A stretch of 54,373 bases of DNA, from contig JANSYF010000002.1 of assembly GCA_024742575.1 (NCBI GenBank), positions 81,352-135,724 of the forward strand. Direction: 5' to 3'. Shown here in pieces: positions 1 through 54,373 of the stretch. The notes beneath the pieces are model-generated. The model searched no databases, was not told the origin of the DNA, and was given only the letters and a program-made list of their open reading frames with translations. Both the position numbers and the translations under genes were made by a program. Every line of letters begins with the position of its first letter. The stretch's first letter is position 1. This DNA comes from Paracoccaceae bacterium (lineage in GTDB: Bacteria > Pseudomonadota > Alphaproteobacteria > Rhodobacterales > Rhodobacteraceae).

Positions 1-2538
1 TTCGAAGACGGCAAGACCGTAAGCGTGGATGACATCAAGGCATTTGGCACATGGGGCGAAAACGGCGGCAAAAACCCGCGCGAGATTGCCTATCGTCCGG
101 CGCGCGTGTTGATGCAGGACTTCACCGGCGTTCCGGCGGTTGTTGACCTTGCCGCGATGCGCGACGGGATCGTGGCGCTGGGTGGTGATCCGGAAAAGAT
201 CAACCCGCTGAACCCGGTTGATCTGGTCATCGACCACTCGGTCATGATCGACGAATTCGGCAACCCGCGCGCGTTCCAGATGAACGTCGACCGCGAATAC
301 GAACGCAACATGGAGCGTTACACCTTCCTCAAGTGGGGCCAGAACGCGTTTAACAACTTCCGCGTTGTGCCGCCGGGAACCGGTATCTGCCACCAAGTGA
401 ACCTTGAATACCTTGCACAGACCGTCTGGACCGATGCGGACCAGAGCGGCGAGCAAGTCGCCTACCCCGACACACTTGTCGGCACCGACAGCCACACAAC
501 CATGGTCAACGGCGCTGCCGTTCTCGGCTGGGGCGTTGGCGGGATCGAAGCCGAGGCCGCAATGCTGGGTCAGCCGATTTCGATGCTCATTCCCGAAGTT
601 GTCGGTTTTGAACTAACCGGCGCTATGATGGAAGGTACCACTGGTACCGACCTTGTTCTGAAGGTTGTGGAAATGCTGCGCGAACGCGGCGTGGTTGGGA
701 AATTCGTTGAATTCTACGGCGCGGGCCTTGATACCCTGCCGCTGGCAGACCGCGCGACGATCGCCAATATGGCGCCCGAATACGGCGCAACCTGCGGCTT
801 CTTCCCGATCGACAATGAAACGCTGCGCTATCTCAAAACCACCGGTCGTGACATGGACCGGATCGCGCTGGTCGAAGCCTATGCCAAAGAAAACGGATTC
901 TGGCGCGATGCGGATTATGCGCCGGTCTATACCGACACGCTGCACCTCGATATGGGCACCATCGTTCCGGCGATTTCCGGCCCCAAGCGTCCACAGGATT
1001 ACGTCGCACTAACCAGTGCCAAAGCGGCGTTTGCCAAGGAAATGGAACAGACGTTCAAGCGTCCAATGGGTAAAAAGATCCCGGTTGCTGGCGAAGATTA
1101 TTCTATGGAATCCGGCAAGGTGGTGATTGCGTCGATCACATCCTGCACCAACACCTCGAACCCATATGTGATGATCGGTGCGGGCCTTGTGGCGCGCAAA
1201 GCCCGCGCGCTGGGTCTGGATCGCAAACCTTGGGTCAAAACTTCGCTCGCACCGGGTTCTCAGGTTGTGTCGGCCTATCTGGAAGCAGCAGAACTGCAAG
1301 ATGATCTAGACGCGATCGGCTTCAACCTTGTTGGCTACGGCTGCACCACCTGCATCGGTAACTCTGGCCCGTTGCAGAAAGAAATCTCGGCTGCGATTTC
1401 CGAAGGCGACCTTGTGGCAACTGCCGTCTTGTCGGGCAACCGGAACTTCGAAGGCCGAATTTCCCCAGATGTCCGCGCCAACTACCTCGCATCTCCGCCG
1501 CTTGTTGTGGCCTATGCGCTGGCGGGCACACTTAACATTGATCTGACGTCCGAACCTTTGGGCACGGACAAAGACGGCAATGACGTCTTCCTCAAAGACA
1601 TTTGGCCCACCACACAGGAAGTGGCAGAACTGGTCGAACAAACGGTCACGCGCGAAGCGTTCCAGACCAAATATGCCGATGTCTTCAAAGGCGATGAAAA
1701 GTGGCAGAGCGTCGAAACCACCGACGAGATGACCTACGATTGGCCCCCGACATCGACCTATGTTCAGAATCCGCCCTACTTCCAGGGCATCACAATGGCG
1801 ACCAAGAAAATCGAGAATATCGAGGGTGCCAAAGTACTTGCTCTGCTGGGTGACATGATAACCACCGACCACATCTCGCCAGCCGGGTCCTTCAAGGAAA
1901 CCACACCCGCCGGTCAGTACCTGATCGAACGTCAGGTCAGCCCGCGCGAATTCAACTCGTACGGGTCACGCCGTGGCAACCACGAGATCATGATGCGCGG
2001 CACCTTTGCCAATATCCGCATCAAGAACGAGATGCTGGATGGCGTTGAAGGCGGCTATACCAAAGGCCCGGATGGAGAGCACACGTCTATCTTTGATGCC
2101 GCGATGGCCTATCAAGAGGCGGGCGTTCCGCTGGTGATCTTCGGTGGCGAACAGTACGGCGCGGGTTCCAGCCGTGACTGGGCGGCCAAGGGTACGGCGC
2201 TGCTTGGCGTCAAGGCCGTGATCGCGGAAAGCTTTGAACGTATCCACCGCTCCAACCTTGTTGGGATGGGTGTGATCCCGTTCGAATTCACAGGTGGCGA
2301 CACCCGCAAATCGCTGGGTCTGAGCGGTGAAGAAACCGTCGCGATCCACGGGCTTGATACAATCACGCCTCTAGCTGAGGTGCCCTGCACCATCACCTAT
2401 GCGGATGGCACCGAGAAAACGATCACTCTCAAATGCCGGATCGACACCGGAATCGAGATTGAATACATCGAAAACGGTGGCGTTCTGCATTACGTTCTGC
2501 GTGACCTAGCAAGCCGCGACGCGGTGGCTGCCGAGTAA
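1..2538 (+). CDS. acnA: Aconitate hydratase A (5' end missing)
   Basis: TCA-cycle aconitase converting citrate to isocitrate in the cytoplasm. The frame is open to base 1 ([15 protein letters not shown]...), so the first 50-60 codons lie outside the window; the GTG at 25 is internal. Visible are the two [4Fe-4S] cysteine segments, SCTNTSNPY near 1141 and [12 protein letters not shown] near 1336, and the C-terminal swivel domain with [12 protein letters not shown] and [15 protein letters not shown]. The 846 codons present plus the missing head fit the roughly 890-residue AcnA/IRP family rather than AcnB. It is followed by a strong hairpin terminator and a gene on the opposite strand, so it probably ends its own transcript. 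Identification is secure. Confidence 0.97.
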
Positions 2539-2572
2539 CGCTTGACCCTTTGGGTCGACCGACATGAACAAC

Positions 2573-2601
2573 AAAACGGCGCGCCAATGGCGCGCCGTTT
2601 T
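2573..2601 (+). terminator. Rho-independent terminator after acnA, probably bidirectional
   Basis: A perfect 13-bp inverted repeat (AAAACGGCGCGCC, loop AAT, GGCGCGCCGTTTT) ends in a run of T. Its A/T flanks make it usable from both sides, so it can also stop the minus-strand gene whose stop codon is at 2627. Confidence 0.9.
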
Positions 2602-2626
2602 TACGTAAATGCTGCGTTTCAGAACC

Positions 2627-3169
2627 TTAGTCCGGAACCGGAATGCAAGCACCACCTTCGACCTGCAGAGATGGGTTTTGGCCCCGCCAGCTGATTTCTC
2701 CATCAGGCCCGAAGCACAAAATTTCCCCTTCAAAACTGGTCATCATGTCATAGGGGACATCGCTGGCGCGATCGCATTGTTTTTCTGTCGGAGCCACCAC
2801 GTAGCCGCCGATGCCGATGGCCATGGCAGCACAAAAAACCTGACCTGTATGCCCTTTGGCCACCAAACAATCCGGTAGCCAGATTTTTTGAACCAGACCG
2901 CCCAACTGATTGAACAGATACACGTTTTCCACAGATAATCCTTGGCCAAGCTGCAAACGACCGGCGGTTCCATGGCAGCTCAGAACAAGGTTCTTAAGTC
3001 GCCCCCCACGTGCGCTGCGGGCGACTTCTCCGATCCAATCAACAATGTGTTCCGGCGACTCCGTCGTGGCGATATCCCACGTGTTCCACATCTGGAATCG
3101 ACGGGATCGCGTACCATTACTGACGCGAGGGTCGTTTACGGCCATATTGGGCCTGGACAAACGGTACAC
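2627..3169 (-). CDS. Caspase/DUF4347-like protein with a His-Cys pair
   Basis: A 180-residue protein of uncertain function. The GTG at 3169 is chosen because GGAGGA sits six bases ahead of it; an upstream TTG at 3187 would place that site inside the gene. The centre reads NLVLSCHGTAG, then about 40 residues later WLPDCLVAKGHTGQVFCAAMA and GGYVVAPTE. A strand ending in HG, then a strand ending in Cys, then a helix and a V-x-A-P/S-T strand is the layout of clan CD (caspase, CHAT, DUF4347) domains, with His and Cys as the dyad. No signal peptide or transmembrane segment is seen. The gene stands alone between acnA and the ccm run. The fold assignment is inferred from pattern; a plain hypothetical protein is the fallback. 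Confidence 0.6.
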   Translation of the reverse strand: MYRLSRPNMAVNDPRVSNGTRSRRFQMWNTWDIATTESPEHIVDWIGEVARSARGGRLKNLVLSCHGTAGRLQLGQGLSVENVYLFNQLGGLVQKIWLPDCLVAKGHTGQVFCAAMAIGIGGYVVAPTEKQCDRASDVPYDMMTSFEGEILCFGPDGEISWRGQNPSLQVEGGACIPVPD

Positions 3170-3510
3170 AATAAATCCTCCAAGCAATACTCGAACAAAT
3201 ATTCTGCATCATAACCCAGCCACCCTTTCAGGTCGACACACGGCGAATGCCGATCGGCCAAATGGGAAAAGCAACATCGATAATTCGATATCCGAATTCA
3301 TCCTGTCTAGCCCCGGTGAAGAGTCTGTCGCCCAAAATTCTCTTGAAACTGCCAAAAGTCTAAGCAATTTCTTGCCATAGCCGTTTAAAAAATGAAAAAA
3401 ATATTCAAAATTTGGCACAAGTTGTCGCATGTGACAGCTTGGACCCTACAAATTCCTCGAGAATGTCCCACTTACCTACCACACAGGCACAGAATTCGAC
3501 GAGTCACACC
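3170..3510. other. Intergenic stretch without a recognisable gene
   Basis: About 340 bases that are clearly more AT-rich than their surroundings, with A-runs around 3386-3405. It holds the upstream region of the minus-strand caspase-like gene. An imperfect inverted repeat TGTCGCATGTGACA (3423-3436) could be a protein-binding site for the short reading frame at 3511. I see no coding potential or RNA gene. Confidence 0.5.
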
Positions 3511-3609
3511 ATGAAGCTTTTAACAATCATTCAGACTGCAGCCTTGCTTCTGATCGCAGGCGCAAGCGTGTTCGCCGGTATCCCCGACGCGACACCATCT
3601 GTCTTTTAG
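3511..3609 (+). CDS. Possible 32-residue secreted or membrane peptide
   Basis: A short frame from ATG 3511 encodes MKLLTIIQTAALLLIAGASV followed by FAGIPDATPSVF. It looks like a bacterial signal peptide (Lys, then a hydrophobic core, then small residues AGASVFAG) with only a short tail. It ends seven bases before the stop of ccmG, which converges on it. There is no convincing Shine-Dalgarno sequence, so translation is doubtful. The hydrophobic pattern in an otherwise AT-rich gap is the only support. Confidence 0.3.
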   Translation: MKLLTIIQTAALLLIAGASVFAGIPDATPSVF

Positions 3610-3615
3610 TAAACC

Positions 3616-4155
3616 TTAGTCAGCCAGCGCGCTTTCCAGCGCTGGGACAAATCGCTGTTCATAGTCTGACCCGACCAAAGGTCCGGCAAAGCGAAACAGC
3701 ACTGTCCCATCCCCATCAACGATAAACGTCTCGGGCGGTGCCGTCACACCCCAATCGATGGACGTGCGCCCAGCAGGATCAAACGGCACGGCCGCAAACG
3801 GATTGCCGTCTTCCCTGAGGTATTGGCTCGCGTTGCGTTCCTGATCGCGAATGTTGACGCCAATAATCTGCATGCCTTCGGACTGCATTTCCAAAAGCCT
3901 AGGATGTTCGACCCGACATGGCGGGCACCAGCTGGCCCAGAAATTCACCAATGTCACCTCACCCGAGGTGAGCATTTCAGGTTTGAACGCTTCGTACCCT
4001 GTCAGAGCCAGCTCAGTGATCGGTGGCGCAGGTTGTCCAACGCGGGTCGATGGCAAGCCCTGCGGATCTTCGCGAAACATACCGACATAAGCCAATACGG
4101 CAAACGCACCAAAGATCACTGGAGGTAGCAGCATGAGCGGAGAAATTTTCGCCAT
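3616..4155 (-). CDS. ccmG: Cytochrome c maturation thiol-disulfide oxidoreductase CcmG/DsbE
   Basis: A membrane-anchored periplasmic thioredoxin-like protein that keeps apocytochrome c cysteines reduced for haem ligation. The 179-residue product starts MAKISPLMLLPP with a single N-terminal membrane anchor. It carries the active-site WASWCPPCRVEHP and the cis-proline region GVTAPPETFIVDGDG typical of CcmG. The frame stays open upstream to 4401 but runs through ccmD and ccmC, so ATG 4155 is the natural start. That ATG shares one base with the ccmD stop (TGATG), implying translational coupling at the end of the ccmABCDG run. It is the counterpart of helX in Rhodobacter capsulatus. Confidence 0.95.
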   Translation of the reverse strand: MAKISPLMLLPPVIFGAFAVLAYVGMFREDPQGLPSTRVGQPAPPITELALTGYEAFKPEMLTSGEVTLVNFWASWCPPCRVEHPRLLEMQSEGMQIIGVNIRDQERNASQYLREDGNPFAAVPFDPAGRTSIDWGVTAPPETFIVDGDGTVLFRFAGPLVGSDYEQRFVPALESALAD

Positions 4156-4304
4156 CAGTCGCGCGCTCGATTTTCGATCTCTTCCAGATTCGCCCGAACT
4201 TTGCGGGCGCGGCGGAAGCTGACCAGCACGATCACCGACAGCAGCACGATGGTCACCCCATACGAGCTGAGCACCGCAAATGCGTATTTCCCAAGCTCGG
4301 GCAT
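4155..4304 (-). CDS. ccmD: Haem exporter protein CcmD
   Basis: A 49-residue single-span membrane protein: MPELGKYAFAVLSSYGVT, a hydrophobic helix (IVLLSVIVLVSF), then a basic and acidic tail RRARKVRANLEEIENRARD. This is the CcmD layout (Y-x-x-Y...helix...R-x-x-K/R). CcmD helps release the CcmE-haem complex from the CcmABC transporter. Its start overlaps the ccmC stop (TAATG) and its stop overlaps the ccmG start (TGATG), so it is tightly coupled between both. Position, length and charge pattern together make the call firm. Confidence 0.92.
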   Translation of the reverse strand: MPELGKYAFAVLSSYGVTIVLLSVIVLVSFRRARKVRANLEEIENRARD

Positions 4305-5032
4305 TATGCCTGTCCCTCACGTGCCAACAGCGCCCGTGTGCGGCGCGCACGTATTTCGGTCTGCGTCCGCAGGAACACCAGCGCGACGAAAAGCAGCACA
4401 AACCCAGCGATACAGAAAAGTAGCGGGAACCAGAACACGTCCGAGATATTCTCTTCTTTATCGAGGCTCAATGTTGCGCCCTGATGCAGGCCTTGGTTCC
4501 AGAAATTCACCGCATAGCGGCTGAGGATCGCAAAGACCGACCCAACCAGACAGAGGATCGAGGTCAGGTCTGCCGCTGTATCGTCATTTTCGATCGCTTC
4601 CCAAAGCGCCATGTACCCAAGGTAAAACAGAAACAGGATCAGGAACGACGTCAGACGCGGATCCCACGCCCACCATGTGCCCCACATCGGCTGGCCCCAA
4701 AACGCACCCGTCGCCAGCGCAATCAAAGTCATTACAGCCCCCACCGGTGCCGCGGCGCGTGCTGCCAGCGCCGACACATGATGCCTGCGAACAATCCAGA
4801 TCAAGGACGCCACCAGCATCATCAGCCACGCATTGATCGCCATCAATGCAGAGGGCACGTGGATGTAGATGATCTTGACGGTCGAGCCCTGTCGGAAATC
4901 GTCAGGTGTAAAGAAAAAGCCCCAGACCAGACCGGTCACAAGACAGATACCCGTCAATGCCCATACCCATGGCAACACCTTGTCGGTGGTGCGGATGAAC
5001 TTCACAGGATTTGCGTATTCCCACAATGACAT
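4304..5032 (-). CDS. ccmC: Haem transporter subunit CcmC
   Basis: An integral membrane haem-handling protein (242 residues, six predicted helices) that loads haem onto CcmE in the periplasm. The tryptophan-rich WWD-domain signature GTWWAWDPRLTS lies near residue 121, and histidines in IYIHVPSALMAIN (near residue 58) and RYAVNFWNQGLHQG (near residue 181) fit the two axial haem ligands. It lies 58 bases downstream of ccmB and overlaps ccmD by one base. Confidence 0.96.
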   Translation of the reverse strand: MSLWEYANPVKFIRTTDKVLPWVWALTGICLVTGLVWGFFFTPDDFRQGSTVKIIYIHVPSALMAINAWLMMLVASLIWIVRRHHVSALAARAAAPVGAVMTLIALATGAFWGQPMWGTWWAWDPRLTSFLILFLFYLGYMALWEAIENDDTAADLTSILCLVGSVFAILSRYAVNFWNQGLHQGATLSLDKEENISDVFWFPLLFCIAGFVLLFVALVFLRTQTEIRARRTRALLAREGQA

Positions 5033-5090
5033 GGTTTTGACGTAGGCGGTTTTTCGGCCGCCTTCAATTCAAAAAACCGCATGGGACGTG

Positions 5091-5747
5091 TTACCGCAGA
5101 TTGATCCGCAGCACCGCGGCGCTGGCAAAGGGTAAAAGCGCGATCACGCCAAAGCTGATCCCCGCCAAAAGCAGAAGCGGCGCCTGCACTGTCAGCCCCT
5201 CTGCCCCGCGCCGCGCCACCTCGGCCCCGAAGATCAGCGTCGGCACATAAAGCGGCAGCACGAGCAGCGACATAAGCAATCCGCCACGTTTGATTCCCAC
5301 GGTGAGCGCCGCGCCAAACGTGCCAATAACGCTAAGCGCCGGGGTGCCCACCGCAAGGCTGATCACGACCCACTGATAGGCCGGGATTGGCAGACTTAGC
5401 AGCACACCCAAAACAGGTGCGGCCAGCACCAAAGGCAGGCCCGTGGTGATCCAATGCGCCAGTGCCTTGACCGACACGATCCCTTCCATCGGCAAAGGGG
5501 CCGTTGCCAGCAGGTCGAGCGATCCGTCTTCCCAGTCCAACGCAAAGATGCGGTCAAGCGACAGGAGACAGGCCAATAGCGCGCCGATCCACAGGACGCC
5601 GGGTGCAATGCGCGACAGAAGCTCCGTTTGAGGGCCAACACCGAAGGGCACGAGAACGGTGACGATCAAAAAGAAAGAAAGGCCAAGGCCAAAACCGCCG
5701 CCAGCGCGGATCGCCAACATCAGGTCACGGGTGAGCAATGCCTTCAC
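5091..5747 (-). CDS. ccmB: Haem exporter ABC permease CcmB
   Basis: A 218-residue membrane subunit of the CcmAB ABC transporter that works with CcmC and CcmD in making holo-CcmE. It starts [18 protein letters not shown] and contains the conserved cytoplasmic segment [22 protein letters not shown] (near residue 65), typical of CcmB, followed by five or six hydrophobic helices. The start codon overlaps the ccmA stop (ATGA), a sign of coupled translation. Confidence 0.95.
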
Positions 5748-6358
5748 AGAAACGCCTCGTCCATCTGACGCGTGCGCGGGGCCGCCTTGAATGGTGTCAG
5801 GTCCAGAACCCGCGCCTCGGTCAACCCAAGGTCGATATGCGTGGCCATCAATGCGCTGCCACCGCCTTTCAGATGCATGCGCACGGCATCGGCGAACAAC
5901 GCGACAGAGGTCACATCAAGCGACACAGTCGGTTCATCCAGAATCCAGATTGGGCGTCCGGTCACCATCAACCGCGCAAGGCCAAGGCGGCGTTTCTGCC
6001 CGGCTGACAACGTGCCCGCCATACGATTGCGCAGGTCGGTCAGGTCAAAAGCCACCAGCGCCGGTTCGATGTCCGACAGACCAAACACCGAGGCCCAGAA
6101 TTTCAGGTTTTCGGTGACGCTTAACATCGCCTTAAGACCATCGGAATGGGCAGCATAGGCAATCTGATCCTCTGCTCCGGTCACGGTCCCGGTTTCGGGC
6201 GGCTGCAAACCAGCGACGCTGCGCAAAAGGGTTGTCTTGCCGACGCCGTTGGGACCGCGCAGCACCAAAGCCTCACCCGGAGAAAGGTCAAAGGACACCC
6301 CTTCGAGGATCGCAAGACCCCCGCGGGTCACAGCCAGATCGCGTACAGACAACACCAT
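5744..6358 (-). CDS. ccmA: Haem exporter ATP-binding protein CcmA
   Basis: The cytoplasmic ATPase of the CcmABCD complex, 204 residues. Walker A is [11 protein letters not shown] near residue 35, the ABC signature is [14 protein letters not shown] near residue 117, and Walker B is [12 protein letters not shown] near residue 138. CcmA ATP hydrolysis releases holo-CcmE from CcmCD. It is the first ccm gene in the minus-strand run. The 136 bases upstream, up to the Mth938-like gene, hold no gene and may carry a promoter. CcmE, CcmF and CcmH are not in the window. Confidence 0.96.
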
Positions 6359-6494
6359 GGCTTTGGCTTAGACCAAGCCCGACGCAGGCAAAAGCGCGAA
6401 AGTGTCGCTTTTCGAGGATCGCAGCGCACTTGAAGAGATGCGGTGCCAGTCCGTGTGGCCTTCCTTCGGCGGACGGCCATGATGCGTCGGCGCG

Positions 6495-6854
6495 TTACGC
6501 CCCAACCGGCAGCAATGCCAAGGCCACCCTGCGTCCTTCCGACAAGAGCACATTGTATGTTCGGCAAGCGGCAGGCGAGCTCATCACTTCGACACCGATG
6601 CCCCGCGATTCCAGCACATCGCGCAAAGCGGACGGGATATGGGCGATGTCCCCACCTGTCCCGATGAACAACACGTCCACCTTGCCCTCAAAGGCCAGAA
6701 GTGTGTCGGCATCCTGATAACCCGCCCAAGGTTTTGTCCCGTCCGGTCCGGTCACCAACGGGGCTGTATGCTTGGTTCCACCGATGCGGAAAAAATCCGC
6801 GCCATAGCCTTCGATCGGTTGCGCGTCAGTGTAAACGACTTCGTTCAAACGCAT
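6495..6854 (-). CDS. Mth938-like (DUF498) domain protein
   Basis: A 119-residue protein starting MRLNEVVYTDAQPIEGYG. It has the DUF498/Mth938 pattern: VDVLFIGTGGDIAHIPSALRDVLESRGIGVEVMSSPAACRTYNVLLSEGRRVALALLPV. The family is related to the mitochondrial complex I assembly factor NDUFAF3; the bacterial function is not settled. The longer frame to 6926 overlaps the preceding permease gene, so ATG 6854 is preferred. It lies between the secDF and ccm genes, where Rhodobacter capsulatus has a similar-sized open frame. Confidence 0.9.
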   Translation of the reverse strand: MRLNEVVYTDAQPIEGYGADFFRIGGTKHTAPLVTGPDGTKPWAGYQDADTLLAFEGKVDVLFIGTGGDIAHIPSALRDVLESRGIGVEVMSSPAACRTYNVLLSEGRRVALALLPVGA

Positions 6855-6870
6855 GCAAAACCCCTTCTTG

Positions 6871-7635
6871 TTACATCTGGTCCCAGATAGGCACACCAGC
6901 CAGCGTGGCAAGGCCGATGATGGCATAAGCGACGATGCGGTAAAACCGCTCCCGCTCCGGTCTGAAAAGCGCCTGACCGATCAGTGCGCCAACACCATAC
7001 GGCACGAGCAAGACTGCACCGAGGGCCACCGCCTGCACCGTCAACACACCCTGTGCCGCCATCAAAGGCAGTACCAACAGGCTGGTCACCGTTAAGAACA
7101 CCACCGTGGTTGCCCGCGTGGTCGAAATATTGTCACGTCCGGCCAATTGAAACAGAACCATGATGGGTCCCATCAAGCCGCTCAACCCACCGACAAACCC
7201 CGCAGCGCCACCGATTATGATCCGTGTTCCAGTGGTCGGTTCCACCTGATATCGCCAACCAGCGATTAGCGCGGCAAGCGTCACGGCGCAAAAGACCACC
7301 ACGGCCCAGCGTATCACCGTCACATCCGCCACCCGAAGCACCCAGATACCTAATGAGGCTGACACCGTCGCCGATAGGATCAGAATCGTGACCGCTTTTC
7401 GATTGACCAGCGGCAGCGCCTTCGGGAAAACCGTGACCAGCGAAGATAGGGACGATACGGAAAACGCCGCAATCGCCATCACAGGCGCGAGAAAAATCAC
7501 CGACACGGGCATATAGACCAATGCTGCGCCGAACCCGGCAAAGCCGTAAACGATACCCGCCACTACGGTGATCAGCAAAAGCCAAACAAGCCCCGGTGTC
7601 GCAACCGCGGCTTGAAGGGTTTCAAGCATCCACAT
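6871..7635 (-). CDS. TauE/SafE family sulfite-exporter-like permease
   Basis: An integral membrane protein of about 254 residues with eight or nine hydrophobic helices in two halves. The half-repeats begin AGIVYGFAGFGAALVYMP and GGAAGFVGGLSGLMGPIMVL, the hallmark of the TauE/SafE (DUF81) family, which exports sulfite, sulfoacetate or related anions. The ATGs at 7635 and 7629 both overlap the 3' end of secF, so translation is probably coupled. The substrate cannot be told from sequence. Confidence 0.88.
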   Translation of the reverse strand: MWMLETLQAAVATPGLVWLLLITVVAGIVYGFAGFGAALVYMPVSVIFLAPVMAIAAFSVSSLSSLVTVFPKALPLVNRKAVTILILSATVSASLGIWVLRVADVTVIRWAVVVFCAVTLAALIAGWRYQVEPTTGTRIIIGGAAGFVGGLSGLMGPIMVLFQLAGRDNISTTRATTVVFLTVTSLLVLPLMAAQGVLTVQAVALGAVLLVPYGVGALIGQALFRPERERFYRIVAYAIIGLATLAGVPIWDQM

Positions 7636-8590
7636 TGGCAAACTGGTTGCCAGTGGTGTCCGTCGGTTTGGTCCAGTCGCGTTTGACACCGAGCCAGAGC
7701 AGGATCGCAGAGGCTACGAAGATCGATGAGTAGGTGCCAACGATCACACCCCAGATCATCGCAAACACGAAGCCCCGGATCACATCCCCACCCAGCACGA
7801 ACAAAGCAACCAAGGCCAGCAGCGTCGTGGCCGATGTCATAAAGGTTCGGCTGAGGGTTTCGTTGATCGAAATGTTGAGAACCTCTTTGAGGTCCTTCTT
7901 TTTGTATTTGATCAGGTTTTCACGGACCCTATCAAACACAACCACCGTATCGTTCAATGAGTATCCGACGATGGTCAACAATGCCGCGATGATCGCGAGA
8001 TCGAACTTGATCTGCAGTTCTGAAAAGATGCCAATGGTCAGGATCACGTCATGCACCAGCGCAAGCACCGCCCCCAAGGCAAATTGCCACTCAAAGCGCA
8101 GCCAGATGTAAATCAGAACGGCCCCAATTGCGAGGATGACGGCAATCGCGGCTGTCTGAATCAATTCGCCTGATACCTTGGGGCCAACGGATTCCACCGA
8201 CACGAATTTGATGTCTGGACGCACCACGACCAGTGCCGCTTCGACAGCCGCAATAACTTCGGTGCTGACCGCCTCTTCGCCATCCTGCGCTTGAATACGC
8301 ACCATAGCGACGTTTTGTTCGGGTCCAAAGCTAGGATCAAAAACCTCAGAGATCGTGATGTCGCCAAGCTCCAACGTGCTGATGGCATCACGGTATACGC
8401 CAACATCTACCGGACGCGGGCTTTCCGTGCGGATCGTCGTGCCACCTCGGAAGTCGATGCCGTAATTCAGCCCCTGCACCAAGAATGACCCGAAGGAGAT
8501 CACCATCAGCACGGCAGAGATGCCAAACCACAGCTTCCAACGATTGAAGAAATCAAAATTCGTGTTCTCTTTGACCAGTCGCAAGCGCAT
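7622..8590 (-). CDS. secF: Protein translocase subunit SecF
   Basis: A membrane component of the SecDF-YajC complex that uses the proton gradient to drive late steps of Sec export. The 322-residue product begins MRLRLVKENTNFDFFNRWK. It has a first helix, a periplasmic P1 domain opened by GIDFRGGTTIR, and five further helices with the conserved YSLNDTVVVFDRVRENL. ATG 8590 is chosen over 8602 because the upstream residues overlap secD. It ends inside the start of the TauE-like gene. Confidence 0.97.
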   Translation of the reverse strand: MRLRLVKENTNFDFFNRWKLWFGISAVLMVISFGSFLVQGLNYGIDFRGGTTIRTESPRPVDVGVYRDAISTLELGDITISEVFDPSFGPEQNVAMVRIQAQDGEEAVSTEVIAAVEAALVVVRPDIKFVSVESVGPKVSGELIQTAAIAVILAIGAVLIYIWLRFEWQFALGAVLALVHDVILTIGIFSELQIKFDLAIIAALLTIVGYSLNDTVVVFDRVRENLIKYKKKDLKEVLNISINETLSRTFMTSATTLLALVALFVLGGDVIRGFVFAMIWGVIVGTYSSIFVASAILLWLGVKRDWTKPTDTTGNQFANVDA

Positions 8591-8591
8591 A

Positions 8592-10253
8592 TCAGACCTC
8601 AATCGTCTTGGGGCGACGGCGTTCGAACCAGATCACGATCAGAAGCCGAGTGACAAAAATTGCGGTGAAGACCGACGTCAGAATGCCAAGCCCCAACGTG
8701 ATCGCGAAACCGCGCACCGGGCCAGAGCCCATGACGAATAGGATCACCGCGGTGATAAAGGTGGTGATGTTTGCGTCTAGAATTGCCGACAGCGCTTTTT
8801 CATAACCCAGCTCAATGGCGCGCGCCGGACCCTTAGCAGTTTTCAGTTCTTCGCGGATCCGTTCGAAAATCAGCACGTTGGCGTCAACTGCCATGCCCAC
8901 CGTCAGAACGATCCCGGCGATCCCCGGCAACGTAAGTGTTGCGCCGATCAGGCTCAGCATTCCGAAGATCATGCCGATATTGATGATAAGTGCGACATTG
9001 GCGAATAGGCCAAACAAACCATAGCTCAGCGCCATGAAGACCAGCACAGCGGCAAAAGCCACAAGCGTTGCGATGCGCCCCGCTTCGATACTGTCCTGAC
9101 CAAGTTCCGGGCCAATTGTCCGCTCTTCAAGGAAATCCAATCCGGCAGGCAAGGCGCCTGCCCGCAACAGCACAGCCAATTGGGTACTTTCCTCGACAGA
9201 GAAACTGCCAGTGATAATACCCGACCCGCCGGGAATATGACTTTGGATTACCGGAGCGCTGATCACCTCGTCGTCGAGCACGATCGCAAAGGGGTTCCCG
9301 ATATTGGCCGCCGTGTAATCCCCGAACTTACGTGCTCCAATGGGATTAAAGCGGAAATTCACCGCTGGGCGACCATTTTGGTCAAAGGCCGGTTGGGCAT
9401 CTACCAACTCTTCACCCGTCACAACAGGGGCTTGCTCAAGAATGTAGAACACGCCGGATTCGTCCAACGATGGCAGAACCTCGTTGCCCACTCCGGGCGC
9501 GGTATTGGTATCATCGGTCCGTCCGATGACGGGCTGGAAAGTCAATTGCGCCGTCGTGCCGATGATCTCTTTGAGTTCGGCTGCCGACCCAATGCCGGGC
9601 ACCTGAATCAAGATGCGGTCGGTGCCCTGTCGCTGGATTGTCGGCTCGCGCGTGCCCACCTCGTCGATACGGCGACGGATGATTTCAAGGCTCTGCTGCA
9701 TCGTGCGTTCGTCGGTGGCAATTTGTTCGGCCTCTGACAAGGTGACGATGATGTCCGCACCTTCAGCCCGCACTTCAAGATCGTCGCTCAACGCGCCTGT
9801 CAGGGACACAACCGGTTGGGCCAAACCGCCCACCAGTTCAAGCGCCCGCGCCATACCATCGGGTTGCGAAATACGAACACGCAGTTCACCATCTGCAGAC
9901 GGCTGCAACCGGATCGTGCCGACCGTATCGCGTTCGGGGCGCAGAATGTCGCGTACTTCCGGCCAGAGCGCCTCGAGTCGTGCGGCGTAAACATCATCGA
10001 CCTGCACTTCGGCCAACAAATGTGCGCCGCCTCGCAGGTCAAGACCAAGGTTCACCAGACCAGACGGCAAGAATGATGGCCAAGACGCGCTTTGTTCCAA
10101 AAGCTCAGGCGTTTCACCCGACAGTTCGATCGCGGAAACCGCATCGTTGTGCTGCTCGACGCGGGGGTAAAAAAGGTTGGGCAGCGCCAGAACAAGCCCC
10201 ACCGCAACGGTGGTCCAGATCAGAATGCGCTTCCAGAGGTCGATCTGAAGCAT
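8592..10253 (-). CDS. secD: Protein translocase subunit SecD
   Basis: The partner of SecF in the proton-driven export complex, 553 residues. Conserved features are GLDLRGGAHLLAEV near residue 70 (start of the large periplasmic domain), the LEERTIGPELGQDSIEAG segment before the membrane domain, and GMAVDANVLIFERIREEL near residue 455 in the helix bundle. It lies between yajC (36 bases upstream) and secF (start one base past the secD stop). Confidence 0.97.
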   Translation of the reverse strand: MLQIDLWKRILIWTTVAVGLVLALPNLFYPRVEQHNDAVSAIELSGETPELLEQSASWPSFLPSGLVNLGLDLRGGAHLLAEVQVDDVYAARLEALWPEVRDILRPERDTVGTIRLQPSADGELRVRISQPDGMARALELVGGLAQPVVSLTGALSDDLEVRAEGADIIVTLSEAEQIATDERTMQQSLEIIRRRIDEVGTREPTIQRQGTDRILIQVPGIGSAAELKEIIGTTAQLTFQPVIGRTDDTNTAPGVGNEVLPSLDESGVFYILEQAPVVTGEELVDAQPAFDQNGRPAVNFRFNPIGARKFGDYTAANIGNPFAIVLDDEVISAPVIQSHIPGGSGIITGSFSVEESTQLAVLLRAGALPAGLDFLEERTIGPELGQDSIEAGRIATLVAFAAVLVFMALSYGLFGLFANVALIINIGMIFGMLSLIGATLTLPGIAGIVLTVGMAVDANVLIFERIREELKTAKGPARAIELGYEKALSAILDANITTFITAVILFVMGSGPVRGFAITLGLGILTSVFTAIFVTRLLIVIWFERRRPKTIEV

Positions 10254-10289
10254 GAGCGAACGGGTCCGATGCGGTTTAAAGCTGAAGGA

Positions 10290-10577
10290 TCAGGTGTTGG
10301 CGGGTTCGGTCTTGGATACAACGGTGGCGATTGTGTTCTGCACAACCCGCACCTTGACGCCATCGGCAATTTCAACGTCCAACTCGTTGTTTTCTTTCAC
10401 CTTAACGACCTTGCCGATCAACCCACCCTGCGTGATTACAACATCACCACGGCGCAGACCTTCGACCATCTTCTGATGTTCCTTCATCTTTTTCTGCTGC
10501 GGACGGATCAGCAAAAAATACATGATCGCAAAGATCAGGATAAGCGGGACGAACTGGGCAATTGCGTTGCCTTCCAT
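10290..10577 (-). CDS. yajC: Preprotein translocase subunit YajC
   Basis: A 95-residue single-span inner-membrane protein associated with SecDF. The N-terminal helix FVPLILIFAIMYFLLI is followed by the family signature RPQQKKMKEHQKMVEGLRRGDVVITQGGLIGKV and an SH3-like tail. It is the first gene of the yajC-secD-secF run. The 220 bases between it and the divergent protease gene should hold both promoters. Confidence 0.97.
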   Translation of the reverse strand: MEGNAIAQFVPLILIFAIMYFLLIRPQQKKMKEHQKMVEGLRRGDVVITQGGLIGKVVKVKENNELDVEIADGVKVRVVQNTIATVVSKTEPANT

Positions 10578-10797
10578 GGGCGTGCTCCTTGATGATGGCG
10601 GGGCACACCCCGCTTAATCTGGCCATAAATTTGGGCGGAACCTATGTTGCCGGGTCGGGCTTTGCAAGGCAGGTTCGATTGTCTGTGATAACGCCGATAT
10701 CGAAGGCGATTTTCGTCGTTGCCGTTTACCGGAAATCACGCAGAAGTTTGACTTGGCGCATTGTGGGACCCGATGGATTGCGTCTTACATATCAACT

Positions 10798-11454
10798 ATG
10801 AAACCCGTGCTGACACTCTTTTTTATACTCTGGGCAGGCGCGTCGACCGCGCAAGGGCTTCCGGTTCTGCCTGCACAGGATCACGCTGCGTGGCAGGCGG
10901 TCGGTCGGGTGAATGCCGCAGGTTATCGCAAACGCGAGATGTGCACCGGGACGCTGATCGCGCCCGACAAGGTGCTTACCGCCGCGCATTGTGTGGCCGG
11001 GATTGACGGACTGGGACCGCTGGCACACGATTTCACCTTTGTTGCGGGGTGGCTTCGCGGCACGGCAGTGGACAGCGTGACAGGCACGTCGATCTGGGTA
11101 CATCCCCGCGCCTATTCCGAAGGACAGCTTGACATGCGCTTCGACGTGGCCGTGCTGACACTGGAACGCCCGGCCAAGGTTGCCCCCCTGCCACTTGTTG
11201 CCACTGACACCTCGGCACCGTACGGCATTCTGGGCTACTCTGTTCGCCGCCCGCACATGCTGGGTGCGGCGTTTGACTGCCAAGGTCACATTGCTTCCGC
11301 GATATTGCGCCTGAACTGCGCGGTGACACCTGGAAATTCTGGCGGTCCGGTTCTGGCGCAAAACGGTTCAGATTGGGCGGTTGCAGCCGTTATCAGCGCA
11401 ATGGGGCAAAGCGGTGCGCTTGCTGTCCCAGTGTCGCGCTTACAGTCGCCGTGA
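10798..11454 (+). CDS. Secreted trypsin-like serine protease
   Basis: A 218-residue S1-family protease exported through a signal peptide (MKPVLTLFFILWAGASTAQG). The triad is visible as His in LTAAHCV, Asp in MRFDVAVLTL and Ser in CAVTPGNSGGPVL. Three cysteine positions support periplasmic folding: CTGT with AAHC, FDCQGH and LNCAVTPG. The ATG at 10798 is chosen because upstream codons lack a start with signal-peptide character. It is divergent from yajC and 72 bases ahead of serS. Physiological targets are unknown. Confidence 0.92.
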   Translation: MKPVLTLFFILWAGASTAQGLPVLPAQDHAAWQAVGRVNAAGYRKREMCTGTLIAPDKVLTAAHCVAGIDGLGPLAHDFTFVAGWLRGTAVDSVTGTSIWVHPRAYSEGQLDMRFDVAVLTLERPAKVAPLPLVATDTSAPYGILGYSVRRPHMLGAAFDCQGHIASAILRLNCAVTPGNSGGPVLAQNGSDWAVAAVISAMGQSGALAVPVSRLQSP

Positions 11455-11526
11455 CCCCCTACCAAAGCCCGGCATTCCGGTGCATAAGGCCGCCCATCAC
11501 AATTGCGAGTCAGAAGGACAAGACCC

Positions 11527-12819
11527 ATGCATGACATCCGAGCCATCCGCGAGAACCCTGCTGCGTTTGACGCAGCGCTGTCGCGCCGTGGATTGGAGCC
11601 GGTCTCGTCCGAGGTGCTGCGCATCGACGAGGCCCGCCGCGCCGCGATCCTCGAAGCGGAAACCGCACAAGCCGATCAGAACAAGGCCGCCAAGGACATT
11701 GGCAAAGCCAAAGCATCTGGTGACGAAGCCTTGTTCGCCCGCCTGCGAGACGAAGTTGCGGCCAAGAAAGCGGCCGTAACTGAGATGCAATCCAGCGCGA
11801 AAGTTTTAGACGAGCAACTGGCCAAGTTGCTCGAAGGCCTGCCCAACCTTCCGTTTGATGACGTACCTGACGGCGCAGACGAAGCCGATAATGTCGAAGT
11901 GCATCGCTGGGGTACACCACGGGAATTCGACTTCCAGCCCAAGGAACATTTCGAAATAACAGGCGTTCTTCCCGGAATGGATTTCGAAACCGCCGCAAAA
12001 CTGTCGGGATCGCGCTTTGTCGTGATGTCGGGTGCCGTGGCGCGGGTACACCGGGCTTTGGCGCAATTCATGCTGGACACGCACATCACCGAAAACGGCC
12101 TGACCGAAACATGGACCCCGGTCCTTGTCCGCGACGACATGATGTACGGCACGGGCCAATTGCCCAAATTCGGCGAAGACAGCTATCAGACTACCAATGG
12201 CTGGTGGTTGATTCCAACATCCGAAGTCACACTGACGAATATCGTCAACGGCATGACCCTTGACGAAAGCTACCTTCCGCGCCGCTACGTCGCGCATTCG
12301 CAATGTTTCCGCTCTGAGGCAGGTAGCGCCGGACGCGATACCGCCGGCATGTTGCGCCAGCACCAGTTCGAAAAGGTCGAAATGGTGTCGATCACCCACC
12401 CCGATCACAGCCGTGACGAACTGGACCGAATGACCGGCTGCGCACAAGGCATCCTTGAAAAGCTGGGACTGCCCTACCGCACCGTAGTGTTGTGTACCGG
12501 TGACATGGGCTTTGGTGCCCGCCGCACACATGACATCGAAGTGTGGCTGCCCGGACAGAACACCTACCGCGAGATCAGTTCTTGTTCGGTCTGTGGTGAC
12601 TTCCAGGCCCGCCGCATGAACGCGCGCTTCAAGCCAGCTGGCGGAGGCAAGCCGGAATTCCTGCACACGCTGAACGGGTCGGGTCTTGCCGTCGGGCGTT
12701 GCCTGATCGCGGTTCTGGAAAACGGCCAAGAGGCGGATGGGTCCGTCACCCTGCCCGAAGCGCTGCATCCTTGGCTGGGTGGCAAAACACGCATCACGGC
12801 AGACGGAGTGATGGAATAG
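11527..12819 (+). CDS. serS: Seryl-tRNA synthetase
   Basis: A class II synthetase that charges tRNA-Ser and tRNA-Sec, 430 residues. The N-terminal [23 protein letters not shown] begins the tRNA-binding coiled coil (rich in A, E and K to about residue 110). The catalytic domain has motif 2 around [26 protein letters not shown] and motif 3 around [24 protein letters not shown] 11527 gives the standard N-terminus. Confidence 0.98.
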
Positions 12820-12821
12820 GC

Positions 12822-13523
12822 ATGACACGGGTTTGGGCAGCACTGGTTCTTGGTGCAGCGATCCTTTTCGCTGCGTCGCCTTGGTTCACCCAAGGGTTCA
12901 ACGGGTTCGAGCCTGACCAATTCCCGGTGCCGCAGGACAATCCACCGGTCCAACCGGCGGGCTATGCCTTTGCCATCTGGGGCCTGATCTATCTCTGGCT
13001 GTTGATCGGCGCTGGCTTTGGCCTGCTCAAGCGCAGTGACGATCCCGATTGGGCGGCGATGCGTCCGCCTTTGGTGGTCAGCCTAGCCATCGGCGCAACA
13101 TGGCTACCGGTGGCAAATCTATCGCCAGTGATTGCCACTATCCTAATCCTCGCCATGTTGGGAACGGCATTCGTTAGCCTGTTTTGCGTTGGCGACACGG
13201 ACCGCTGGCTTCAGCAGAGCCCTGTCGCGATCTATGCGGGCTGGCTGACTGCCGCGTCCTCGGTGTCCGTCGGATTGCTGTTGGGCGGTTACGGTGTTCT
13301 GAGTGGAACATGGGCCGCCATCGTGGCCCTGTCGATCGGGTTGGTCGTGGCTCTTGTCGCGCAATACCGCCTGCACCGCGCCCCGGAATACGGAATAACG
13401 GTGATATGGGCGCTGATCGGTGTGATCGTCGCCAACACAGGACCGTTGAACATTGCCGTTGTCGGTCTTTGTGTGATCGGGATCGTGGCCATCCTTGCCC
13501 TGCGGGGCACCGACACCGAGTAA
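12822..13523 (+). CDS. TspO/MBR-related tryptophan-rich membrane protein
   Basis: A 233-residue membrane protein with about seven hydrophobic segments. FAIWGLIYLWLLIGAGFGLL near residue 50, YAGWLTAASSVSVGLLLGG near residue 139 and VIWALIGVIVANTG near residue 195 resemble the helix motifs of TspO-type tryptophan-rich sensory proteins, with an extra N-terminal segment (FTQGFNGFEPDQFPVPQDNPP). It follows serS by two bases, so it is probably cotranscribed, and a terminator comes right after. The ligand (porphyrin or other) is not evident; assignment is at family level only. Confidence 0.65.
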   Translation: MTRVWAALVLGAAILFAASPWFTQGFNGFEPDQFPVPQDNPPVQPAGYAFAIWGLIYLWLLIGAGFGLLKRSDDPDWAAMRPPLVVSLAIGATWLPVANLSPVIATILILAMLGTAFVSLFCVGDTDRWLQQSPVAIYAGWLTAASSVSVGLLLGGYGVLSGTWAAIVALSIGLVVALVAQYRLHRAPEYGITVIWALIGVIVANTGPLNIAVVGLCVIGIVAILALRGTDTE

Positions 13524-13536
13524 CCCCAAAAACAAT

Positions 13537-13562
13537 AAGGGCTTCGGTTTCCCGAAGCCCTT
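13537..13562. terminator. Bidirectional hairpin terminator
   Basis: An 11-bp stem (AAGGGCTTCGG, loop TTTC, CCGAAGCCCTT) lies between the TspO-like gene and the convergent EF-hand gene. Flanking A and T make it plausible from either side, though the T tract is short. Confidence 0.75.
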
Positions 13563-13584
13563 CACATAAGGATCGTACGACGTA

Positions 13585-13824
13585 TCAGCTGGCGACGAGG
13601 ATCTCTGCGTCTTGAGCAGCTGTCAATTCGTCCGCGCTGACCGCACCGTCGCCATCGGTGTCAACTTCGGAAAACACGTCCGCAGTCAGGTCAGAATAGG
13701 CAACCATCAGTTCTTCCATCGAATAGCTGCCATTGCCATCCGTATCTTCCACAACAACCTGCGCATGCGCCAAACCGGCTGTCAAAGCGACCACGGTTCC
13801 AAGTGCTAGAATTGCGTTCTTCAT
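13585..13824 (-). CDS. Small periplasmic EF-hand protein
   Basis: A 79-residue protein with a signal peptide (MKNAILALGTVVALTAGLAHAQ) and two calcium-binding loops: DTDGNGSYSMEE around residue 26 and DTDGDGAVSADE around residue 53. Both loops keep the acidic positions 1, 3, 5 and 12 (second position-5 residue D, first N). It is probably a secreted calcium-binding protein. ATG 13824 is preferred over upstream starts because it begins the signal peptide. No operon partner; it ends at the shared terminator. Confidence 0.85.
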   Translation of the reverse strand: MKNAILALGTVVALTAGLAHAQVVVEDTDGNGSYSMEELMVAYSDLTADVFSEVDTDGDGAVSADELTAAQDAEILVAS

Positions 13825-14014
13825 TATAGGGGTTAACTCCATTGCGGTCTTTGCCGCAAACAACGACTCAGTGTCGTCGTGGAGTGAGGTAGCATCTCAA
13901 AAGCGCGCCACAAGATGCTGAAATAAAAACGTGATCTCGGATCGGCGTTTAGTCGCCGGTGGCCGGTTCCGTCAACGAAAACGGGTGGATGCGCGACCGC
14001 ATCCACCGCCAGCC

Positions 14015-14887
14015 TCAGCCCATCGCACGCAGACGTTTGATCAGGCTCGACGTGTCCCAACGCCCGCCGCCCAACTTCTGCACATCCTTGTAGAACTGGT
14101 CGACCAAAGCTGTCACCGGAAGCGAAGCGCCCACCTCGTCTGCCGTGTCCAGACAAATACCCAGATCCTTGCGCATCCAGTCTACAGCAAACCCGTGGTC
14201 GAACTTGTCGTCGATCATGGTCTCGTAACGGTTCGACATTTGCCACGATCCGGCTGCGCCCTGACTGATCACCTCAACAACCGCACGGCCATCTAGCCCA
14301 GCCTTCTCGGCGAAATGCAGCGCCTCGCTCAGACCCTGAACCAGACCAGCAATGGCGATCTGGTTGCACATCTTGGTCATCTGGCCTGCGCCGCTTTCGC
14401 CGATCCGGCGGCAGATACGCGCATAAGCGTCAATCACCGGTTCGGCCTTTGCATAGGTCGCCTCGTCGCCACCACACATGACGGACAGCACGCCGTTCTC
14501 CGCTCCTGCCTGTCCACCAGAAATCGGCGCATCGACGAACGAGATTCCAAGGTCCGCACTGGTTTCATAAAGCTCTTTGGTAACCTTCGCCGACACGGTG
14601 GTATGATCGACAAAGATGCTGCCCTTGGCCATGCCCGCAAATGCGCCATCATCGCCCAGACAGACGCTGCGCAAGTCGTCGTCATTGCCCACACAGGACA
14701 TCACAAAATCACAGCCCGCCGCCGCCTCGCGCGGGGTCTCGGCATGGGAACCACCGTGTTCCTTAGCCCAAGACTCGGCCTTGGCTGCAGTCCGGTTGTA
14801 GACTGTCACCTCGTGACCCGCTTTGACCAGATGCCCCGCCATCGGGTAGCCCATAACTCCCAATCCCAAGAATGCCACTTTCGCCAT
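14015..14887 (-). CDS. 3-hydroxyisobutyrate dehydrogenase-family NAD(P)-dependent oxidoreductase
   Basis: A beta-hydroxyacid dehydrogenase, 290 residues. The Rossmann start is VAFLGLGVMGYPMAGHL, the substrate loop is FVDAPISGGQAGAENGVL near residue 118, and the catalytic lysine lies in GAGQMTKMCNQIAIAG near residue 166. The family oxidises 3-hydroxyisobutyrate, tartronate semialdehyde or glycerate-type substrates and the exact one is not readable here. It stands alone, divergent from the penicillin acylase gene. Confidence 0.88.
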   Translation of the reverse strand: MAKVAFLGLGVMGYPMAGHLVKAGHEVTVYNRTAAKAESWAKEHGGSHAETPREAAAGCDFVMSCVGNDDDLRSVCLGDDGAFAGMAKGSIFVDHTTVSAKVTKELYETSADLGISFVDAPISGGQAGAENGVLSVMCGGDEATYAKAEPVIDAYARICRRIGESGAGQMTKMCNQIAIAGLVQGLSEALHFAEKAGLDGRAVVEVISQGAAGSWQMSNRYETMIDDKFDHGFAVDWMRKDLGICLDTADEVGASLPVTALVDQFYKDVQKLGGGRWDTSSLIKRLRAMG

Positions 14888-15045
14888 GCCCTGTGCTCCC
14901 TAACTGATGTGGTAATTTTCTGCTGCCTTTACCTGACGCTGCACCGCCCCCTTGGCAAGGGCTTGCGTGTTAGGTAGGGCATCGCACGTATCGGTTTAGG
15001 GCCTTAACACTTAGGGCCGTCCCCAGTTTGAAAGGTAATTCTCAC

Positions 15046-17511
15046 GTGGCGCTGATCTTCAGAACACTGGTGTGGCTGACAACAGCCTCTCTCGTTCTGG
15101 CGACGATCGGCGTCTTGACGATTTATTACCTCGCCTCGCGATCTTTGCCAGAATACGACAAATCTGTTCCTGTCTCGGGGCTGACTGCGGATGTTGAAAT
15201 TCTGCGCGACAATTCCGGTGTACCGCATATCTTCGGCACATCCGACCGCGATGTGTTTTTCGCCCTGGGCTATGCCCATGCACAGGATCGACTGTGGCAA
15301 ATGACACTGATGCGCCGCACGGCGCAGGGACGACTGTCACAGCTGTTCGGCACACGTACGGTGGAAACCGACAAACTGCTGCGGCGCCTTGACCTCTACC
15401 CGCGTGCGGTACAATCGGTTCGGGCGCAGGATGCTCGCACCCGCGATGCACTTGACGCCTATTCCGCCGGAGTGAATGCCCGGATTACTGAAATCAACCG
15501 CGACAGCCTTGGCCGTGGAGCACCAGAATTCTTTGCATTCAATGCGCCGCTGGCCCCGTGGCAACCGGCGGATTCTCTGGCCTTGGTCAAGTTGATGGCG
15601 CTTCAACTGTCCAGTCACCTACGCGAAGAGGTGTTGCGCGCCCGCACATCGCTGCTGCTACCGGATGAAAACCGTCTGGCCGATATCCTACCAGACATTC
15701 CCGGTGCCGGTGTGGCCGCCCTGCCCGAATATGCGCAGCTAGTCCCCGGACTGTCCAACAGCACAGAATTCGCTCAAAGCGACCCTGATCCGATGTTTTG
15801 GCCAGTAGCCCCGCGCGGTCTGGCAGGAGCCTCGAACGCATGGGCGGCAGACGATACCCGCTCAGCCACCGGATCAACGCTAATGGCAAACGACCCGCAC
15901 CTGCAATTCACCGCACCAGCTACGTGGTATCTGGCGCGGCTACAATTATCCTCGGGTGGCGTCATCGGGGCGACGATCCCCGGTATTCCAACCATCATGG
16001 CTGGGCGATCAGATTTCATCGCATGGGGGCTGACATCTTCATACCTTGATGATCAGGATTTGTTTATTGAAGAGTTGAATCCCGACAACCGCGAACAATA
16101 TCGCACGCCGGAGGGCTACAAGGATTTCGTCACCCGACGCTCGATCATCGAGATCAAGGATGCCGAACCCGTCACTCTGACGCTGCGCTGGACCGATAAT
16201 GGCCCCGTACTTCCCGGAACCCAATTCGATCTGGCTGCGATTACGCCACCAAATCATGTCGCCGCACTCAGCTGGACCGCGCTCAGCCCGCGTGACACCT
16301 CCATGTCAGCAGCAGTTGGTTTGATGTACGCCCAGTCAGTCGAAAATGCGCTTGAGGTGTCAAAAGCCTATGTCGCGCCTTCCCAAAACCTGACCGTGAT
16401 CGACGGCGACAGCATCGCGATGAAGTTGATCGGGGCCATGCCCCGGCGCGATGCAGCCCATCAAAGCCAAGGCCGAATGCCATCTTTTGGCTGGCGCTCG
16501 GAAAATCGTTGGCAAGGTGTGTTTCCGGACGACGCGAACCCAGTCTTCGTCAACCCGGTTGGTGGCATTGTCGGCAACACCAACAATAAGACCGTCGACC
16601 GCCCTTTCCCGCTCCATGTCAGCTTTGACTGGGGCGACAGCCAACGTGTGATGCGCTGGCAGGGCCTGATGCAGGGTCGCGAAGTGCATACCCGCGACAG
16701 CTTTATCGAAGCACAGCTTGACACCGTATCGATCACCGCCCGCGCGTTGCTACCCCTGATCGGTGCGGATCTGTGGTTCACTGGCGAAGCGGCCCCGGAA
16801 GGCACGCCCGAACGTCTGCGCCAACGTGCGCTGGACCTGCTTGCCAACTGGAATGGCGAAATGAACGAACACCTGCCCGAGCCGCTGATCTACTCGGCAT
16901 GGCTCCGGGCGCTTCAGGAACGTCTGATCCGCGACGATCTTGGCCCACTCGCGTCCGAGTTCACACGGGTCGAGCCGCTGTTCATCGAACGCGTCTACCG
17001 CAACGTGGACGGAGCCAGCGCATGGTGCGACGTGATCCGTTCGGCGGTTGAGGAAACCTGCACCGACATCGCCCGTCTGGCTTTGGACGATGCTTTGGTT
17101 TGGGTCTCGGAAACCTACGGCACCGCGCTTGAATCCCTTCGCTGGGGCGACTCGCATTTGGCAACGCATGACCATCCGGTCTTGGGTGACGTGCCGATCC
17201 TGCGGTATTTCGTGAACATCCGCCAAAGCACCTCCGGGGGCGATCACACGCTGATGCGCGGACGCGGTGTCGGGGAAGGCCCCAACCCCTTCCTGAATGT
17301 CCATGGAGCCGCCTATCGCGGCGTCTACGACTTCGCCGATCCCGACAGTTCTGTCTATATTCTGTCCACCGGCCAATCCGGTCATTTTCTGTCGCGCCAC
17401 TACGATGATCTTGGCACCCTATGGCGTCGCGGAGAATACATCCCAATGTCGCTGGACGCCGACCTTGCACGTGCCGCCTCAGTTGGTGTCACACGGCTGG
17501 TTCGGGAATAA
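15046..17511 (+). CDS. Penicillin acylase-family (Ntn) hydrolase
   Basis: An 821-residue N-terminal-nucleophile amidase precursor. An N-terminal hydrophobic segment (LIFRTLVWLTTASLVLATIGV) sends it to the periplasm or anchors it. The alpha chain runs to the autocleavage site GASNAWAADD near residue 263, whose Ser becomes the catalytic N-terminus of the beta chain; ANDPHLQFTAPATWYLARLQ follows as usual. GTG 15046 is chosen because GAAAGG ends 10 bases ahead, whereas TTG 15028 lacks a ribosome site. The family cleaves penicillins and acyl-homoserine lactones, so a quorum-quenching role is possible but not shown. Confidence 0.9.
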   Translation: MALIFRTLVWLTTASLVLATIGVLTIYYLASRSLPEYDKSVPVSGLTADVEILRDNSGVPHIFGTSDRDVFFALGYAHAQDRLWQMTLMRRTAQGRLSQLFGTRTVETDKLLRRLDLYPRAVQSVRAQDARTRDALDAYSAGVNARITEINRDSLGRGAPEFFAFNAPLAPWQPADSLALVKLMALQLSSHLREEVLRARTSLLLPDENRLADILPDIPGAGVAALPEYAQLVPGLSNSTEFAQSDPDPMFWPVAPRGLAGASNAWAADDTRSATGSTLMANDPHLQFTAPATWYLARLQLSSGGVIGATIPGIPTIMAGRSDFIAWGLTSSYLDDQDLFIEELNPDNREQYRTPEGYKDFVTRRSIIEIKDAEPVTLTLRWTDNGPVLPGTQFDLAAITPPNHVAALSWTALSPRDTSMSAAVGLMYAQSVENALEVSKAYVAPSQNLTVIDGDSIAMKLIGAMPRRDAAHQSQGRMPSFGWRSENRWQGVFPDDANPVFVNPVGGIVGNTNNKTVDRPFPLHVSFDWGDSQRVMRWQGLMQGREVHTRDSFIEAQLDTVSITARALLPLIGADLWFTGEAAPEGTPERLRQRALDLLANWNGEMNEHLPEPLIYSAWLRALQERLIRDDLGPLASEFTRVEPLFIERVYRNVDGASAWCDVIRSAVEETCTDIARLALDDALVWVSETYGTALESLRWGDSHLATHDHPVLGDVPILRYFVNIRQSTSGGDHTLMRGRGVGEGPNPFLNVHGAAYRGVYDFADPDSSVYILSTGQSGHFLSRHYDDLGTLWRRGEYIPMSLDADLARAASVGVTRLVRE

Positions 17512-17596
17512 ACCAAACTTACTGCGGCGCTCGCTAGGGGCAGATGAACGCTGCATTGCGATTCTTTAGCTAGAAATGCTTAGGAAAATAGCTGAA

Positions 17597-18871
17597 TCAG
17601 AGCGCTTCGAATTGCCGGGCGTCCTTGGCCGACCAGCGTACACGCACTGTATAGCCACGTTCATCTTGTGTTTCGTGTTCAACCAAAGCCTTATCAAACA
17701 GCCACGCCCGTTTGCGTCCTTCGTCGAAGCCCAGATACACAGTATCTTCCCGGCGCTCCCCTTCGAGGAGGGCGTTAACCGCTACCAAAAGCGCGTCCAG
17801 CCCGTCCCCTGTTAGCGCGGACGTGGCAAACACCGCATCGTCCCGATCAGCCCTCGCCTGTGCAGCCTCGCGGGCTTCTGGGTCCATCGCGTCGATCTTG
17901 TTCCAGACTTCCAACAGCGGCGTGGTCTCTGTCACGCCAAGCGAATTCAGGATCTCGCGTACATCCTTGGCCTGTTCTTCGGTCGCCGCATGGCTGATGT
18001 CGCGCACATGCAGGATCAAATCTGCCGCCAGCACTTCTTCCAACGTCGCGCGGAACGCGGCGACCAACTCGGTCGGCAGGTCGCTGATGAATCCCACCGT
18101 GTCTGATAAGATCACGTCAGGCCCATCCGGTAGTTTAACGGCCCGCATGGTCGGGTCGAGCGTGGCAAAAAGCATGTCTTTGGCCATCACATCGGCCCCG
18201 GTCAGCCGGTTGAACAGCGTCGATTTCCCAGCGTTGGTGTAGCCGACCAAGGCCACGATGGGATACGGCACCTTGGCCCGGGCAGCGCGGTGCAGGCTGC
18301 GGGTTTTGACCACCTTGTCCAACTGACGGCGCAGGTTCACCAGTTGGTCATCAATAGCACGGCGGTCGGCCTCAATCTGGGTTTCACCCGGACCACCGAC
18401 AAACCCCAAACCGCCACGCTGACGTTCAAGGTGGGTCCATGCCCGCACCAACCGCGTGCGCTGATAGCTGAGTGCGGCCATCTCGACCTGCAGCACGCCT
18501 TCACGCGTCGCGGCACGGTCGCTGAAGATCTCAAGGATCAGCCCAGTGCGATCCAACAGCTTGACGCCCCATGCTTTTTCAAGATTTCGTTGCTGCACAG
18601 GCGATACAGGCCCGTCCACGAGGACAAGCTCTATCTCATGTTCCTTAAAAAGCGCCTTGAGTTCCTCGATCTTTCCCGATCCGAACAAAGCCCCCGGATG
18701 TGGCTTGGGCAAACGCACAACAGTGCCATCCACGACTTCGAGCCCCGGCAAAGCTGCGGCCAAAGCAATAGCTTCTTCCAGCGCCGGTTGCGCCGCCCGC
18801 CGCGTCCGGTCACTGGTGATGTCAGGATGCAGGACCCATGCCGGGGTCACATGCGCCTTGTGTTCTTTCAA
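17597..18871 (-). CDS. hflX: Ribosome-associated GTPase HflX
   Basis: A 424-residue GTPase that can split stalled ribosomes. The N-terminal HflX domain ends in the linker [20 protein letters not shown]-motifs follow: G1 GYTNAGKST (near 203), G3 DTVGFI (near 248), G4 NKID (near 317). The start codon overlaps the hfq stop (ATGA), the usual alphaproteobacterial hfq-hflX pair. Confidence 0.97.
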
Positions 18872-19107
18872 TTGTCGCCTTCGCCGTCATACAGATTGAT
18901 CGGCTGTGCCGGCATAATCGTCGAGATGGCATGCTTGTAAACAAGCTGCGATTGGCCATCCCGGCGCAGGAGCACACAGAAGTTGTCGAACCAGGTGATC
19001 ACACCCTGCAATTTGACGCCGTTGATCAAGAAAACAGTCACCGGCACCTTTGTTTTGCGGACGTGGTTAAGAAACGCGTCCTGAAGGTTCTGCTTATCAG
19101 ATGCCAT
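18868..19107 (-). CDS. hfq: RNA chaperone Hfq
   Basis: A 79-residue hexameric Sm-like protein that pairs small RNAs with mRNAs. Sm1 is [29 protein letters not shown] and Sm2 is [10 protein letters not shown], with the proximal-face [13 protein letters not shown] at the start. The short acidic tail is normal for alphaproteobacteria. It is coupled to hflX by a 4-base overlap; about 120 bases separate it from trkH and probably contain its promoter. Confidence 0.98.
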
Positions 19108-19229
19108 AAAATTAGCCTTTATTCTTGCTTTTGTCGCGTCACGCGCCGTGATTTAGGGTCACTATGTCTTGGCCCTCTCTTAAATTCCAGTGCAAAAACA
19201 AGGAATTTCGGCAAGTGTGCCGACAAGGC

Positions 19230-20744
19230 TCAATCCCGCCAAAGATCTGGTGTCAAAATGACCACAAGTGCCAGCATTTCAAGGCGGCCCATGACCATCG
19301 CAATTGAAGTGATGACCTTGGGCCCCGGCCCAAGTTCGATAAGGGTCAATCGACCTGCCTGAACCACATCCACCAGCGGCCCGCAATTCGATAGACTGGC
19401 CACGGCCAACACCAAGGATTGTTCAAACGGGATACTGAAGGCCGCCAAAGCTACGGTTGTCGCCGCAAGTGTGATCGCAAAGATCATGAAAAACACCCAT
19501 GCGATAAACGCGCCTTCGCGCCGGGTGCGACGAGATACCAATCCGGATCGCCCAACCGAGGATGGATGAACTAATCGGTCCACTTCGCGCATCCCATTGG
19601 TCATAAGTGCGAAGACCCGCATCAGTTTAACTCCGCCCGCTGTGGTCGCCACGCCGCCACCGATCAGGGCTAGGCCCATCAGGATCAACCCCGGGGTCTC
19701 AAGGCCAGACCATGCTTGCGCATCAACCCAGTCAACACTCGAATAGCCATGGGTTGTCAGAAACGACAGTACCGTGAAGGCTGCGCCCCAGAACGCCCGT
19801 ACCGCTGCAATGAAATTGTTCTGGTCCCCAATATCCAACGCCGCCACGAAGTGCCGGAGCACAAGCATCGTCGGTACCATAAGCACGATCGCCAAACCCA
19901 GACGGAATTCAGGATCATAGAGCAGACCTTTCCGTTGCGCCGTGTTGGTGTCCTGCGAAAACGTCACTCGGGACAACGCAAAAAGAAGAAAGACCGCCAT
20001 GATCAATTCTCCCGCTATCCCGCTGCTGGCGCCGGTTGGCCCACCAACAGGCGAGATCCCAGAGGTGGACATGACACTCATCGCATGAACCAGCGCGACG
20101 AAAGGCGTGTCACCAGCCACCAGCAACAGCACCCAAAGCGCCAGCGTCAACAAGGCATAAGACGGCACCAAAACGGCAGCACTGCGGGCCAAACGGCTTG
20201 CCGGATTCGAAGTGTCCCGCCGCGCAGCACCGGCAACGACATCTTGTCCCGGCTCGCCAAGCGACGTCACTTCGAAACCACCAAGGTTCAGAGGTGCAAG
20301 AATCGCCGCTGCGGCCACCCACATGAGCAATCCCCCCATCCACGCCACCTGCCCGCGCCATAGATGTTCGGCCATCGATAGGCGTTCCGGTTCAAAGAGC
20401 GGCAGGCCGGTCGTTGTGAGACTCGACACCATGTCGAGATACGCGTTTAGGAACGACGTCGTCTGGATCGATTCGTAAAACGGGACCGCCAAAACCGCGG
20501 GCAGGATGACAAAACTCCCCAAAAGGGCCATCAACTGCCGGATTGCATTGCGGTTATGTGGACGGTTCGCCAGTGCCAGTGCCATCAAAGCGCACAGGAT
20601 CAGCCCAACCAAACCGGAATAGAAAAAGGATCGGGCATCCTGAAACGCCTCGGCCCATAACGCCACCACCGCCGGAACGATCATCGACGCAGATGCCAGC
20701 CCGGTCAGCAGCAGTAACAGCGGCAGGCGATACAACAACGCCAT
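19230..20744 (-). CDS. trkH: Trk potassium uptake channel TrkH
   Basis: The membrane subunit of the Trk potassium system, 504 residues. Four pore-loop/selectivity segments are visible: SSLTTTGLPLF, SVMSTSGISPVGG, SFLTTHGYSSVDW and ASLSNCGPLVDV, each with the conserved glycine. ATG 20744 lies four bases past the trkA stop; the frame extends to 20831 but only through trkA. It pairs with TrkA, the regulatory NAD/ATP-binding ring. Confidence 0.95.
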   Translation of the reverse strand: MALLYRLPLLLLLTGLASASMIVPAVVALWAEAFQDARSFFYSGLVGLILCALMALALANRPHNRNAIRQLMALLGSFVILPAVLAVPFYESIQTTSFLNAYLDMVSSLTTTGLPLFEPERLSMAEHLWRGQVAWMGGLLMWVAAAAILAPLNLGGFEVTSLGEPGQDVVAGAARRDTSNPASRLARSAAVLVPSYALLTLALWVLLLVAGDTPFVALVHAMSVMSTSGISPVGGPTGASSGIAGELIMAVFLLFALSRVTFSQDTNTAQRKGLLYDPEFRLGLAIVLMVPTMLVLRHFVAALDIGDQNNFIAAVRAFWGAAFTVLSFLTTHGYSSVDWVDAQAWSGLETPGLILMGLALIGGGVATTAGGVKLMRVFALMTNGMREVDRLVHPSSVGRSGLVSRRTRREGAFIAWVFFMIFAITLAATTVALAAFSIPFEQSLVLAVASLSNCGPLVDVVQAGRLTLIELGPGPKVITSIAMVMGRLEMLALVVILTPDLWRD

Positions 20745-20748
20745 CGGA

Positions 20749-22125
20749 TCAGAAGAAGTCGATCGACACCTGAAGCAGGCGTTCGACCTCCGGCACGTCC
20801 TTGGCCAGCGTAAAGAGCACCACCTGGTCACCCTCCTCGATCACCATCGACCCCGTTGGGCGCCGCACCTTGCCCGCTTTGCGCACAGCCCCGACCAGCA
20901 CGCCTTCTGGGAAGTCGATATCGCGCAGCTTCTGACCCGCCATCGGCGAGGTCGACAACACCTCTGCCTCGATCACCTCTGCCTCGGCATCACCGATGGA
21001 ATAGACCGCGCGCACCCGTCCGTGGCGGAAATGCTTGAGGATCGAACTCACCGTGACCGAGCGCGGGTTGATATAGGCGTCAATCCCCAACGGCTCCATC
21101 AGCGGCTCCAGCGTCGGATCGTTGATCAGCGCAATTGCCATCCGACACCCTTCGGACTTGGCGCGAACCGCAGCCAGCATATTGGTCTTGTCGTCATCGG
21201 TCACGCACAACACCGCATCCGCGCGTTCAATATTGGCCTCAGCCAATAGCCCAACGTCCAACCCATCGCCATTCAGGACAATCGTTCGCTCCAATGCCTC
21301 GGCGGCGCGTTCCGCAATCTTGCGGTTGCGTTCAATCACCTTGACCCGCACGCGATCGGCGCGCTGTTCCAACTCTTTGGCCACCATCAGCCCGACATTG
21401 CCGCCGCCGATGATCACCACCCGCTCCTGCTTGTGGTGCGTCTTGCCGAAGATCTCCAAGGTCCGGCGCACATCCTCGTTATGCACCATCACATAGCAGG
21501 AATCGCCCGCAAAAATCTGGTCGCCTGATTCCGGTGCAAACAAGGTGCCTTCGCGACGGATGCCCACAACAATACTCCGCAGGGTCGAGAACAGGTCGGT
21601 CAACTGCTTAAGCGGCGTGTTCACGATCGGGCAATCATCGTCGATGGTCAGCCCCATCAGCGCCGCCTCTCCATCCAGAAACTTCTCCGTATCGAACGCC
21701 GCAGGCGCGTTCAGGCGTTGCAGCGCCGCTTCGGCCACCTCCATCTCGGGGCTGATCACCACGTCGATGGGCATGTGATCGCGGCGATACAGGTCGGAAT
21801 AGATCGCCGTCAGATAGGATTTCGACCGCAGCCGCGCGATCTTGCGCGGGATCGAGAACACCGAATGCGCCACCTGACAGGTCACCATGTTGACCTCGTC
21901 CGAATGGGTCGCCGCAATGATCATATCCGCATCCCGTGCCCCAGCCTGATCAAGCACATCGGGGTAGGACGCAAACCCCGCGATCCCCTGCACATCAAGC
22001 GCATCCGTCGCCCGGCGCACCAGATCGGGGTTGTTGTCAACAACGGTGACGTCATTGCGCTCCCCCGAGAGGTGCCGCGCGATCTGCCAGCCAACCTGTC
22101 CTGCTCCGCAGATGATAACTTTCAT
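20749..22125 (-). CDS. trkA: Trk potassium transport regulator TrkA
   Basis: A cytoplasmic gating protein of the Trk system, 458 residues with two RCK units. The first Rossmann motif is IICGAGQVGWQIARHL at residue 4 and the second is VVIIGGGNVGLMVAKEL near residue 236; RCK-C domains follow each (near 150-215 and 370-455). Codons about 59-98 are duplicated as a diverged fragment at 41411-41525. In related genomes trkA directly follows ntrX on the same strand; here about 21 kb separate them. Confidence 0.97.
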   Translation of the reverse strand: MKVIICGAGQVGWQIARHLSGERNDVTVVDNNPDLVRRATDALDVQGIAGFASYPDVLDQAGARDADMIIAATHSDEVNMVTCQVAHSVFSIPRKIARLRSKSYLTAIYSDLYRRDHMPIDVVISPEMEVAEAALQRLNAPAAFDTEKFLDGEAALMGLTIDDDCPIVNTPLKQLTDLFSTLRSIVVGIRREGTLFAPESGDQIFAGDSCYVMVHNEDVRRTLEIFGKTHHKQERVVIIGGGNVGLMVAKELEQRADRVRVKVIERNRKIAERAAEALERTIVLNGDGLDVGLLAEANIERADAVLCVTDDDKTNMLAAVRAKSEGCRMAIALINDPTLEPLMEPLGIDAYINPRSVTVSSILKHFRHGRVRAVYSIGDAEAEVIEAEVLSTSPMAGQKLRDIDFPEGVLVGAVRKAGKVRRPTGSMVIEEGDQVVLFTLAKDVPEVERLLQVSIDFF

Positions 22126-22320
22126 GTCCCGCGCCCGCAGTCGGGCCCCTTGGCTGTAACGCAGTCTCTTGTGTGGCAGAGGTCCGGGGTGGGGTCAATT
22201 GCAGAGGCGCGTGTCCGGGCCCACGACACATACGCCACATGCCCCCCAGAACGCCCCCAACCGACCAATTCGCATTTGACAGGACTCGCGCAGTTTCGAA
22301 CACTGACCAAAACAGGCAAC

Positions 22321-23322
22321 ATGAAAGCACGAATGACACAGCCACTTTCGGCCTTCCAACGGCGACAGGCAGGCCAAAAGGCCTATGAACACATCTTTGA
22401 ACACGGGCTCTACAACAGCACCACCCCGGCCCCCAAAGGGACGCTGCGCGGTATCGACGTGCTGCCGCACGAGGTGGTCCGCCAGAAAATAAACCGCACC
22501 GTCAAAATCTACTACGGCCATCGCGATGAACTTCCTGACCTCACGGCGCCCCAGACCTTTTTCGAAAAACTGGCCATCGCCAAGTTCTTTGCACCGATTC
22601 CGATGCCCTCCCCGGCAGACAAGCTGAACGTGCAAAGCTTTATCCCAGACGATCTCACTTCCGAGATCGCGACAATTGAAGTGGTGTGGTCCGGCGACCA
22701 GCCCATCACAGCCGCACTCATTGAACAGCTCGACCTGCCCGCTGGCACCTATTTCGCGAAATCCAGCGGCGGCACCGGGCGCAACATTCGCTTCACTGTG
22801 CCGCTCGAAACGAAACAAGCAGCCCGGATAGAAACGCTCAGCACGGGTTGGCTTGTCGACAAGCACGGGGAACGCGCGGGGGAATGGTGGTATAACCTGA
22901 TGCGATCCCGGAACTTCATCGAACGTGATCTGACCCCGGAAAGCGGATCGCTCACCGATTGGAAATTTCACTGCGGTGGGGGGGAAGTCCTTGCGGTGCA
23001 GGTCGATCTTGACCGACACAGCCAACACCGACAGACCATGTACGACGCAGACTTCCGCCACATCCCCGAAGAAATGTTCTTCGAGTACGGCCCACCGGAA
23101 ACCGCCCCGCCCTTTTTTGACAGCATGCGTAACATCGCGCGCCGCATCGCCGCCGAGTTCGAATTTGTCCGGGTCGACATGTACCACGCCAATGACAGGT
23201 TATACCTCGGCGAACTCACCCTTGCGCCGATGGGTGGCCTGCGCCTTCCCCGTTCTCCGCATCTGGACGCGCACATGGGTGCCGCTTGGGTTTCGGACTT
23301 CATGGGAACACGGGCTCCGTAA
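22321..23322 (+). CDS. TupA-like ATP-grasp protein
   Basis: A 333-residue protein resembling the TupA-type ATP-grasp domain found near polysaccharide and teichuronopeptide genes. Matching features are PQTFFEKLAIAKFFAP, the glycine-rich loop GTYFAKSSGGTGRN (near 145) and the metal-binding end FEFVRVDMYHANDRLYLGELTLAPMGGLR (near 280). ATP-grasp enzymes ligate an amine or thiol to an acyl phosphate. ATG 22321 is chosen; the frame continues upstream only through antisense trkA sequence. It is divergent from trkA. Confidence 0.75.
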   Translation: MKARMTQPLSAFQRRQAGQKAYEHIFEHGLYNSTTPAPKGTLRGIDVLPHEVVRQKINRTVKIYYGHRDELPDLTAPQTFFEKLAIAKFFAPIPMPSPADKLNVQSFIPDDLTSEIATIEVVWSGDQPITAALIEQLDLPAGTYFAKSSGGTGRNIRFTVPLETKQAARIETLSTGWLVDKHGERAGEWWYNLMRSRNFIERDLTPESGSLTDWKFHCGGGEVLAVQVDLDRHSQHRQTMYDADFRHIPEEMFFEYGPPETAPPFFDSMRNIARRIAAEFEFVRVDMYHANDRLYLGELTLAPMGGLRLPRSPHLDAHMGAAWVSDFMGTRAP

Positions 23323-23473
23323 GGCACGTGCGCGCACGCACCGACCGCGCCAAAAAAGGTGCGTCAGATCAAGAATATTTTGGCAGCGACCCTAAAACGG
23401 GATTTCGTTGGCCGTTAAAATTCTTTGAAAGCAAGCGTGTAACAAGCCCAAGATCAAACAGGAAACTTTAGGA

Positions 23474-23926
23474 ATGCAAACAGAAGAGGCCTTGCATCAG
23501 ATCGTCTATTACAGCAAGCCGACCCGCTCCATGCCCCTAAGCGAAGTGCGCGAATTGCTGATCAAAGCGCAGATCAACAATCATTTCAAGGACGTGACCG
23601 GGCTGCTCCTGTTCGACGGCGACGCCTTTCTCCAGATTCTCGAAGGGCCCAAGGACAACGTGATGGCTCTCTTCGAAAACATCGCGCGTGATCCGCGCCA
23701 CACGCAGTTCACCACTTTGATGGAGAGAGAGATCCCGCAACGCGATTTCGGCGACTGGTCGATGGGCCTCGCTCATATCGAAGGAAAGCACATGAAAAGC
23801 CTTCCCGGTCTCACGGATATACAAAGCGCCCGCAGGATGCTGTCGGAAAGCGGAGCGGCTGAAAACCTCGTTGAGGTAATCAAGTCCCAGTACGGCGACA
23901 GTGACAACGAGCAGGATGTCGCGTAA
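23474..23926 (+). CDS. BLUF-domain blue-light sensor (short type)
   Basis: A 150-residue FAD-binding photoreceptor of the BLUF family. The key residues are present: the Tyr of IVYYSK (Tyr13), Asn in KAQINN (35/36), Gln54 in FLQILEG, and the Trp/Met pair in DWSMGL (95, 97), plus ARDPRHTQF. The tail to residue 150 is helical with no output domain, so it must signal by protein contact as in short BLUFs such as PixD. The Shine-Dalgarno GGAAA precedes ATG 23474. It follows the ATP-grasp gene by about 150 bases. Confidence 0.93.
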   Translation: MQTEEALHQIVYYSKPTRSMPLSEVRELLIKAQINNHFKDVTGLLLFDGDAFLQILEGPKDNVMALFENIARDPRHTQFTTLMEREIPQRDFGDWSMGLAHIEGKHMKSLPGLTDIQSARRMLSESGAAENLVEVIKSQYGDSDNEQDVA

Positions 23927-24061
23927 CACGTCTGCCCGCTTTTCCAGCGCAGTTTGATCTGGTTGACCTGCCCGCCCATGGCACCGCGTTCATAGCAAGG
24001 ATATGCCGCTATCCACTTCGATAAAGGCGTCTGCTCCCGCAGAGGCGCGACAGACAAACCC

Positions 24062-24125
24062 GTAGGGTGCGTGCTCGCACGCACCACAACCGGATAACAA
24101 TGGCGCGTGAGATCACGCACCCTAC
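24062..24125. repeat. REP-like palindromic element
   Basis: A 12-bp inverted repeat GTAGGGTGCGTG (24062-24073) and CACGCACCCTAC (24114-24125) encloses a second hairpin, GGTGCGTG-CTCG-CACGCACC (24066-24085). The two hairpins compete for the left arm, so alternative folds are possible. The core hairpin recurs at 41249-41270. Confidence 0.8.
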
Positions 24126-24141
24126 ACCACCAATTCGCCGC

Positions 24142-24273
24142 CAAACCGCACACCGCCAACCCGCCGCGTATCGCCGACGCGCGCGGTGGCGATCCAACCG
24201 TCGAATCCCTCGATTTATCCCAGCCACGTCCGAAGAAGTTCAAAGCGGAGCACTGGCCCCACCAAATCGCCGC
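24142..24273 (+). repeat. 132-bp direct repeat, left copy
   Basis: It aligns without gaps to 41281-41412 with six mismatches. It begins CAAACCGCACACCGCCAACC and ends with ACTGGCCCCACCAAATCGCC followed by GC. It is non-coding as far as I can tell and in the same orientation as the right copy, so recombination between the two would excise 17.1 kb. Confidence 0.93.
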
Positions 24274-24288
24274 CGCGTGGGGGCGCGT

Positions 24289-24314
24289 CATGCCGAAGGC
24301 ATGCCTCCGGCATG
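24289..24314. repeat. 26-bp near-palindrome
   Basis: It begins CATGCCGAAGGCATG and ends CTCCGGCATG; 24 of 26 positions are self-complementary, with the remaining pair a G-T wobble. It can form either one long hairpin or two short ones and resembles bacterial intergenic palindromes. Confidence 0.7.
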
Positions 24315-24792
24315 GCGATGCGCGGCGGGCTGCGCCCGCTGTTTCGCGCGAGCTAGGAAAAACGGCCCTGACCGGACTTGGCCATAACTCGCCAATGTTG
24401 CGGTGCGGCCCGTCGAAGCTGCCGTTCGTGCATCCTGCAGCATTTTATCGGCTTAAACGTCGTTCAGCGGGACTTTGCAGCCTTTTGCACACGCGGCTAT
24501 TGCTGACGCAGCATTTGCTTAAACTGCGGCGATGGCAGTTTGGCGGCGCAGCATTATTCACCAAAGCAGTCGTTCAAATTGATCAACCTAGCCGCGCCTT
24601 GAATTGACTATTCGCCTAACAGTGCCGAGATTCACGTGTCTAAAACAAGGTATGCGATCTATCATAAATGACTGAAGGCAAGGGCGAAATATAGTGACGA
24701 CTGGTTTGAATTAAAAAGTCCCGACAAGGTCGCGAACTAAAGCGGCATCTAAGCGTTTGAACGCGGTGAAAGAGTGGCTATTCGACCAGCTT

Positions 24793-25572
24793 TCACCCCA
24801 AAAGAAAGTCCAGCTGCACGTCGAGTTGACACTGTCCCATTTGATGGCCGGACACTGTTGGGACTTCACCTGATTTCCCGATTTCCCAAAGTTGCGTAGG
24901 GGTTTTGCGGGTAATGACGTCACAAACCAACGCTGCAGATTTAATGTCTTTTTTGCAGAATGGCAGCGCGTCCGCGCAAGATTTTCCGAGCGTCGTGGCG
25001 TTGACCAAGATTGCAGAAGGCTTGGCAACGCCCGAGACTCTCACATCTGGCCAAAACTGCGCCACAAGATTTTGGACAGCCGCGGCGCGCGCAGGATCTG
25101 TTTCGTCAAGTACCATTTCGTCGATGCCCCTTTCACATAGCGCATCGACGATGGCGATCCCCGAACCTCCACCGGCCCCAAGGATATGCGCGACGCTGCC
25201 ATTGATCGGAATCCCTGTTGCATCGATCGCCGCGCACATCGCCAAACCGTCCGTCGCATCCCCGATCAATCGTCCGTTTTCGCATCGTACGGTGTTTACA
25301 GCGCCGAGCCGCGCAGCGCGCTGCGTACAGTCATCCATTGCGGCAAAGGCAGCCTGTTTATGCGGGTAGGTGACCGAACAGCCAATCATGTTGCCGCTGC
25401 TGCGCAAAAGATTCCAAAACATGCTGATCGCCGACACAGGAATTTCCATCGGGATCATCGCAATGTCCAAACCCCTATCTTGAAACAATAAGTTGAACGC
25501 AGGTGGGGAGAAAACGCCAGACACAGGGCTGCCGATGATCGGGAAAATTTGGGTGGTTCCGGTGATGGCCAT
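24793..25572 (-). CDS. Shikimate dehydrogenase-family protein, divergent
   Basis: A 259-residue AroE-fold NAD(P) oxidoreductase. The catalytic Lys is present in CSVTYPHKQAAF (near 70), Asn in GAVNTV, Asp in IGDATDGLA (near 107), the nucleotide loop in LGAGGGSGIAIV (near 131), and the C-terminal Gln in SGHQMGQCQLDV. The N-terminal carboxylate-binding motif, normally with Ser-x-Ser-Pro, reads GSPVSGVFSPPAFN, so the first Ser is lost. That points to a substrate other than shikimate itself. ATG 25572 follows a weak ribosome site. It faces the GntR gene across a perfect palindrome and is the last gene before the left repeat. Confidence 0.85.
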   Translation of the reverse strand: MAITGTTQIFPIIGSPVSGVFSPPAFNLLFQDRGLDIAMIPMEIPVSAISMFWNLLRSSGNMIGCSVTYPHKQAAFAAMDDCTQRAARLGAVNTVRCENGRLIGDATDGLAMCAAIDATGIPINGSVAHILGAGGGSGIAIVDALCERGIDEMVLDETDPARAAAVQNLVAQFWPDVRVSGVAKPSAILVNATTLGKSCADALPFCKKDIKSAALVCDVITRKTPTQLWEIGKSGEVPTVSGHQMGQCQLDVQLDFLLG

Positions 25573-25594
25573 CACTGATCTTTCAAAAAACGTG

Positions 25595-25625
25595 TTGACT
25601 CACTATCGAAAATATTTTCGATAAT
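25595..25625 (+). promoter_or_regulatory. Putative GntR operator and promoter
   Basis: The perfect 20-bp palindrome TATCGAAAATATTTTCGATA (25604-25623) lies in the 73-base gap between the divergent shikimate-dehydrogenase-like gene and gntR. TTGACT (25595-25600) and GATAAT (25620-25625) could be -35 and -10 hexamers with 19 bases between them (or TCGATA with 17), placing the palindrome over the promoter. The layout suggests repression of one or both genes by the adjacent GntR protein. The binding itself is inferred. Confidence 0.65.
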
Positions 25626-25645
25626 ATCCAATATTTTATAAAAAG

Positions 25646-26320
25646 GTGGGTAAATTGCTTTTTGGTGGCAGGAAATCTGAAGACGATACCGTTGTTGAAA
25701 TGCTCGCTTCTGCGATCCGGCGCGACATTTCATTTGGGGTGTTGCGCCCTGACCAGAAGCTCAAGCTTGCCGATCTGCGCCAGTCTTATGGTGGGTCAAA
25801 CCATTCCATGCGGGAAACATTGCGGATCCTGACGTCTGAAGGTGTGGTAGAGGCGACCAACCAGCGCGGATTCCGGGTGACATCGGCAACCGAGGAAGAT
25901 CTGCGGGACATTCTTTTGGTGCGGCTGGAAGTTGAAAAACTTGGTCTCAAATTGTCATTGAAACAAGGTGATGTGGCTTGGGAGAGCCGTGTTGTCGCCG
26001 CTTTGCATGCCGTTCGTCGGGCCGATGCTCTTGTGCAGGAAAGGCCCGATGATGTGACGGCACTGGAGTGGGACGAAGCCTGTCGCGACCTGAGTATGGC
26101 ACTGATGTCGGCCAGCGGATCGCCACGGCTGACAGACATGGCGGCGCAGTTTTACGGCCAGTCGCGGCGCTTTCGACTGGCGCTATTGCGCGAGGGGCGC
26201 ATCGACTTTGCAGCCCGCGCGACCCGCCGAACGCAGTTGCAGGAGGCAATCATCGCGCGGGAGGAGGCGCGCGCGGTGGGCATTCTGGAAGACGAGATTG
26301 GTGCTGACCTGGGCGCCTGA
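25646..26320 (+). CDS. GntR-family transcriptional regulator (FCD type)
   Basis: A 224-residue DNA-binding regulator. The winged helix-turn-helix covers about residues 15-80 (IRRDISFGVLRPDQKLKLADLRQSYGGSNHSMRETLRILTSEGVVEATNQRGFRV). The helical FCD effector domain follows, but the usual D-x-x-F-H segment reads WDEACRDLSMAL, so the metal-binding His is missing. GTG 25646 has no ribosome site; TTG 25655, five bases after AAGGTGG, is a likely alternative start. It sits at the head of the importer operon and probably controls that operon and the divergent dehydrogenase. Confidence 0.88.
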   Translation: MGKLLFGGRKSEDDTVVEMLASAIRRDISFGVLRPDQKLKLADLRQSYGGSNHSMRETLRILTSEGVVEATNQRGFRVTSATEEDLRDILLVRLEVEKLGLKLSLKQGDVAWESRVVAALHAVRRADALVQERPDDVTALEWDEACRDLSMALMSASGSPRLTDMAAQFYGQSRRFRLALLREGRIDFAARATRRTQLQEAIIAREEARAVGILEDEIGADLGA

Positions 26321-26353
26321 AAATAACGAAACGGATCATTTAGGGAGGAAACA

Positions 26354-27373
26354 ATGGTCACTTTTAACAGACGTCAAACAATGGGTTTGATCGGTGCCGC
26401 GGCGGCCACAAGCCTTGCAGCGCCAGCGATTGCGCAAAACAAAAAAATTGTCGTCGGGGCACTTCGCTTCACATCGCACTCGGCCAGTTTCGTCGCGGCA
26501 GAGCGCGCCTACTTCCAAGAGGCAGGCCTTGATGTCGAATTGCGGTTTTTCCAAGCGGCGCAGCCGATGGCTGTCGCGATTGCCTCTGGCGATGTAGACT
26601 ATGCCGTGACGGCGATCTCTGGCGGATTGATCTCTCTTGCCGACAAGGGCGCGATCAAAGTTATCGGCGGCGCGCTCAGCGAAGAGCCGGGCATTGACGG
26701 TCAGAAAATCCTCGCCTCCGACGCAGCGTTTCAAGCGGGTCTCACCTCGCCTGCGGTCTTGGATGGCAAGAAGTTTGGTATCTCGACGGCAGGTTCGTCC
26801 TTCCACTACATGGGCTCGAAAGTGGCTGAAGCGGAAGGCATCAACATGTCCTTTACGCCGCTTCAAAAAGTCGGCGCCATCATTGGTGCGCTGAAGTCAG
26901 GCCAGATTGATGCCTGGTCCATCGTGCCGCATATCGCCAAGCCACTGGCGGGCTCCGGTGCGGTTCATATCATTGGCAACGTATCCGACTATCTGCCGAA
27001 TTATCAGGTCACAACCGTGTTCACGTCTGCGACGAATGCGAACGATGAACGGCAGCAGACGTCGGACTTCCTCAAAGCGTTCAGCATGGGGGCGTCGGAT
27101 TACAATTCCGCCATGATCGACAAGTCCGGCGGAGAAGATGGTGTGAATGAGATGGTCGATCTGATCCACAAATATGTCTACACGGATCGTGAACGCGCCA
27201 AGGCTGCGCCGTCGATTATCAATGGCACGATGCGGATTAACGAAGGCGCACGGATGAACATTGCATCAGTTCAGGACCAGTTGAGCTGGTTCCAGTCCGA
27301 AGGCTTGATCGATGGGGATATCACCCTCGATACATTTGTAGACACAAGCTACGTTGAAACATTCGAGGCCTAA
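26354..27373 (+). CDS. ABC transporter substrate-binding protein (NMT1/SsuA-like)
   Basis: A 339-residue periplasmic binding protein. The N-terminus NRRQTMGLIGAAAATSLAAP with cleavage after AIAQ resembles a Tat signal (RRQTMGL). The body matches the SsuA/TauA/NMT1-like fold: KIVVGALRFTSHSASFVAAERAYFQEAGLDVELRFF and GKKFGISTAGSSFHYMGSKVAEAEGI. The family binds sulfonates, nitrate, pyrimidine precursors or aromatic acids. The context of shikimate-type enzymes suggests a cyclic carboxylate, which is inference. Shine-Dalgarno AGGGAGGA lies just ahead of ATG 26354. Confidence 0.85.
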   Translation: MVTFNRRQTMGLIGAAAATSLAAPAIAQNKKIVVGALRFTSHSASFVAAERAYFQEAGLDVELRFFQAAQPMAVAIASGDVDYAVTAISGGLISLADKGAIKVIGGALSEEPGIDGQKILASDAAFQAGLTSPAVLDGKKFGISTAGSSFHYMGSKVAEAEGINMSFTPLQKVGAIIGALKSGQIDAWSIVPHIAKPLAGSGAVHIIGNVSDYLPNYQVTTVFTSATNANDERQQTSDFLKAFSMGASDYNSAMIDKSGGEDGVNEMVDLIHKYVYTDRERAKAAPSIINGTMRINEGARMNIASVQDQLSWFQSEGLIDGDITLDTFVDTSYVETFEA

Positions 27374-27386
27374 GGCCCAAGCCTAA

Positions 27387-27417
27387 AGCTGACCGGCGTC
27401 GTCCGGTCAGCTGAGTT
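27387..27417 (+). terminator. Hairpin between binding-protein and ATPase genes
   Basis: A 10-bp perfect stem AGCTGACCGG, loop CGTCGT, CCGGTCAGCT, followed by GAGTTTTT. Inside an ABC operon such a hairpin usually acts as a partial terminator, or protects the upstream mRNA, giving more binding protein than ATPase. Confidence 0.75.
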
Positions 27418-27439
27418 TTTGCTTTACTAGGGTGAGTTC

Positions 27440-28207
27440 ATGGACATTCGCTTGGACGCGATCAGTCATTCCTATGGTGACACGGAGGTTCTGCGCGACA
27501 TTTCGCTGGACATTCCAAACGGCAAAATCGTTTGCCTTGTCGGCCCATCCGGGTGCGGTAAGTCCACGCTGTTGCGCCTCATCGGCGGGCTTGAACGCCC
27601 TTCCAAGGGTCGTGTCCTTCAGGTCGGCTCCCCACCTGAAGGCTGTCTAAACCCGCTCACGTTTGTCTTTCAGGACTTTGCCCTGCTGCCATGGCGGTCG
27701 GTTCAGGGGAATATCTCGCTTGTCCTTGAGGATCACGGAATCAAAGGGGCGCAAGCGGATGCAATCATCACGGACGTTCTTGCGCGCACCAAACTGAGTG
27801 ACTTTAGCAAAGCCCTGCCGCGGCAGCTGTCGGGCGGAATGAAACAACGCGTCGCAATTGCCCGCGCGCTTGCTGTCAAACCAGCGGTGATGCTGATGGA
27901 CGAACCCCTCTCTGCGCTGGACAGCCAGACCCGCGAATTGCTAATGGACGATCTTGTCGCGCTCTGGACACGCCAATTCTTTACCGCGGCCTACGTGACC
28001 CACAACCTGGCCGAGGCCGTCCGGTTGGGCCACTGCATTGTCGTCCTCTCGCGCCGACCCGGTGAAATCCGCGAGATCGTCGAAATTGATATGCCGCTGG
28101 CGGATCGCAGTCACGGAAATGCCAAGCTGGAACAGGTCCAGAAGCACCTTTGGGACATGATGCGCGATGAAGCCCGCGCGGCGGATGAGGAACTCTTAGA
28201 TGTCTGA
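27440..28207 (+). CDS. ABC transporter ATP-binding protein
   Basis: The 255-residue ATPase of the import system. Walker A is GPSGCGKSTLLR near residue 35, the Q-loop is FQDFALLPWRSV near 76, the signature is LSGGMKQRVAIARAL near 132, Walker B is VMLMDEPLSALD near 154, and the H-loop is AYVTHNLAEAV near 188. It matches the SsuB/TauB/NrtD class and pairs with the binding protein upstream and the permease downstream, overlapping the latter by eight bases. Confidence 0.92.
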   Translation: MDIRLDAISHSYGDTEVLRDISLDIPNGKIVCLVGPSGCGKSTLLRLIGGLERPSKGRVLQVGSPPEGCLNPLTFVFQDFALLPWRSVQGNISLVLEDHGIKGAQADAIITDVLARTKLSDFSKALPRQLSGGMKQRVAIARALAVKPAVMLMDEPLSALDSQTRELLMDDLVALWTRQFFTAAYVTHNLAEAVRLGHCIVVLSRRPGEIREIVEIDMPLADRSHGNAKLEQVQKHLWDMMRDEARAADEELLDV

Positions 28208-29009
28208 TGCAACGCTCCCATCCCAGCCGATTGAAGTCCGGTTTCGCGGTGGCGGCTTTGCCCCCAAGGCGCGCCGTTGGGTCGGACTGTTCGTTTTTGT
28301 TCTTCTGATCGGAATAACCGAGATCGGCACCCGGCAAGGATGGATATCGTCCTTGACCCTGCCCAAACCATCAGACGTTTTGGCCACGTTTGGCGAGCTT
28401 TGGGAAAGCGGGTTGTTGTTTAAACATCTCATCCCCTCGCTCAGCCGACTGGCCGTAGGGGCCACCATCGGGGCCTCAATTGGCATCGTTGTCGGCATCT
28501 TGATCGGGCTATTTTCATATGTCCGCGCGGGCATGGTGCCTCTTGTGGCTGCCATCTTCCCGATCCCCAAAATTGCGCTTTTGCCACTGTTTGTGATCTG
28601 GTTCGGAATCGATGAGGCCAGCAAATACGCGCTGATCGCCTTTGGTACCTTCACCCCCACGGTCGTGGCCACCTACGGCGCGGTGGACAACGTGGACCGG
28701 TCCCTTATCCGCATGGGCCAAAGCTTTGGGCTGTCGTGGCTGTCCATCGTACGCAAGATCGTATTGCCGGGCGCAATGCCAGGCATTCTGTCGGGGCTGC
28801 GGATTTCGCTGGCCATTGCCATCATCCTGCTTGTCGCAGCCGAGATGCTAGGCGCGGAATACGGGATTGGTGCCTATATCCTCGAGGCTGGTTCGCTCTA
28901 TGATCTTGAGCGCCTTTTCGCGGGCGTGGTTATCTTGTCGCTGCTGGGTGTCATCCTCAGCACGGTCATCGGCTTTATCGAACGTCGCATTCTTGGCTGG
29001 CGGGCATGA
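28200..29009 (+). CDS. ABC transporter permease (SsuC/TauC-like)
   Basis: A 269-residue membrane subunit with about six helices. The ATPase-contacting EAA loop reads DNVDRSLIRMGQSFGLSWLSIVRKIVLPGAMPGILSGL near residue 162. LFPxPKIALLPLFVIWFGIDEASK-type residues near 121 are typical of the SsuC/TauC group. It is coupled to the ATPase before it and to the flavoprotein after it (ATGA overlap), so the four genes form one unit. Confidence 0.92.
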   Translation: MSDATLPSQPIEVRFRGGGFAPKARRWVGLFVFVLLIGITEIGTRQGWISSLTLPKPSDVLATFGELWESGLLFKHLIPSLSRLAVGATIGASIGIVVGILIGLFSYVRAGMVPLVAAIFPIPKIALLPLFVIWFGIDEASKYALIAFGTFTPTVVATYGAVDNVDRSLIRMGQSFGLSWLSIVRKIVLPGAMPGILSGLRISLAIAIILLVAAEMLGAEYGIGAYILEAGSLYDLERLFAGVVILSLLGVILSTVIGFIERRILGWRA

Positions 29010-30211
29010 GTCGCAAACTCGAATGCGACTATGATGTCGTCGTCGCAGGCGGCGGAGCAGGCGGCGTTGGGGCCGCGTTGGGGGCCGCGCGCGAAGGTGC
29101 TGATGTGCTGCTGGTTGAGAAATACGGTTTTCTGGGTGGCGCTGCGACAACATCGAATGTGCTGGCCTATTGCGGGTTCTTTCAACAAGGCGAAACGCCG
29201 ATCAAGGCGGTGGGCGGGGTCGCAGACCTTGTGCTGGACGAGTTGCGTGAACTGGGACTGGATTGTAAGCCGTTTTGCTCACCCACGACGCTGAACTGGA
29301 TCATCCTGCTGGAACCGGAGTCTGTGAAGCTGGCGCTGGACCGCGTCTTGTCCAAAGCGGGCGTTGATGTTTTGCTGCACACCCGCGTGGCGGCGGTCAC
29401 CCGCACAGCGGACCGGATTCAATCGGTGACCCTTGCGGGGATGGAGGGCCGGAGACGGGTCGCGGCAAAGGCCTTCGTCGATGCGACAGGAGATGCCAAC
29501 CTTTCAATGCTGGCAGGGCTCACGTGCCGGATCGGCAATGATCGCGGCCACCTGCAGGCGGCCTCTGCCCCCATTTGCATTGGAGGCCGAGACCGGTCCG
29601 TCCCAATCGACCGTGACGCGCTGATTGCAGGCTTTGAGATTTACAACCGCACGGGCCAGTACCCCTCCGCACGAACCGATGGTGGTATATTCACCGAAGT
29701 CCCTCGTACTGGCGAGATGTGGTGGATGATGTTTGATCACGCGATGCCAGATCTGTCTTCCGAGAGTTTCACAAGTGCCGAGCAGGCCGCGCGTGGGGCA
29801 GCGCATGACTACACCGAAGTGCTCCGCGCGCATGTACCTGGGTTCGAGCAAGCCTACCTGAGCTCAACCGGCCCACAAATCGGCATCCGCGAAAGCCGCC
29901 ATCCCCCTGCGCGCTATGAATTGACGGCCGAGGACTTGCGATCAGGCCGCCAACGCAGCGATGGTGTCGCGAAAGCAGCCTGGCCGATCGAAGATCATTC
30001 CGTGCCGGGAAAACCGGTTTATCATTCTGTCGGAGGCGATGGATTTGCCGATATCCCGCTGGATTGCTTGCGCGCCAAGGGACTCGACAATGTCTACTAT
30101 GCTGGTCGGCTGATCGGGGCAGATGATATGGCTTATGGATCCATCCGCGTCATGGGTACAGCCTTCGCCACAGGAGAAGCCGCAGGCCGAGCCGCCAGTC
30201 AGGTGTCATGA
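29006..30211 (+). CDS. FAD-dependent oxidoreductase (FAD_oxidored family)
   Basis: A 401-residue flavoprotein. The dinucleotide motif is YDVVVAGGGAGGVGAALGAAREGADVLLVEK at residue 9. The middle has FVDATGDANLSMLAGL (near 153), and the C-terminus has GLDNVYYAGRLIGADDMAYGSIRVMGTAFATGEAAG, as in FAD-dependent oxidoreductases of the PF12831 type. The substrate is unknown. Its 4-base overlap with the permease gene implies it acts on the imported compound. It is 168 bases from the convergent AEC transporter gene, with no clear terminator. Confidence 0.85.
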   Translation: MSRKLECDYDVVVAGGGAGGVGAALGAAREGADVLLVEKYGFLGGAATTSNVLAYCGFFQQGETPIKAVGGVADLVLDELRELGLDCKPFCSPTTLNWIILLEPESVKLALDRVLSKAGVDVLLHTRVAAVTRTADRIQSVTLAGMEGRRRVAAKAFVDATGDANLSMLAGLTCRIGNDRGHLQAASAPICIGGRDRSVPIDRDALIAGFEIYNRTGQYPSARTDGGIFTEVPRTGEMWWMMFDHAMPDLSSESFTSAEQAARGAAHDYTEVLRAHVPGFEQAYLSSTGPQIGIRESRHPPARYELTAEDLRSGRQRSDGVAKAAWPIEDHSVPGKPVYHSVGGDGFADIPLDCLRAKGLDNVYYAGRLIGADDMAYGSIRVMGTAFATGEAAGRAASQVS

Positions 30212-30379
30212 TTGGGAAAATGTGGACCTGTCCCTCAATATCGGCCCTCAGCCGACGTTCATAGAGCAAGCGGTCGCGGTGATGCAGCATCGGCAAAGCA
30301 GTCTTTCGCATGCATCAAAGGGCAGTCCAAGAATAGTTACAGACCAAGAATTTGCCCCTAGGTGTTTAGCCCCGAGTCT

Positions 30380-31327
30380 TCAATTCAGAACGACGCTCAA
30401 GATAACACTCATGGTCAGAAATGAAACGACAGTCATCACCAGCATTGCCAGAGATGCGGTGCTCTCTTCTCCCGAGCTTCGCGCCAGAATCGGGTAAATT
30501 GACATAACCGGGGTCGAAGCGAGGATGATGGCCGCTGCAACGAGCCTCTCATCCTTTGCCCCAAAGCCGATCTGCGACAAGCCCAAAAGGCTAATCCCAA
30601 CCGCAAGCGGATGGAGGATGAGCTTTCCAAGCGCGATCCGGAAAACCGCTGGCTTTAACGCTTTGAACGGCAAGGCCGCGAGCGTACCGCCTATCACTGC
30701 CAAGGACACGGCTGCGCTTGCAGAAGCAAACAAGTCGATAGGCCGTGCAATGACGGCGGGAAGGGTGACTTTGGACGCTGACAGGAAAAGCCCCAAAGCA
30801 AGGGCAATTACGATTGGGTTGCGCACCAACCGCTTGGCGATTTTTCGGATCATCTGAGGGCGGGTCGATCCTCCTGCGTGCGCGTATTCTGCCATGATCA
30901 GAACAAGTGGGATCATCACCAGGTTTTCGACAATCATGTTCATCGCCAAGGCGGTCGCGGCCACATCCGGAAGAGCGACCAACAGGATGGGAAATCCGAT
31001 GAAACCGCTGTTTGCACAAGACATCCCCATGGCACTGAATGCACTTGCTGCTGCATTTTCTCCGGCGACGCTCCGCGACCATAGGTACCCGGCCCAAAAA
31101 ACAACGAGCGATCCGATCAGGACTGAGCCGAGGTACCCGATGTTAGCAAATTCACCGATCGGTTGCGTTGACACTGCGCGCAGAATCAACGCTGGCAACG
31201 CGAAATTGACGACAAACTTGCCGAGAGTTTGCATGTCTCCAGACGAAAACGGACCAACCCGCACGGCCAGGAATCCTGCCGAAATGACAACGAAAATCGT
31301 GCCGGTAATCGACAGGATATCTAGCAT
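30380..31327 (-). CDS. AEC-family transporter (auxin efflux carrier type)
   Basis: A 315-residue membrane protein with about ten helices in two five-helix halves. N-terminal ITGTIFVVISAGFLAVRVG, FVVNFALPALILRAVS and the mid-protein GFIGFPILLVALPDVA fit the AEC (PF03547) family, which includes malonate and other carboxylate transporters. It is 36 bases downstream of quiC on the same strand, so it probably belongs to the shikimate-type operon and may export or import an acid intermediate. Confidence 0.88.
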   Translation of the reverse strand: MLDILSITGTIFVVISAGFLAVRVGPFSSGDMQTLGKFVVNFALPALILRAVSTQPIGEFANIGYLGSVLIGSLVVFWAGYLWSRSVAGENAAASAFSAMGMSCANSGFIGFPILLVALPDVAATALAMNMIVENLVMIPLVLIMAEYAHAGGSTRPQMIRKIAKRLVRNPIVIALALGLFLSASKVTLPAVIARPIDLFASASAAVSLAVIGGTLAALPFKALKPAVFRIALGKLILHPLAVGISLLGLSQIGFGAKDERLVAAAIILASTPVMSIYPILARSSGEESTASLAMLVMTVVSFLTMSVILSVVLN

Positions 31328-31363
31328 CTACTGGGCGCTTTTGCCGGCGTCACGTTTTCAACC

Positions 31364-33253
31364 CTACCGCCGTGGCATGCCTTTAGGGCGCATCAATCTT
31401 TTCTGAGCTGCGATGCGGAATGGTGCATTTGGCGCACCATACCCATCATACTCTCCGGCCCGCTGGACAATTTCGAAGAACAGACCGCCGGCAAAGGGTT
31501 TGCTGTAGAACTGATAAAACGCACCACTGGCGTCTTCATCATAAAGGATATTGAGGTCTCTCATCATGTTGAGACGGTCTGCATCGATGCCAAACCGCGC
31601 CTGCAAATCCGTGTAGTAATTGCCGGTCATCGGAAGCGGTTCAAACCCGTTCTCGCTCATGATCCGCGCCGTTTCGAAGATGTCATCCGTGGCAAAGGCC
31701 ACGTGTTGCACCGCTCCGCCAAAGCTCTCCGCGAGAAAGCTGCCCGCCAGCGTGCGGTGGGTTTCCGCCCCGTTCAAGGTGATCCGTGCCGCCCCGGTGC
31801 GTGACTTGATGGCTTGGCTGCGCACCAAACCGTCCGGATCAATGACATCCACCATCGGTGTCCGCTGCATATCGAATATTGACGTATAGAAAAGCGACCA
31901 GCTCAGCATCTCGTCGTAATTCATGGTTTCGGCAACGTGGTCTATCTTGCCAAGTCCGGCACCAGCCACCGCATCAGACACCGACCTGGTGAACTCGACA
32001 GACCAAACGTCGGAAAGACCGCTTTCGTCGTCGATGAAATGCATGACGCTGCCACCGACGCTGCGAATGGCCGGGATGTTCAATTCGCCCGGTCCAACAG
32101 GCTGCTCAAAGGTTGTCGCGCCCAATGCACTTGCGCGCGCTGCCGTGGCCTTTGCATTGTCAAGTTTCAAACCGACATCGCAAATCGTGGTGCCATGCGT
32201 GATGTAGGCAGACGACGCAAAGCCGGTCGTCTCCTGATTCAGGATGATGCGGATATCGCCTTGTTGCCAAAGCGCGACCTTCTTCGAGATGTGGTCGCCT
32301 GCATGTGCAAAACCCATGGACTTGAGCAATTGCGCAAGGGCATAGGCGTCTTCTCCATTGGTTGCGAATTCGATGAATTCGACACCTTCGACCGCAATGC
32401 GAGCAGGTATCTCCGGCGTCTTGATCCGGACATCTGGTTCAGTCCTGCGCACATCATCCATCAGGGCGACAAGCGACCGATAACCGTCCCGTGCCAGCCC
32501 CTCAGGGTGCCCACCCCGGAATTGATCATTGAAAATCTCAAGGCTGATCGGGCCATCATAGCCGGTCGCGGCCACGGACCGCATGAATTCATTGACCGCA
32601 AGATCGCCTTCGCCCGGCATGTTTCTGAAATGGCGCGACCAATAAAGCAGGTCCATGTCGATGAGCGGAGCGTCCGCCAATTGGACAAAGAAGATCTTGT
32701 CGCTGGGAATGCGCCGAATGGTGTTCGGATCGATCTTGCGCGCCAACGTGTGAAAGCTGTCAAGGATCAGCCCGATGTTTGGATGATCGCTCCGGCGCAC
32801 GATTTCCCAGGCGTCCCGGTGGTCGTTCACATGTCTCCCCCAGGCAAGCGCTTCGTAGCCAACCCGCACGCCCCGTTCAGCCGCTATCTGGCCCAAATCG
32901 CGGAAATCATCCGCAGCCCGGTCAATGCCCCCTAAAGCATCCGGGTGGGTGGAGGAGCACACCAATATGAGGTCGGCCCCCAGTTCAACCATCGTGTCAA
33001 ACTTGTACCTAGCGCGATCGAAGGCACGTTTGCGCGCGTCACCGGTCAGACCTTCAAAATCACGAAATGGCTGGAAAAGGGTGATCTCGAGTCCGTGGTC
33101 GCGGATCATGTTTCCGATCTCGCGCGGTGTGCCCGTATCGGCAATGAAATCCTGCTCGAAAATCTCGATCCCGTCAAAGCCGACCTTGGCAATCGCATCG
33201 AGTTTTTCCCGCAGGTTGCCAGAGATTGAAACGGTTGCGATAGAGGTTTTCAT
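31364..33253 (-). CDS. quiC: 3-dehydroshikimate dehydratase, two-domain QuiC type
   Basis: Converts 3-dehydroshikimate to protocatechuate, the exit from the quinate/shikimate pathway into the beta-ketoadipate pathway. The 629-residue product has an N-terminal TIM barrel (1-270) whose expected metal ligands are Glu134 (VGYEALAW), Asp165 (LILDSFHT), Gln191 (FVQLADA) and Glu239 (SLEIFNDQ). The C-terminal half (285-629) is a 4-hydroxyphenylpyruvate-dioxygenase-like vicinal-oxygen-chelate domain with His439 (KIDHVAE), His517 (VQHVAFA) and Glu594 (LFFEIVQR). This fusion and length match the Pseudomonas QuiC1 type. Its start overlaps the stop of the shikimate dehydrogenase gene (ATGA). Confidence 0.93.
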   Translation of the reverse strand: MKTSIATVSISGNLREKLDAIAKVGFDGIEIFEQDFIADTGTPREIGNMIRDHGLEITLFQPFRDFEGLTGDARKRAFDRARYKFDTMVELGADLILVCSSTHPDALGGIDRAADDFRDLGQIAAERGVRVGYEALAWGRHVNDHRDAWEIVRRSDHPNIGLILDSFHTLARKIDPNTIRRIPSDKIFFVQLADAPLIDMDLLYWSRHFRNMPGEGDLAVNEFMRSVAATGYDGPISLEIFNDQFRGGHPEGLARDGYRSLVALMDDVRRTEPDVRIKTPEIPARIAVEGVEFIEFATNGEDAYALAQLLKSMGFAHAGDHISKKVALWQQGDIRIILNQETTGFASSAYITHGTTICDVGLKLDNAKATAARASALGATTFEQPVGPGELNIPAIRSVGGSVMHFIDDESGLSDVWSVEFTRSVSDAVAGAGLGKIDHVAETMNYDEMLSWSLFYTSIFDMQRTPMVDVIDPDGLVRSQAIKSRTGAARITLNGAETHRTLAGSFLAESFGGAVQHVAFATDDIFETARIMSENGFEPLPMTGNYYTDLQARFGIDADRLNMMRDLNILYDEDASGAFYQFYSKPFAGGLFFEIVQRAGEYDGYGAPNAPFRIAAQKRLMRPKGMPRR

Positions 33254-34101
33254 GCCGCCTCTCCCTGATCAAGCAAGTCAGCGCGGAGGCGTGCCTCGTC
33301 CAGCGGCAGGCCCGAGAAGTGCGCCCAGGCATGGACCCCTTGGAAGAAAAACAATTCGTAGCCCGATATGATCTTCAGGCCTTCCGCTGCCGCGTCCTGA
33401 AGGAACTGTGTATCCACGGGCGTATAGACCGCATCGAACACCCAATCCGCTCCGGCCATCGCCTCTCGCGGCAAGGGTGTTCCGCCATATCCCACCATCC
33501 CGACAGGTGTGCCGTTAAGGATACCCGTCACCCCGGATGCAGCCGCAACCGCATCTGTATAGACAACAACCTGCGGTGCATCCGGCGCAGCACGAAGGTC
33601 GCGGGCCAAGCCTTGCGCTTTTTCGTGATCCCGATCGACAAGTCGGATTTCGCTGACACCAAGCGCGACAAGCCCAAAGGCAAGCGCCCGCCCCACGCCG
33701 CCTGTTCCGATCAGACAGGCAACACCCGGAGCTTGATCACCGCGTACCCCGCGATACCCGGAGATAAACCCGGTATAATCGGTGTTGTGTCCCTTCGGGC
33801 CGTCTGCCTCGAACAAAACGGTGTTGACCGCCCCGATGGCGCACACAAGCGGGTCGGCGATGGCCACTTTTTTTGCCGCTCTTTCCTTATATGGGTAGGT
33901 CACATTGATGCCCCGGTAGCCCCGCGTGGCACAGGCGTCGAACACCGTGTCGAAGTCCTCGCCCATGTCTTTCGGAATCAAGCGATCATATTGAACCGTC
34001 ACTCGGTTCTGCGCGCCGGCAAGACGGTGCAGCAAGGGCGACTTTGAGCGTGCGATATTGTCCCCGATGAGACCGAGTTTCAGGGTCTGTGAAGCACTCA
34101 T
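33250..34101 (-). CDS. Shikimate/quinate dehydrogenase
   Basis: A 283-residue AroE-family enzyme. It keeps the canonical substrate motif GDNIARSKSPLLHR (near 14), catalytic Lys in GINVTYPYKERAAKK (near 72), Asp in KGHNTDYTGF (near 107), nucleotide loop IGTGGVGRALAFG (near 131) and the C-terminal SGYELFFFQGVHAWAHFSG. It should oxidise shikimate (or quinate) to the 3-dehydro acid. In an operon with QuiC and TctABC it is most likely catabolic rather than the biosynthetic aroE, so no symbol is given. It overlaps both tctA (stop 34098) and quiC (start 33253). Confidence 0.9.
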   Translation of the reverse strand: MSASQTLKLGLIGDNIARSKSPLLHRLAGAQNRVTVQYDRLIPKDMGEDFDTVFDACATRGYRGINVTYPYKERAAKKVAIADPLVCAIGAVNTVLFEADGPKGHNTDYTGFISGYRGVRGDQAPGVACLIGTGGVGRALAFGLVALGVSEIRLVDRDHEKAQGLARDLRAAPDAPQVVVYTDAVAAASGVTGILNGTPVGMVGYGGTPLPREAMAGADWVFDAVYTPVDTQFLQDAAAEGLKIISGYELFFFQGVHAWAHFSGLPLDEARLRADLLDQGEAA

Positions 34102-35612
34102 GCCCTTGGCCTTTCCTTGCTGAAGATACGCGCCTTGGCTTTCGTCCAGAGCGGCGTTTGAGAAACGAAAATCAGGATCACGGAGACAAACAAGACAAGC
34201 GACAGCGGGCTCGAAAAGATGCCGGCAAAAAAGCGCCCAAGGTCTTCCTGTTCCGAAATGATGGCGCGTCTCCAGTTGTCATCCAGCAAGCGCGACAGGA
34301 TCACGCCAAGGATCACGGGTCCAAGAGGATAGCCGTAGTGCCGCATGAAATATCCGAACACGCCGAAGCCCAGCATCCAGTAGACATCCGTGATCGAGTT
34401 GTTCACAGCGTAGGCCCCGACAATCGACAGGAGCATAATCAGCGGGATCAGAACGGAACGTGGCATTTCGACGATCCGGGTGAAAAGCTTGATGCCTGTC
34501 AGGCCAAAAATCAGCATGAAGATGTTGGCCATCACCAAACAACCGACGATGAACCAGAACATATCGGGCTGGTCGATCATCAGCATCGGACCCGGATTGA
34601 GGCCATGGATGAAAAGCGCACCGATCATGATCGCCGTCACCGCATCGCCTGGAATGCCAAGCGTCATCATCGGGATGAACGCTCCGCCCACGGCCGCATT
34701 GTTCGCGGTTTCGGGTGCCACAAGACCTTCCATCGCACCGTCTCCGAAGGGACGTTCAGGATTTTTGGTGACGCGCTTGGCGTGATCGTAGGCCATGAGT
34801 GCTGCGATATCGCCTCCCGTGCCGGGAAGTGCGCCAATGATCACGCCGATGGACGACGTCTGAAGCGACAGCGGAAGGTGCTTTTTTACAGTCGACAACG
34901 ATGGCACAATCCGGCTGATCTTCTGACGCACGGCGTCCTTATTGACGTGGTGTAGCTGCAACAGCGCCTCGGACACGCCGAACATGCCGATCATTACTGC
35001 GATGAACGAAATGCCACCTTCGAGCAGTTGAAAGTCGAAGGTGAACCGTTCCGCAAATGTCAGAGGGTCGCGCCCGACGGCACCGATCGCGATGCCAAGC
35101 GCACCGGCGAAAATGCCTTTGACCAGCGATCCCTGGCTGAGCGAACCGACCAGAAGAATGCCGAGGATCGCAAGCAGCATGTAGTCGCGCGGCTGAAATC
35201 GCAGGGCAAAATCCGACACAAGTGGCGCTGCCAGCGCAAGAACGCCGATCCCGACAAACCCACCGATAATGGACATGACCGTGGTCACCCCGATCGCCGT
35301 TCCTGCCTCGCCGCGTTTGGCCATCGGATAGCCATCCAAGGCGGTCGCGATTGCCGATGGCGCACCGGGGATATTGAGCAGGATCGCCGTGCGCGATCCA
35401 CCATAGACCCCACCCATATAGATCCCGATCATGAGCGAGATCGCCGGGTAGACATCCCATGAAAACGTAAAGGAGATCAGGATCGACACCGCCATGGTGA
35501 CCGACAAACCCGGGATTGCGCCGACATAAATGCCCGCGAAGGTTCCAAGACCAACCAAAAGCAGCAACTCGGGCTGTGTGAATACAGTCAGAAAATCCAT
35601 GAATGCGGTCAT
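34098..35612 (-). CDS. tctA: Tripartite tricarboxylate transporter large membrane subunit TctA
   Basis: A 504-residue permease with about 12 helices. The first conserved motif GTFAGIYVGAIPGLSVTMAVSIL (near 22) and its repeat IIGALPGTGGDIAALMAYDHAKR (near 257) are the TctA signatures, with the GGVYGGSRTAILLNIPGAPSAIATALDGYPMAKRG block near 67. The family imports di- and tricarboxylates and aromatic acids such as terephthalate or protocatechuate using a binding protein. Its coupling to shikimate dehydrogenase suggests a hydroaromatic acid as cargo. Confidence 0.95.
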   Translation of the reverse strand: MTAFMDFLTVFTQPELLLLVGLGTFAGIYVGAIPGLSVTMAVSILISFTFSWDVYPAISLMIGIYMGGVYGGSRTAILLNIPGAPSAIATALDGYPMAKRGEAGTAIGVTTVMSIIGGFVGIGVLALAAPLVSDFALRFQPRDYMLLAILGILLVGSLSQGSLVKGIFAGALGIAIGAVGRDPLTFAERFTFDFQLLEGGISFIAVMIGMFGVSEALLQLHHVNKDAVRQKISRIVPSLSTVKKHLPLSLQTSSIGVIIGALPGTGGDIAALMAYDHAKRVTKNPERPFGDGAMEGLVAPETANNAAVGGAFIPMMTLGIPGDAVTAIMIGALFIHGLNPGPMLMIDQPDMFWFIVGCLVMANIFMLIFGLTGIKLFTRIVEMPRSVLIPLIMLLSIVGAYAVNNSITDVYWMLGFGVFGYFMRHYGYPLGPVILGVILSRLLDDNWRRAIISEQEDLGRFFAGIFSSPLSLVLFVSVILIFVSQTPLWTKAKARIFSKERPRA

Positions 35613-36187
35613 TGGGCCATGCCTCCCCTGATCAGCCCGCGAAAAAGCTGGATAAACTCAGCTTCCGGGACGATCCCAGCGGGCATCAGCACGCTGAACA
35701 CGATGCGGAAGATCAGCCAGATCACGATCAGGCTGGTCAGGGACACGGTCAGCGTCCAAAGCCAGCCGCGTTTTGACAAAAGCTTGATCGCGACGATGAG
35801 AAAAAGTGCTGACGTCGGCAGAAAGCCCAGAGGCCGCAAAAGAACTCCGTAGGCAATCAAAAACAGCGCAAACAGCACTGCTGTGACGGGAAGGATGTCA
35901 CGCGCGAGGGTCTCGGATCGATCAAGCGGCAGCTTGGCCGTCTTGAAAATGATGATCGCCGCCGAGATCACCATTGCAAGTGTCGCTGCGACCGGGATGG
36001 ACCGCGGGGCAGACAAACCGTTGGGTCCAAAGGGGTTCTCGATTCCCCAGGCACTCCAGAGCAGTCCAACACTGGCGATCAAAAGGAACCCGGCAAAAAA
36101 CACCTCGCCGGGCCGCCGCTTGTCACGTTCGCCGCCGGGCGTCGCATCGGATGTGCCGTCGTGGTGTTCTGGGTCGATGTGCTCCAT
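35609..36187 (-). CDS. tctB: Tripartite tricarboxylate transporter small membrane subunit TctB
   Basis: A 192-residue membrane protein with four helices after a polar N-terminus (MEHIDPEHHDGTSD). Helices cover VFFAGFLLIASVGLLWSAW, IPVAATLAMVISAAIIIF, the ILPVTAVLFALFLIAYGVLL region and LTSLIVIWLIFRIVF. ATG 36187 follows GGGAGGAG closely, so the longer frame to 36250 is not used. It overlaps tctA by four bases. Confidence 0.92.
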   Translation of the reverse strand: MEHIDPEHHDGTSDATPGGERDKRRPGEVFFAGFLLIASVGLLWSAWGIENPFGPNGLSAPRSIPVAATLAMVISAAIIIFKTAKLPLDRSETLARDILPVTAVLFALFLIAYGVLLRPLGFLPTSALFLIVAIKLLSKRGWLWTLTVSLTSLIVIWLIFRIVFSVLMPAGIVPEAEFIQLFRGLIRGGMAQ

Positions 36188-36283
36188 GGTCTCCTCCCGT
36201 GGGCGTGAATGAATTGGGCGCCGCACTTCGCGGAGAAATGCGGCGCCCATAGTCGGCAGTTGCCCTAAGGGCTGCCAGGGAGA

Positions 36284-37285
36284 TTATTCTCCGGGACGCG
36301 CGATCCCGAATTCTTCCGGAGACGCTTTGGTCAGGTCAGCGTCTTGCAGAAGCCATGCTGTTCCCTGCTGCCATTTGCTCAGGAAAGCGTCCGCCTCGTC
36401 ACCCGTGATCGCCATCAGCGTAAAGCCACGATCGTCCATTAGTTGTACGAAATCGGGATGCTGTGCGCCGGTGGCATATGCCGCCGAAAGCTTCGCAACC
36501 ACATCGTCCGGAGTGCCGTTCGGAACAAACACGCCGAAGAAGGGACCCCACGGCAGGTAGGTGTTATACGCGTCATTGAACTGTGTGATGTAGGGCGCAT
36601 CCGGCAGTTTCGTATTGGCCGCCACATCCATAATGGCCAACACTTTCATGTTGCCGGCACGGATGCCTTCGATGGCAGCGCCAAGAACGGCTGGCATCAC
36701 GTCAATCGCACCGCCCTGAAGGCCGGTCAGCGCGGGTCCGTCACCGTCATAGGGAACGGCCGTCACATCGAGACCGCCCTCAACTGACGAGATCATCGCG
36801 GTGACGACGGACGGCAGACCACCCGGACCGGTCGAGCCGAACTTCACTTCGCCCGGATTCTCTTTGATATACGCCATCATCTCGGCATAGTCGTTGAACG
36901 GAGAATTCGGGTTCGCGACAAGAACCGGCGTGCCACGTGCAAGGATCGAGATCGGAGTAAACTCGCTGTAGTCTTTGTCACCCAAGCCCATGACCTTGTA
37001 GAGCAAGGGGTTCTCGGCACCCATCAGCAGGGTGTAGCCATCGGCTGCCGAGCCCGCAACGTGGTTCAGGGCAATTGCGCCAACCGCGCCGGTCATGTTC
37101 TGCATGACCACAGTTCCGCCAAGCGCTTCTTCAGCATGGGGCGTGACGGACCGCATCACGGTATCGGTAGAGCCACCGGCGCCCCATTGAATGATGCCTT
37201 GAATTTCTTTCTCAGGATACTCTGCGACCGCTGCAGTCGCAGTCAGTGCCAACGCGCTCAGCGCGCCTATGATCATCCGCTTCAT
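36284..37285 (-). CDS. tctC: Tripartite tricarboxylate transporter binding protein TctC
   Basis: A 333-residue periplasmic binding protein with signal peptide MKRMIIGALSALALTATAAV ending AEYPEKEI. It has the Bug/TctC features QGIIQWGAGGSTDTVMRSV (near 28), KFGSTGPGGLPSVVTAMI (near 147) and VPYDGDGPALTGLQGGAIDVMP (near 177). Its ligand would be shikimate, quinate or a related acid, by context only. A strong GGGAGGAG site precedes the start. It is the first structural gene after the regulator and a likely inducible promoter. Confidence 0.94.
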   Translation of the reverse strand: MKRMIIGALSALALTATAAVAEYPEKEIQGIIQWGAGGSTDTVMRSVTPHAEEALGGTVVMQNMTGAVGAIALNHVAGSAADGYTLLMGAENPLLYKVMGLGDKDYSEFTPISILARGTPVLVANPNSPFNDYAEMMAYIKENPGEVKFGSTGPGGLPSVVTAMISSVEGGLDVTAVPYDGDGPALTGLQGGAIDVMPAVLGAAIEGIRAGNMKVLAIMDVAANTKLPDAPYITQFNDAYNTYLPWGPFFGVFVPNGTPDDVVAKLSAAYATGAQHPDFVQLMDDRGFTLMAITGDEADAFLSKWQQGTAWLLQDADLTKASPEEFGIARPGE

Positions 37286-37320
37286 GGTTCTCCTCCCTAG
37301 TGGTGCGAATTTTGCGCCGG

Positions 37321-37343
37321 TTAGACCGACACGCCATGTCTAA
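37321..37343. promoter_or_regulatory. Putative LysR operator ahead of tctC
   Basis: The inverted repeat TTAGAC-N11-GTCTAA sits 36 bases ahead of the tctC start codon. A partly symmetrical site of this spacing (T-N11-A core) is what LysR-type regulators bind. Adjacent sequence (CTTAACGTCAAATACC region, 37362-37377) may hold a second half-site. Confidence 0.55.
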
Positions 37344-37394
37344 CTTATGGTGTCACGAATACCTTAACGTCAAATACCTATTTGGCCCCGACAT

Positions 37395-37407
37395 TAACAT
37401 GATGTTA
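37395..37407. promoter_or_regulatory. TAAC-N5-GTTA palindrome at the lysR 3' end
   Basis: TAACATGATGTTA is a perfect palindrome around a central G and overlaps the lysR stop codon. The same TAAC-N5-GTTA pattern occurs at 38354-38366 in front of lysR, suggesting a shared binding protein, most simply the LysR regulator encoded between them. Confidence 0.4.
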
Positions 37408-38331
37408 TTTTTGCCCCCCATACCAAGGTCCATCTTCAACGGCCTTACCCAATTCCCGACGAAACTGCCCGATCGTGTATTCGGCGAACCCGGACAAAAC
37501 CCTGCCTTTCTTGCGCGACACGAAGCTTTTTACGCGCACGTCCTCGACCAGTGGCCGCCGGACCAGTCCGGGCATGTAGACCTCGGCAACGGAAAATTCA
37601 TCAATGATCGCGACCCCCAGCCCATGCCGAACCATGCTGATCAATGTTTGCGCGAACCGACCTCTCATCGCGTGTCGAGGCTCCACTCCCGCGATATGAA
37701 ACGGGCGCGCAAGAAGATCGCCATAGGGATCGGACGGATCGACGCCGATGAGGGCTTCGGTACTCAGGTCACGAACCGAAACCGCTTCTTTCCTTGCAAG
37801 AGCATGGCCTTCGGGCAGAACGACAACCAGACGCCCTTCCGCGATCTCTTCGTTTTCAATCGCGGCGTTCTGGACAGCCGAACTCATGATCACGAACTCG
37901 CCACGCTCCAGCAGCAGGTAGTCGACGGTTTCTTCTATCTTGAGCACGTTCAGATCGACAAACAAATCCTCATACTTGCTGCGCACCTGACGCATCACAC
38001 GCGCAGCGATGAATTGAGCAATGGATGGCGCTGTTGCGAAGGACAGTTGGACATCCTCGCCTTTTTGCAAGGACCCGACGGCGACCTGAAGGTTTTCGAC
38101 CCCCTTGTAGACTTCACGCACCTGATCGAACACGCGGGCGGCTTCGACCGATGGTGTGAACAACCCGGCCTTGCGTTCAAAAAGCCGGATTCCGAGAGAG
38201 TCTTCGGTATGCTTGACCAAGCGACTGATCCCTGGAGCCGAGACATTGAGCATGTCCGCGGCGCCACTGATCGTGCCCGTCATCATCACAGCCCGAATGA
38301 CTTCGATCTGCCTTAGGGTCATCTCTGGCAT
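37405..38331 (-). CDS. LysR-family transcriptional regulator
   Basis: A 308-residue regulator. The N-terminal helix-turn-helix is MTLRQIEVIRAVMMTGTISGAADMLNVSAPGISRLVKHTEDSLGIRLFERK, and the effector-binding domain covers about residues 90-300. It is divergent from the flavoprotein gene at 38446 and upstream of tctC on the same strand, so it can act on both. The inducer is presumably the transported acid or an early intermediate. A GGAGGGAG ribosome site supports ATG 38331. Confidence 0.93.
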   Translation of the reverse strand: MPEMTLRQIEVIRAVMMTGTISGAADMLNVSAPGISRLVKHTEDSLGIRLFERKAGLFTPSVEAARVFDQVREVYKGVENLQVAVGSLQKGEDVQLSFATAPSIAQFIAARVMRQVRSKYEDLFVDLNVLKIEETVDYLLLERGEFVIMSSAVQNAAIENEEIAEGRLVVVLPEGHALARKEAVSVRDLSTEALIGVDPSDPYGDLLARPFHIAGVEPRHAMRGRFAQTLISMVRHGLGVAIIDEFSVAEVYMPGLVRRPLVEDVRVKSFVSRKKGRVLSGFAEYTIGQFRRELGKAVEDGPWYGGQK

Positions 38332-38353
38332 CGGCTCTCCCTCCGGATCAGAT

Positions 38354-38366
38354 TAACCTGAAGTTA
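38354..38366. promoter_or_regulatory. TAAC-N5-GTTA site between lysR and the flavoprotein gene
   Basis: TAACCTGAAGTTA lies in the 114-base divergent intergenic region, 23 bases ahead of the lysR start, where autoregulation would be expected. It matches the half-sites of the palindrome at 37395-37407. A further palindrome ATTTG-TG-CAAAT at 38416-38427 lies just ahead of the flavoprotein start. Confidence 0.45.
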
Positions 38367-38445
38367 CGATCACGCAAGAATAAGCATTTGACGTTATCCT
38401 CCGGGTTGGCAGAACATTTGTGCAAATTTGAACGTGGAGCGACCT

Positions 38446-40131
38446 GTGACCACCGAAACATGCGATCTTCTTGTAGCTGGCTCCGGTGCCGCGGGGCTTG
38501 CTGCCGCGGTCACGGCGGCGCATCGCGGTTTGGACGTGGTCCTAGTCGAGAAGGACGATGTAATAGGCGGAACTACAGCGTGGTCCGGTGGCTGGATTTG
38601 GGCTCCGTGCAATCCGATTGCGAAGTCCAATGGCGTCGACGACGATCAGTCCGAGCCGCGGCGCTACCTGGAAGCTGTTCTGGGCAACACGTTCAATGCC
38701 GAGCTGGTAGATGCCTTTTTGGCAGGTGCTCCAGAAATGGTAGGTTTTTTCCACAACCACACCGCGCTCAGGTTTGATCCCGGACTGCACATCCCGGACA
38801 CCTACAGCGATCTGCCGGGTGCTGGAACAGGCGGGCGATCCGTGATCGCACAGCCCTATGATGCGCGCGGTCTTGGGGTGATTGCCACGCGGATGCGGCG
38901 ACCCTTGCCCGAAACCAGCTTTTGGGGTCTGACCATTCAAGCTGGGCCGGACCTAAAGGCGTTCATAACCGCCACTCGGTCGTTCCGTTCCGCAGCCCAT
39001 GTTACCGCACGCTTGACACGTCATCTGTGGGACCTCGCACGCCATGGCCGGGCGATGCAGCTCAGGAACGGTCAGGCGCTTGTCGGGCGGTTGCTGCGAT
39101 CCGCAATGGATGCTGGCGTTGACATACGCACAGGTTCTGCCATCGCCTCGCTTGGTCATGGATCGCAGGGTATTTCCGGAGCACGGATCGACGGCCCTGA
39201 CGGACGGTATGCAATCCACACGAAACGCGGTGTTGTCCTTGCCTGCGGTGGTTTTCCGCAGGACATAGAAAGACGGAAACAGCAATTTCCGAAACCGGAA
39301 ATACATCGAACGCTCGCTGTCCCATCGGCCTCGGGCGACGGGCTCAGGTTGGGCGAAAGCGTAGGCGGTCACCAAGCAACCACACTGGCATCCCCTGGCG
39401 CGTGGTGCCCGGTCTCTGAGGTCACTTGGCCAGATGGAAGAACGGGCGTTTTTCCACATATCATCGATCGGGGCAAACCGGGGGTCATTGGGGTCCTGAC
39501 AAACGGCGAACGCTTCTGCAACGAGGGAATGGGCTACCACGATTATGTCACGGCCATGTTGGATGCTGTCGGACCGACTGGCATGCCAGAGTCTTGGTTT
39601 GTCTGCGACCACAGGTTTCTCCGACGCTATGGCTTGGGCATCGTACGTCCGGCACCGGTTCCAATCCGCCCATGGCTCAGTTCCGGATACCTGAAAACTG
39701 GTCGAACGCTTGCCGGTCTCGCGGAGACCTGCGGCATCGACCAAACGGGTCTGCAAGCAAGTGTCGCAGCGTTCAATGCGGATGCCAAAATCGGTGTGGA
39801 CCGTGCATTTGGCAGGGGAACCACACCATATATGCGCCTTCAAGGCGATGCCGAAGTTCAACCCAACCCGTGCCTTGCGCCAATCGAGCAGGCACCATTC
39901 TACGCCGTACGGGTCATCCCCGGCAGCTTTGGCACCTTCGCCGGTCTGAAAACCGACGGCGAGGCCAGGGTGCTGGATGCGGGTGGTGTTCCGATTCCGG
40001 GGCTTTACGCAGCGGGTACGGACATGGCGAGCACTATGGGAGGCCACTACCCTGCCGGAGGCATCAATCTCGGGCCCGCACTGACTTTCGGATTCATCGC
40101 AGGTCGCCACGCAGCAGGAAACGGACGATGA
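38446..40131 (+). CDS. FAD-binding dehydrogenase (fumarate reductase/KstD-like flavoprotein)
   Basis: A 561-residue flavoprotein. The N-terminal dinucleotide fold is CDLLVAGSGAAGLAAAVTAAHRGLDVVLVEKDDVIGGTTAWSGG and the C-terminal FAD contact is GLYAAGTDMASTMGGHYPAGGINLGPALTFGFIAGRHA. The family introduces double bonds next to carbonyl or carboxyl groups (3-ketosteroid dehydrogenases, fumarate reductases, tricarballylate dehydrogenase). GTG 38446 is preferred because GGAG lies six bases ahead; TTG 38428 lacks a site. It is coupled by ATGA to the TIM-barrel gene. A role in desaturating a hydroaromatic ring is inference from context. Confidence 0.88.
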   Translation: MTTETCDLLVAGSGAAGLAAAVTAAHRGLDVVLVEKDDVIGGTTAWSGGWIWAPCNPIAKSNGVDDDQSEPRRYLEAVLGNTFNAELVDAFLAGAPEMVGFFHNHTALRFDPGLHIPDTYSDLPGAGTGGRSVIAQPYDARGLGVIATRMRRPLPETSFWGLTIQAGPDLKAFITATRSFRSAAHVTARLTRHLWDLARHGRAMQLRNGQALVGRLLRSAMDAGVDIRTGSAIASLGHGSQGISGARIDGPDGRYAIHTKRGVVLACGGFPQDIERRKQQFPKPEIHRTLAVPSASGDGLRLGESVGGHQATTLASPGAWCPVSEVTWPDGRTGVFPHIIDRGKPGVIGVLTNGERFCNEGMGYHDYVTAMLDAVGPTGMPESWFVCDHRFLRRYGLGIVRPAPVPIRPWLSSGYLKTGRTLAGLAETCGIDQTGLQASVAAFNADAKIGVDRAFGRGTTPYMRLQGDAEVQPNPCLAPIEQAPFYAVRVIPGSFGTFAGLKTDGEARVLDAGGVPIPGLYAAGTDMASTMGGHYPAGGINLGPALTFGFIAGRHAAGNGR

Positions 40132-40958
40132 TGCGCCAGATTTCCCTCGCACATCTGACTGCACTCGATCTGTCACCCCCCAAATTGATCGAAGCAGCGG
40201 CCAAGGCAGGCTTTGACGCGGTAGGACTGCGATTGATCCGCGTCACGGACACGACCCCCGGATACCCACTGATGGGGGCCACGAAGATGATGACCGAGAC
40301 CAAGGCGGCATTGCAGGACACCGAACTCTCAGTCAGCGACATCGAGTTTGTGAAAATCGAGCCAAAGACCGATCTGTCCGCCCTTTCCCCATTCCTCGAT
40401 GCAGGGGCCGAACTTGGCGCGCGCGAAGTCATCTGCGCGCCCTATGACCCGGACCTAAGCCGTCTCGCAGACAACCTCGGCACGTTATCTGAGTTGGCCA
40501 AGTCCCGCGGCCTCGGCGTGTCTCTCGAATTTTTCCCGTGGACGGTTGTCCCTGATCTGGCAAGCGCCCACAAGATCGTGGAAAACGCAGGTCCAGACGT
40601 CGGCATTCTTATTGATACATTGCATTTTGATCGCTCCGGAAGTTCACTTTCGGAATTGCGGGGACTGCCCGAACACCGAATGCGACTTGCACATCTGTGT
40701 GATGCATCTGTTCAACAATCCTATTCAACGGATGAGCTGCTGTTCACAGCACGTGCAGAACGCCTTCCGCCAGGTGAAGGACAAATAGACCTCGGCCCCA
40801 TTCTAACTGAACTTCCGAAATCGCTTCCGATTGGTCTTGAGGTTCCGATGGCCAGCCGTGTCGCTGTCGTCGGCCATGACGTCTTTCTGAAGCACCTCAT
40901 CGCCGCGACTCGGTCCCTGTTGGCTGATACATACACCGACATTGCGGAAGCTGAATGA
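40128..40958 (+). CDS. AP-endonuclease-2-like TIM barrel (isomerase/dehydratase, AsbF-like)
   Basis: A 276-residue xylose-isomerase-like barrel. Likely metal ligands are Glu134 (GVSLEFFPW), Asp163 (GILIDTLHFDRSG), His189 (MRLAHLCDA) and Glu238 (PIGLEVPM), an E-D-H-E set. The fold covers sugar-phosphate isomerases, epimerases and single-domain 3-dehydroshikimate dehydratases such as AsbF (about 280 residues). In this island a dehydratase or isomerase on a cyclic acid is reasonable but unproven. ATG 40128 overlaps the flavoprotein stop, so the long upstream frame is ignored. It is the last island gene before the right repeat. Confidence 0.8.
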   Translation: MMRQISLAHLTALDLSPPKLIEAAAKAGFDAVGLRLIRVTDTTPGYPLMGATKMMTETKAALQDTELSVSDIEFVKIEPKTDLSALSPFLDAGAELGAREVICAPYDPDLSRLADNLGTLSELAKSRGLGVSLEFFPWTVVPDLASAHKIVENAGPDVGILIDTLHFDRSGSSLSELRGLPEHRMRLAHLCDASVQQSYSTDELLFTARAERLPPGEGQIDLGPILTELPKSLPIGLEVPMASRVAVVGHDVFLKHLIAATRSLLADTYTDIAEAE

Positions 40959-41248
40959 TCCAATGTCTTGAGCGCTCAACGTTTCGTCACTGAATATTTC
41001 CCGGGACTGGATACCAGAGCCCGCGACTCTGTAGGACGCAAAAGCGGGTAATGTCCACGCACCCAAAATGTTGTTTCATAGACTGGTCAATAACGCCGCC
41101 GACGCTGTGCAATGCCTGCAGCCTGTGAGATCTGCCAAGAGATTGTGATCTCCGAACGCATTGAAGCCGCTAACACGCCCACATTGCGGCCGAGGAAACG
41201 ACCCGGTTGCTACTGGACTGTCGAATCCCACGATGTATCCCGCCCGTG

Positions 41249-41270
41249 GGGTGCGTGCTCGCACGCACCC
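41249..41270. repeat. REP-like hairpin, second copy
   Basis: A perfect 9-bp stem GGGTGCGTG, loop CTCG, CACGCACCC. Its core is identical to the inner hairpin at 24066-24085. In both places it precedes the 132-bp repeat, at about 56 bases distance on the left and 10 bases on the right. Confidence 0.8.
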
Positions 41271-41280
41271 CCAACGTAAC

Positions 41281-41412
41281 CAAACCGCACACCGCCAACC
41301 CGCCGCGTATCGCCGACGCGCGCGGTGGCGATCCAACCGTCGACTCCCTTGATTTATCCCAGCCATATCCGAAGAAGATCAAAGCGGAGCACTGGCCCCA
41401 CCAAATCACCGC
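41281..41412 (+). repeat. 132-bp direct repeat, right copy
   Basis: Matches 24142-24273 at 126 of 132 positions with no gaps. The mismatches fall in the second half (near 41345, 41350, 41367-41368, 41379 and 41408). It ends at the trkA fragment. Confidence 0.93.
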
Positions 41413-41525
41413 AGCGCGATTTTGCCCGGGATCGAGAGCATCGAATGCGCCACCTGACAGATCACCACGTTGACCTCGTCCGAATGGGTCGCCGTGATGA
41501 TCATGTCCGCGTCCCGCGCGCCCGC
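41411..41525 (-). pseudogene. trkA fragment (about codons 59-98)
   Basis: Over 110 aligned bases it matches the intact trkA (21831-21940) at 97 positions (88%). On the minus strand the frame is still open and reads AGARDADMIITATHSDEVNV, with 7 substitutions in 36 compared residues. No start or rest of the gene is attached. It lies downstream of ntrX, where trkA is expected in related genomes, so it is probably a leftover from rearrangement rather than a fresh copy of the local gene. Confidence 0.88.
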
Positions 41526-41537
41526 ACATTTCGCAGC

Positions 41538-42191
41538 TCAGACTGAGAGGTTTTTTGTTTCTTCCGTATGTCGAAACGCAGACAGTCCAGTAAGTCTCGC
41601 ATCCTGGAGTTTTTTGGCAAGTGTGTCAGAAACGAAAAATCCGTATGATCCCAAGCTTAGGAACATCTCGGCCCAAGCGTGGTGCCCCTCGATCTTTTCG
41701 CTGTCCAACACAACGCGACCGTTTGGGTCCGTCAACCCTTTACATATCCCGCGGGCATTGTACGGGCCGCTCAGATCCTTTTCCAAAGTGTCCAGACGGT
41801 TCCCCAGAAACATTAGGTCGTAGCGGCCGTACGGGACATCCTCTTTGCCGATCGTTACATCAATGGGCAGGAACTTATGCACGCCCGGTTCAAGTTCTTC
41901 GAACACGCTTCGCGCGCGGTCCGACACAACCGCAAGGCTGTTTAAATGGTGAAAGTCCAGTTTCGGATATACTTTGAGGTTTGCACCCTCGCGTCGCGCA
42001 CGCGTAGGCATGTTTTCGAGGCTCGCCCATTTTCCCACGTTGGAAGACGCATTGCCAAAATGCAGCCACCCGGCGTCCTGTGTTTGGTCCGCAAGCTTGA
42101 TCAACCGCGTATCCCCATCCAGAGGTCGGATATTCGGCTGAGGAACATGCGTGTCGACGGAGTAGACTGCGTATGAGAGCCGAAATGCCAC
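41538..42191 (-). CDS. Imm11/DUF1629-like protein
   Basis: A 217-residue soluble protein with a GTG start eight bases after AAGGA. The C-terminal part has the pattern of Imm11-type (DUF1629) immunity proteins: SDRARSVFEELEPGVHKFLPIDVTI (near 89), then YDLMFLGNRLDTLE and the end FFVSDTLAKKLQDARLTGLSAFRHTEE, where a Ser-Asp before a helix is typical. Such proteins neutralise polymorphic toxins, but no toxin gene is adjacent. It sits between the trkA scar and the SUMF gene. A domain search is needed to firm up the family. Confidence 0.55.
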   Translation of the reverse strand: MAFRLSYAVYSVDTHVPQPNIRPLDGDTRLIKLADQTQDAGWLHFGNASSNVGKWASLENMPTRARREGANLKVYPKLDFHHLNSLAVVSDRARSVFEELEPGVHKFLPIDVTIGKEDVPYGRYDLMFLGNRLDTLEKDLSGPYNARGICKGLTDPNGRVVLDSEKIEGHHAWAEMFLSLGSYGFFVSDTLAKKLQDARLTGLSAFRHTEETKNLSV

Positions 42192-42259
42192 AAGGGTTTC
42201 CTTTTTGCTGCGATACCTCTGGTGCTAGCGCAAATGCGCAAGCGTTAACAAACCCTTAA

Positions 42260-42317
42260 TAGGTCCGCTCCGGACCCAATGTTTCGCGCGCGAAACAATA
42301 GGGCCAAAATGGACCTA
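42260..42317. repeat. Nested palindromes between the Imm11-like and SUMF genes
   Basis: Three inverted repeats are packed together: TAGGTCC (42260-42266) with GGACCTA (42311-42317), GGTCCG-CTC-CGGACC (42262-42276), and the perfect 18-bp palindrome TGTTTCGCGCGCGAAACA (42280-42297). There is no T tract, so a simple terminator is unlikely, though the structure could still protect or stop the SUMF mRNA. The outer arm overlaps the SUMF stop codon. Confidence 0.6.
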
Positions 42318-43421
42318 TCCGCCCGGAGCGAGATCCCGCGCCACGCGGAAGCCGACATTGGCCTGGCGGCGGGTCTTGGGGATGCCCACCCGGTAGCTGA
42401 CCCGGAGGTTCTCCGGCGGATCGTCCCAGGACCCGCCCCGCAGCACCCGGCTGTCGCACGTGCCCGTCGTCCGCACCGCCCCGTCCGCCGCAGCCCCGCG
42501 ATGCGATCCGTTCCAGCAATCCGCCGTCCATTCCCACAGGTTCCCGATCATGTGCGACAACCCGTACGGGTTGACCGGGAACACCCCCGCCGGCACTGGT
42601 GCCTCGGTCCCGTCGTCGCAAGCCGTGTTGCGGTGCCGGAACCGGCTTTCAGCCCCTGCCCCGTTCACCCGCTGGCAGATCGCCGTCAGCCCACCGGGCC
42701 ACGGGTAGTCCACATCCAGCATTCCCCTAGCGGCGTATTCGAACTCTGCCTCCGACGGCAGCCGCCACCCACCGCGCGGGTCCGCATCATTCAGCCAGTC
42801 AATATAGGCTAACGCGTCATCCCAGCTGACACAGGCCGCTGGATGATCATCGGTCACGTCAAACCCCGGCGCGCCCCAATAGGCCCCGTCCCGCGACCGC
42901 AACCGCCCTTCCGCTGTCCAGATAAAACACGACCGCCCAGTGCGCGTCCCCGTCGCCGCCTCGAACGCGCGCATGTCAGCTACGGTGATCTCGGTCGCCG
43001 AAATTTCGAACGCCGCGATGGTTTGGTTGATCCGCGGCCCCTCGGCCCCACCTTGATCGGAACCCAGCATCGTGCCCCCACCGGGCACCCGCACCATACG
43101 CGGACAGACCAAGCAGGTTTCCTGCGGCGGGTTCACCAGCACAAGCGACGTACGCGGCGGTTCGGGTTCCGGCTCTGGTTGCGGCGCAGGCTTCAAGTCA
43201 GGCCGCAGCGCAAACAACTGTGCTTCGGCCTCGCTGCGAAACTGTCCTTCGGGAAACGCCTCAAGATACGCCTGAAACGCATCCGCGGTGTTCAATTCCT
43301 GCGCAAACTCCCACGCCGCCCGGTCCACGCCCGAACGGTCAATCTGACCTGTACCCTGTGCCCCGGCCATCCCGACCGTTGCCACCAGAGCCAAAGTGGA
43401 CGCCATAATCAGATGTCGCAT
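42315..43421 (-). CDS. SUMF/FGE-sulfatase domain protein, secreted
   Basis: A 368-residue protein with a signal peptide (MRHLIMASTLALVATVGMAGAQ), a region with DAFQAYLEAFPEGQFRSEAE and a proline/glutamate linker (PAPQPEPEPEPP), then the sulfatase-modifying-factor fold: MVRVPGGGTMLGSDQG, EITVADMRAFE, RLPSEAEFEYAARG, GNLWEWTADCW and RVLRGGSWDDPPENLRVSYR...GFRVAR. The two active-site cysteines of true formylglycine-generating enzymes are absent from the RGGSW segment, so it is probably a non-oxidase member. It lies 42 bases downstream of ntrX. Confidence 0.88.
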   Translation of the reverse strand: MRHLIMASTLALVATVGMAGAQGTGQIDRSGVDRAAWEFAQELNTADAFQAYLEAFPEGQFRSEAEAQLFALRPDLKPAPQPEPEPEPPRTSLVLVNPPQETCLVCPRMVRVPGGGTMLGSDQGGAEGPRINQTIAAFEISATEITVADMRAFEAATGTRTGRSCFIWTAEGRLRSRDGAYWGAPGFDVTDDHPAACVSWDDALAYIDWLNDADPRGGWRLPSEAEFEYAARGMLDVDYPWPGGLTAICQRVNGAGAESRFRHRNTACDDGTEAPVPAGVFPVNPYGLSHMIGNLWEWTADCWNGSHRGAAADGAVRTTGTCDSRVLRGGSWDDPPENLRVSYRVGIPKTRRQANVGFRVARDLAPGG

Positions 43422-43463
43422 CTGGTTGATCCGGTTTGTTCCGACATCCGAAAAGGTAATCCC

Positions 43464-44879
43464 TTACGATGCCTCTTCCACCTCATCCTCAAGATAAGCC
43501 ACCCGACCGCCCGATTTGGACCCGGTCACCACGCCGAGAGACTTCAACTTGCGATGCAACGCGCTGCGTTCCATCCCGACGAAACTGGCCGTGCGGCTGA
43601 TATTGCCACCAAAACGATTAATCTGGGTAAGAAGGTATTCCCGCTCAAACGCTTCGCGCGCCTCGCGCAGCGGCATGGTGGCAAGCGTCCCTGACAGTAC
43701 CACACGGCCATCTTCGTCCTCAGCCGTGGCCGTATCCTGTGGCAGTTCCCGTGCCGCGATGTCACCGTTTCCATCGCCCAGAATTAGCACCCGTTCGATC
43801 AGATTCTTGAGTTGCCGTACGTTGCCGGGCCAGACCATCGTCTGCAACAAAGCCACCGCATCGCTGCTAAGTCCGCGCTTTGGCAATCCCTGCGTCTGGT
43901 TGAAGAAGTCGATGAAGTGCATCGCCAGCATCGGAATATCCTCGCGTCGGTCCTCAAGACTTGGGACCGAGATCGGCACGACGTTCAAACGGTGGTAGAG
44001 TTCTTCGCGAAACGTTCCCGCCGCGATTTCAGTCTGAAGATCGCGATTGGTCGAGGAAATCACCCGCAGATCCACCCGCACCTTGTCGGCCCCACCAACG
44101 CGCTGGAATTGCTGATCCACCAGCACGCGCAGGATCTTGGATTGGGTGCCAATGGGCATGTCGGCCACTTCGTCGAAATAGACGACCCCACCATGGGCCT
44201 GTTCAAGCAAGCCCGGCTCTACCCCGCGTTCCGGGGTTTCGCGGCCAAAGAGCACCTCTTCCATGGTCTCGGGCGCAACGCCCGCGCAATTTACCGTTAT
44301 GAAAGGAGCACTGGCGCGGTTCGAATTGGCATGGATGTAGCGCGCAGCGACTTCCTTGCCGCTGCCAGCAGGACCAGACAGTAAAACCCGCCCGTTGGAT
44401 TTCGTCACCTTGTCGAGATTCGACAAAAGCCCACGATAGGACGCGCATTCGCCAACCATCTGCGCCACATCAGTATCGCGACGCTTGAGCTTGTTATTTT
44501 CGCGACGCAAGCGGCTGGTTTCCATGGCGCGGCGAATAACCACCAGCAATTGGTCGATATTGAACGGCTTTTCAATAAAATCGTACGCGCCCTGTTTGAT
44601 AGCGGCGACGGCGATTTCGATATTGCCATGACCCGAAATAATCACAACCGGCACGTCCGGGTTGTCGCGCTTGACGGTTTTCAGAATGTCGATCCCGTCC
44701 ATCTTGCTGTCTTTTAGCCAGATATCGAGGATCAGAAGAGACGGCTCTTCTGTATTGATCTCTGCCATAGCTTCAGAAGAGTTGCCGGCCAGCCGGGTCG
44801 TGTATCCTTCGTCTTCAAGGATGTCCCCGATCAATTCGCGGATGTCGCGTTCGTCATCTACAATCAGTATGTCGCTCAT
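43464..44879 (-). CDS. ntrX: Nitrogen-regulation response regulator NtrX
   Basis: A 471-residue response regulator. The receiver domain begins MSDILIVDDERDIRELIGD with phospho-acceptor Asp in LLILDIWLKDSKMDG. The AAA+ domain has Walker A LLSGPAGSGKEVAARYIH and Walker B VVYFDEVADM. The C-terminal Fis-type helix-turn-helix is FGGNISRTASFVGMERSALHRKLKSLGV. The sigma54-contacting GAFTGA loop is not there: the segment reads VLFGRETPERGVEPGLLEQAHGG. ATG 44879 is used because the longer frame runs into ntrY. It pairs with the NtrY kinase just upstream. Confidence 0.95.
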   Translation of the reverse strand: MSDILIVDDERDIRELIGDILEDEGYTTRLAGNSSEAMAEINTEEPSLLILDIWLKDSKMDGIDILKTVKRDNPDVPVVIISGHGNIEIAVAAIKQGAYDFIEKPFNIDQLLVVIRRAMETSRLRRENNKLKRRDTDVAQMVGECASYRGLLSNLDKVTKSNGRVLLSGPAGSGKEVAARYIHANSNRASAPFITVNCAGVAPETMEEVLFGRETPERGVEPGLLEQAHGGVVYFDEVADMPIGTQSKILRVLVDQQFQRVGGADKVRVDLRVISSTNRDLQTEIAAGTFREELYHRLNVVPISVPSLEDRREDIPMLAMHFIDFFNQTQGLPKRGLSSDAVALLQTMVWPGNVRQLKNLIERVLILGDGNGDIAARELPQDTATAEDEDGRVVLSGTLATMPLREAREAFEREYLLTQINRFGGNISRTASFVGMERSALHRKLKSLGVVTGSKSGGRVAYLEDEVEEAS

Positions 44880-44904
44880 AACCTCACCCTTGTCTTTCTG
44901 CACA

Positions 44905-47265
44905 TCACGCCTTGAGTTCTGCATCATCCGGGGCCGTTTCAGCCTCCGGCGCTGTAAGTTCAGGTCCTGCCTCACCATCAACAAGAACAGGCAAACGGAC
45001 CACAGCCATCGCACCGCGACGACCTGTTTCATCGAATGGTTCCGCGTGTTCGAGGGTCAGCGTGCCACCGTGCTCTTCGATGATCTTCTTCACGATCGGC
45101 AGGCCAAGCCCAGTGCCCTTTTCACGCGTCGTTACGTAAGGTTCGAACAGGCGCGATGGATCTTCGGGAAGACCAATCCCGTTGTCAGAGATACGAATTT
45201 CGGCAGCATCTTCCGTGGCGACGCAGGTTATACGAATCTGCGGCGACACCGGAACGTCTGGTTCCGTTTCGGCATAGCTTTCAATGGCTTCGCCAGCATT
45301 CTTAATTAGATTTGTAAAAGCCTGACCGATCATGGTCGCGTCGATCTCGGCGGGTATACCATGTGTCGGCATATCCGCGACAAAGCCAACACTTGGTTGA
45401 CCAGCTTCCTGAAGAAGGATCACGCTGCGCAGGATATCAACGATGTCTTCGGGTTTACGCTCGGGCTCCGGCATCCGCGCGAACTTGGAAAACTCATCAA
45501 CAATGCGCCGCAAGTCATTGGTTTGTCGCACAATAACTTCCGTTAACTGCTCCAAGCTTTCGGCATCCTGTTCGCCAAGCTGACGGCGAAACTTGCGACG
45601 AATGCGTTCTGCGGAAAGTTGGATTGGCGTAAGCGGATTCTTGATTTCATGTGCAATGCGGCGGGCAACATCGCCCCATGCAGCCATACGTTGCGCGCTG
45701 ACAAGATCGGTTACGTCGTCAAAGGCGATCACGTAACCTTCTAGTCCGCCATCCTCGCGCCGTCGTGTGGACAGGCGAACCAGCAGGTTTTCAAGGCGGC
45801 TTTCGCGACTGACCTTGATTTCCTCTTGGGCGGTTTCGATGCCCTGTTCGCGTAGACGGTCGAACAGCGGGCCGAACTCTGGCACTGCCATCGTGATCTC
45901 AACACTGCGCTGGTTTTCATGCCACGCAAGCAACCGCTCGGCCGAGCGGTTCACAAAGGTCACGCGACCATCAGCGTCCAAGCCAACAACGCCAGAGGTG
46001 ACAGAGGTCAGCACGGAATCAAAAAGACGCTGGCGGCGTTCTATTTGCCGCGTGTTGTCCAACAGCGTTTCACGCTGCCCTTTGAGCTGTCGCGTCATCT
46101 GGTTAAAATAGCGGCCCAGCATGGCGATTTCGTCGTCGCCATCCTCTTCCTGCACTTTTACATCCAGATCGCCCGATCCAACCCGCTGTGCGGCCCCTGT
46201 CAGACGACCTACAGGGCGGCTGAGCCGTTCCGCAAACCACAGGCCCAGCCAAACCGCCGCAAGGATCAAGAGGAACGCAAAACCAAGATAAAGCAGCGCA
46301 AAATCAAACAGGACTCGCCCGCGGTCGTTTTCCTGTTGTTGATAGAACCGCGCGGTTTCCTGCGTGTCGTCCAAAAGGTTCAGGATTTGCCCATCCACTT
46401 CACGCGTAATGTAAAGATAGCGGTCGGTGAAGGCGCGCAGCGGGATCAGGGCGCGCAGTTCGTTGTTGTCCCAATCCTGAACCAGCGCAAAGCCAATTTC
46501 GCTGGCTTCGGTGATCACGTCGGGGCCCGGACGTTCAAAATCGAAGAGATAAGACCCTTCACCTCGTGCGCGAATTTCACCTACGCCATCAATGACGTAG
46601 GCCTCACGCAAACCACGTTGGATTTGCGCCTGACCTTGGCTAAGCGCCTGCCGCAATTCGCCATCGTCCATGATGAAGGTGGCGCGGCGGTTCGCGTCAA
46701 GGAACGCAGAAAGCGCTTGCGCATCTTGGGTCAGGCCATCGCGGTGTTCCTGCTCATATGCTTCGGCGGCAGATAGGGATGCCCCGACCACATTGCGCAC
46801 ACGTTCGGAAAACCACGTCTCAAGGCCGATATTGATGGTGAGTACGGCAAAAACAGCGACGGTGATGGTGGGCAGCAACGCCATCAACGCAAACGCGCCG
46901 GTCAATCGCAGATGAAGCCGCGACCCCGCGGATTTTGCGCGACGGGCTGCAATCAGGTTGACCACCCGGCTCAGCACAAGCGCAGCCAGAAGCAATACGT
47001 AGATCAGGTCGGCCAGAAGGACGAGCCGCAGGTTGAACTGCGCCCCGGTCCCGGTATCGAGCGGCCCCAGAACCAGAATCGTGGCAATGGCCAGAACAGG
47101 GCCAAGAAGCACCAGACCAAGGGTCATGGCATTCTGATAGCGCCGTTGCCGACGCATCCGGTTCAACCGGGTCCAATTCCACGAGCGTGCCCAGGTGGCC
47201 ACAGCCAACCCCCGCCTAGATGTGCCGCGCAGTCCGGCAACCGCCATATATTGTGTTTCCGACAA
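44905..47265 (-). CDS. ntrY: Nitrogen-regulation sensor histidine kinase NtrY
   Basis: A 786-residue membrane kinase for NtrX. The N-terminal membrane part holds several helices (about 45-170), a periplasmic sensor region to about 310, another helix, a HAMP segment (RLSRPVGRLTGAAQRVGSGDLDVKVQEED), a PAS domain (near 410-520), the phospho-acceptor His in [21 protein letters not shown] and the ATPase domain with NLIKNAGEAI, DNGIGLP and GTGLGLPIVKKII. It starts 36 bases after ntrC. Confidence 0.96.
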   Translation of the reverse strand: MSETQYMAVAGLRGTSRRGLAVATWARSWNWTRLNRMRRQRRYQNAMTLGLVLLGPVLAIATILVLGPLDTGTGAQFNLRLVLLADLIYVLLLAALVLSRVVNLIAARRAKSAGSRLHLRLTGAFALMALLPTITVAVFAVLTINIGLETWFSERVRNVVGASLSAAEAYEQEHRDGLTQDAQALSAFLDANRRATFIMDDGELRQALSQGQAQIQRGLREAYVIDGVGEIRARGEGSYLFDFERPGPDVITEASEIGFALVQDWDNNELRALIPLRAFTDRYLYITREVDGQILNLLDDTQETARFYQQQENDRGRVLFDFALLYLGFAFLLILAAVWLGLWFAERLSRPVGRLTGAAQRVGSGDLDVKVQEEDGDDEIAMLGRYFNQMTRQLKGQRETLLDNTRQIERRQRLFDSVLTSVTSGVVGLDADGRVTFVNRSAERLLAWHENQRSVEITMAVPEFGPLFDRLREQGIETAQEEIKVSRESRLENLLVRLSTRRREDGGLEGYVIAFDDVTDLVSAQRMAAWGDVARRIAHEIKNPLTPIQLSAERIRRKFRRQLGEQDAESLEQLTEVIVRQTNDLRRIVDEFSKFARMPEPERKPEDIVDILRSVILLQEAGQPSVGFVADMPTHGIPAEIDATMIGQAFTNLIKNAGEAIESYAETEPDVPVSPQIRITCVATEDAAEIRISDNGIGLPEDPSRLFEPYVTTREKGTGLGLPIVKKIIEEHGGTLTLEHAEPFDETGRRGAMAVVRLPVLVDGEAGPELTAPEAETAPDDAELKA

Positions 47266-47301
47266 ACTGCGTCACCGCCAGAACACTATTATGTGGCAGT
47301 T

Positions 47302-48672
47302 TTACATCAATTTGCGGCGCCGTGTCACCTGAATATCGAGGTCGGTGATCTTCTTTCTCAACGTATTCCGGTTGATTCCGAGCAAATCCGCACACTTGGC
47401 CTGATTTCCTCCTGTCGCTTCGAGTGCGATTTCGATCAGCGGTGCCTCAATCTCGCGCAGGATTCGCGGGTAAAGCCCCGGAGGCGGCAGCATTGTCCCG
47501 TGCAAATCAAAGTATCTGCGCAAGTGGCGGGCGACCGAGGTGCTAAGTTTTTCACTGTCGCCACCGCGCAGGACGGGGCCAGTTTCCGGCTGGTTGCCAA
47601 GAACGTTCTCGACTTCGGCGCGGGTGATCTCGTCCGCGCGTGATGTCAGGCTAAGGCGACGCACGACGTTTTCCAGCTGCCGCACGTTACCGGGCCAGCT
47701 GTAGGCGCGGAACAGGTCGGCTGCATCTTCGGACAGCCAGCGCTTGGCACCGCCATCGCGCTCAGCTCGGGTCAGGAAATGTTCGCAGAGCAGCGCAATG
47801 TCATCGACCCGTTCGCGCAGGGAAGGCACAGCGATGGTGGCCCCGCTGATGCGGTAATAGAGATCTTCGCGGACACCGCTGTCAGAAATGCCTTGCCCCG
47901 GATCGGATTGGCTGGTGGCGATGAAGCGCGGCACGTGTTCGCCGGGGCCGTCCATCATCCGCACGATGCGGGCCTGAACCTCGTCCGGGATATCTGCCAA
48001 CTCGTCGATTAACAGCGTGCCGCCACGCACCCGCGCGAGGATTCGCGCAGGGCCTTCGATATCGGATAGATCGTTACCAGTGACTGTGACGAAGGGTAAG
48101 GAACGGCGGTCTGAAAAATCGTGCAGCGCGCGGGCGATGAGTGACTTTCCAGTGCCTGATTCACCGCAAATCAGCACAGGCAAATCGGTGTTCATCACTT
48201 TTGCGACAAGGCGATACAGCGCCTGCATCGCTGGGGTCTTGCCGATCAACGGCAAATCATCAGGAGCGTCTTCAACCACCCGGTCAGGGGCTGGCCGAAC
48301 CACACGACTGCGAGAATCCAGCGCCTTAGCCGTTCGCTTCATCAGATCCGGCAGGTCGAACGGTTTGGGCAGGTAGTCATAAGCCTCGGCCTCGGCGGCC
48401 TGAATCGCAGTCATAATGGTGTTCTGCGCCGAAATCACGATAACCGGCAGATCGGGGCGGTCTTGACTGATCTTGGGCAGCATTTCGAGCCCGTTGCCAT
48501 CGGGCATGATCACGTCCGAGATCACCACGTCGCCTTTGCCTTCGGCCACCCAGCGCATCAACGTGGTCAGCGACGAGGTCGCATGCACCTTGCACCCTGC
48601 CCGCGTCAGGGCCTGTGTCAGAACCGTGCGGATCGTGCGATCATCATCCGCGACAAGTACCGTACCATCCAT
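47302..48672 (-). CDS. ntrC: Nitrogen-regulation response regulator NtrC
   Basis: A 456-residue activator phosphorylated by NtrB. The receiver has acidic DDD at 14-16 and Asp in [17 protein letters not shown]. The AAA+ domain has Walker [18 protein letters not shown] and Walker [11 protein letters not shown]. The C-terminal helix-turn-helix is [22 protein letters not shown]. The GAFTGA motif is absent (the region reads [21 protein letters not shown]), as known for Rhodobacter capsulatus NtrC, which activates sigma70 promoters. It shares one base with ntrB. Confidence 0.96.
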
Positions 48673-49781
48673 CAGTTAGACTCCTTTTGTTTTCGCGGTG
48701 CTTGCGGCAGCGAAATGCGAAAGCGGGTTTTTCCGGGAACGCTGTCCACAGCGACCCATCCATCGTGATCCGAGATGATCTTGCTCACCAGAGCGAGGCC
48801 AAGGCCCGTGCCGTTTTCACGCCCCGACACAAAGGGGTCGAACACGTCTCCCCGGATCTCGGGCGGCAAACCGGGGCCGTCGTCGATGACTTCGATTTGC
48901 AAGGGAAGTGACTGCCCTGTGCCATCAGCGCGACGCAGGCTGTAGCTGTGTTCATAGTAGGTGTGCAGGCGAATGGTGCCGCCGGTCTTTGGGTCGGCCG
49001 CCTCGGACGCGTTTTTGACGAGGTTCAGGACCACCTGAAGCAATTGGTCAGCATCGCCAAGCGCCAGTGGCAAAGAGGGGTCGTAGTCTTCGATAATTTT
49101 CATATGGGCGCCGAAACCCAACAGCGCAGACCGCCGGGCGCGGTCCAGCACATCGTGCAGGTTCACCGGCTTGCGTTCGGGCGCGGACAAGTTGCCGAAC
49201 TGCTCAACCTGTTCCAAAAGCTTCACGATACGGCGTGTTTCGGTGACGATCAGATCCGTGAGTTCAAGATCGCCGTTGCTGAGATTCATACTCAGCAGTT
49301 GTGCCGCTCCAGTGATGCCCGCCAGCGGATTCTTGATTTCGTGGGCCAGCATCTCGGCCATGCCAATAGCGGACTTGGCGGCGGATTTAACGGATTGGCT
49401 TTGGTTCACGCGACCCGCCAATTCCCGAGGGCTGATCAACAGGATCATGCAGCCATCCATACCCTGAACCGGTGCGAATTGCAGATTGCACACCAGTGGC
49501 GGACGGTTTCCCGTGCCGACATCCACGTCATTGACGAATAGCGGTGTGCCATTGGCCCGGGCGCGGATGAGGCTTTTTTCCATCGGCGCATCGACGGTCA
49601 GACGGTCCCAAATCGGTTGCCCGCGCAGCCACTTGGCAGAGTTGTTCATGAACCCTTCGGCGGCGGGATTCATGTCATGGATGTTTTCATCCCCATCAAT
49701 GATGATCGCGGGAACTGGTAACGAGGACCAAATCAGCCGTTCATCTACGGGTGCCATATCTTCCGCTGGTTCTTGGGTCAT
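48672..49781 (-). CDS. ntrB: Nitrogen-regulation sensor histidine kinase NtrB
   Basis: A 369-residue soluble kinase/phosphatase for NtrC, controlled by PII proteins. It has an N-terminal PAS domain (about 15-125), the phospho-acceptor His in [23 protein letters not shown], and ATP-binding boxes [22 protein letters not shown] and [13 protein letters not shown]. It overlaps dusB by four bases and ntrC by one, giving the dusB-ntrB-ntrC-ntrY-ntrX order. Confidence 0.96.
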
Positions 49782-50761
49782 GCTGCTTGCCTCACATCAT
49801 GCAAAAGCGCGTTGGGAAGCGCTGACAGAACGAATTGCGGGTCTTTGGCGGTAAGAACAGACTTGCGTAGCGCGGGTGTTGTTTGTGCCTCGTCCATGTA
49901 CCATCCAAGGTGTTTACGGGCGACACGATTGCCAAGTTCGGCACCGTAGAAGGCCAGCATCGCCTCGTAATGGCCCGACACCATGTCCACGAGGGAATTG
50001 CCCTTGGGAATGTCCGGTTTCGGCGTGCCGTAAAGATCAAAGGCAATTTGCGCGAGCATCCAAGGGCGGCCTTGTGCGCCGCGCCCTACCATCACGCCAT
50101 CTGCACCGCTTTGGGAAAGCGCGGTGCGGGCGGTTGCCGTATCGACAATATCGCCATTGGCGATCACTGGGATCGACACCGCCTCTTTGATCGGGCGGAT
50201 GGCCATCCAGTCCGCACGGCCTTTGTAAAATTGACAGCGCGTCCGCCCATGGATCACGATCATCGCAATCCCCAAGGCTTCGGCCCGTTGCGCCAGTTCG
50301 CCAGCATTGTGTGACGCGTCGTCCCAACCTAGGCGCGTCTTAAGCGTCACGGGTACTTTCACGGCTCCGACAACCGCCTTGATCAAACGACAGGCATGAT
50401 CAAGATCGCGTAAAAGCGCCGACCCGGAATAGCCGCCAACGACCTTTTTCGCCGGGCAGCCCATGTTGATGTCAATCACCTGTGCGCCCATGCCTTCGAC
50501 CATGCGCGCCGCCTCGGCCATCGCTTCTGGCGTACGGCCTGCCAACTGCACGGATGTGTTTTCGATCCCTGCCCCCAGTTCCGCTTTTTCGCGCGACCCC
50601 GGCCGTGCGGTCAGAAATTCGCCGCTGGCGATCATCTCGGACACAACGCGTCCGGCTCCGAAACGCGAGACCAGCGTTCGAAACGGCAAGTCCGTGATAC
50701 CGGCAAGCGGAGCCAGCAAAACGGGAGGTGAAATCAGGTTTAGTGGAACGGACGGAGTCAC
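49778..50761 (-). CDS. dusB: tRNA-dihydrouridine synthase DusB (NifR3)
   Basis: An FMN-dependent enzyme reducing uridine in tRNA, about 327 residues. Features: VLLAPLAGITDLPFR at the start of the barrel, the catalytic Cys in VIDINMGCPAKKVVGGYSGSALL, and KTRLGWDD and VIHGRTRCQFYKG for FMN and RNA. GTG 50761, nine bases after AAGG, gives the usual N-terminus; an ATG at 50812 would add 17 unusual residues. It heads the ntr cluster as in Rhodobacter capsulatus (nifR3). Confidence 0.94.
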   Translation of the reverse strand: MTPSVPLNLISPPVLLAPLAGITDLPFRTLVSRFGAGRVVSEMIASGEFLTARPGSREKAELGAGIENTSVQLAGRTPEAMAEAARMVEGMGAQVIDINMGCPAKKVVGGYSGSALLRDLDHACRLIKAVVGAVKVPVTLKTRLGWDDASHNAGELAQRAEALGIAMIVIHGRTRCQFYKGRADWMAIRPIKEAVSIPVIANGDIVDTATARTALSQSGADGVMVGRGAQGRPWMLAQIAFDLYGTPKPDIPKGNSLVDMVSGHYEAMLAFYGAELGNRVARKHLGWYMDEAQTTPALRKSVLTAKDPQFVLSALPNALLHDVRQAA

Positions 50762-50941
50762 CGCTGCAATCCTTGATTGATGAGTTTGAGCTACGCTGTG
50801 GTCGCATGCCATTCAATGATATTAGCCCGAAAAACAGACCAACAAAACGCAACTGCTTAATTTTTGTGCAAAGCAACCGGGGAGATTGCACAGCCTCCGG
50901 ACAAACCTTAGACAAGCCTGAGAAATTCAAGGGATGTGCAA

Positions 50942-51421
50942 ATGAAAGTGCGGCTTGGCAACGGATATGATGTTCACAAGTTTGGGCCGGGCGATCACAT
51001 TGTCCTTTGCGGCGTGAAAGTTCCGCACGATCAGACGCTTATGGGCCATTCGGATGCCGATGTCGGGATGCATGCAATCACCGACGCGCTGTATGGCGCG
51101 CTGGCGGCAGGCGATATCGGGCGCCACTTCCCCCCTTCGGATCCGCAGTGGAAGGGTGCTGCGAGCGAAATCTTTTTGAAACACGCGGTTCAGATGGCGC
51201 GGGATGCGGGATTCGTGATCAGCAACGTAGATTGCACGCTGGTCTGCGAATTTCCCAAGATTGGCCCTCATGCTGAAGCGATGCGCGCCACGCTGGCCGA
51301 CATCATGGACCTGCCAGTCGAAGATATCTCGGTCAAGGCAACCACATCCGAAAAGCTGGGCTTTACAGGGCGCGGCGAAGGGATTGCCGCGCTGGCCACA
51401 GCCGCGCTGGTGGCGCCATGA
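50942..51421 (+). CDS. ispF: 2-C-methyl-D-erythritol 2,4-cyclodiphosphate synthase
   Basis: Makes the cyclodiphosphate intermediate of the non-mevalonate isoprenoid pathway; 159 residues. Metal and substrate motifs: [44 protein letters not shown], and [22 protein letters not shown] 50942 has AAGGGA seven bases ahead, so the GTG at 50936 is not used. It is a stand-alone ispF; many alphaproteobacteria carry a fused ispDF, and no ispD sequence is seen upstream. It overlaps pgpA by four bases. Confidence 0.97.
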
Positions 51422-51906
51422 ATAAATTGATCGCAACCTTCTTTGGTGTTGGATACCTCAAGCCCGCACCTGGCACATGGGGGTCCTTGGCTGCCCTACC
51501 CGTCGCTTATGCGGTGTTGTCGATTGGCGGGTTCTGGCTTTTGGTGAACCTGACCTTCTTCGTCTTCATGTCCGGCTGGATCGCGGCGCGCGAACTGACC
51601 CGTGGACAGGATGATCATGATCCGTCTTACATTGTGGTGGACGAGGTTGTTGGCCAGTGGATCGCCCTTTTTCCAGTGGCATACGGCGCATCGCGCATGT
51701 CAGCGGATCTACTCGCGCTGTACCCCGGCTGGATCGCGGCATTTGTGCTGTTCCGGCTCTTTGACATCTGGAAGCCATGGCTGGTGGGCCGCGCGGACGC
51801 ACGGGGGGATGCGTTGGGCGTGATGCTTGACGACGTGATCGCTGGCGTGTTCGCGGCCATCGGTGTGGCGGCTTTGGCGGCGCTGTTCCATCTGGTGCTG
51901 ATGTGA
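51418..51906 (+). CDS. pgpA: Phosphatidylglycerophosphatase A
   Basis: A 162-residue membrane enzyme that dephosphorylates phosphatidylglycerophosphate. Signature segments are [17 protein letters not shown] near residue 13 and [14 protein letters not shown] near 71, with four hydrophobic helices. It is coupled on both sides by 4-base overlaps (ispF before, cinA-type gene after). Confidence 0.95.
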
Positions 51907-52382
51907 CGTTGCCTTTGGCGGACGAGCTGTTGCGGCTGGCCTTGGCGGCGGGCGCAACCGTGACCACCGCCGAAAGTTGTACCGGCGGCATGGTCGCAGC
52001 GGCGATCACTGATGTGGCCGGATCATCATCGGTGTTCGAGCGGGGATTCGTCACCTATTCGAACGCGGCCAAAGTGGACATGCTGAGCGTGTCGTCTGCC
52101 ACATTAGACGCGCATGGCGCGGTGTCCGAACATGTCACGCGGGAAATGGCGCTCGGGGCGCTGGCGGCAGCGCAGGCCGATGTAGCGGTGTCGATCAGCG
52201 GGATCGCAGGACCCGGCGGGTCCGAGTTCAAGCCCGAAGGGCGCGTATGTTTCGGGCTGGCTACAGCGCAGGGCGTTCAAAGCAAAACCATAGAATTCGG
52301 CGCACTTGGACGGGCCAATGTCCGGGCCGCAGCACGGGATGAGGCGCTGACGCTTTTACTGGAAGCCCTGCGCAATTTGTGA
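51903..52382 (+). CDS. CinA C-terminal-domain protein (nicotinamide-nucleotide amidohydrolase type)
   Basis: A 159-residue enzyme of the CinA-C/PncC family, which deamidates NMN to nicotinate mononucleotide. It has TTAESCTGGMVAAAITDVAGSSSVFERGFVTYSN and the SISGIAGPGG loop. The N-terminal MoCF-like domain of full CinA is absent, as in stand-alone PncC/YgaD. GTG 51903 overlaps the pgpA stop. The next gene is 157 bases away. Confidence 0.93.
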   Translation: MTLPLADELLRLALAAGATVTTAESCTGGMVAAAITDVAGSSSVFERGFVTYSNAAKVDMLSVSSATLDAHGAVSEHVTREMALGALAAAQADVAVSISGIAGPGGSEFKPEGRVCFGLATAQGVQSKTIEFGALGRANVRAAARDEALTLLLEALRNL

Positions 52383-52539
52383 CGCTTTATTACGCACATT
52401 GGTGTCATTTTGCACAATAATTAGACAAAAACATGTCTGCTTGATTTTAAGGCAGCCCATTTGCTGATTTGCCTCTTTTTTCCGCGAACCTGATCCGCTT
52501 TGACCGCGCCAAACAAAGCCAAATCAAAGGATGGGACAG

Positions 52540-53718
52540 ATGAACGGAGCCGATACGGCCTGGATAATCGTGGCAACAGCGCTTGTGTTGTTCATGACGC
52601 TACCGGGGCTTGCCCTGTTTTATGGCGGGCTTGTGCGCGCACGAAACGTGCTGAGTGTGTTCATGCATTGCTACGCAATTGCCTGTTTGATGAGCGTTCT
52701 TTGGCTCGCCTTCGGCTATACAATCGCTTTTGGCGATGGCGGCGCCTATTGGGGCGGCTTGGGCAAAATGTTCCTTTTGGGCGTCGGAACCGATGATCTG
52801 GCAGGCACACTACCCGAGGTTCTGTTCTTCGCTTTCCAGATGACATTTGCCATCATCACCCCTGCCCTGATCGTGGGTGCCTATGTCGAACGAGTCGGGT
52901 TTGGCTTTGTGCTGCTCTTCTCGGGCCTGTGGATGCTGCTGTGTTATGCGCCGGTGGTGCACTGGGTCTGGGGTGGCGGCTTTTTGGCGGACGGTGGTAT
53001 CTTTGGCGACACCGGCGTGCGGGACTTTGCGGGTGGTATCGTGGTGCACGAAACGGCAGGCATCGCCGCGCTGATCATTGCTGTGTTCCTTGGCCCACGC
53101 AAAAAAGACACCACGCCGCCGCACAACCCCGGCTACGTGATGATCGGGGCGGCCATGCTTTGGGTTGGTTGGTTCGGCTTCAATGGCGGATCACAACTGG
53201 CAGCTGATGGCGGTGCCGCGATGGCGCTGACTGTCACACATATTTCGGCCGCAACCGCATCGCTGACATGGGCGCTGTGGGAAAAAGTGAAGTTCGGCAA
53301 AGCCTCGCTTGTCGGTATGGTCACAGGCACAATCGCGGGTCTTGCGTCGATCACACCGGCCTCGGGTTTTGTCGGCCCGGTTGAGGCGCTGATCATCGGG
53401 GCCATCGCAGGTGTGCTGTGTCAGGAAGCGGTGAACGTGATCCGCAACATGCTCAAGATCGACGACACGCTGGACGTCTTCGCGGTGCATGGCGTGGGCG
53501 GCATTTTCGGCACGATCATGATCGCGGTCTTCGGCGCTGGTACATTTGCGGCGCAGTTGGGTTCGCTGGCGATTGTCGGTGTGTTCACTCTGGTCGTGAC
53601 CGTGGTTCTGGTCGTAGTGGTAAAGATGATCACACCGATCCGTGTCGATGCCGAAACCGAAGATTCGGGCCTCGACATCATCGTGCACGGCGAACGCGCC
53701 TACGACCACGCGTCATAA
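52540..53718 (+). CDS. amt: Ammonium transporter Amt
   Basis: A 392-residue channel with 11 predicted helices. The twin-histidine pore is seen in GGIVVHETAGIAAL (near 155) and VFAVHGVGGIFGT (near 313); the phenylalanine gate region FAFQMTFAIITPALIVG is also clear. ATG 52540 is preferred because AAAGG lies nine bases ahead, while ATG 52531 directly abuts it. There is no glnK next to it, unlike many amtB loci. Nitrogen control by the nearby NtrBC is plausible but no binding site was identified. Confidence 0.95.
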   Translation: MNGADTAWIIVATALVLFMTLPGLALFYGGLVRARNVLSVFMHCYAIACLMSVLWLAFGYTIAFGDGGAYWGGLGKMFLLGVGTDDLAGTLPEVLFFAFQMTFAIITPALIVGAYVERVGFGFVLLFSGLWMLLCYAPVVHWVWGGGFLADGGIFGDTGVRDFAGGIVVHETAGIAALIIAVFLGPRKKDTTPPHNPGYVMIGAAMLWVGWFGFNGGSQLAADGGAAMALTVTHISAATASLTWALWEKVKFGKASLVGMVTGTIAGLASITPASGFVGPVEALIIGAIAGVLCQEAVNVIRNMLKIDDTLDVFAVHGVGGIFGTIMIAVFGAGTFAAQLGSLAIVGVFTLVVTVVLVVVVKMITPIRVDAETEDSGLDIIVHGERAYDHAS

Positions 53719-53744
53719 TATGGCTCTTGAGTTAACGAATAACA

Positions 53745-53772
53745 GGGCGGGCCAAACGGTCCGCCCTTTTTT
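53745..53772 (+). terminator. Rho-independent terminator after amt
   Basis: A 9-bp stem GGGCGGGCC, loop AAAC, GGTCCGCCC (one G-T pair) followed by six T. It lies between amt and the convergent COQ10-like gene. Confidence 0.92.
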
Positions 53773-53799
53773 ATTCAAAGGCCAAAACAGGCGAACAGA

Positions 53800-54243
53800 T
53801 CAGCTGTACAATTCCGCAGCGCGGCGCTCAAAGGCACGAACGATGCGCTGCATCGCTTCAAAAAAGAACATGCCTGCCGCCCCTTGCAGAATGCGGCTCT
53901 TGAATTCGAAATCCACATAAAAGGTCACTTCGACACCACCGTCCACATCCTTGAACCCCCAGTTCGAATGCAGGTGTCGAAACGGGCCATCCAGGTATTC
54001 GGTGTCGATCTTCATTTGTTCAGGCCACAGCACCACCCGGCTGCCGAACCGTTCGCGAAACACTTTGAAGCTGATCACCAGATCGGCCAGCATTTCCTCG
54101 TGATCGCCTCGATCTTCGCGCGAGCGAATGCGCGCAGCCGCTGTCCATGGCAGGAATTTGGGGTAATTCGCCACGTCCGCGACCAGATCGTACATCTGTT
54201 GCGCCGTGTACGGCAGGGTGCGGGTTTCGGAGTGTGTGGGCAT
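53800..54243 (-). CDS. COQ10/RatA-type START-domain protein
   Basis: A 147-residue protein of the polyketide-cyclase/START group. The start THSETRTLPYTAQQMYDLVADVANYPKFLPWTAAARI is the usual COQ10/RatA beginning; VEVTFYVDFEFKSRILQGAAGMFFFEAMQRIVRAFERRAAELY is the C-terminal helix region. In alphaproteobacteria this family binds ubiquinone as a COQ10 homologue; toxin activity is described only for enterobacterial RatA. ATG 54243 is the conserved start. Confidence 0.9.
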   Translation of the reverse strand: MPTHSETRTLPYTAQQMYDLVADVANYPKFLPWTAAARIRSREDRGDHEEMLADLVISFKVFRERFGSRVVLWPEQMKIDTEYLDGPFRHLHSNWGFKDVDGGVEVTFYVDFEFKSRILQGAAGMFFFEAMQRIVRAFERRAAELYS

Positions 54244-54315
54244 CTGCTCTTTTGTTTTGACCGTGACAGTGGCGGGGGATGTCGTATTGTGCGCGCGAAA
54301 AATCAAGGGAAACCT

Positions 54316-54373
54316 ATGTCAGAGCGTCCTTATGTCATCGACGAAATGATCTCGGCCAAGGCAATTGCCGCCC
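54316..54373 (+). CDS. Probable hypoxanthine phosphoribosyltransferase (5' end only)
   Basis: Nineteen codons are visible (MSERPYVIDEMISAKAIAA) after AAGGGAAA, then the window ends. The start resembles alphaproteobacterial hypoxanthine phosphoribosyltransferases, which begin with a YVID-x-MIS-A-K segment. The rest of the gene is needed to confirm. It is divergent from the COQ10-like gene. Confidence 0.55.
   Translation, partial: MSERPYVIDEMISAKAIAA

Follow-up and report, generated by a model that had tools for sequence, protein, structure and literature searches.

The quinate/shikimate funnel of Pseudomonas putida (QuiC1) and Corynebacterium glutamicum (QsuB, encoded in qsuABCD) combines a dehydrogenase of the shikimate dehydrogenase (SDH) family with a two-domain dehydratase and leads to protocatechuate. 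The ChcC route of cyclohexanecarboxylate aromatization ends in 4-hydroxybenzoate; its flavoproteins ChcC1 and ChcC2 (NCBIfam NF053676/NF053677) are of the KstD type. In a 54,373-nucleotide stretch of a Paracoccaceae genome (GCA_024742575.1, contig JANSYF010000002.1), hereafter the window, a gene set at positions 30380-40958 (module A) shares features with both: lysR-tctCBA-sdh-quiC1, followed by a gene for an AEC-type carrier, diverges from genes for a KstD-like flavoprotein and a TIM barrel. Like the QuiC1/QsuB funnel, module A has an SDH-family dehydrogenase and a two-domain dehydratase, but it also has a TctABC uptake system and shares its operator with the divergent pair, and no quinate-specific dehydratase lies beside it in the window. 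Its flavoprotein, similarly to ChcC1/ChcC2, would aromatize an oxo ring acid, yet it is partnered by SDH and the barrel, would end in protocatechuate and scores far under the ChcC cut-offs. With KstD1 (PDB 4c3x; 7p18) it shares the family, the FAD motif, the ketone-activating Tyr/Gly and the base Tyr, whereas Tyr119 is replaced and the gene context is that of a ring acid rather than a steroid. The barrel has the fold of Listeria Lmo2234 (2g0w), IolI and AsbF, at about 16-24% identity in structural alignments and with other gene neighbours.

Two separately conserved modules

Every gene named by a sequence-only reading of positions 24793-40958 was found where that reading had placed it, with strong family matches. 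What had been taken for a single 16-kb island is in fact two separately conserved gene sets, module A and module B (24793-30211), the latter comprising genes for an AroE-like dehydrogenase, a GntR regulator, an NMT1-type ABC importer and a PF12831 flavoprotein. The shikimate funnel with its KstD-like/barrel pair is supported; the data do not support placing the AroE-like/ABC/FAD_oxidored half in it.

The AroE-like dehydrogenase (24793-25575, minus strand; PF08501, best PDB match 4k28) retains K73, N94, D109 and Q250, of which K73 and D109 presumably are the catalytic Lys and Asp of the shikimate dehydrogenase type. The changed substrate motif reported earlier is real: in GSPVSGVFSP, V22 replaces the first Ser of SxSP, whose serines we take to be carboxylate-binding in shikimate dehydrogenase. 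The neighbouring gene on the plus strand (25646-26320) encodes a GntR/FCD regulator found at the same position in five other loci (L045-L047, L069, L070); the earlier reading had passed over it. It is followed on the same strand by genes for an NMT1-type binding protein (26354-27373), an ATPase (27440-28207) and a permease (28200-29009), all assigned by family match. This importer had been called Ssu-like, a label that is too specific because the binding protein scores 65.2 bits against an SsuA_fam cut-off of 163.5. The permease gene overlaps by 4 bp the start of the FAD-dependent oxidoreductase gene (FAD_oxidored, PF12831; 29006-30211, plus strand).

Orthologs of this oxidoreductase (at least 57%) occur in 6 of 248 genomes of the family, always with an AroE-like gene nearby (6/6). 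Only one of these genomes, the present one, also has module A (0.39 expected, p 0.33), while module A itself is found in further genomes. That the entire region serves one pathway, as first proposed, is therefore most improbable, and the module A operator TTAAC-N5-GTTA had no copy in module B in a sequence search. In favour of one pathway, each module contains an SDH-family enzyme and a flavoprotein, AroE-like genes of the module B or L003 type appear in some module A and paralogous loci, and one plasmid of Alloyangia pacifica bears both modules, about 100 kb apart, so that a looser link between them is possible. Most likely, module B lies beside module A here by chance. It is probably a separate unit of AroE-like enzyme, flavoprotein and ABC importer for another ring compound; a TauE/SafE gene next to it in L045 and cysPTW genes in L047 hint weakly at a sulfonate or other sulfur role.

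The funnel genes and their operator

The minus-strand run of module A encodes a TctC-type binding protein (36284-37285; PF03401), TctB (35609-36250; PF07331), the TctA permease (34098-35612; PF01970), SDH (33250-34101; PF08501), QuiC1 (31364-33253; AP_endonuc_2 and HPPD-type domains) and, as its last gene, the AEC-type carrier (30380-31327; PF03547). Overlaps of 4 bp join tctB to tctA, tctA to sdh and sdh to quiC1. TctA is present in 54 of 80 relatives' loci, at 77-96% identity. Relatives of the AEC carrier lie beside the barrel gene (tim) in L126 (50% identity) and near tct genes in L077 (37%) and L079 (33%); linkage is otherwise rare.

QuiC1, a TIM barrel fused to an HPPD-like domain, matches P. 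putida QuiC1 (5hmq) with E = 1e-172 over positions 1-619 of 629, and keeps all ten active-site residues named in an excerpt of the published description (R64, L97, E134, L136, D165, H168, Q191, S206, R210 and E239). Since its score of 646.6 bits is under the NF042435 equivalog cut-off of 1200, we withhold the exact equivalog name and assign it to the wider class of two-domain 3-dehydroshikimate dehydratases. SDH is likewise under the NCBIfam cut-offs (PRK12549, 205.9 vs 235 bits; PRK14027, quinate/shikimate dehydrogenase, 153.2 vs 515 bits). The earlier reading of SDH, QuiC, Tct and LysR as a funnel of the shikimate type that leads to protocatechuate is supported. Protocatechuate is very probably the product, because one relative has an sdh-kstD-tim-quiC1-pcaHG run and pcaH, a protocatechuate dioxygenase gene, lies elsewhere in this genome (G000:C41). 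The genome is 87% complete and no AroE-family gene other than the two SDH homologs was seen in it, so one of the two may have a biosynthetic role.

The best PDB match of SDH is C. glutamicum quinate/shikimate dehydrogenase (3jyo, E = 3e-43), which would suit a quinate pathway in which the barrel acts as 3-dehydroquinate dehydratase, with no more than an auxiliary part for the flavoprotein. A local aroQ is also rarer in SDH-Tct loci (1/82) than in non-Tct SDH loci (2/13; some genomes are counted twice). Such a pathway nevertheless leaves the conserved flavoprotein without a task; moreover, an AroQ-type gene sits between barrel and kstD in L168 and another near the module in L002, and AroQ is present elsewhere in this genome. 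We regard it as improbable.

The LysR-family regulator (37405-38331, minus strand; PF00126 and PF03466) is encoded between tctC and kstD in most relatives of module A. Both promoters of the module contain the LysR-type palindrome TTAAC-N5-GTTA. Copy 1, TTAACCTGAAGTTA (38353-38366), in the lysR/kstD divergent promoter, is exact in 38 of 52 lysR-kstD regions and present in 48 of 52 when one end base is left free, with 0.03 exact matches per 46 regions in a shuffled control. Copy 2, TTAACATGATGTTA (37394-37407), in the lysR-tctC gap and overlapping the end of the lysR stop, is exact in 34 and relaxed in 55 of 60 lysR-tctC regions (the window is counted in both sets), and 44 of 50 loci have the operator in both gaps, exact or with one end base free. 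A conserved -35-like element, TTGACGTT (38388-38395, plus strand), begins 35 bases from the operator start; it occurs in 42 of 46 regions, and the spacing is 35 in all 32 regions where both elements are exact. LysR would bind TTAAC-N5-GTTA, and the shared operator lets the module A regulon be tested directly.

The flavoprotein and the barrel

The flavoprotein gene (38428-40131, plus strand; FAD_binding_2; tentative TTG start) shares one base of its stop with the ATG of the barrel gene (40131-40958, plus strand; AP_endonuc_2). The flavoprotein passes the PRK06134 cut-off and falls below those for 3-oxosteroid 1-dehydrogenases (PRK07843, 377.9 of 788 bits; PRK12844, 420.1 of 789; PRK12845, 307.8 of 793). 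It is also below ChcC2 (492.6 bits, cut-off 900) and ChcC1 (312.4, cut-off 1000), and by bit score is nearer to ChcC2, an oxocyclohexene carboxylate desaturase. Y370, Y541 and G545, corresponding to KstD1 Y318, Y487 and G491, are invariant in 17 of 17 aligned rows (the window and 16 of 67 homologs); KstD Tyr119 is T125 here, at a position not conserved among the homologs. The flavoprotein is a probable cyclic-ketone alpha,beta-desaturase. Its family is not specific to the module A pathway, because homologs of 45-50% identity adjoin SDR genes without the barrel in five more loci (L176-L180).

The barrel, a metal-type TIM barrel, had been described as AsbF-like; its structure model (pLDDT 95.6) is closest to IolI, Lmo2234, which presumably is located in a Listeria shikimate cluster, and QuiC1, with AsbF at rank 22. 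E133, D162, H165, R208, R211 and E237 are invariant in 37 of 37 rows (the window and 36 of 80 homologs). The E/D/E set, His168 and Arg210 of QuiC1 are retained, whereas the barrel departs from it at R64 (T80), L97, L136, Q191 and S206 (A207). QuiC1 E134, D165, Q191 and E239, which we take to be metal ligands, correspond to E133, D162, H188 and E237, with Gln exchanged for His. Epimerases generally use His as this ligand. An excerpt of the published account gives the four QuiC1 positions only as active-site residues. The barrel would probably dehydrate a 3-oxo ring acid, but may be an isomerase or epimerase because five QuiC1 positions differ.

A possible bypass to protocatechuate

The pair occurs in 16 of the 248 genomes, adjacent in 15 and on two contigs in G042. 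All 16 also match QuiC1 (E up to 1e-60; 70/248 overall, p 4e-10) and SDH (E up to 1e-50; 47/248 overall, p 3e-13), although the SDH match in G017 contains an internal stop. Among 80 loci found through the barrel, at set identity limits, kstD is present in 66, tctA in 54, sdh in 53 and quiC1 in 47; kstD, tctA and sdh accompany the barrel in 51 of the 80 species loci, 42 of them with quiC1. Loci with all four of kstD, sdh, tctA and barrel are nearly all alphaproteobacterial, several of them on plasmids. In Rhizobiales TNE-4 (L165), a Liv importer, sdh, kstD, tim, quiC1, pcaH, pcaG, a lyase, pcaD+pcaC and BKACE run in one direction, and in Gluconacetobacter (L169, L171) sdh, tim and quiC1 form one run adjoined by kstD and pca-type genes. 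Gene order across many genera, presence and absence, and the common operator uphold the earlier assignment of flavoprotein and barrel to the funnel.

We tentatively favour, as a quite possible reading, a LysR-switched regulon separate from module B, in which SDH makes a ketone and either QuiC1 or the pair, as a bypass, leads on to protocatechuate. The pair probably aromatizes a more reduced relative of shikimate; we infer this substrate, as well as the order of barrel and flavoprotein and their products. TctABC would import a hydroxylated six-membered ring acid, whose 3-hydroxyl SDH would oxidize. From a ring with the shikimate double bond this would give 3-dehydroshikimate, to be dehydrated to protocatechuate by QuiC1. 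With a saturated ring of the dihydroshikimate type QuiC1 would be unable to complete the conversion; here, the barrel would eliminate the beta-hydroxyl of the ketone, and the flavoprotein would take two hydrogens from its alpha,beta positions, giving a dienone that tautomerizes to protocatechuate, so that the pair would be a redox-adding bypass of QuiC1. Our literature search found no report of bacterial growth on dihydroshikimate; in an excerpt of PMC8706239 the word is used for the substrate of EC 4.2.1.118, i.e. dehydroshikimate. The proposal is also weakened by the replacement of KstD Tyr119 in the flavoprotein, by the scores of QuiC1 and SDH below their cut-offs and by the internal stop in the G017 SDH match.

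Should the funnel be able to end either in QuiC1 or in the pair, each is expected without the other: SDH and Tct occur without the pair in 7 of 20 SDH loci outside pair loci (quiC1 in 5 of the 7), and with the pair lacking an adjacent quiC1 in six loci (L007, L008, L058, L061, L066 and L067). Yet QuiC1 is encoded elsewhere in all four checkable genomes of these six and is present in every one of the 16 pair genomes, which is likewise consistent with a pair that supplies QuiC1 with 3-dehydroshikimate. The flavoprotein would then form the C1=C2 bond, the barrel would set the stereochemistry of an unusual isomer as epimerase or isomerase, and QuiC1 would always finish. This is rather unlikely, the six loci arguing against it, but isomerases and epimerases among the nearest folds, the His ligand and the placement of kstD and tim directly before quiC1 in L165 speak for it. 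Desaturation of 3-dehydroshikimate or 3-dehydroquinate at C4-C5 by the flavoprotein, yielding gallate, would be simple chemistry, and Alloyangia has a tannase/feruloyl-esterase gene close to the module; we consider it a poor prospect, given that relatives join pcaHG instead and that eight plasmid loci have no annotated gallate dioxygenase alongside (judged by annotation only).

Returning to the bypass, the trio of SDH-family enzyme, KstD-like flavoprotein and barrel recurs with Liv or Tct uptake, and paralogous clusters often have two KstDs. It is possible, if less so than the regulon itself, that the pair is an undescribed LysR-controlled route from saturated hydroxycyclohexane carboxylates to protocatechuate beside QuiC1, and the trio a general toolkit for aromatizing alicyclic acids. 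In the plasmid records examined, flavoprotein and barrel are annotated under generic names only. If the proposal is true, the quinate/shikimate funnel would gain a redox branch, many genes annotated as 'FAD-dependent oxidoreductase' or 'sugar phosphate isomerase' could be given a more meaningful description, and a gene set for aromatizing saturated ring acids would become available.

Two modules in one stretch

Profile matches confirmed every gene named in the sequence-only reading and added a GntR/FCD regulator. The genes fall into two modules. Module A (30380-40958) is composed of a compact minus-strand run of lysR, tctC, tctB, tctA, sdh (shikimate dehydrogenase, SDH), quiC1 and an AEC transporter gene, with 4-bp overlaps at tctB/tctA, tctA/sdh and sdh/quiC1, and of a divergent plus-strand pair, a gene for a KstD-like flavoprotein (kstD) followed by one for a TIM barrel protein (tim), in which stop and start overlap by one base. 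In module B (24793-30211), an AroE-like gene diverges from gntR and from the genes for an NMT1-type ABC importer and a PF12831 flavoprotein. No RNA element reached its gathering score in 24500-41600. Directly beyond 24793-40958 lies an Imm11-family immunity protein gene (41538-42191); a formylglycine-generating-enzyme-like (FGE-sulfatase) domain protein (42315-43421) and a BLUF blue-light sensor domain protein (23474-23926) are also encoded in the window.

To assess whether the modules belong together, six window proteins were searched against 248 genomes of the family. Orthologs of the barrel (at least 56% identity) and of the KstD-like protein (at least 61%) are present in the same 16 genomes and are adjacent in 15; in the remaining one (G042) they are on two contigs. 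All 16 pair genomes also have matches to QuiC1 (E up to 1e-60; 70 of 248 overall) and to SDH (E up to 1e-50; 47 of 248), the SDH match of one, G017, carrying an internal stop. Orthologs of the module-B flavoprotein (at least 57%) were found in six genomes, each with an AroE-like gene nearby. ABC genes adjoin the flavoprotein in G199, G215 and G238 (loci L069-L071) and in the plasmid locus L045, which agrees with a contig of G149 in record length and coordinates; none was seen on the short contig of G195, and G215 gave no GntR match. QuiC1 occurs in three of the six module-B genomes, which is not above chance (p 0.22).

Pair genomes and module-B genomes overlap only in the window's own genome (expected 0.39, p 0.33). 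Because this overlap does not exceed chance and the operator of module A described below is absent from module B, we dropped the earlier reading of 24793-40958 as a single hydroaromatic-acid island: the pair does co-occur with SDH and QuiC1 in 16 genomes, but among the 248 genomes the two halves come together only here. The core funnel and its desaturase/barrel extension are thus retained from that reading, without module B. Against a clean split counts a 182-kb plasmid of Alloyangia pacifica (NZ_CP022193.1; L006, L046), which carries both modules about 100 kb apart.

Module B's AroE-like protein retains the family's Lys, Asn, Asp and Gln, but Val replaces the first Ser of SxSP. It (24793-25575) and the protein at 33250-34101 are the only two Shikimate_dh_N proteins in the assembly (GCA_024742575.1, 87% complete), which yielded no additional AroE for biosynthesis; either the unassembled remainder encodes one, or one of the two proteins carries out the biosynthetic step. 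The PF12831 flavoprotein (29006-30211) has 401 aa and a shorter C-terminus than its orthologs (418-428 aa); its structure model was too poor (pLDDT 48) and was set aside. The importer had been read as SsuABC-like. Sulfonate import is unsupported: the system misses the SsuA cut-off, and no sulfonate monooxygenase is named among the annotated neighbours in the fetched module-B plasmid loci. A TauE/SafE gene adjoins module B in L045 (3325-4137) and cysPTW genes do so in another plasmid locus, L047 (10470-13976); module B may thus have some link to sulfur.

Conservation of module A and its putative operator

Gene order in relatives was established by tblastn. Apart from the window's own genome, the family has 15 pair genomes, and 13 show the full module-A order, the exceptions being G222, without a lysR match, and G042, with kstD apart. 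Eight plasmid loci were fetched, picked from 190 records with a single site that spans most of the KstD query. In six of them lysR and kstD-tim diverge, and tct and sdh follow lysR; L003 is without tct and without a close sdh, and L005 (Bosea) has the pair alone among module-A genes. The Alloyangia quiC1 is unannotated in its record and was detected by tblastn.

An alignment scan of the genome collection for the barrel confirmed 103 loci, of which 80 were kept, with hosts including Rhodobacterales, Acetobacteraceae, Roseibium, Methylobrevis, an Oceanospirillaceae genome and Vibrio furnissii. At set identity limits and within the fetched locus, kstD is present in 66, tctA in 54, sdh in 53, lysR in 52 and quiC1 in 47. 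Twelve loci have none of the five at these limits, although in two of them, from Gluconacetobacter (L169, L171), more remote homologues of sdh, kstD and quiC1 are present. Pfam revealed no clear theme in ten proteins from L122, L160, L162 and L137 (the last with kstD).

A putative regulatory signal is conserved as well. We measured 53 lysR/kstD gaps (the window and 52 loci) and aligned the 46 of 60-180 bases, dropping seven for length; the alignment shows a shared LysR-type palindrome, TTAAC-N5-GTTA, and TTGACGTT. The window has two exact copies of the palindrome, one before kstD-tim (38353-38366) and one before tctCBA-sdh-quiC1 (37394-37407). If one mismatch is allowed, and these two copies read in reverse are left aside, the palindrome can be placed at five more sites, all outside module B. 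We then scanned 109 sequences (the window, 80 genome-contig loci, 20 SDH loci and 8 plasmid loci) for the exact form and for a relaxed form with one free end base. The exact operator is found in 38 and the relaxed one in 48 of 52 lysR-kstD gaps, and in 34 and 55, respectively, of 60 lysR-tctC gaps; both gaps are available in 50 loci, and in 44 of these each gap carries the operator in one form or the other. Three lysR-tct-sdh loci without kstD have the relaxed operator before tctC. Shuffled controls gave 0.03 exact hits per set and 0.16 relaxed hits per 46 regions; given mononucleotide shuffles and shared ancestry, these counts are descriptive and are not probabilities. Neither form is present in module B of the window, and the exact operator is absent from five other module-B loci. 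The module-A LysR presumably binds this palindrome.

Enzymes, end product and proposed chemistry

The window QuiC1 keeps all ten active-site residues listed for the P. putida enzyme (PMC7442255). When mapped to the residue roles given for KstD1 (PMC5348764), Y541 and G545 of the KstD-like protein correspond to the ketone-activating Tyr and Gly, and Y370 to one of the two base Tyr; the position of Tyr119 is T125. Y541, G545 and Y370 are invariant in 17 of 17 rows (the window and 16 of 67 homologues). The only cut-off that the protein passes is that of the generic NCBIfam subfamily PRK06134 (795.3 vs 747), its scores lying under those of the KstD, ChcC1 and ChcC2 models.

The barrel model (pLDDT 95.6) has IolI, Lmo2234 and QuiC1 as nearest folds, at TM of about 0.7-0.8. 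Relative to QuiC1, the barrel keeps E134, D165, E239, His168 and Arg210; Gln191 is replaced by His, and R64 and S206 are absent. All 37 rows compared (the window and 36 of 80) share its own E133, D162, E237, H165, R208 and R211. That it is a plain substitute for QuiC1 is unlikely, since QuiC1 accompanies the pair in 16 of 16 genomes, without mutual exclusion. The closest PDB relative of the module-A SDH is the C. glutamicum quinate/shikimate dehydrogenase.

The end product of module A is very probably protocatechuate, because pca genes join the run in relatives. The most telling locus is L165 (Rhizobiales TNE-4), where a Liv importer, an sdh-like gene (34%), kstD, tim, quiC1, pcaH, pcaG, a lyase-family gene, an ORF with pcaD then pcaC, and a BKACE gene follow in one direction. 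In L169, pcaC, kstD, an AroE-like gene, CoA-transferase, thiolase, an MFS carrier, sdh-like (30%), tim and quiC1 stand in a row, and L171 agrees for the scored genes. In the window's own genome, a gene for protocatechuate 3,4-dioxygenase (63% identity) is located on a different contig.

KstD-type enzymes oxidise a C-C bond next to a ring ketone, and 3-dehydroshikimate yields protocatechuate by loss of water only, with no oxidation. Given that a desaturase is nevertheless conserved, its substrate would be two hydrogens more reduced. By chemical inference, a saturated shikimate analogue would be converted by SDH to the 3-ketone, the ring ketone for the KstD-like enzyme; the barrel would remove the beta-hydroxyl in the manner of QuiC1, and the flavoprotein would aromatise the enone thus formed, a reaction of the type that ChcC2 carries out.

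Seven of 20 SDH loci outside the pair loci have SDH-Tct without the pair (L072, L074, L077, L079, L082, L086, L090), five of them with quiC1, and six loci have SDH, Tct and the pair without adjoining quiC1 (L007, L008, L058, L061, L066, L067). A further tally of SDH loci was left out of the assessment of pair presence, since some genomes enter it twice and its class of 10 loci without the pair takes in cases such as G042, in which the barrel and kstD genes only lie apart. The two arrangements, SDH-Tct without the pair and the pair without adjoining quiC1, fit QuiC1 and the pair being alternative ends of one funnel. In the four of the six genomes that could be searched, quiC1 lies elsewhere, and a pair that supplies QuiC1 would be almost as economical an explanation as alternative ends.

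Related clusters and standing of the pair

Paralogous clusters (L172-L175 and L159, in G097, G153, G216, G219 and an Oceanospirillaceae genome; L172 is that of G219) combine an SDH-family gene, at least one KstD-like gene, an IclR gene, a barrel and Liv or Tct uptake, with no quiC1 at the locus. The tctA of G219 is 93% identical to that of the window. Since the same trio recurs, SDH-family, KstD-like and barrel genes look like a reusable unit, and these clusters are probably sister alicyclic-acid pathways. Five further KstD homologues (45-50%; L176-L180) adjoin SDR genes and have no barrel. Behind an ABC importer, L168 (4269-9795) carries a barrel, an AroQ-type dehydratase, two KstD-like genes and a second barrel.

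No description of the desaturase/barrel pair came up in searches of open-access literature that kept KstD-type terms apart from shikimate and QuiC terms. The core funnel of module A is ordinary; the regulon-linked pair is a real and widely conserved extension of it.
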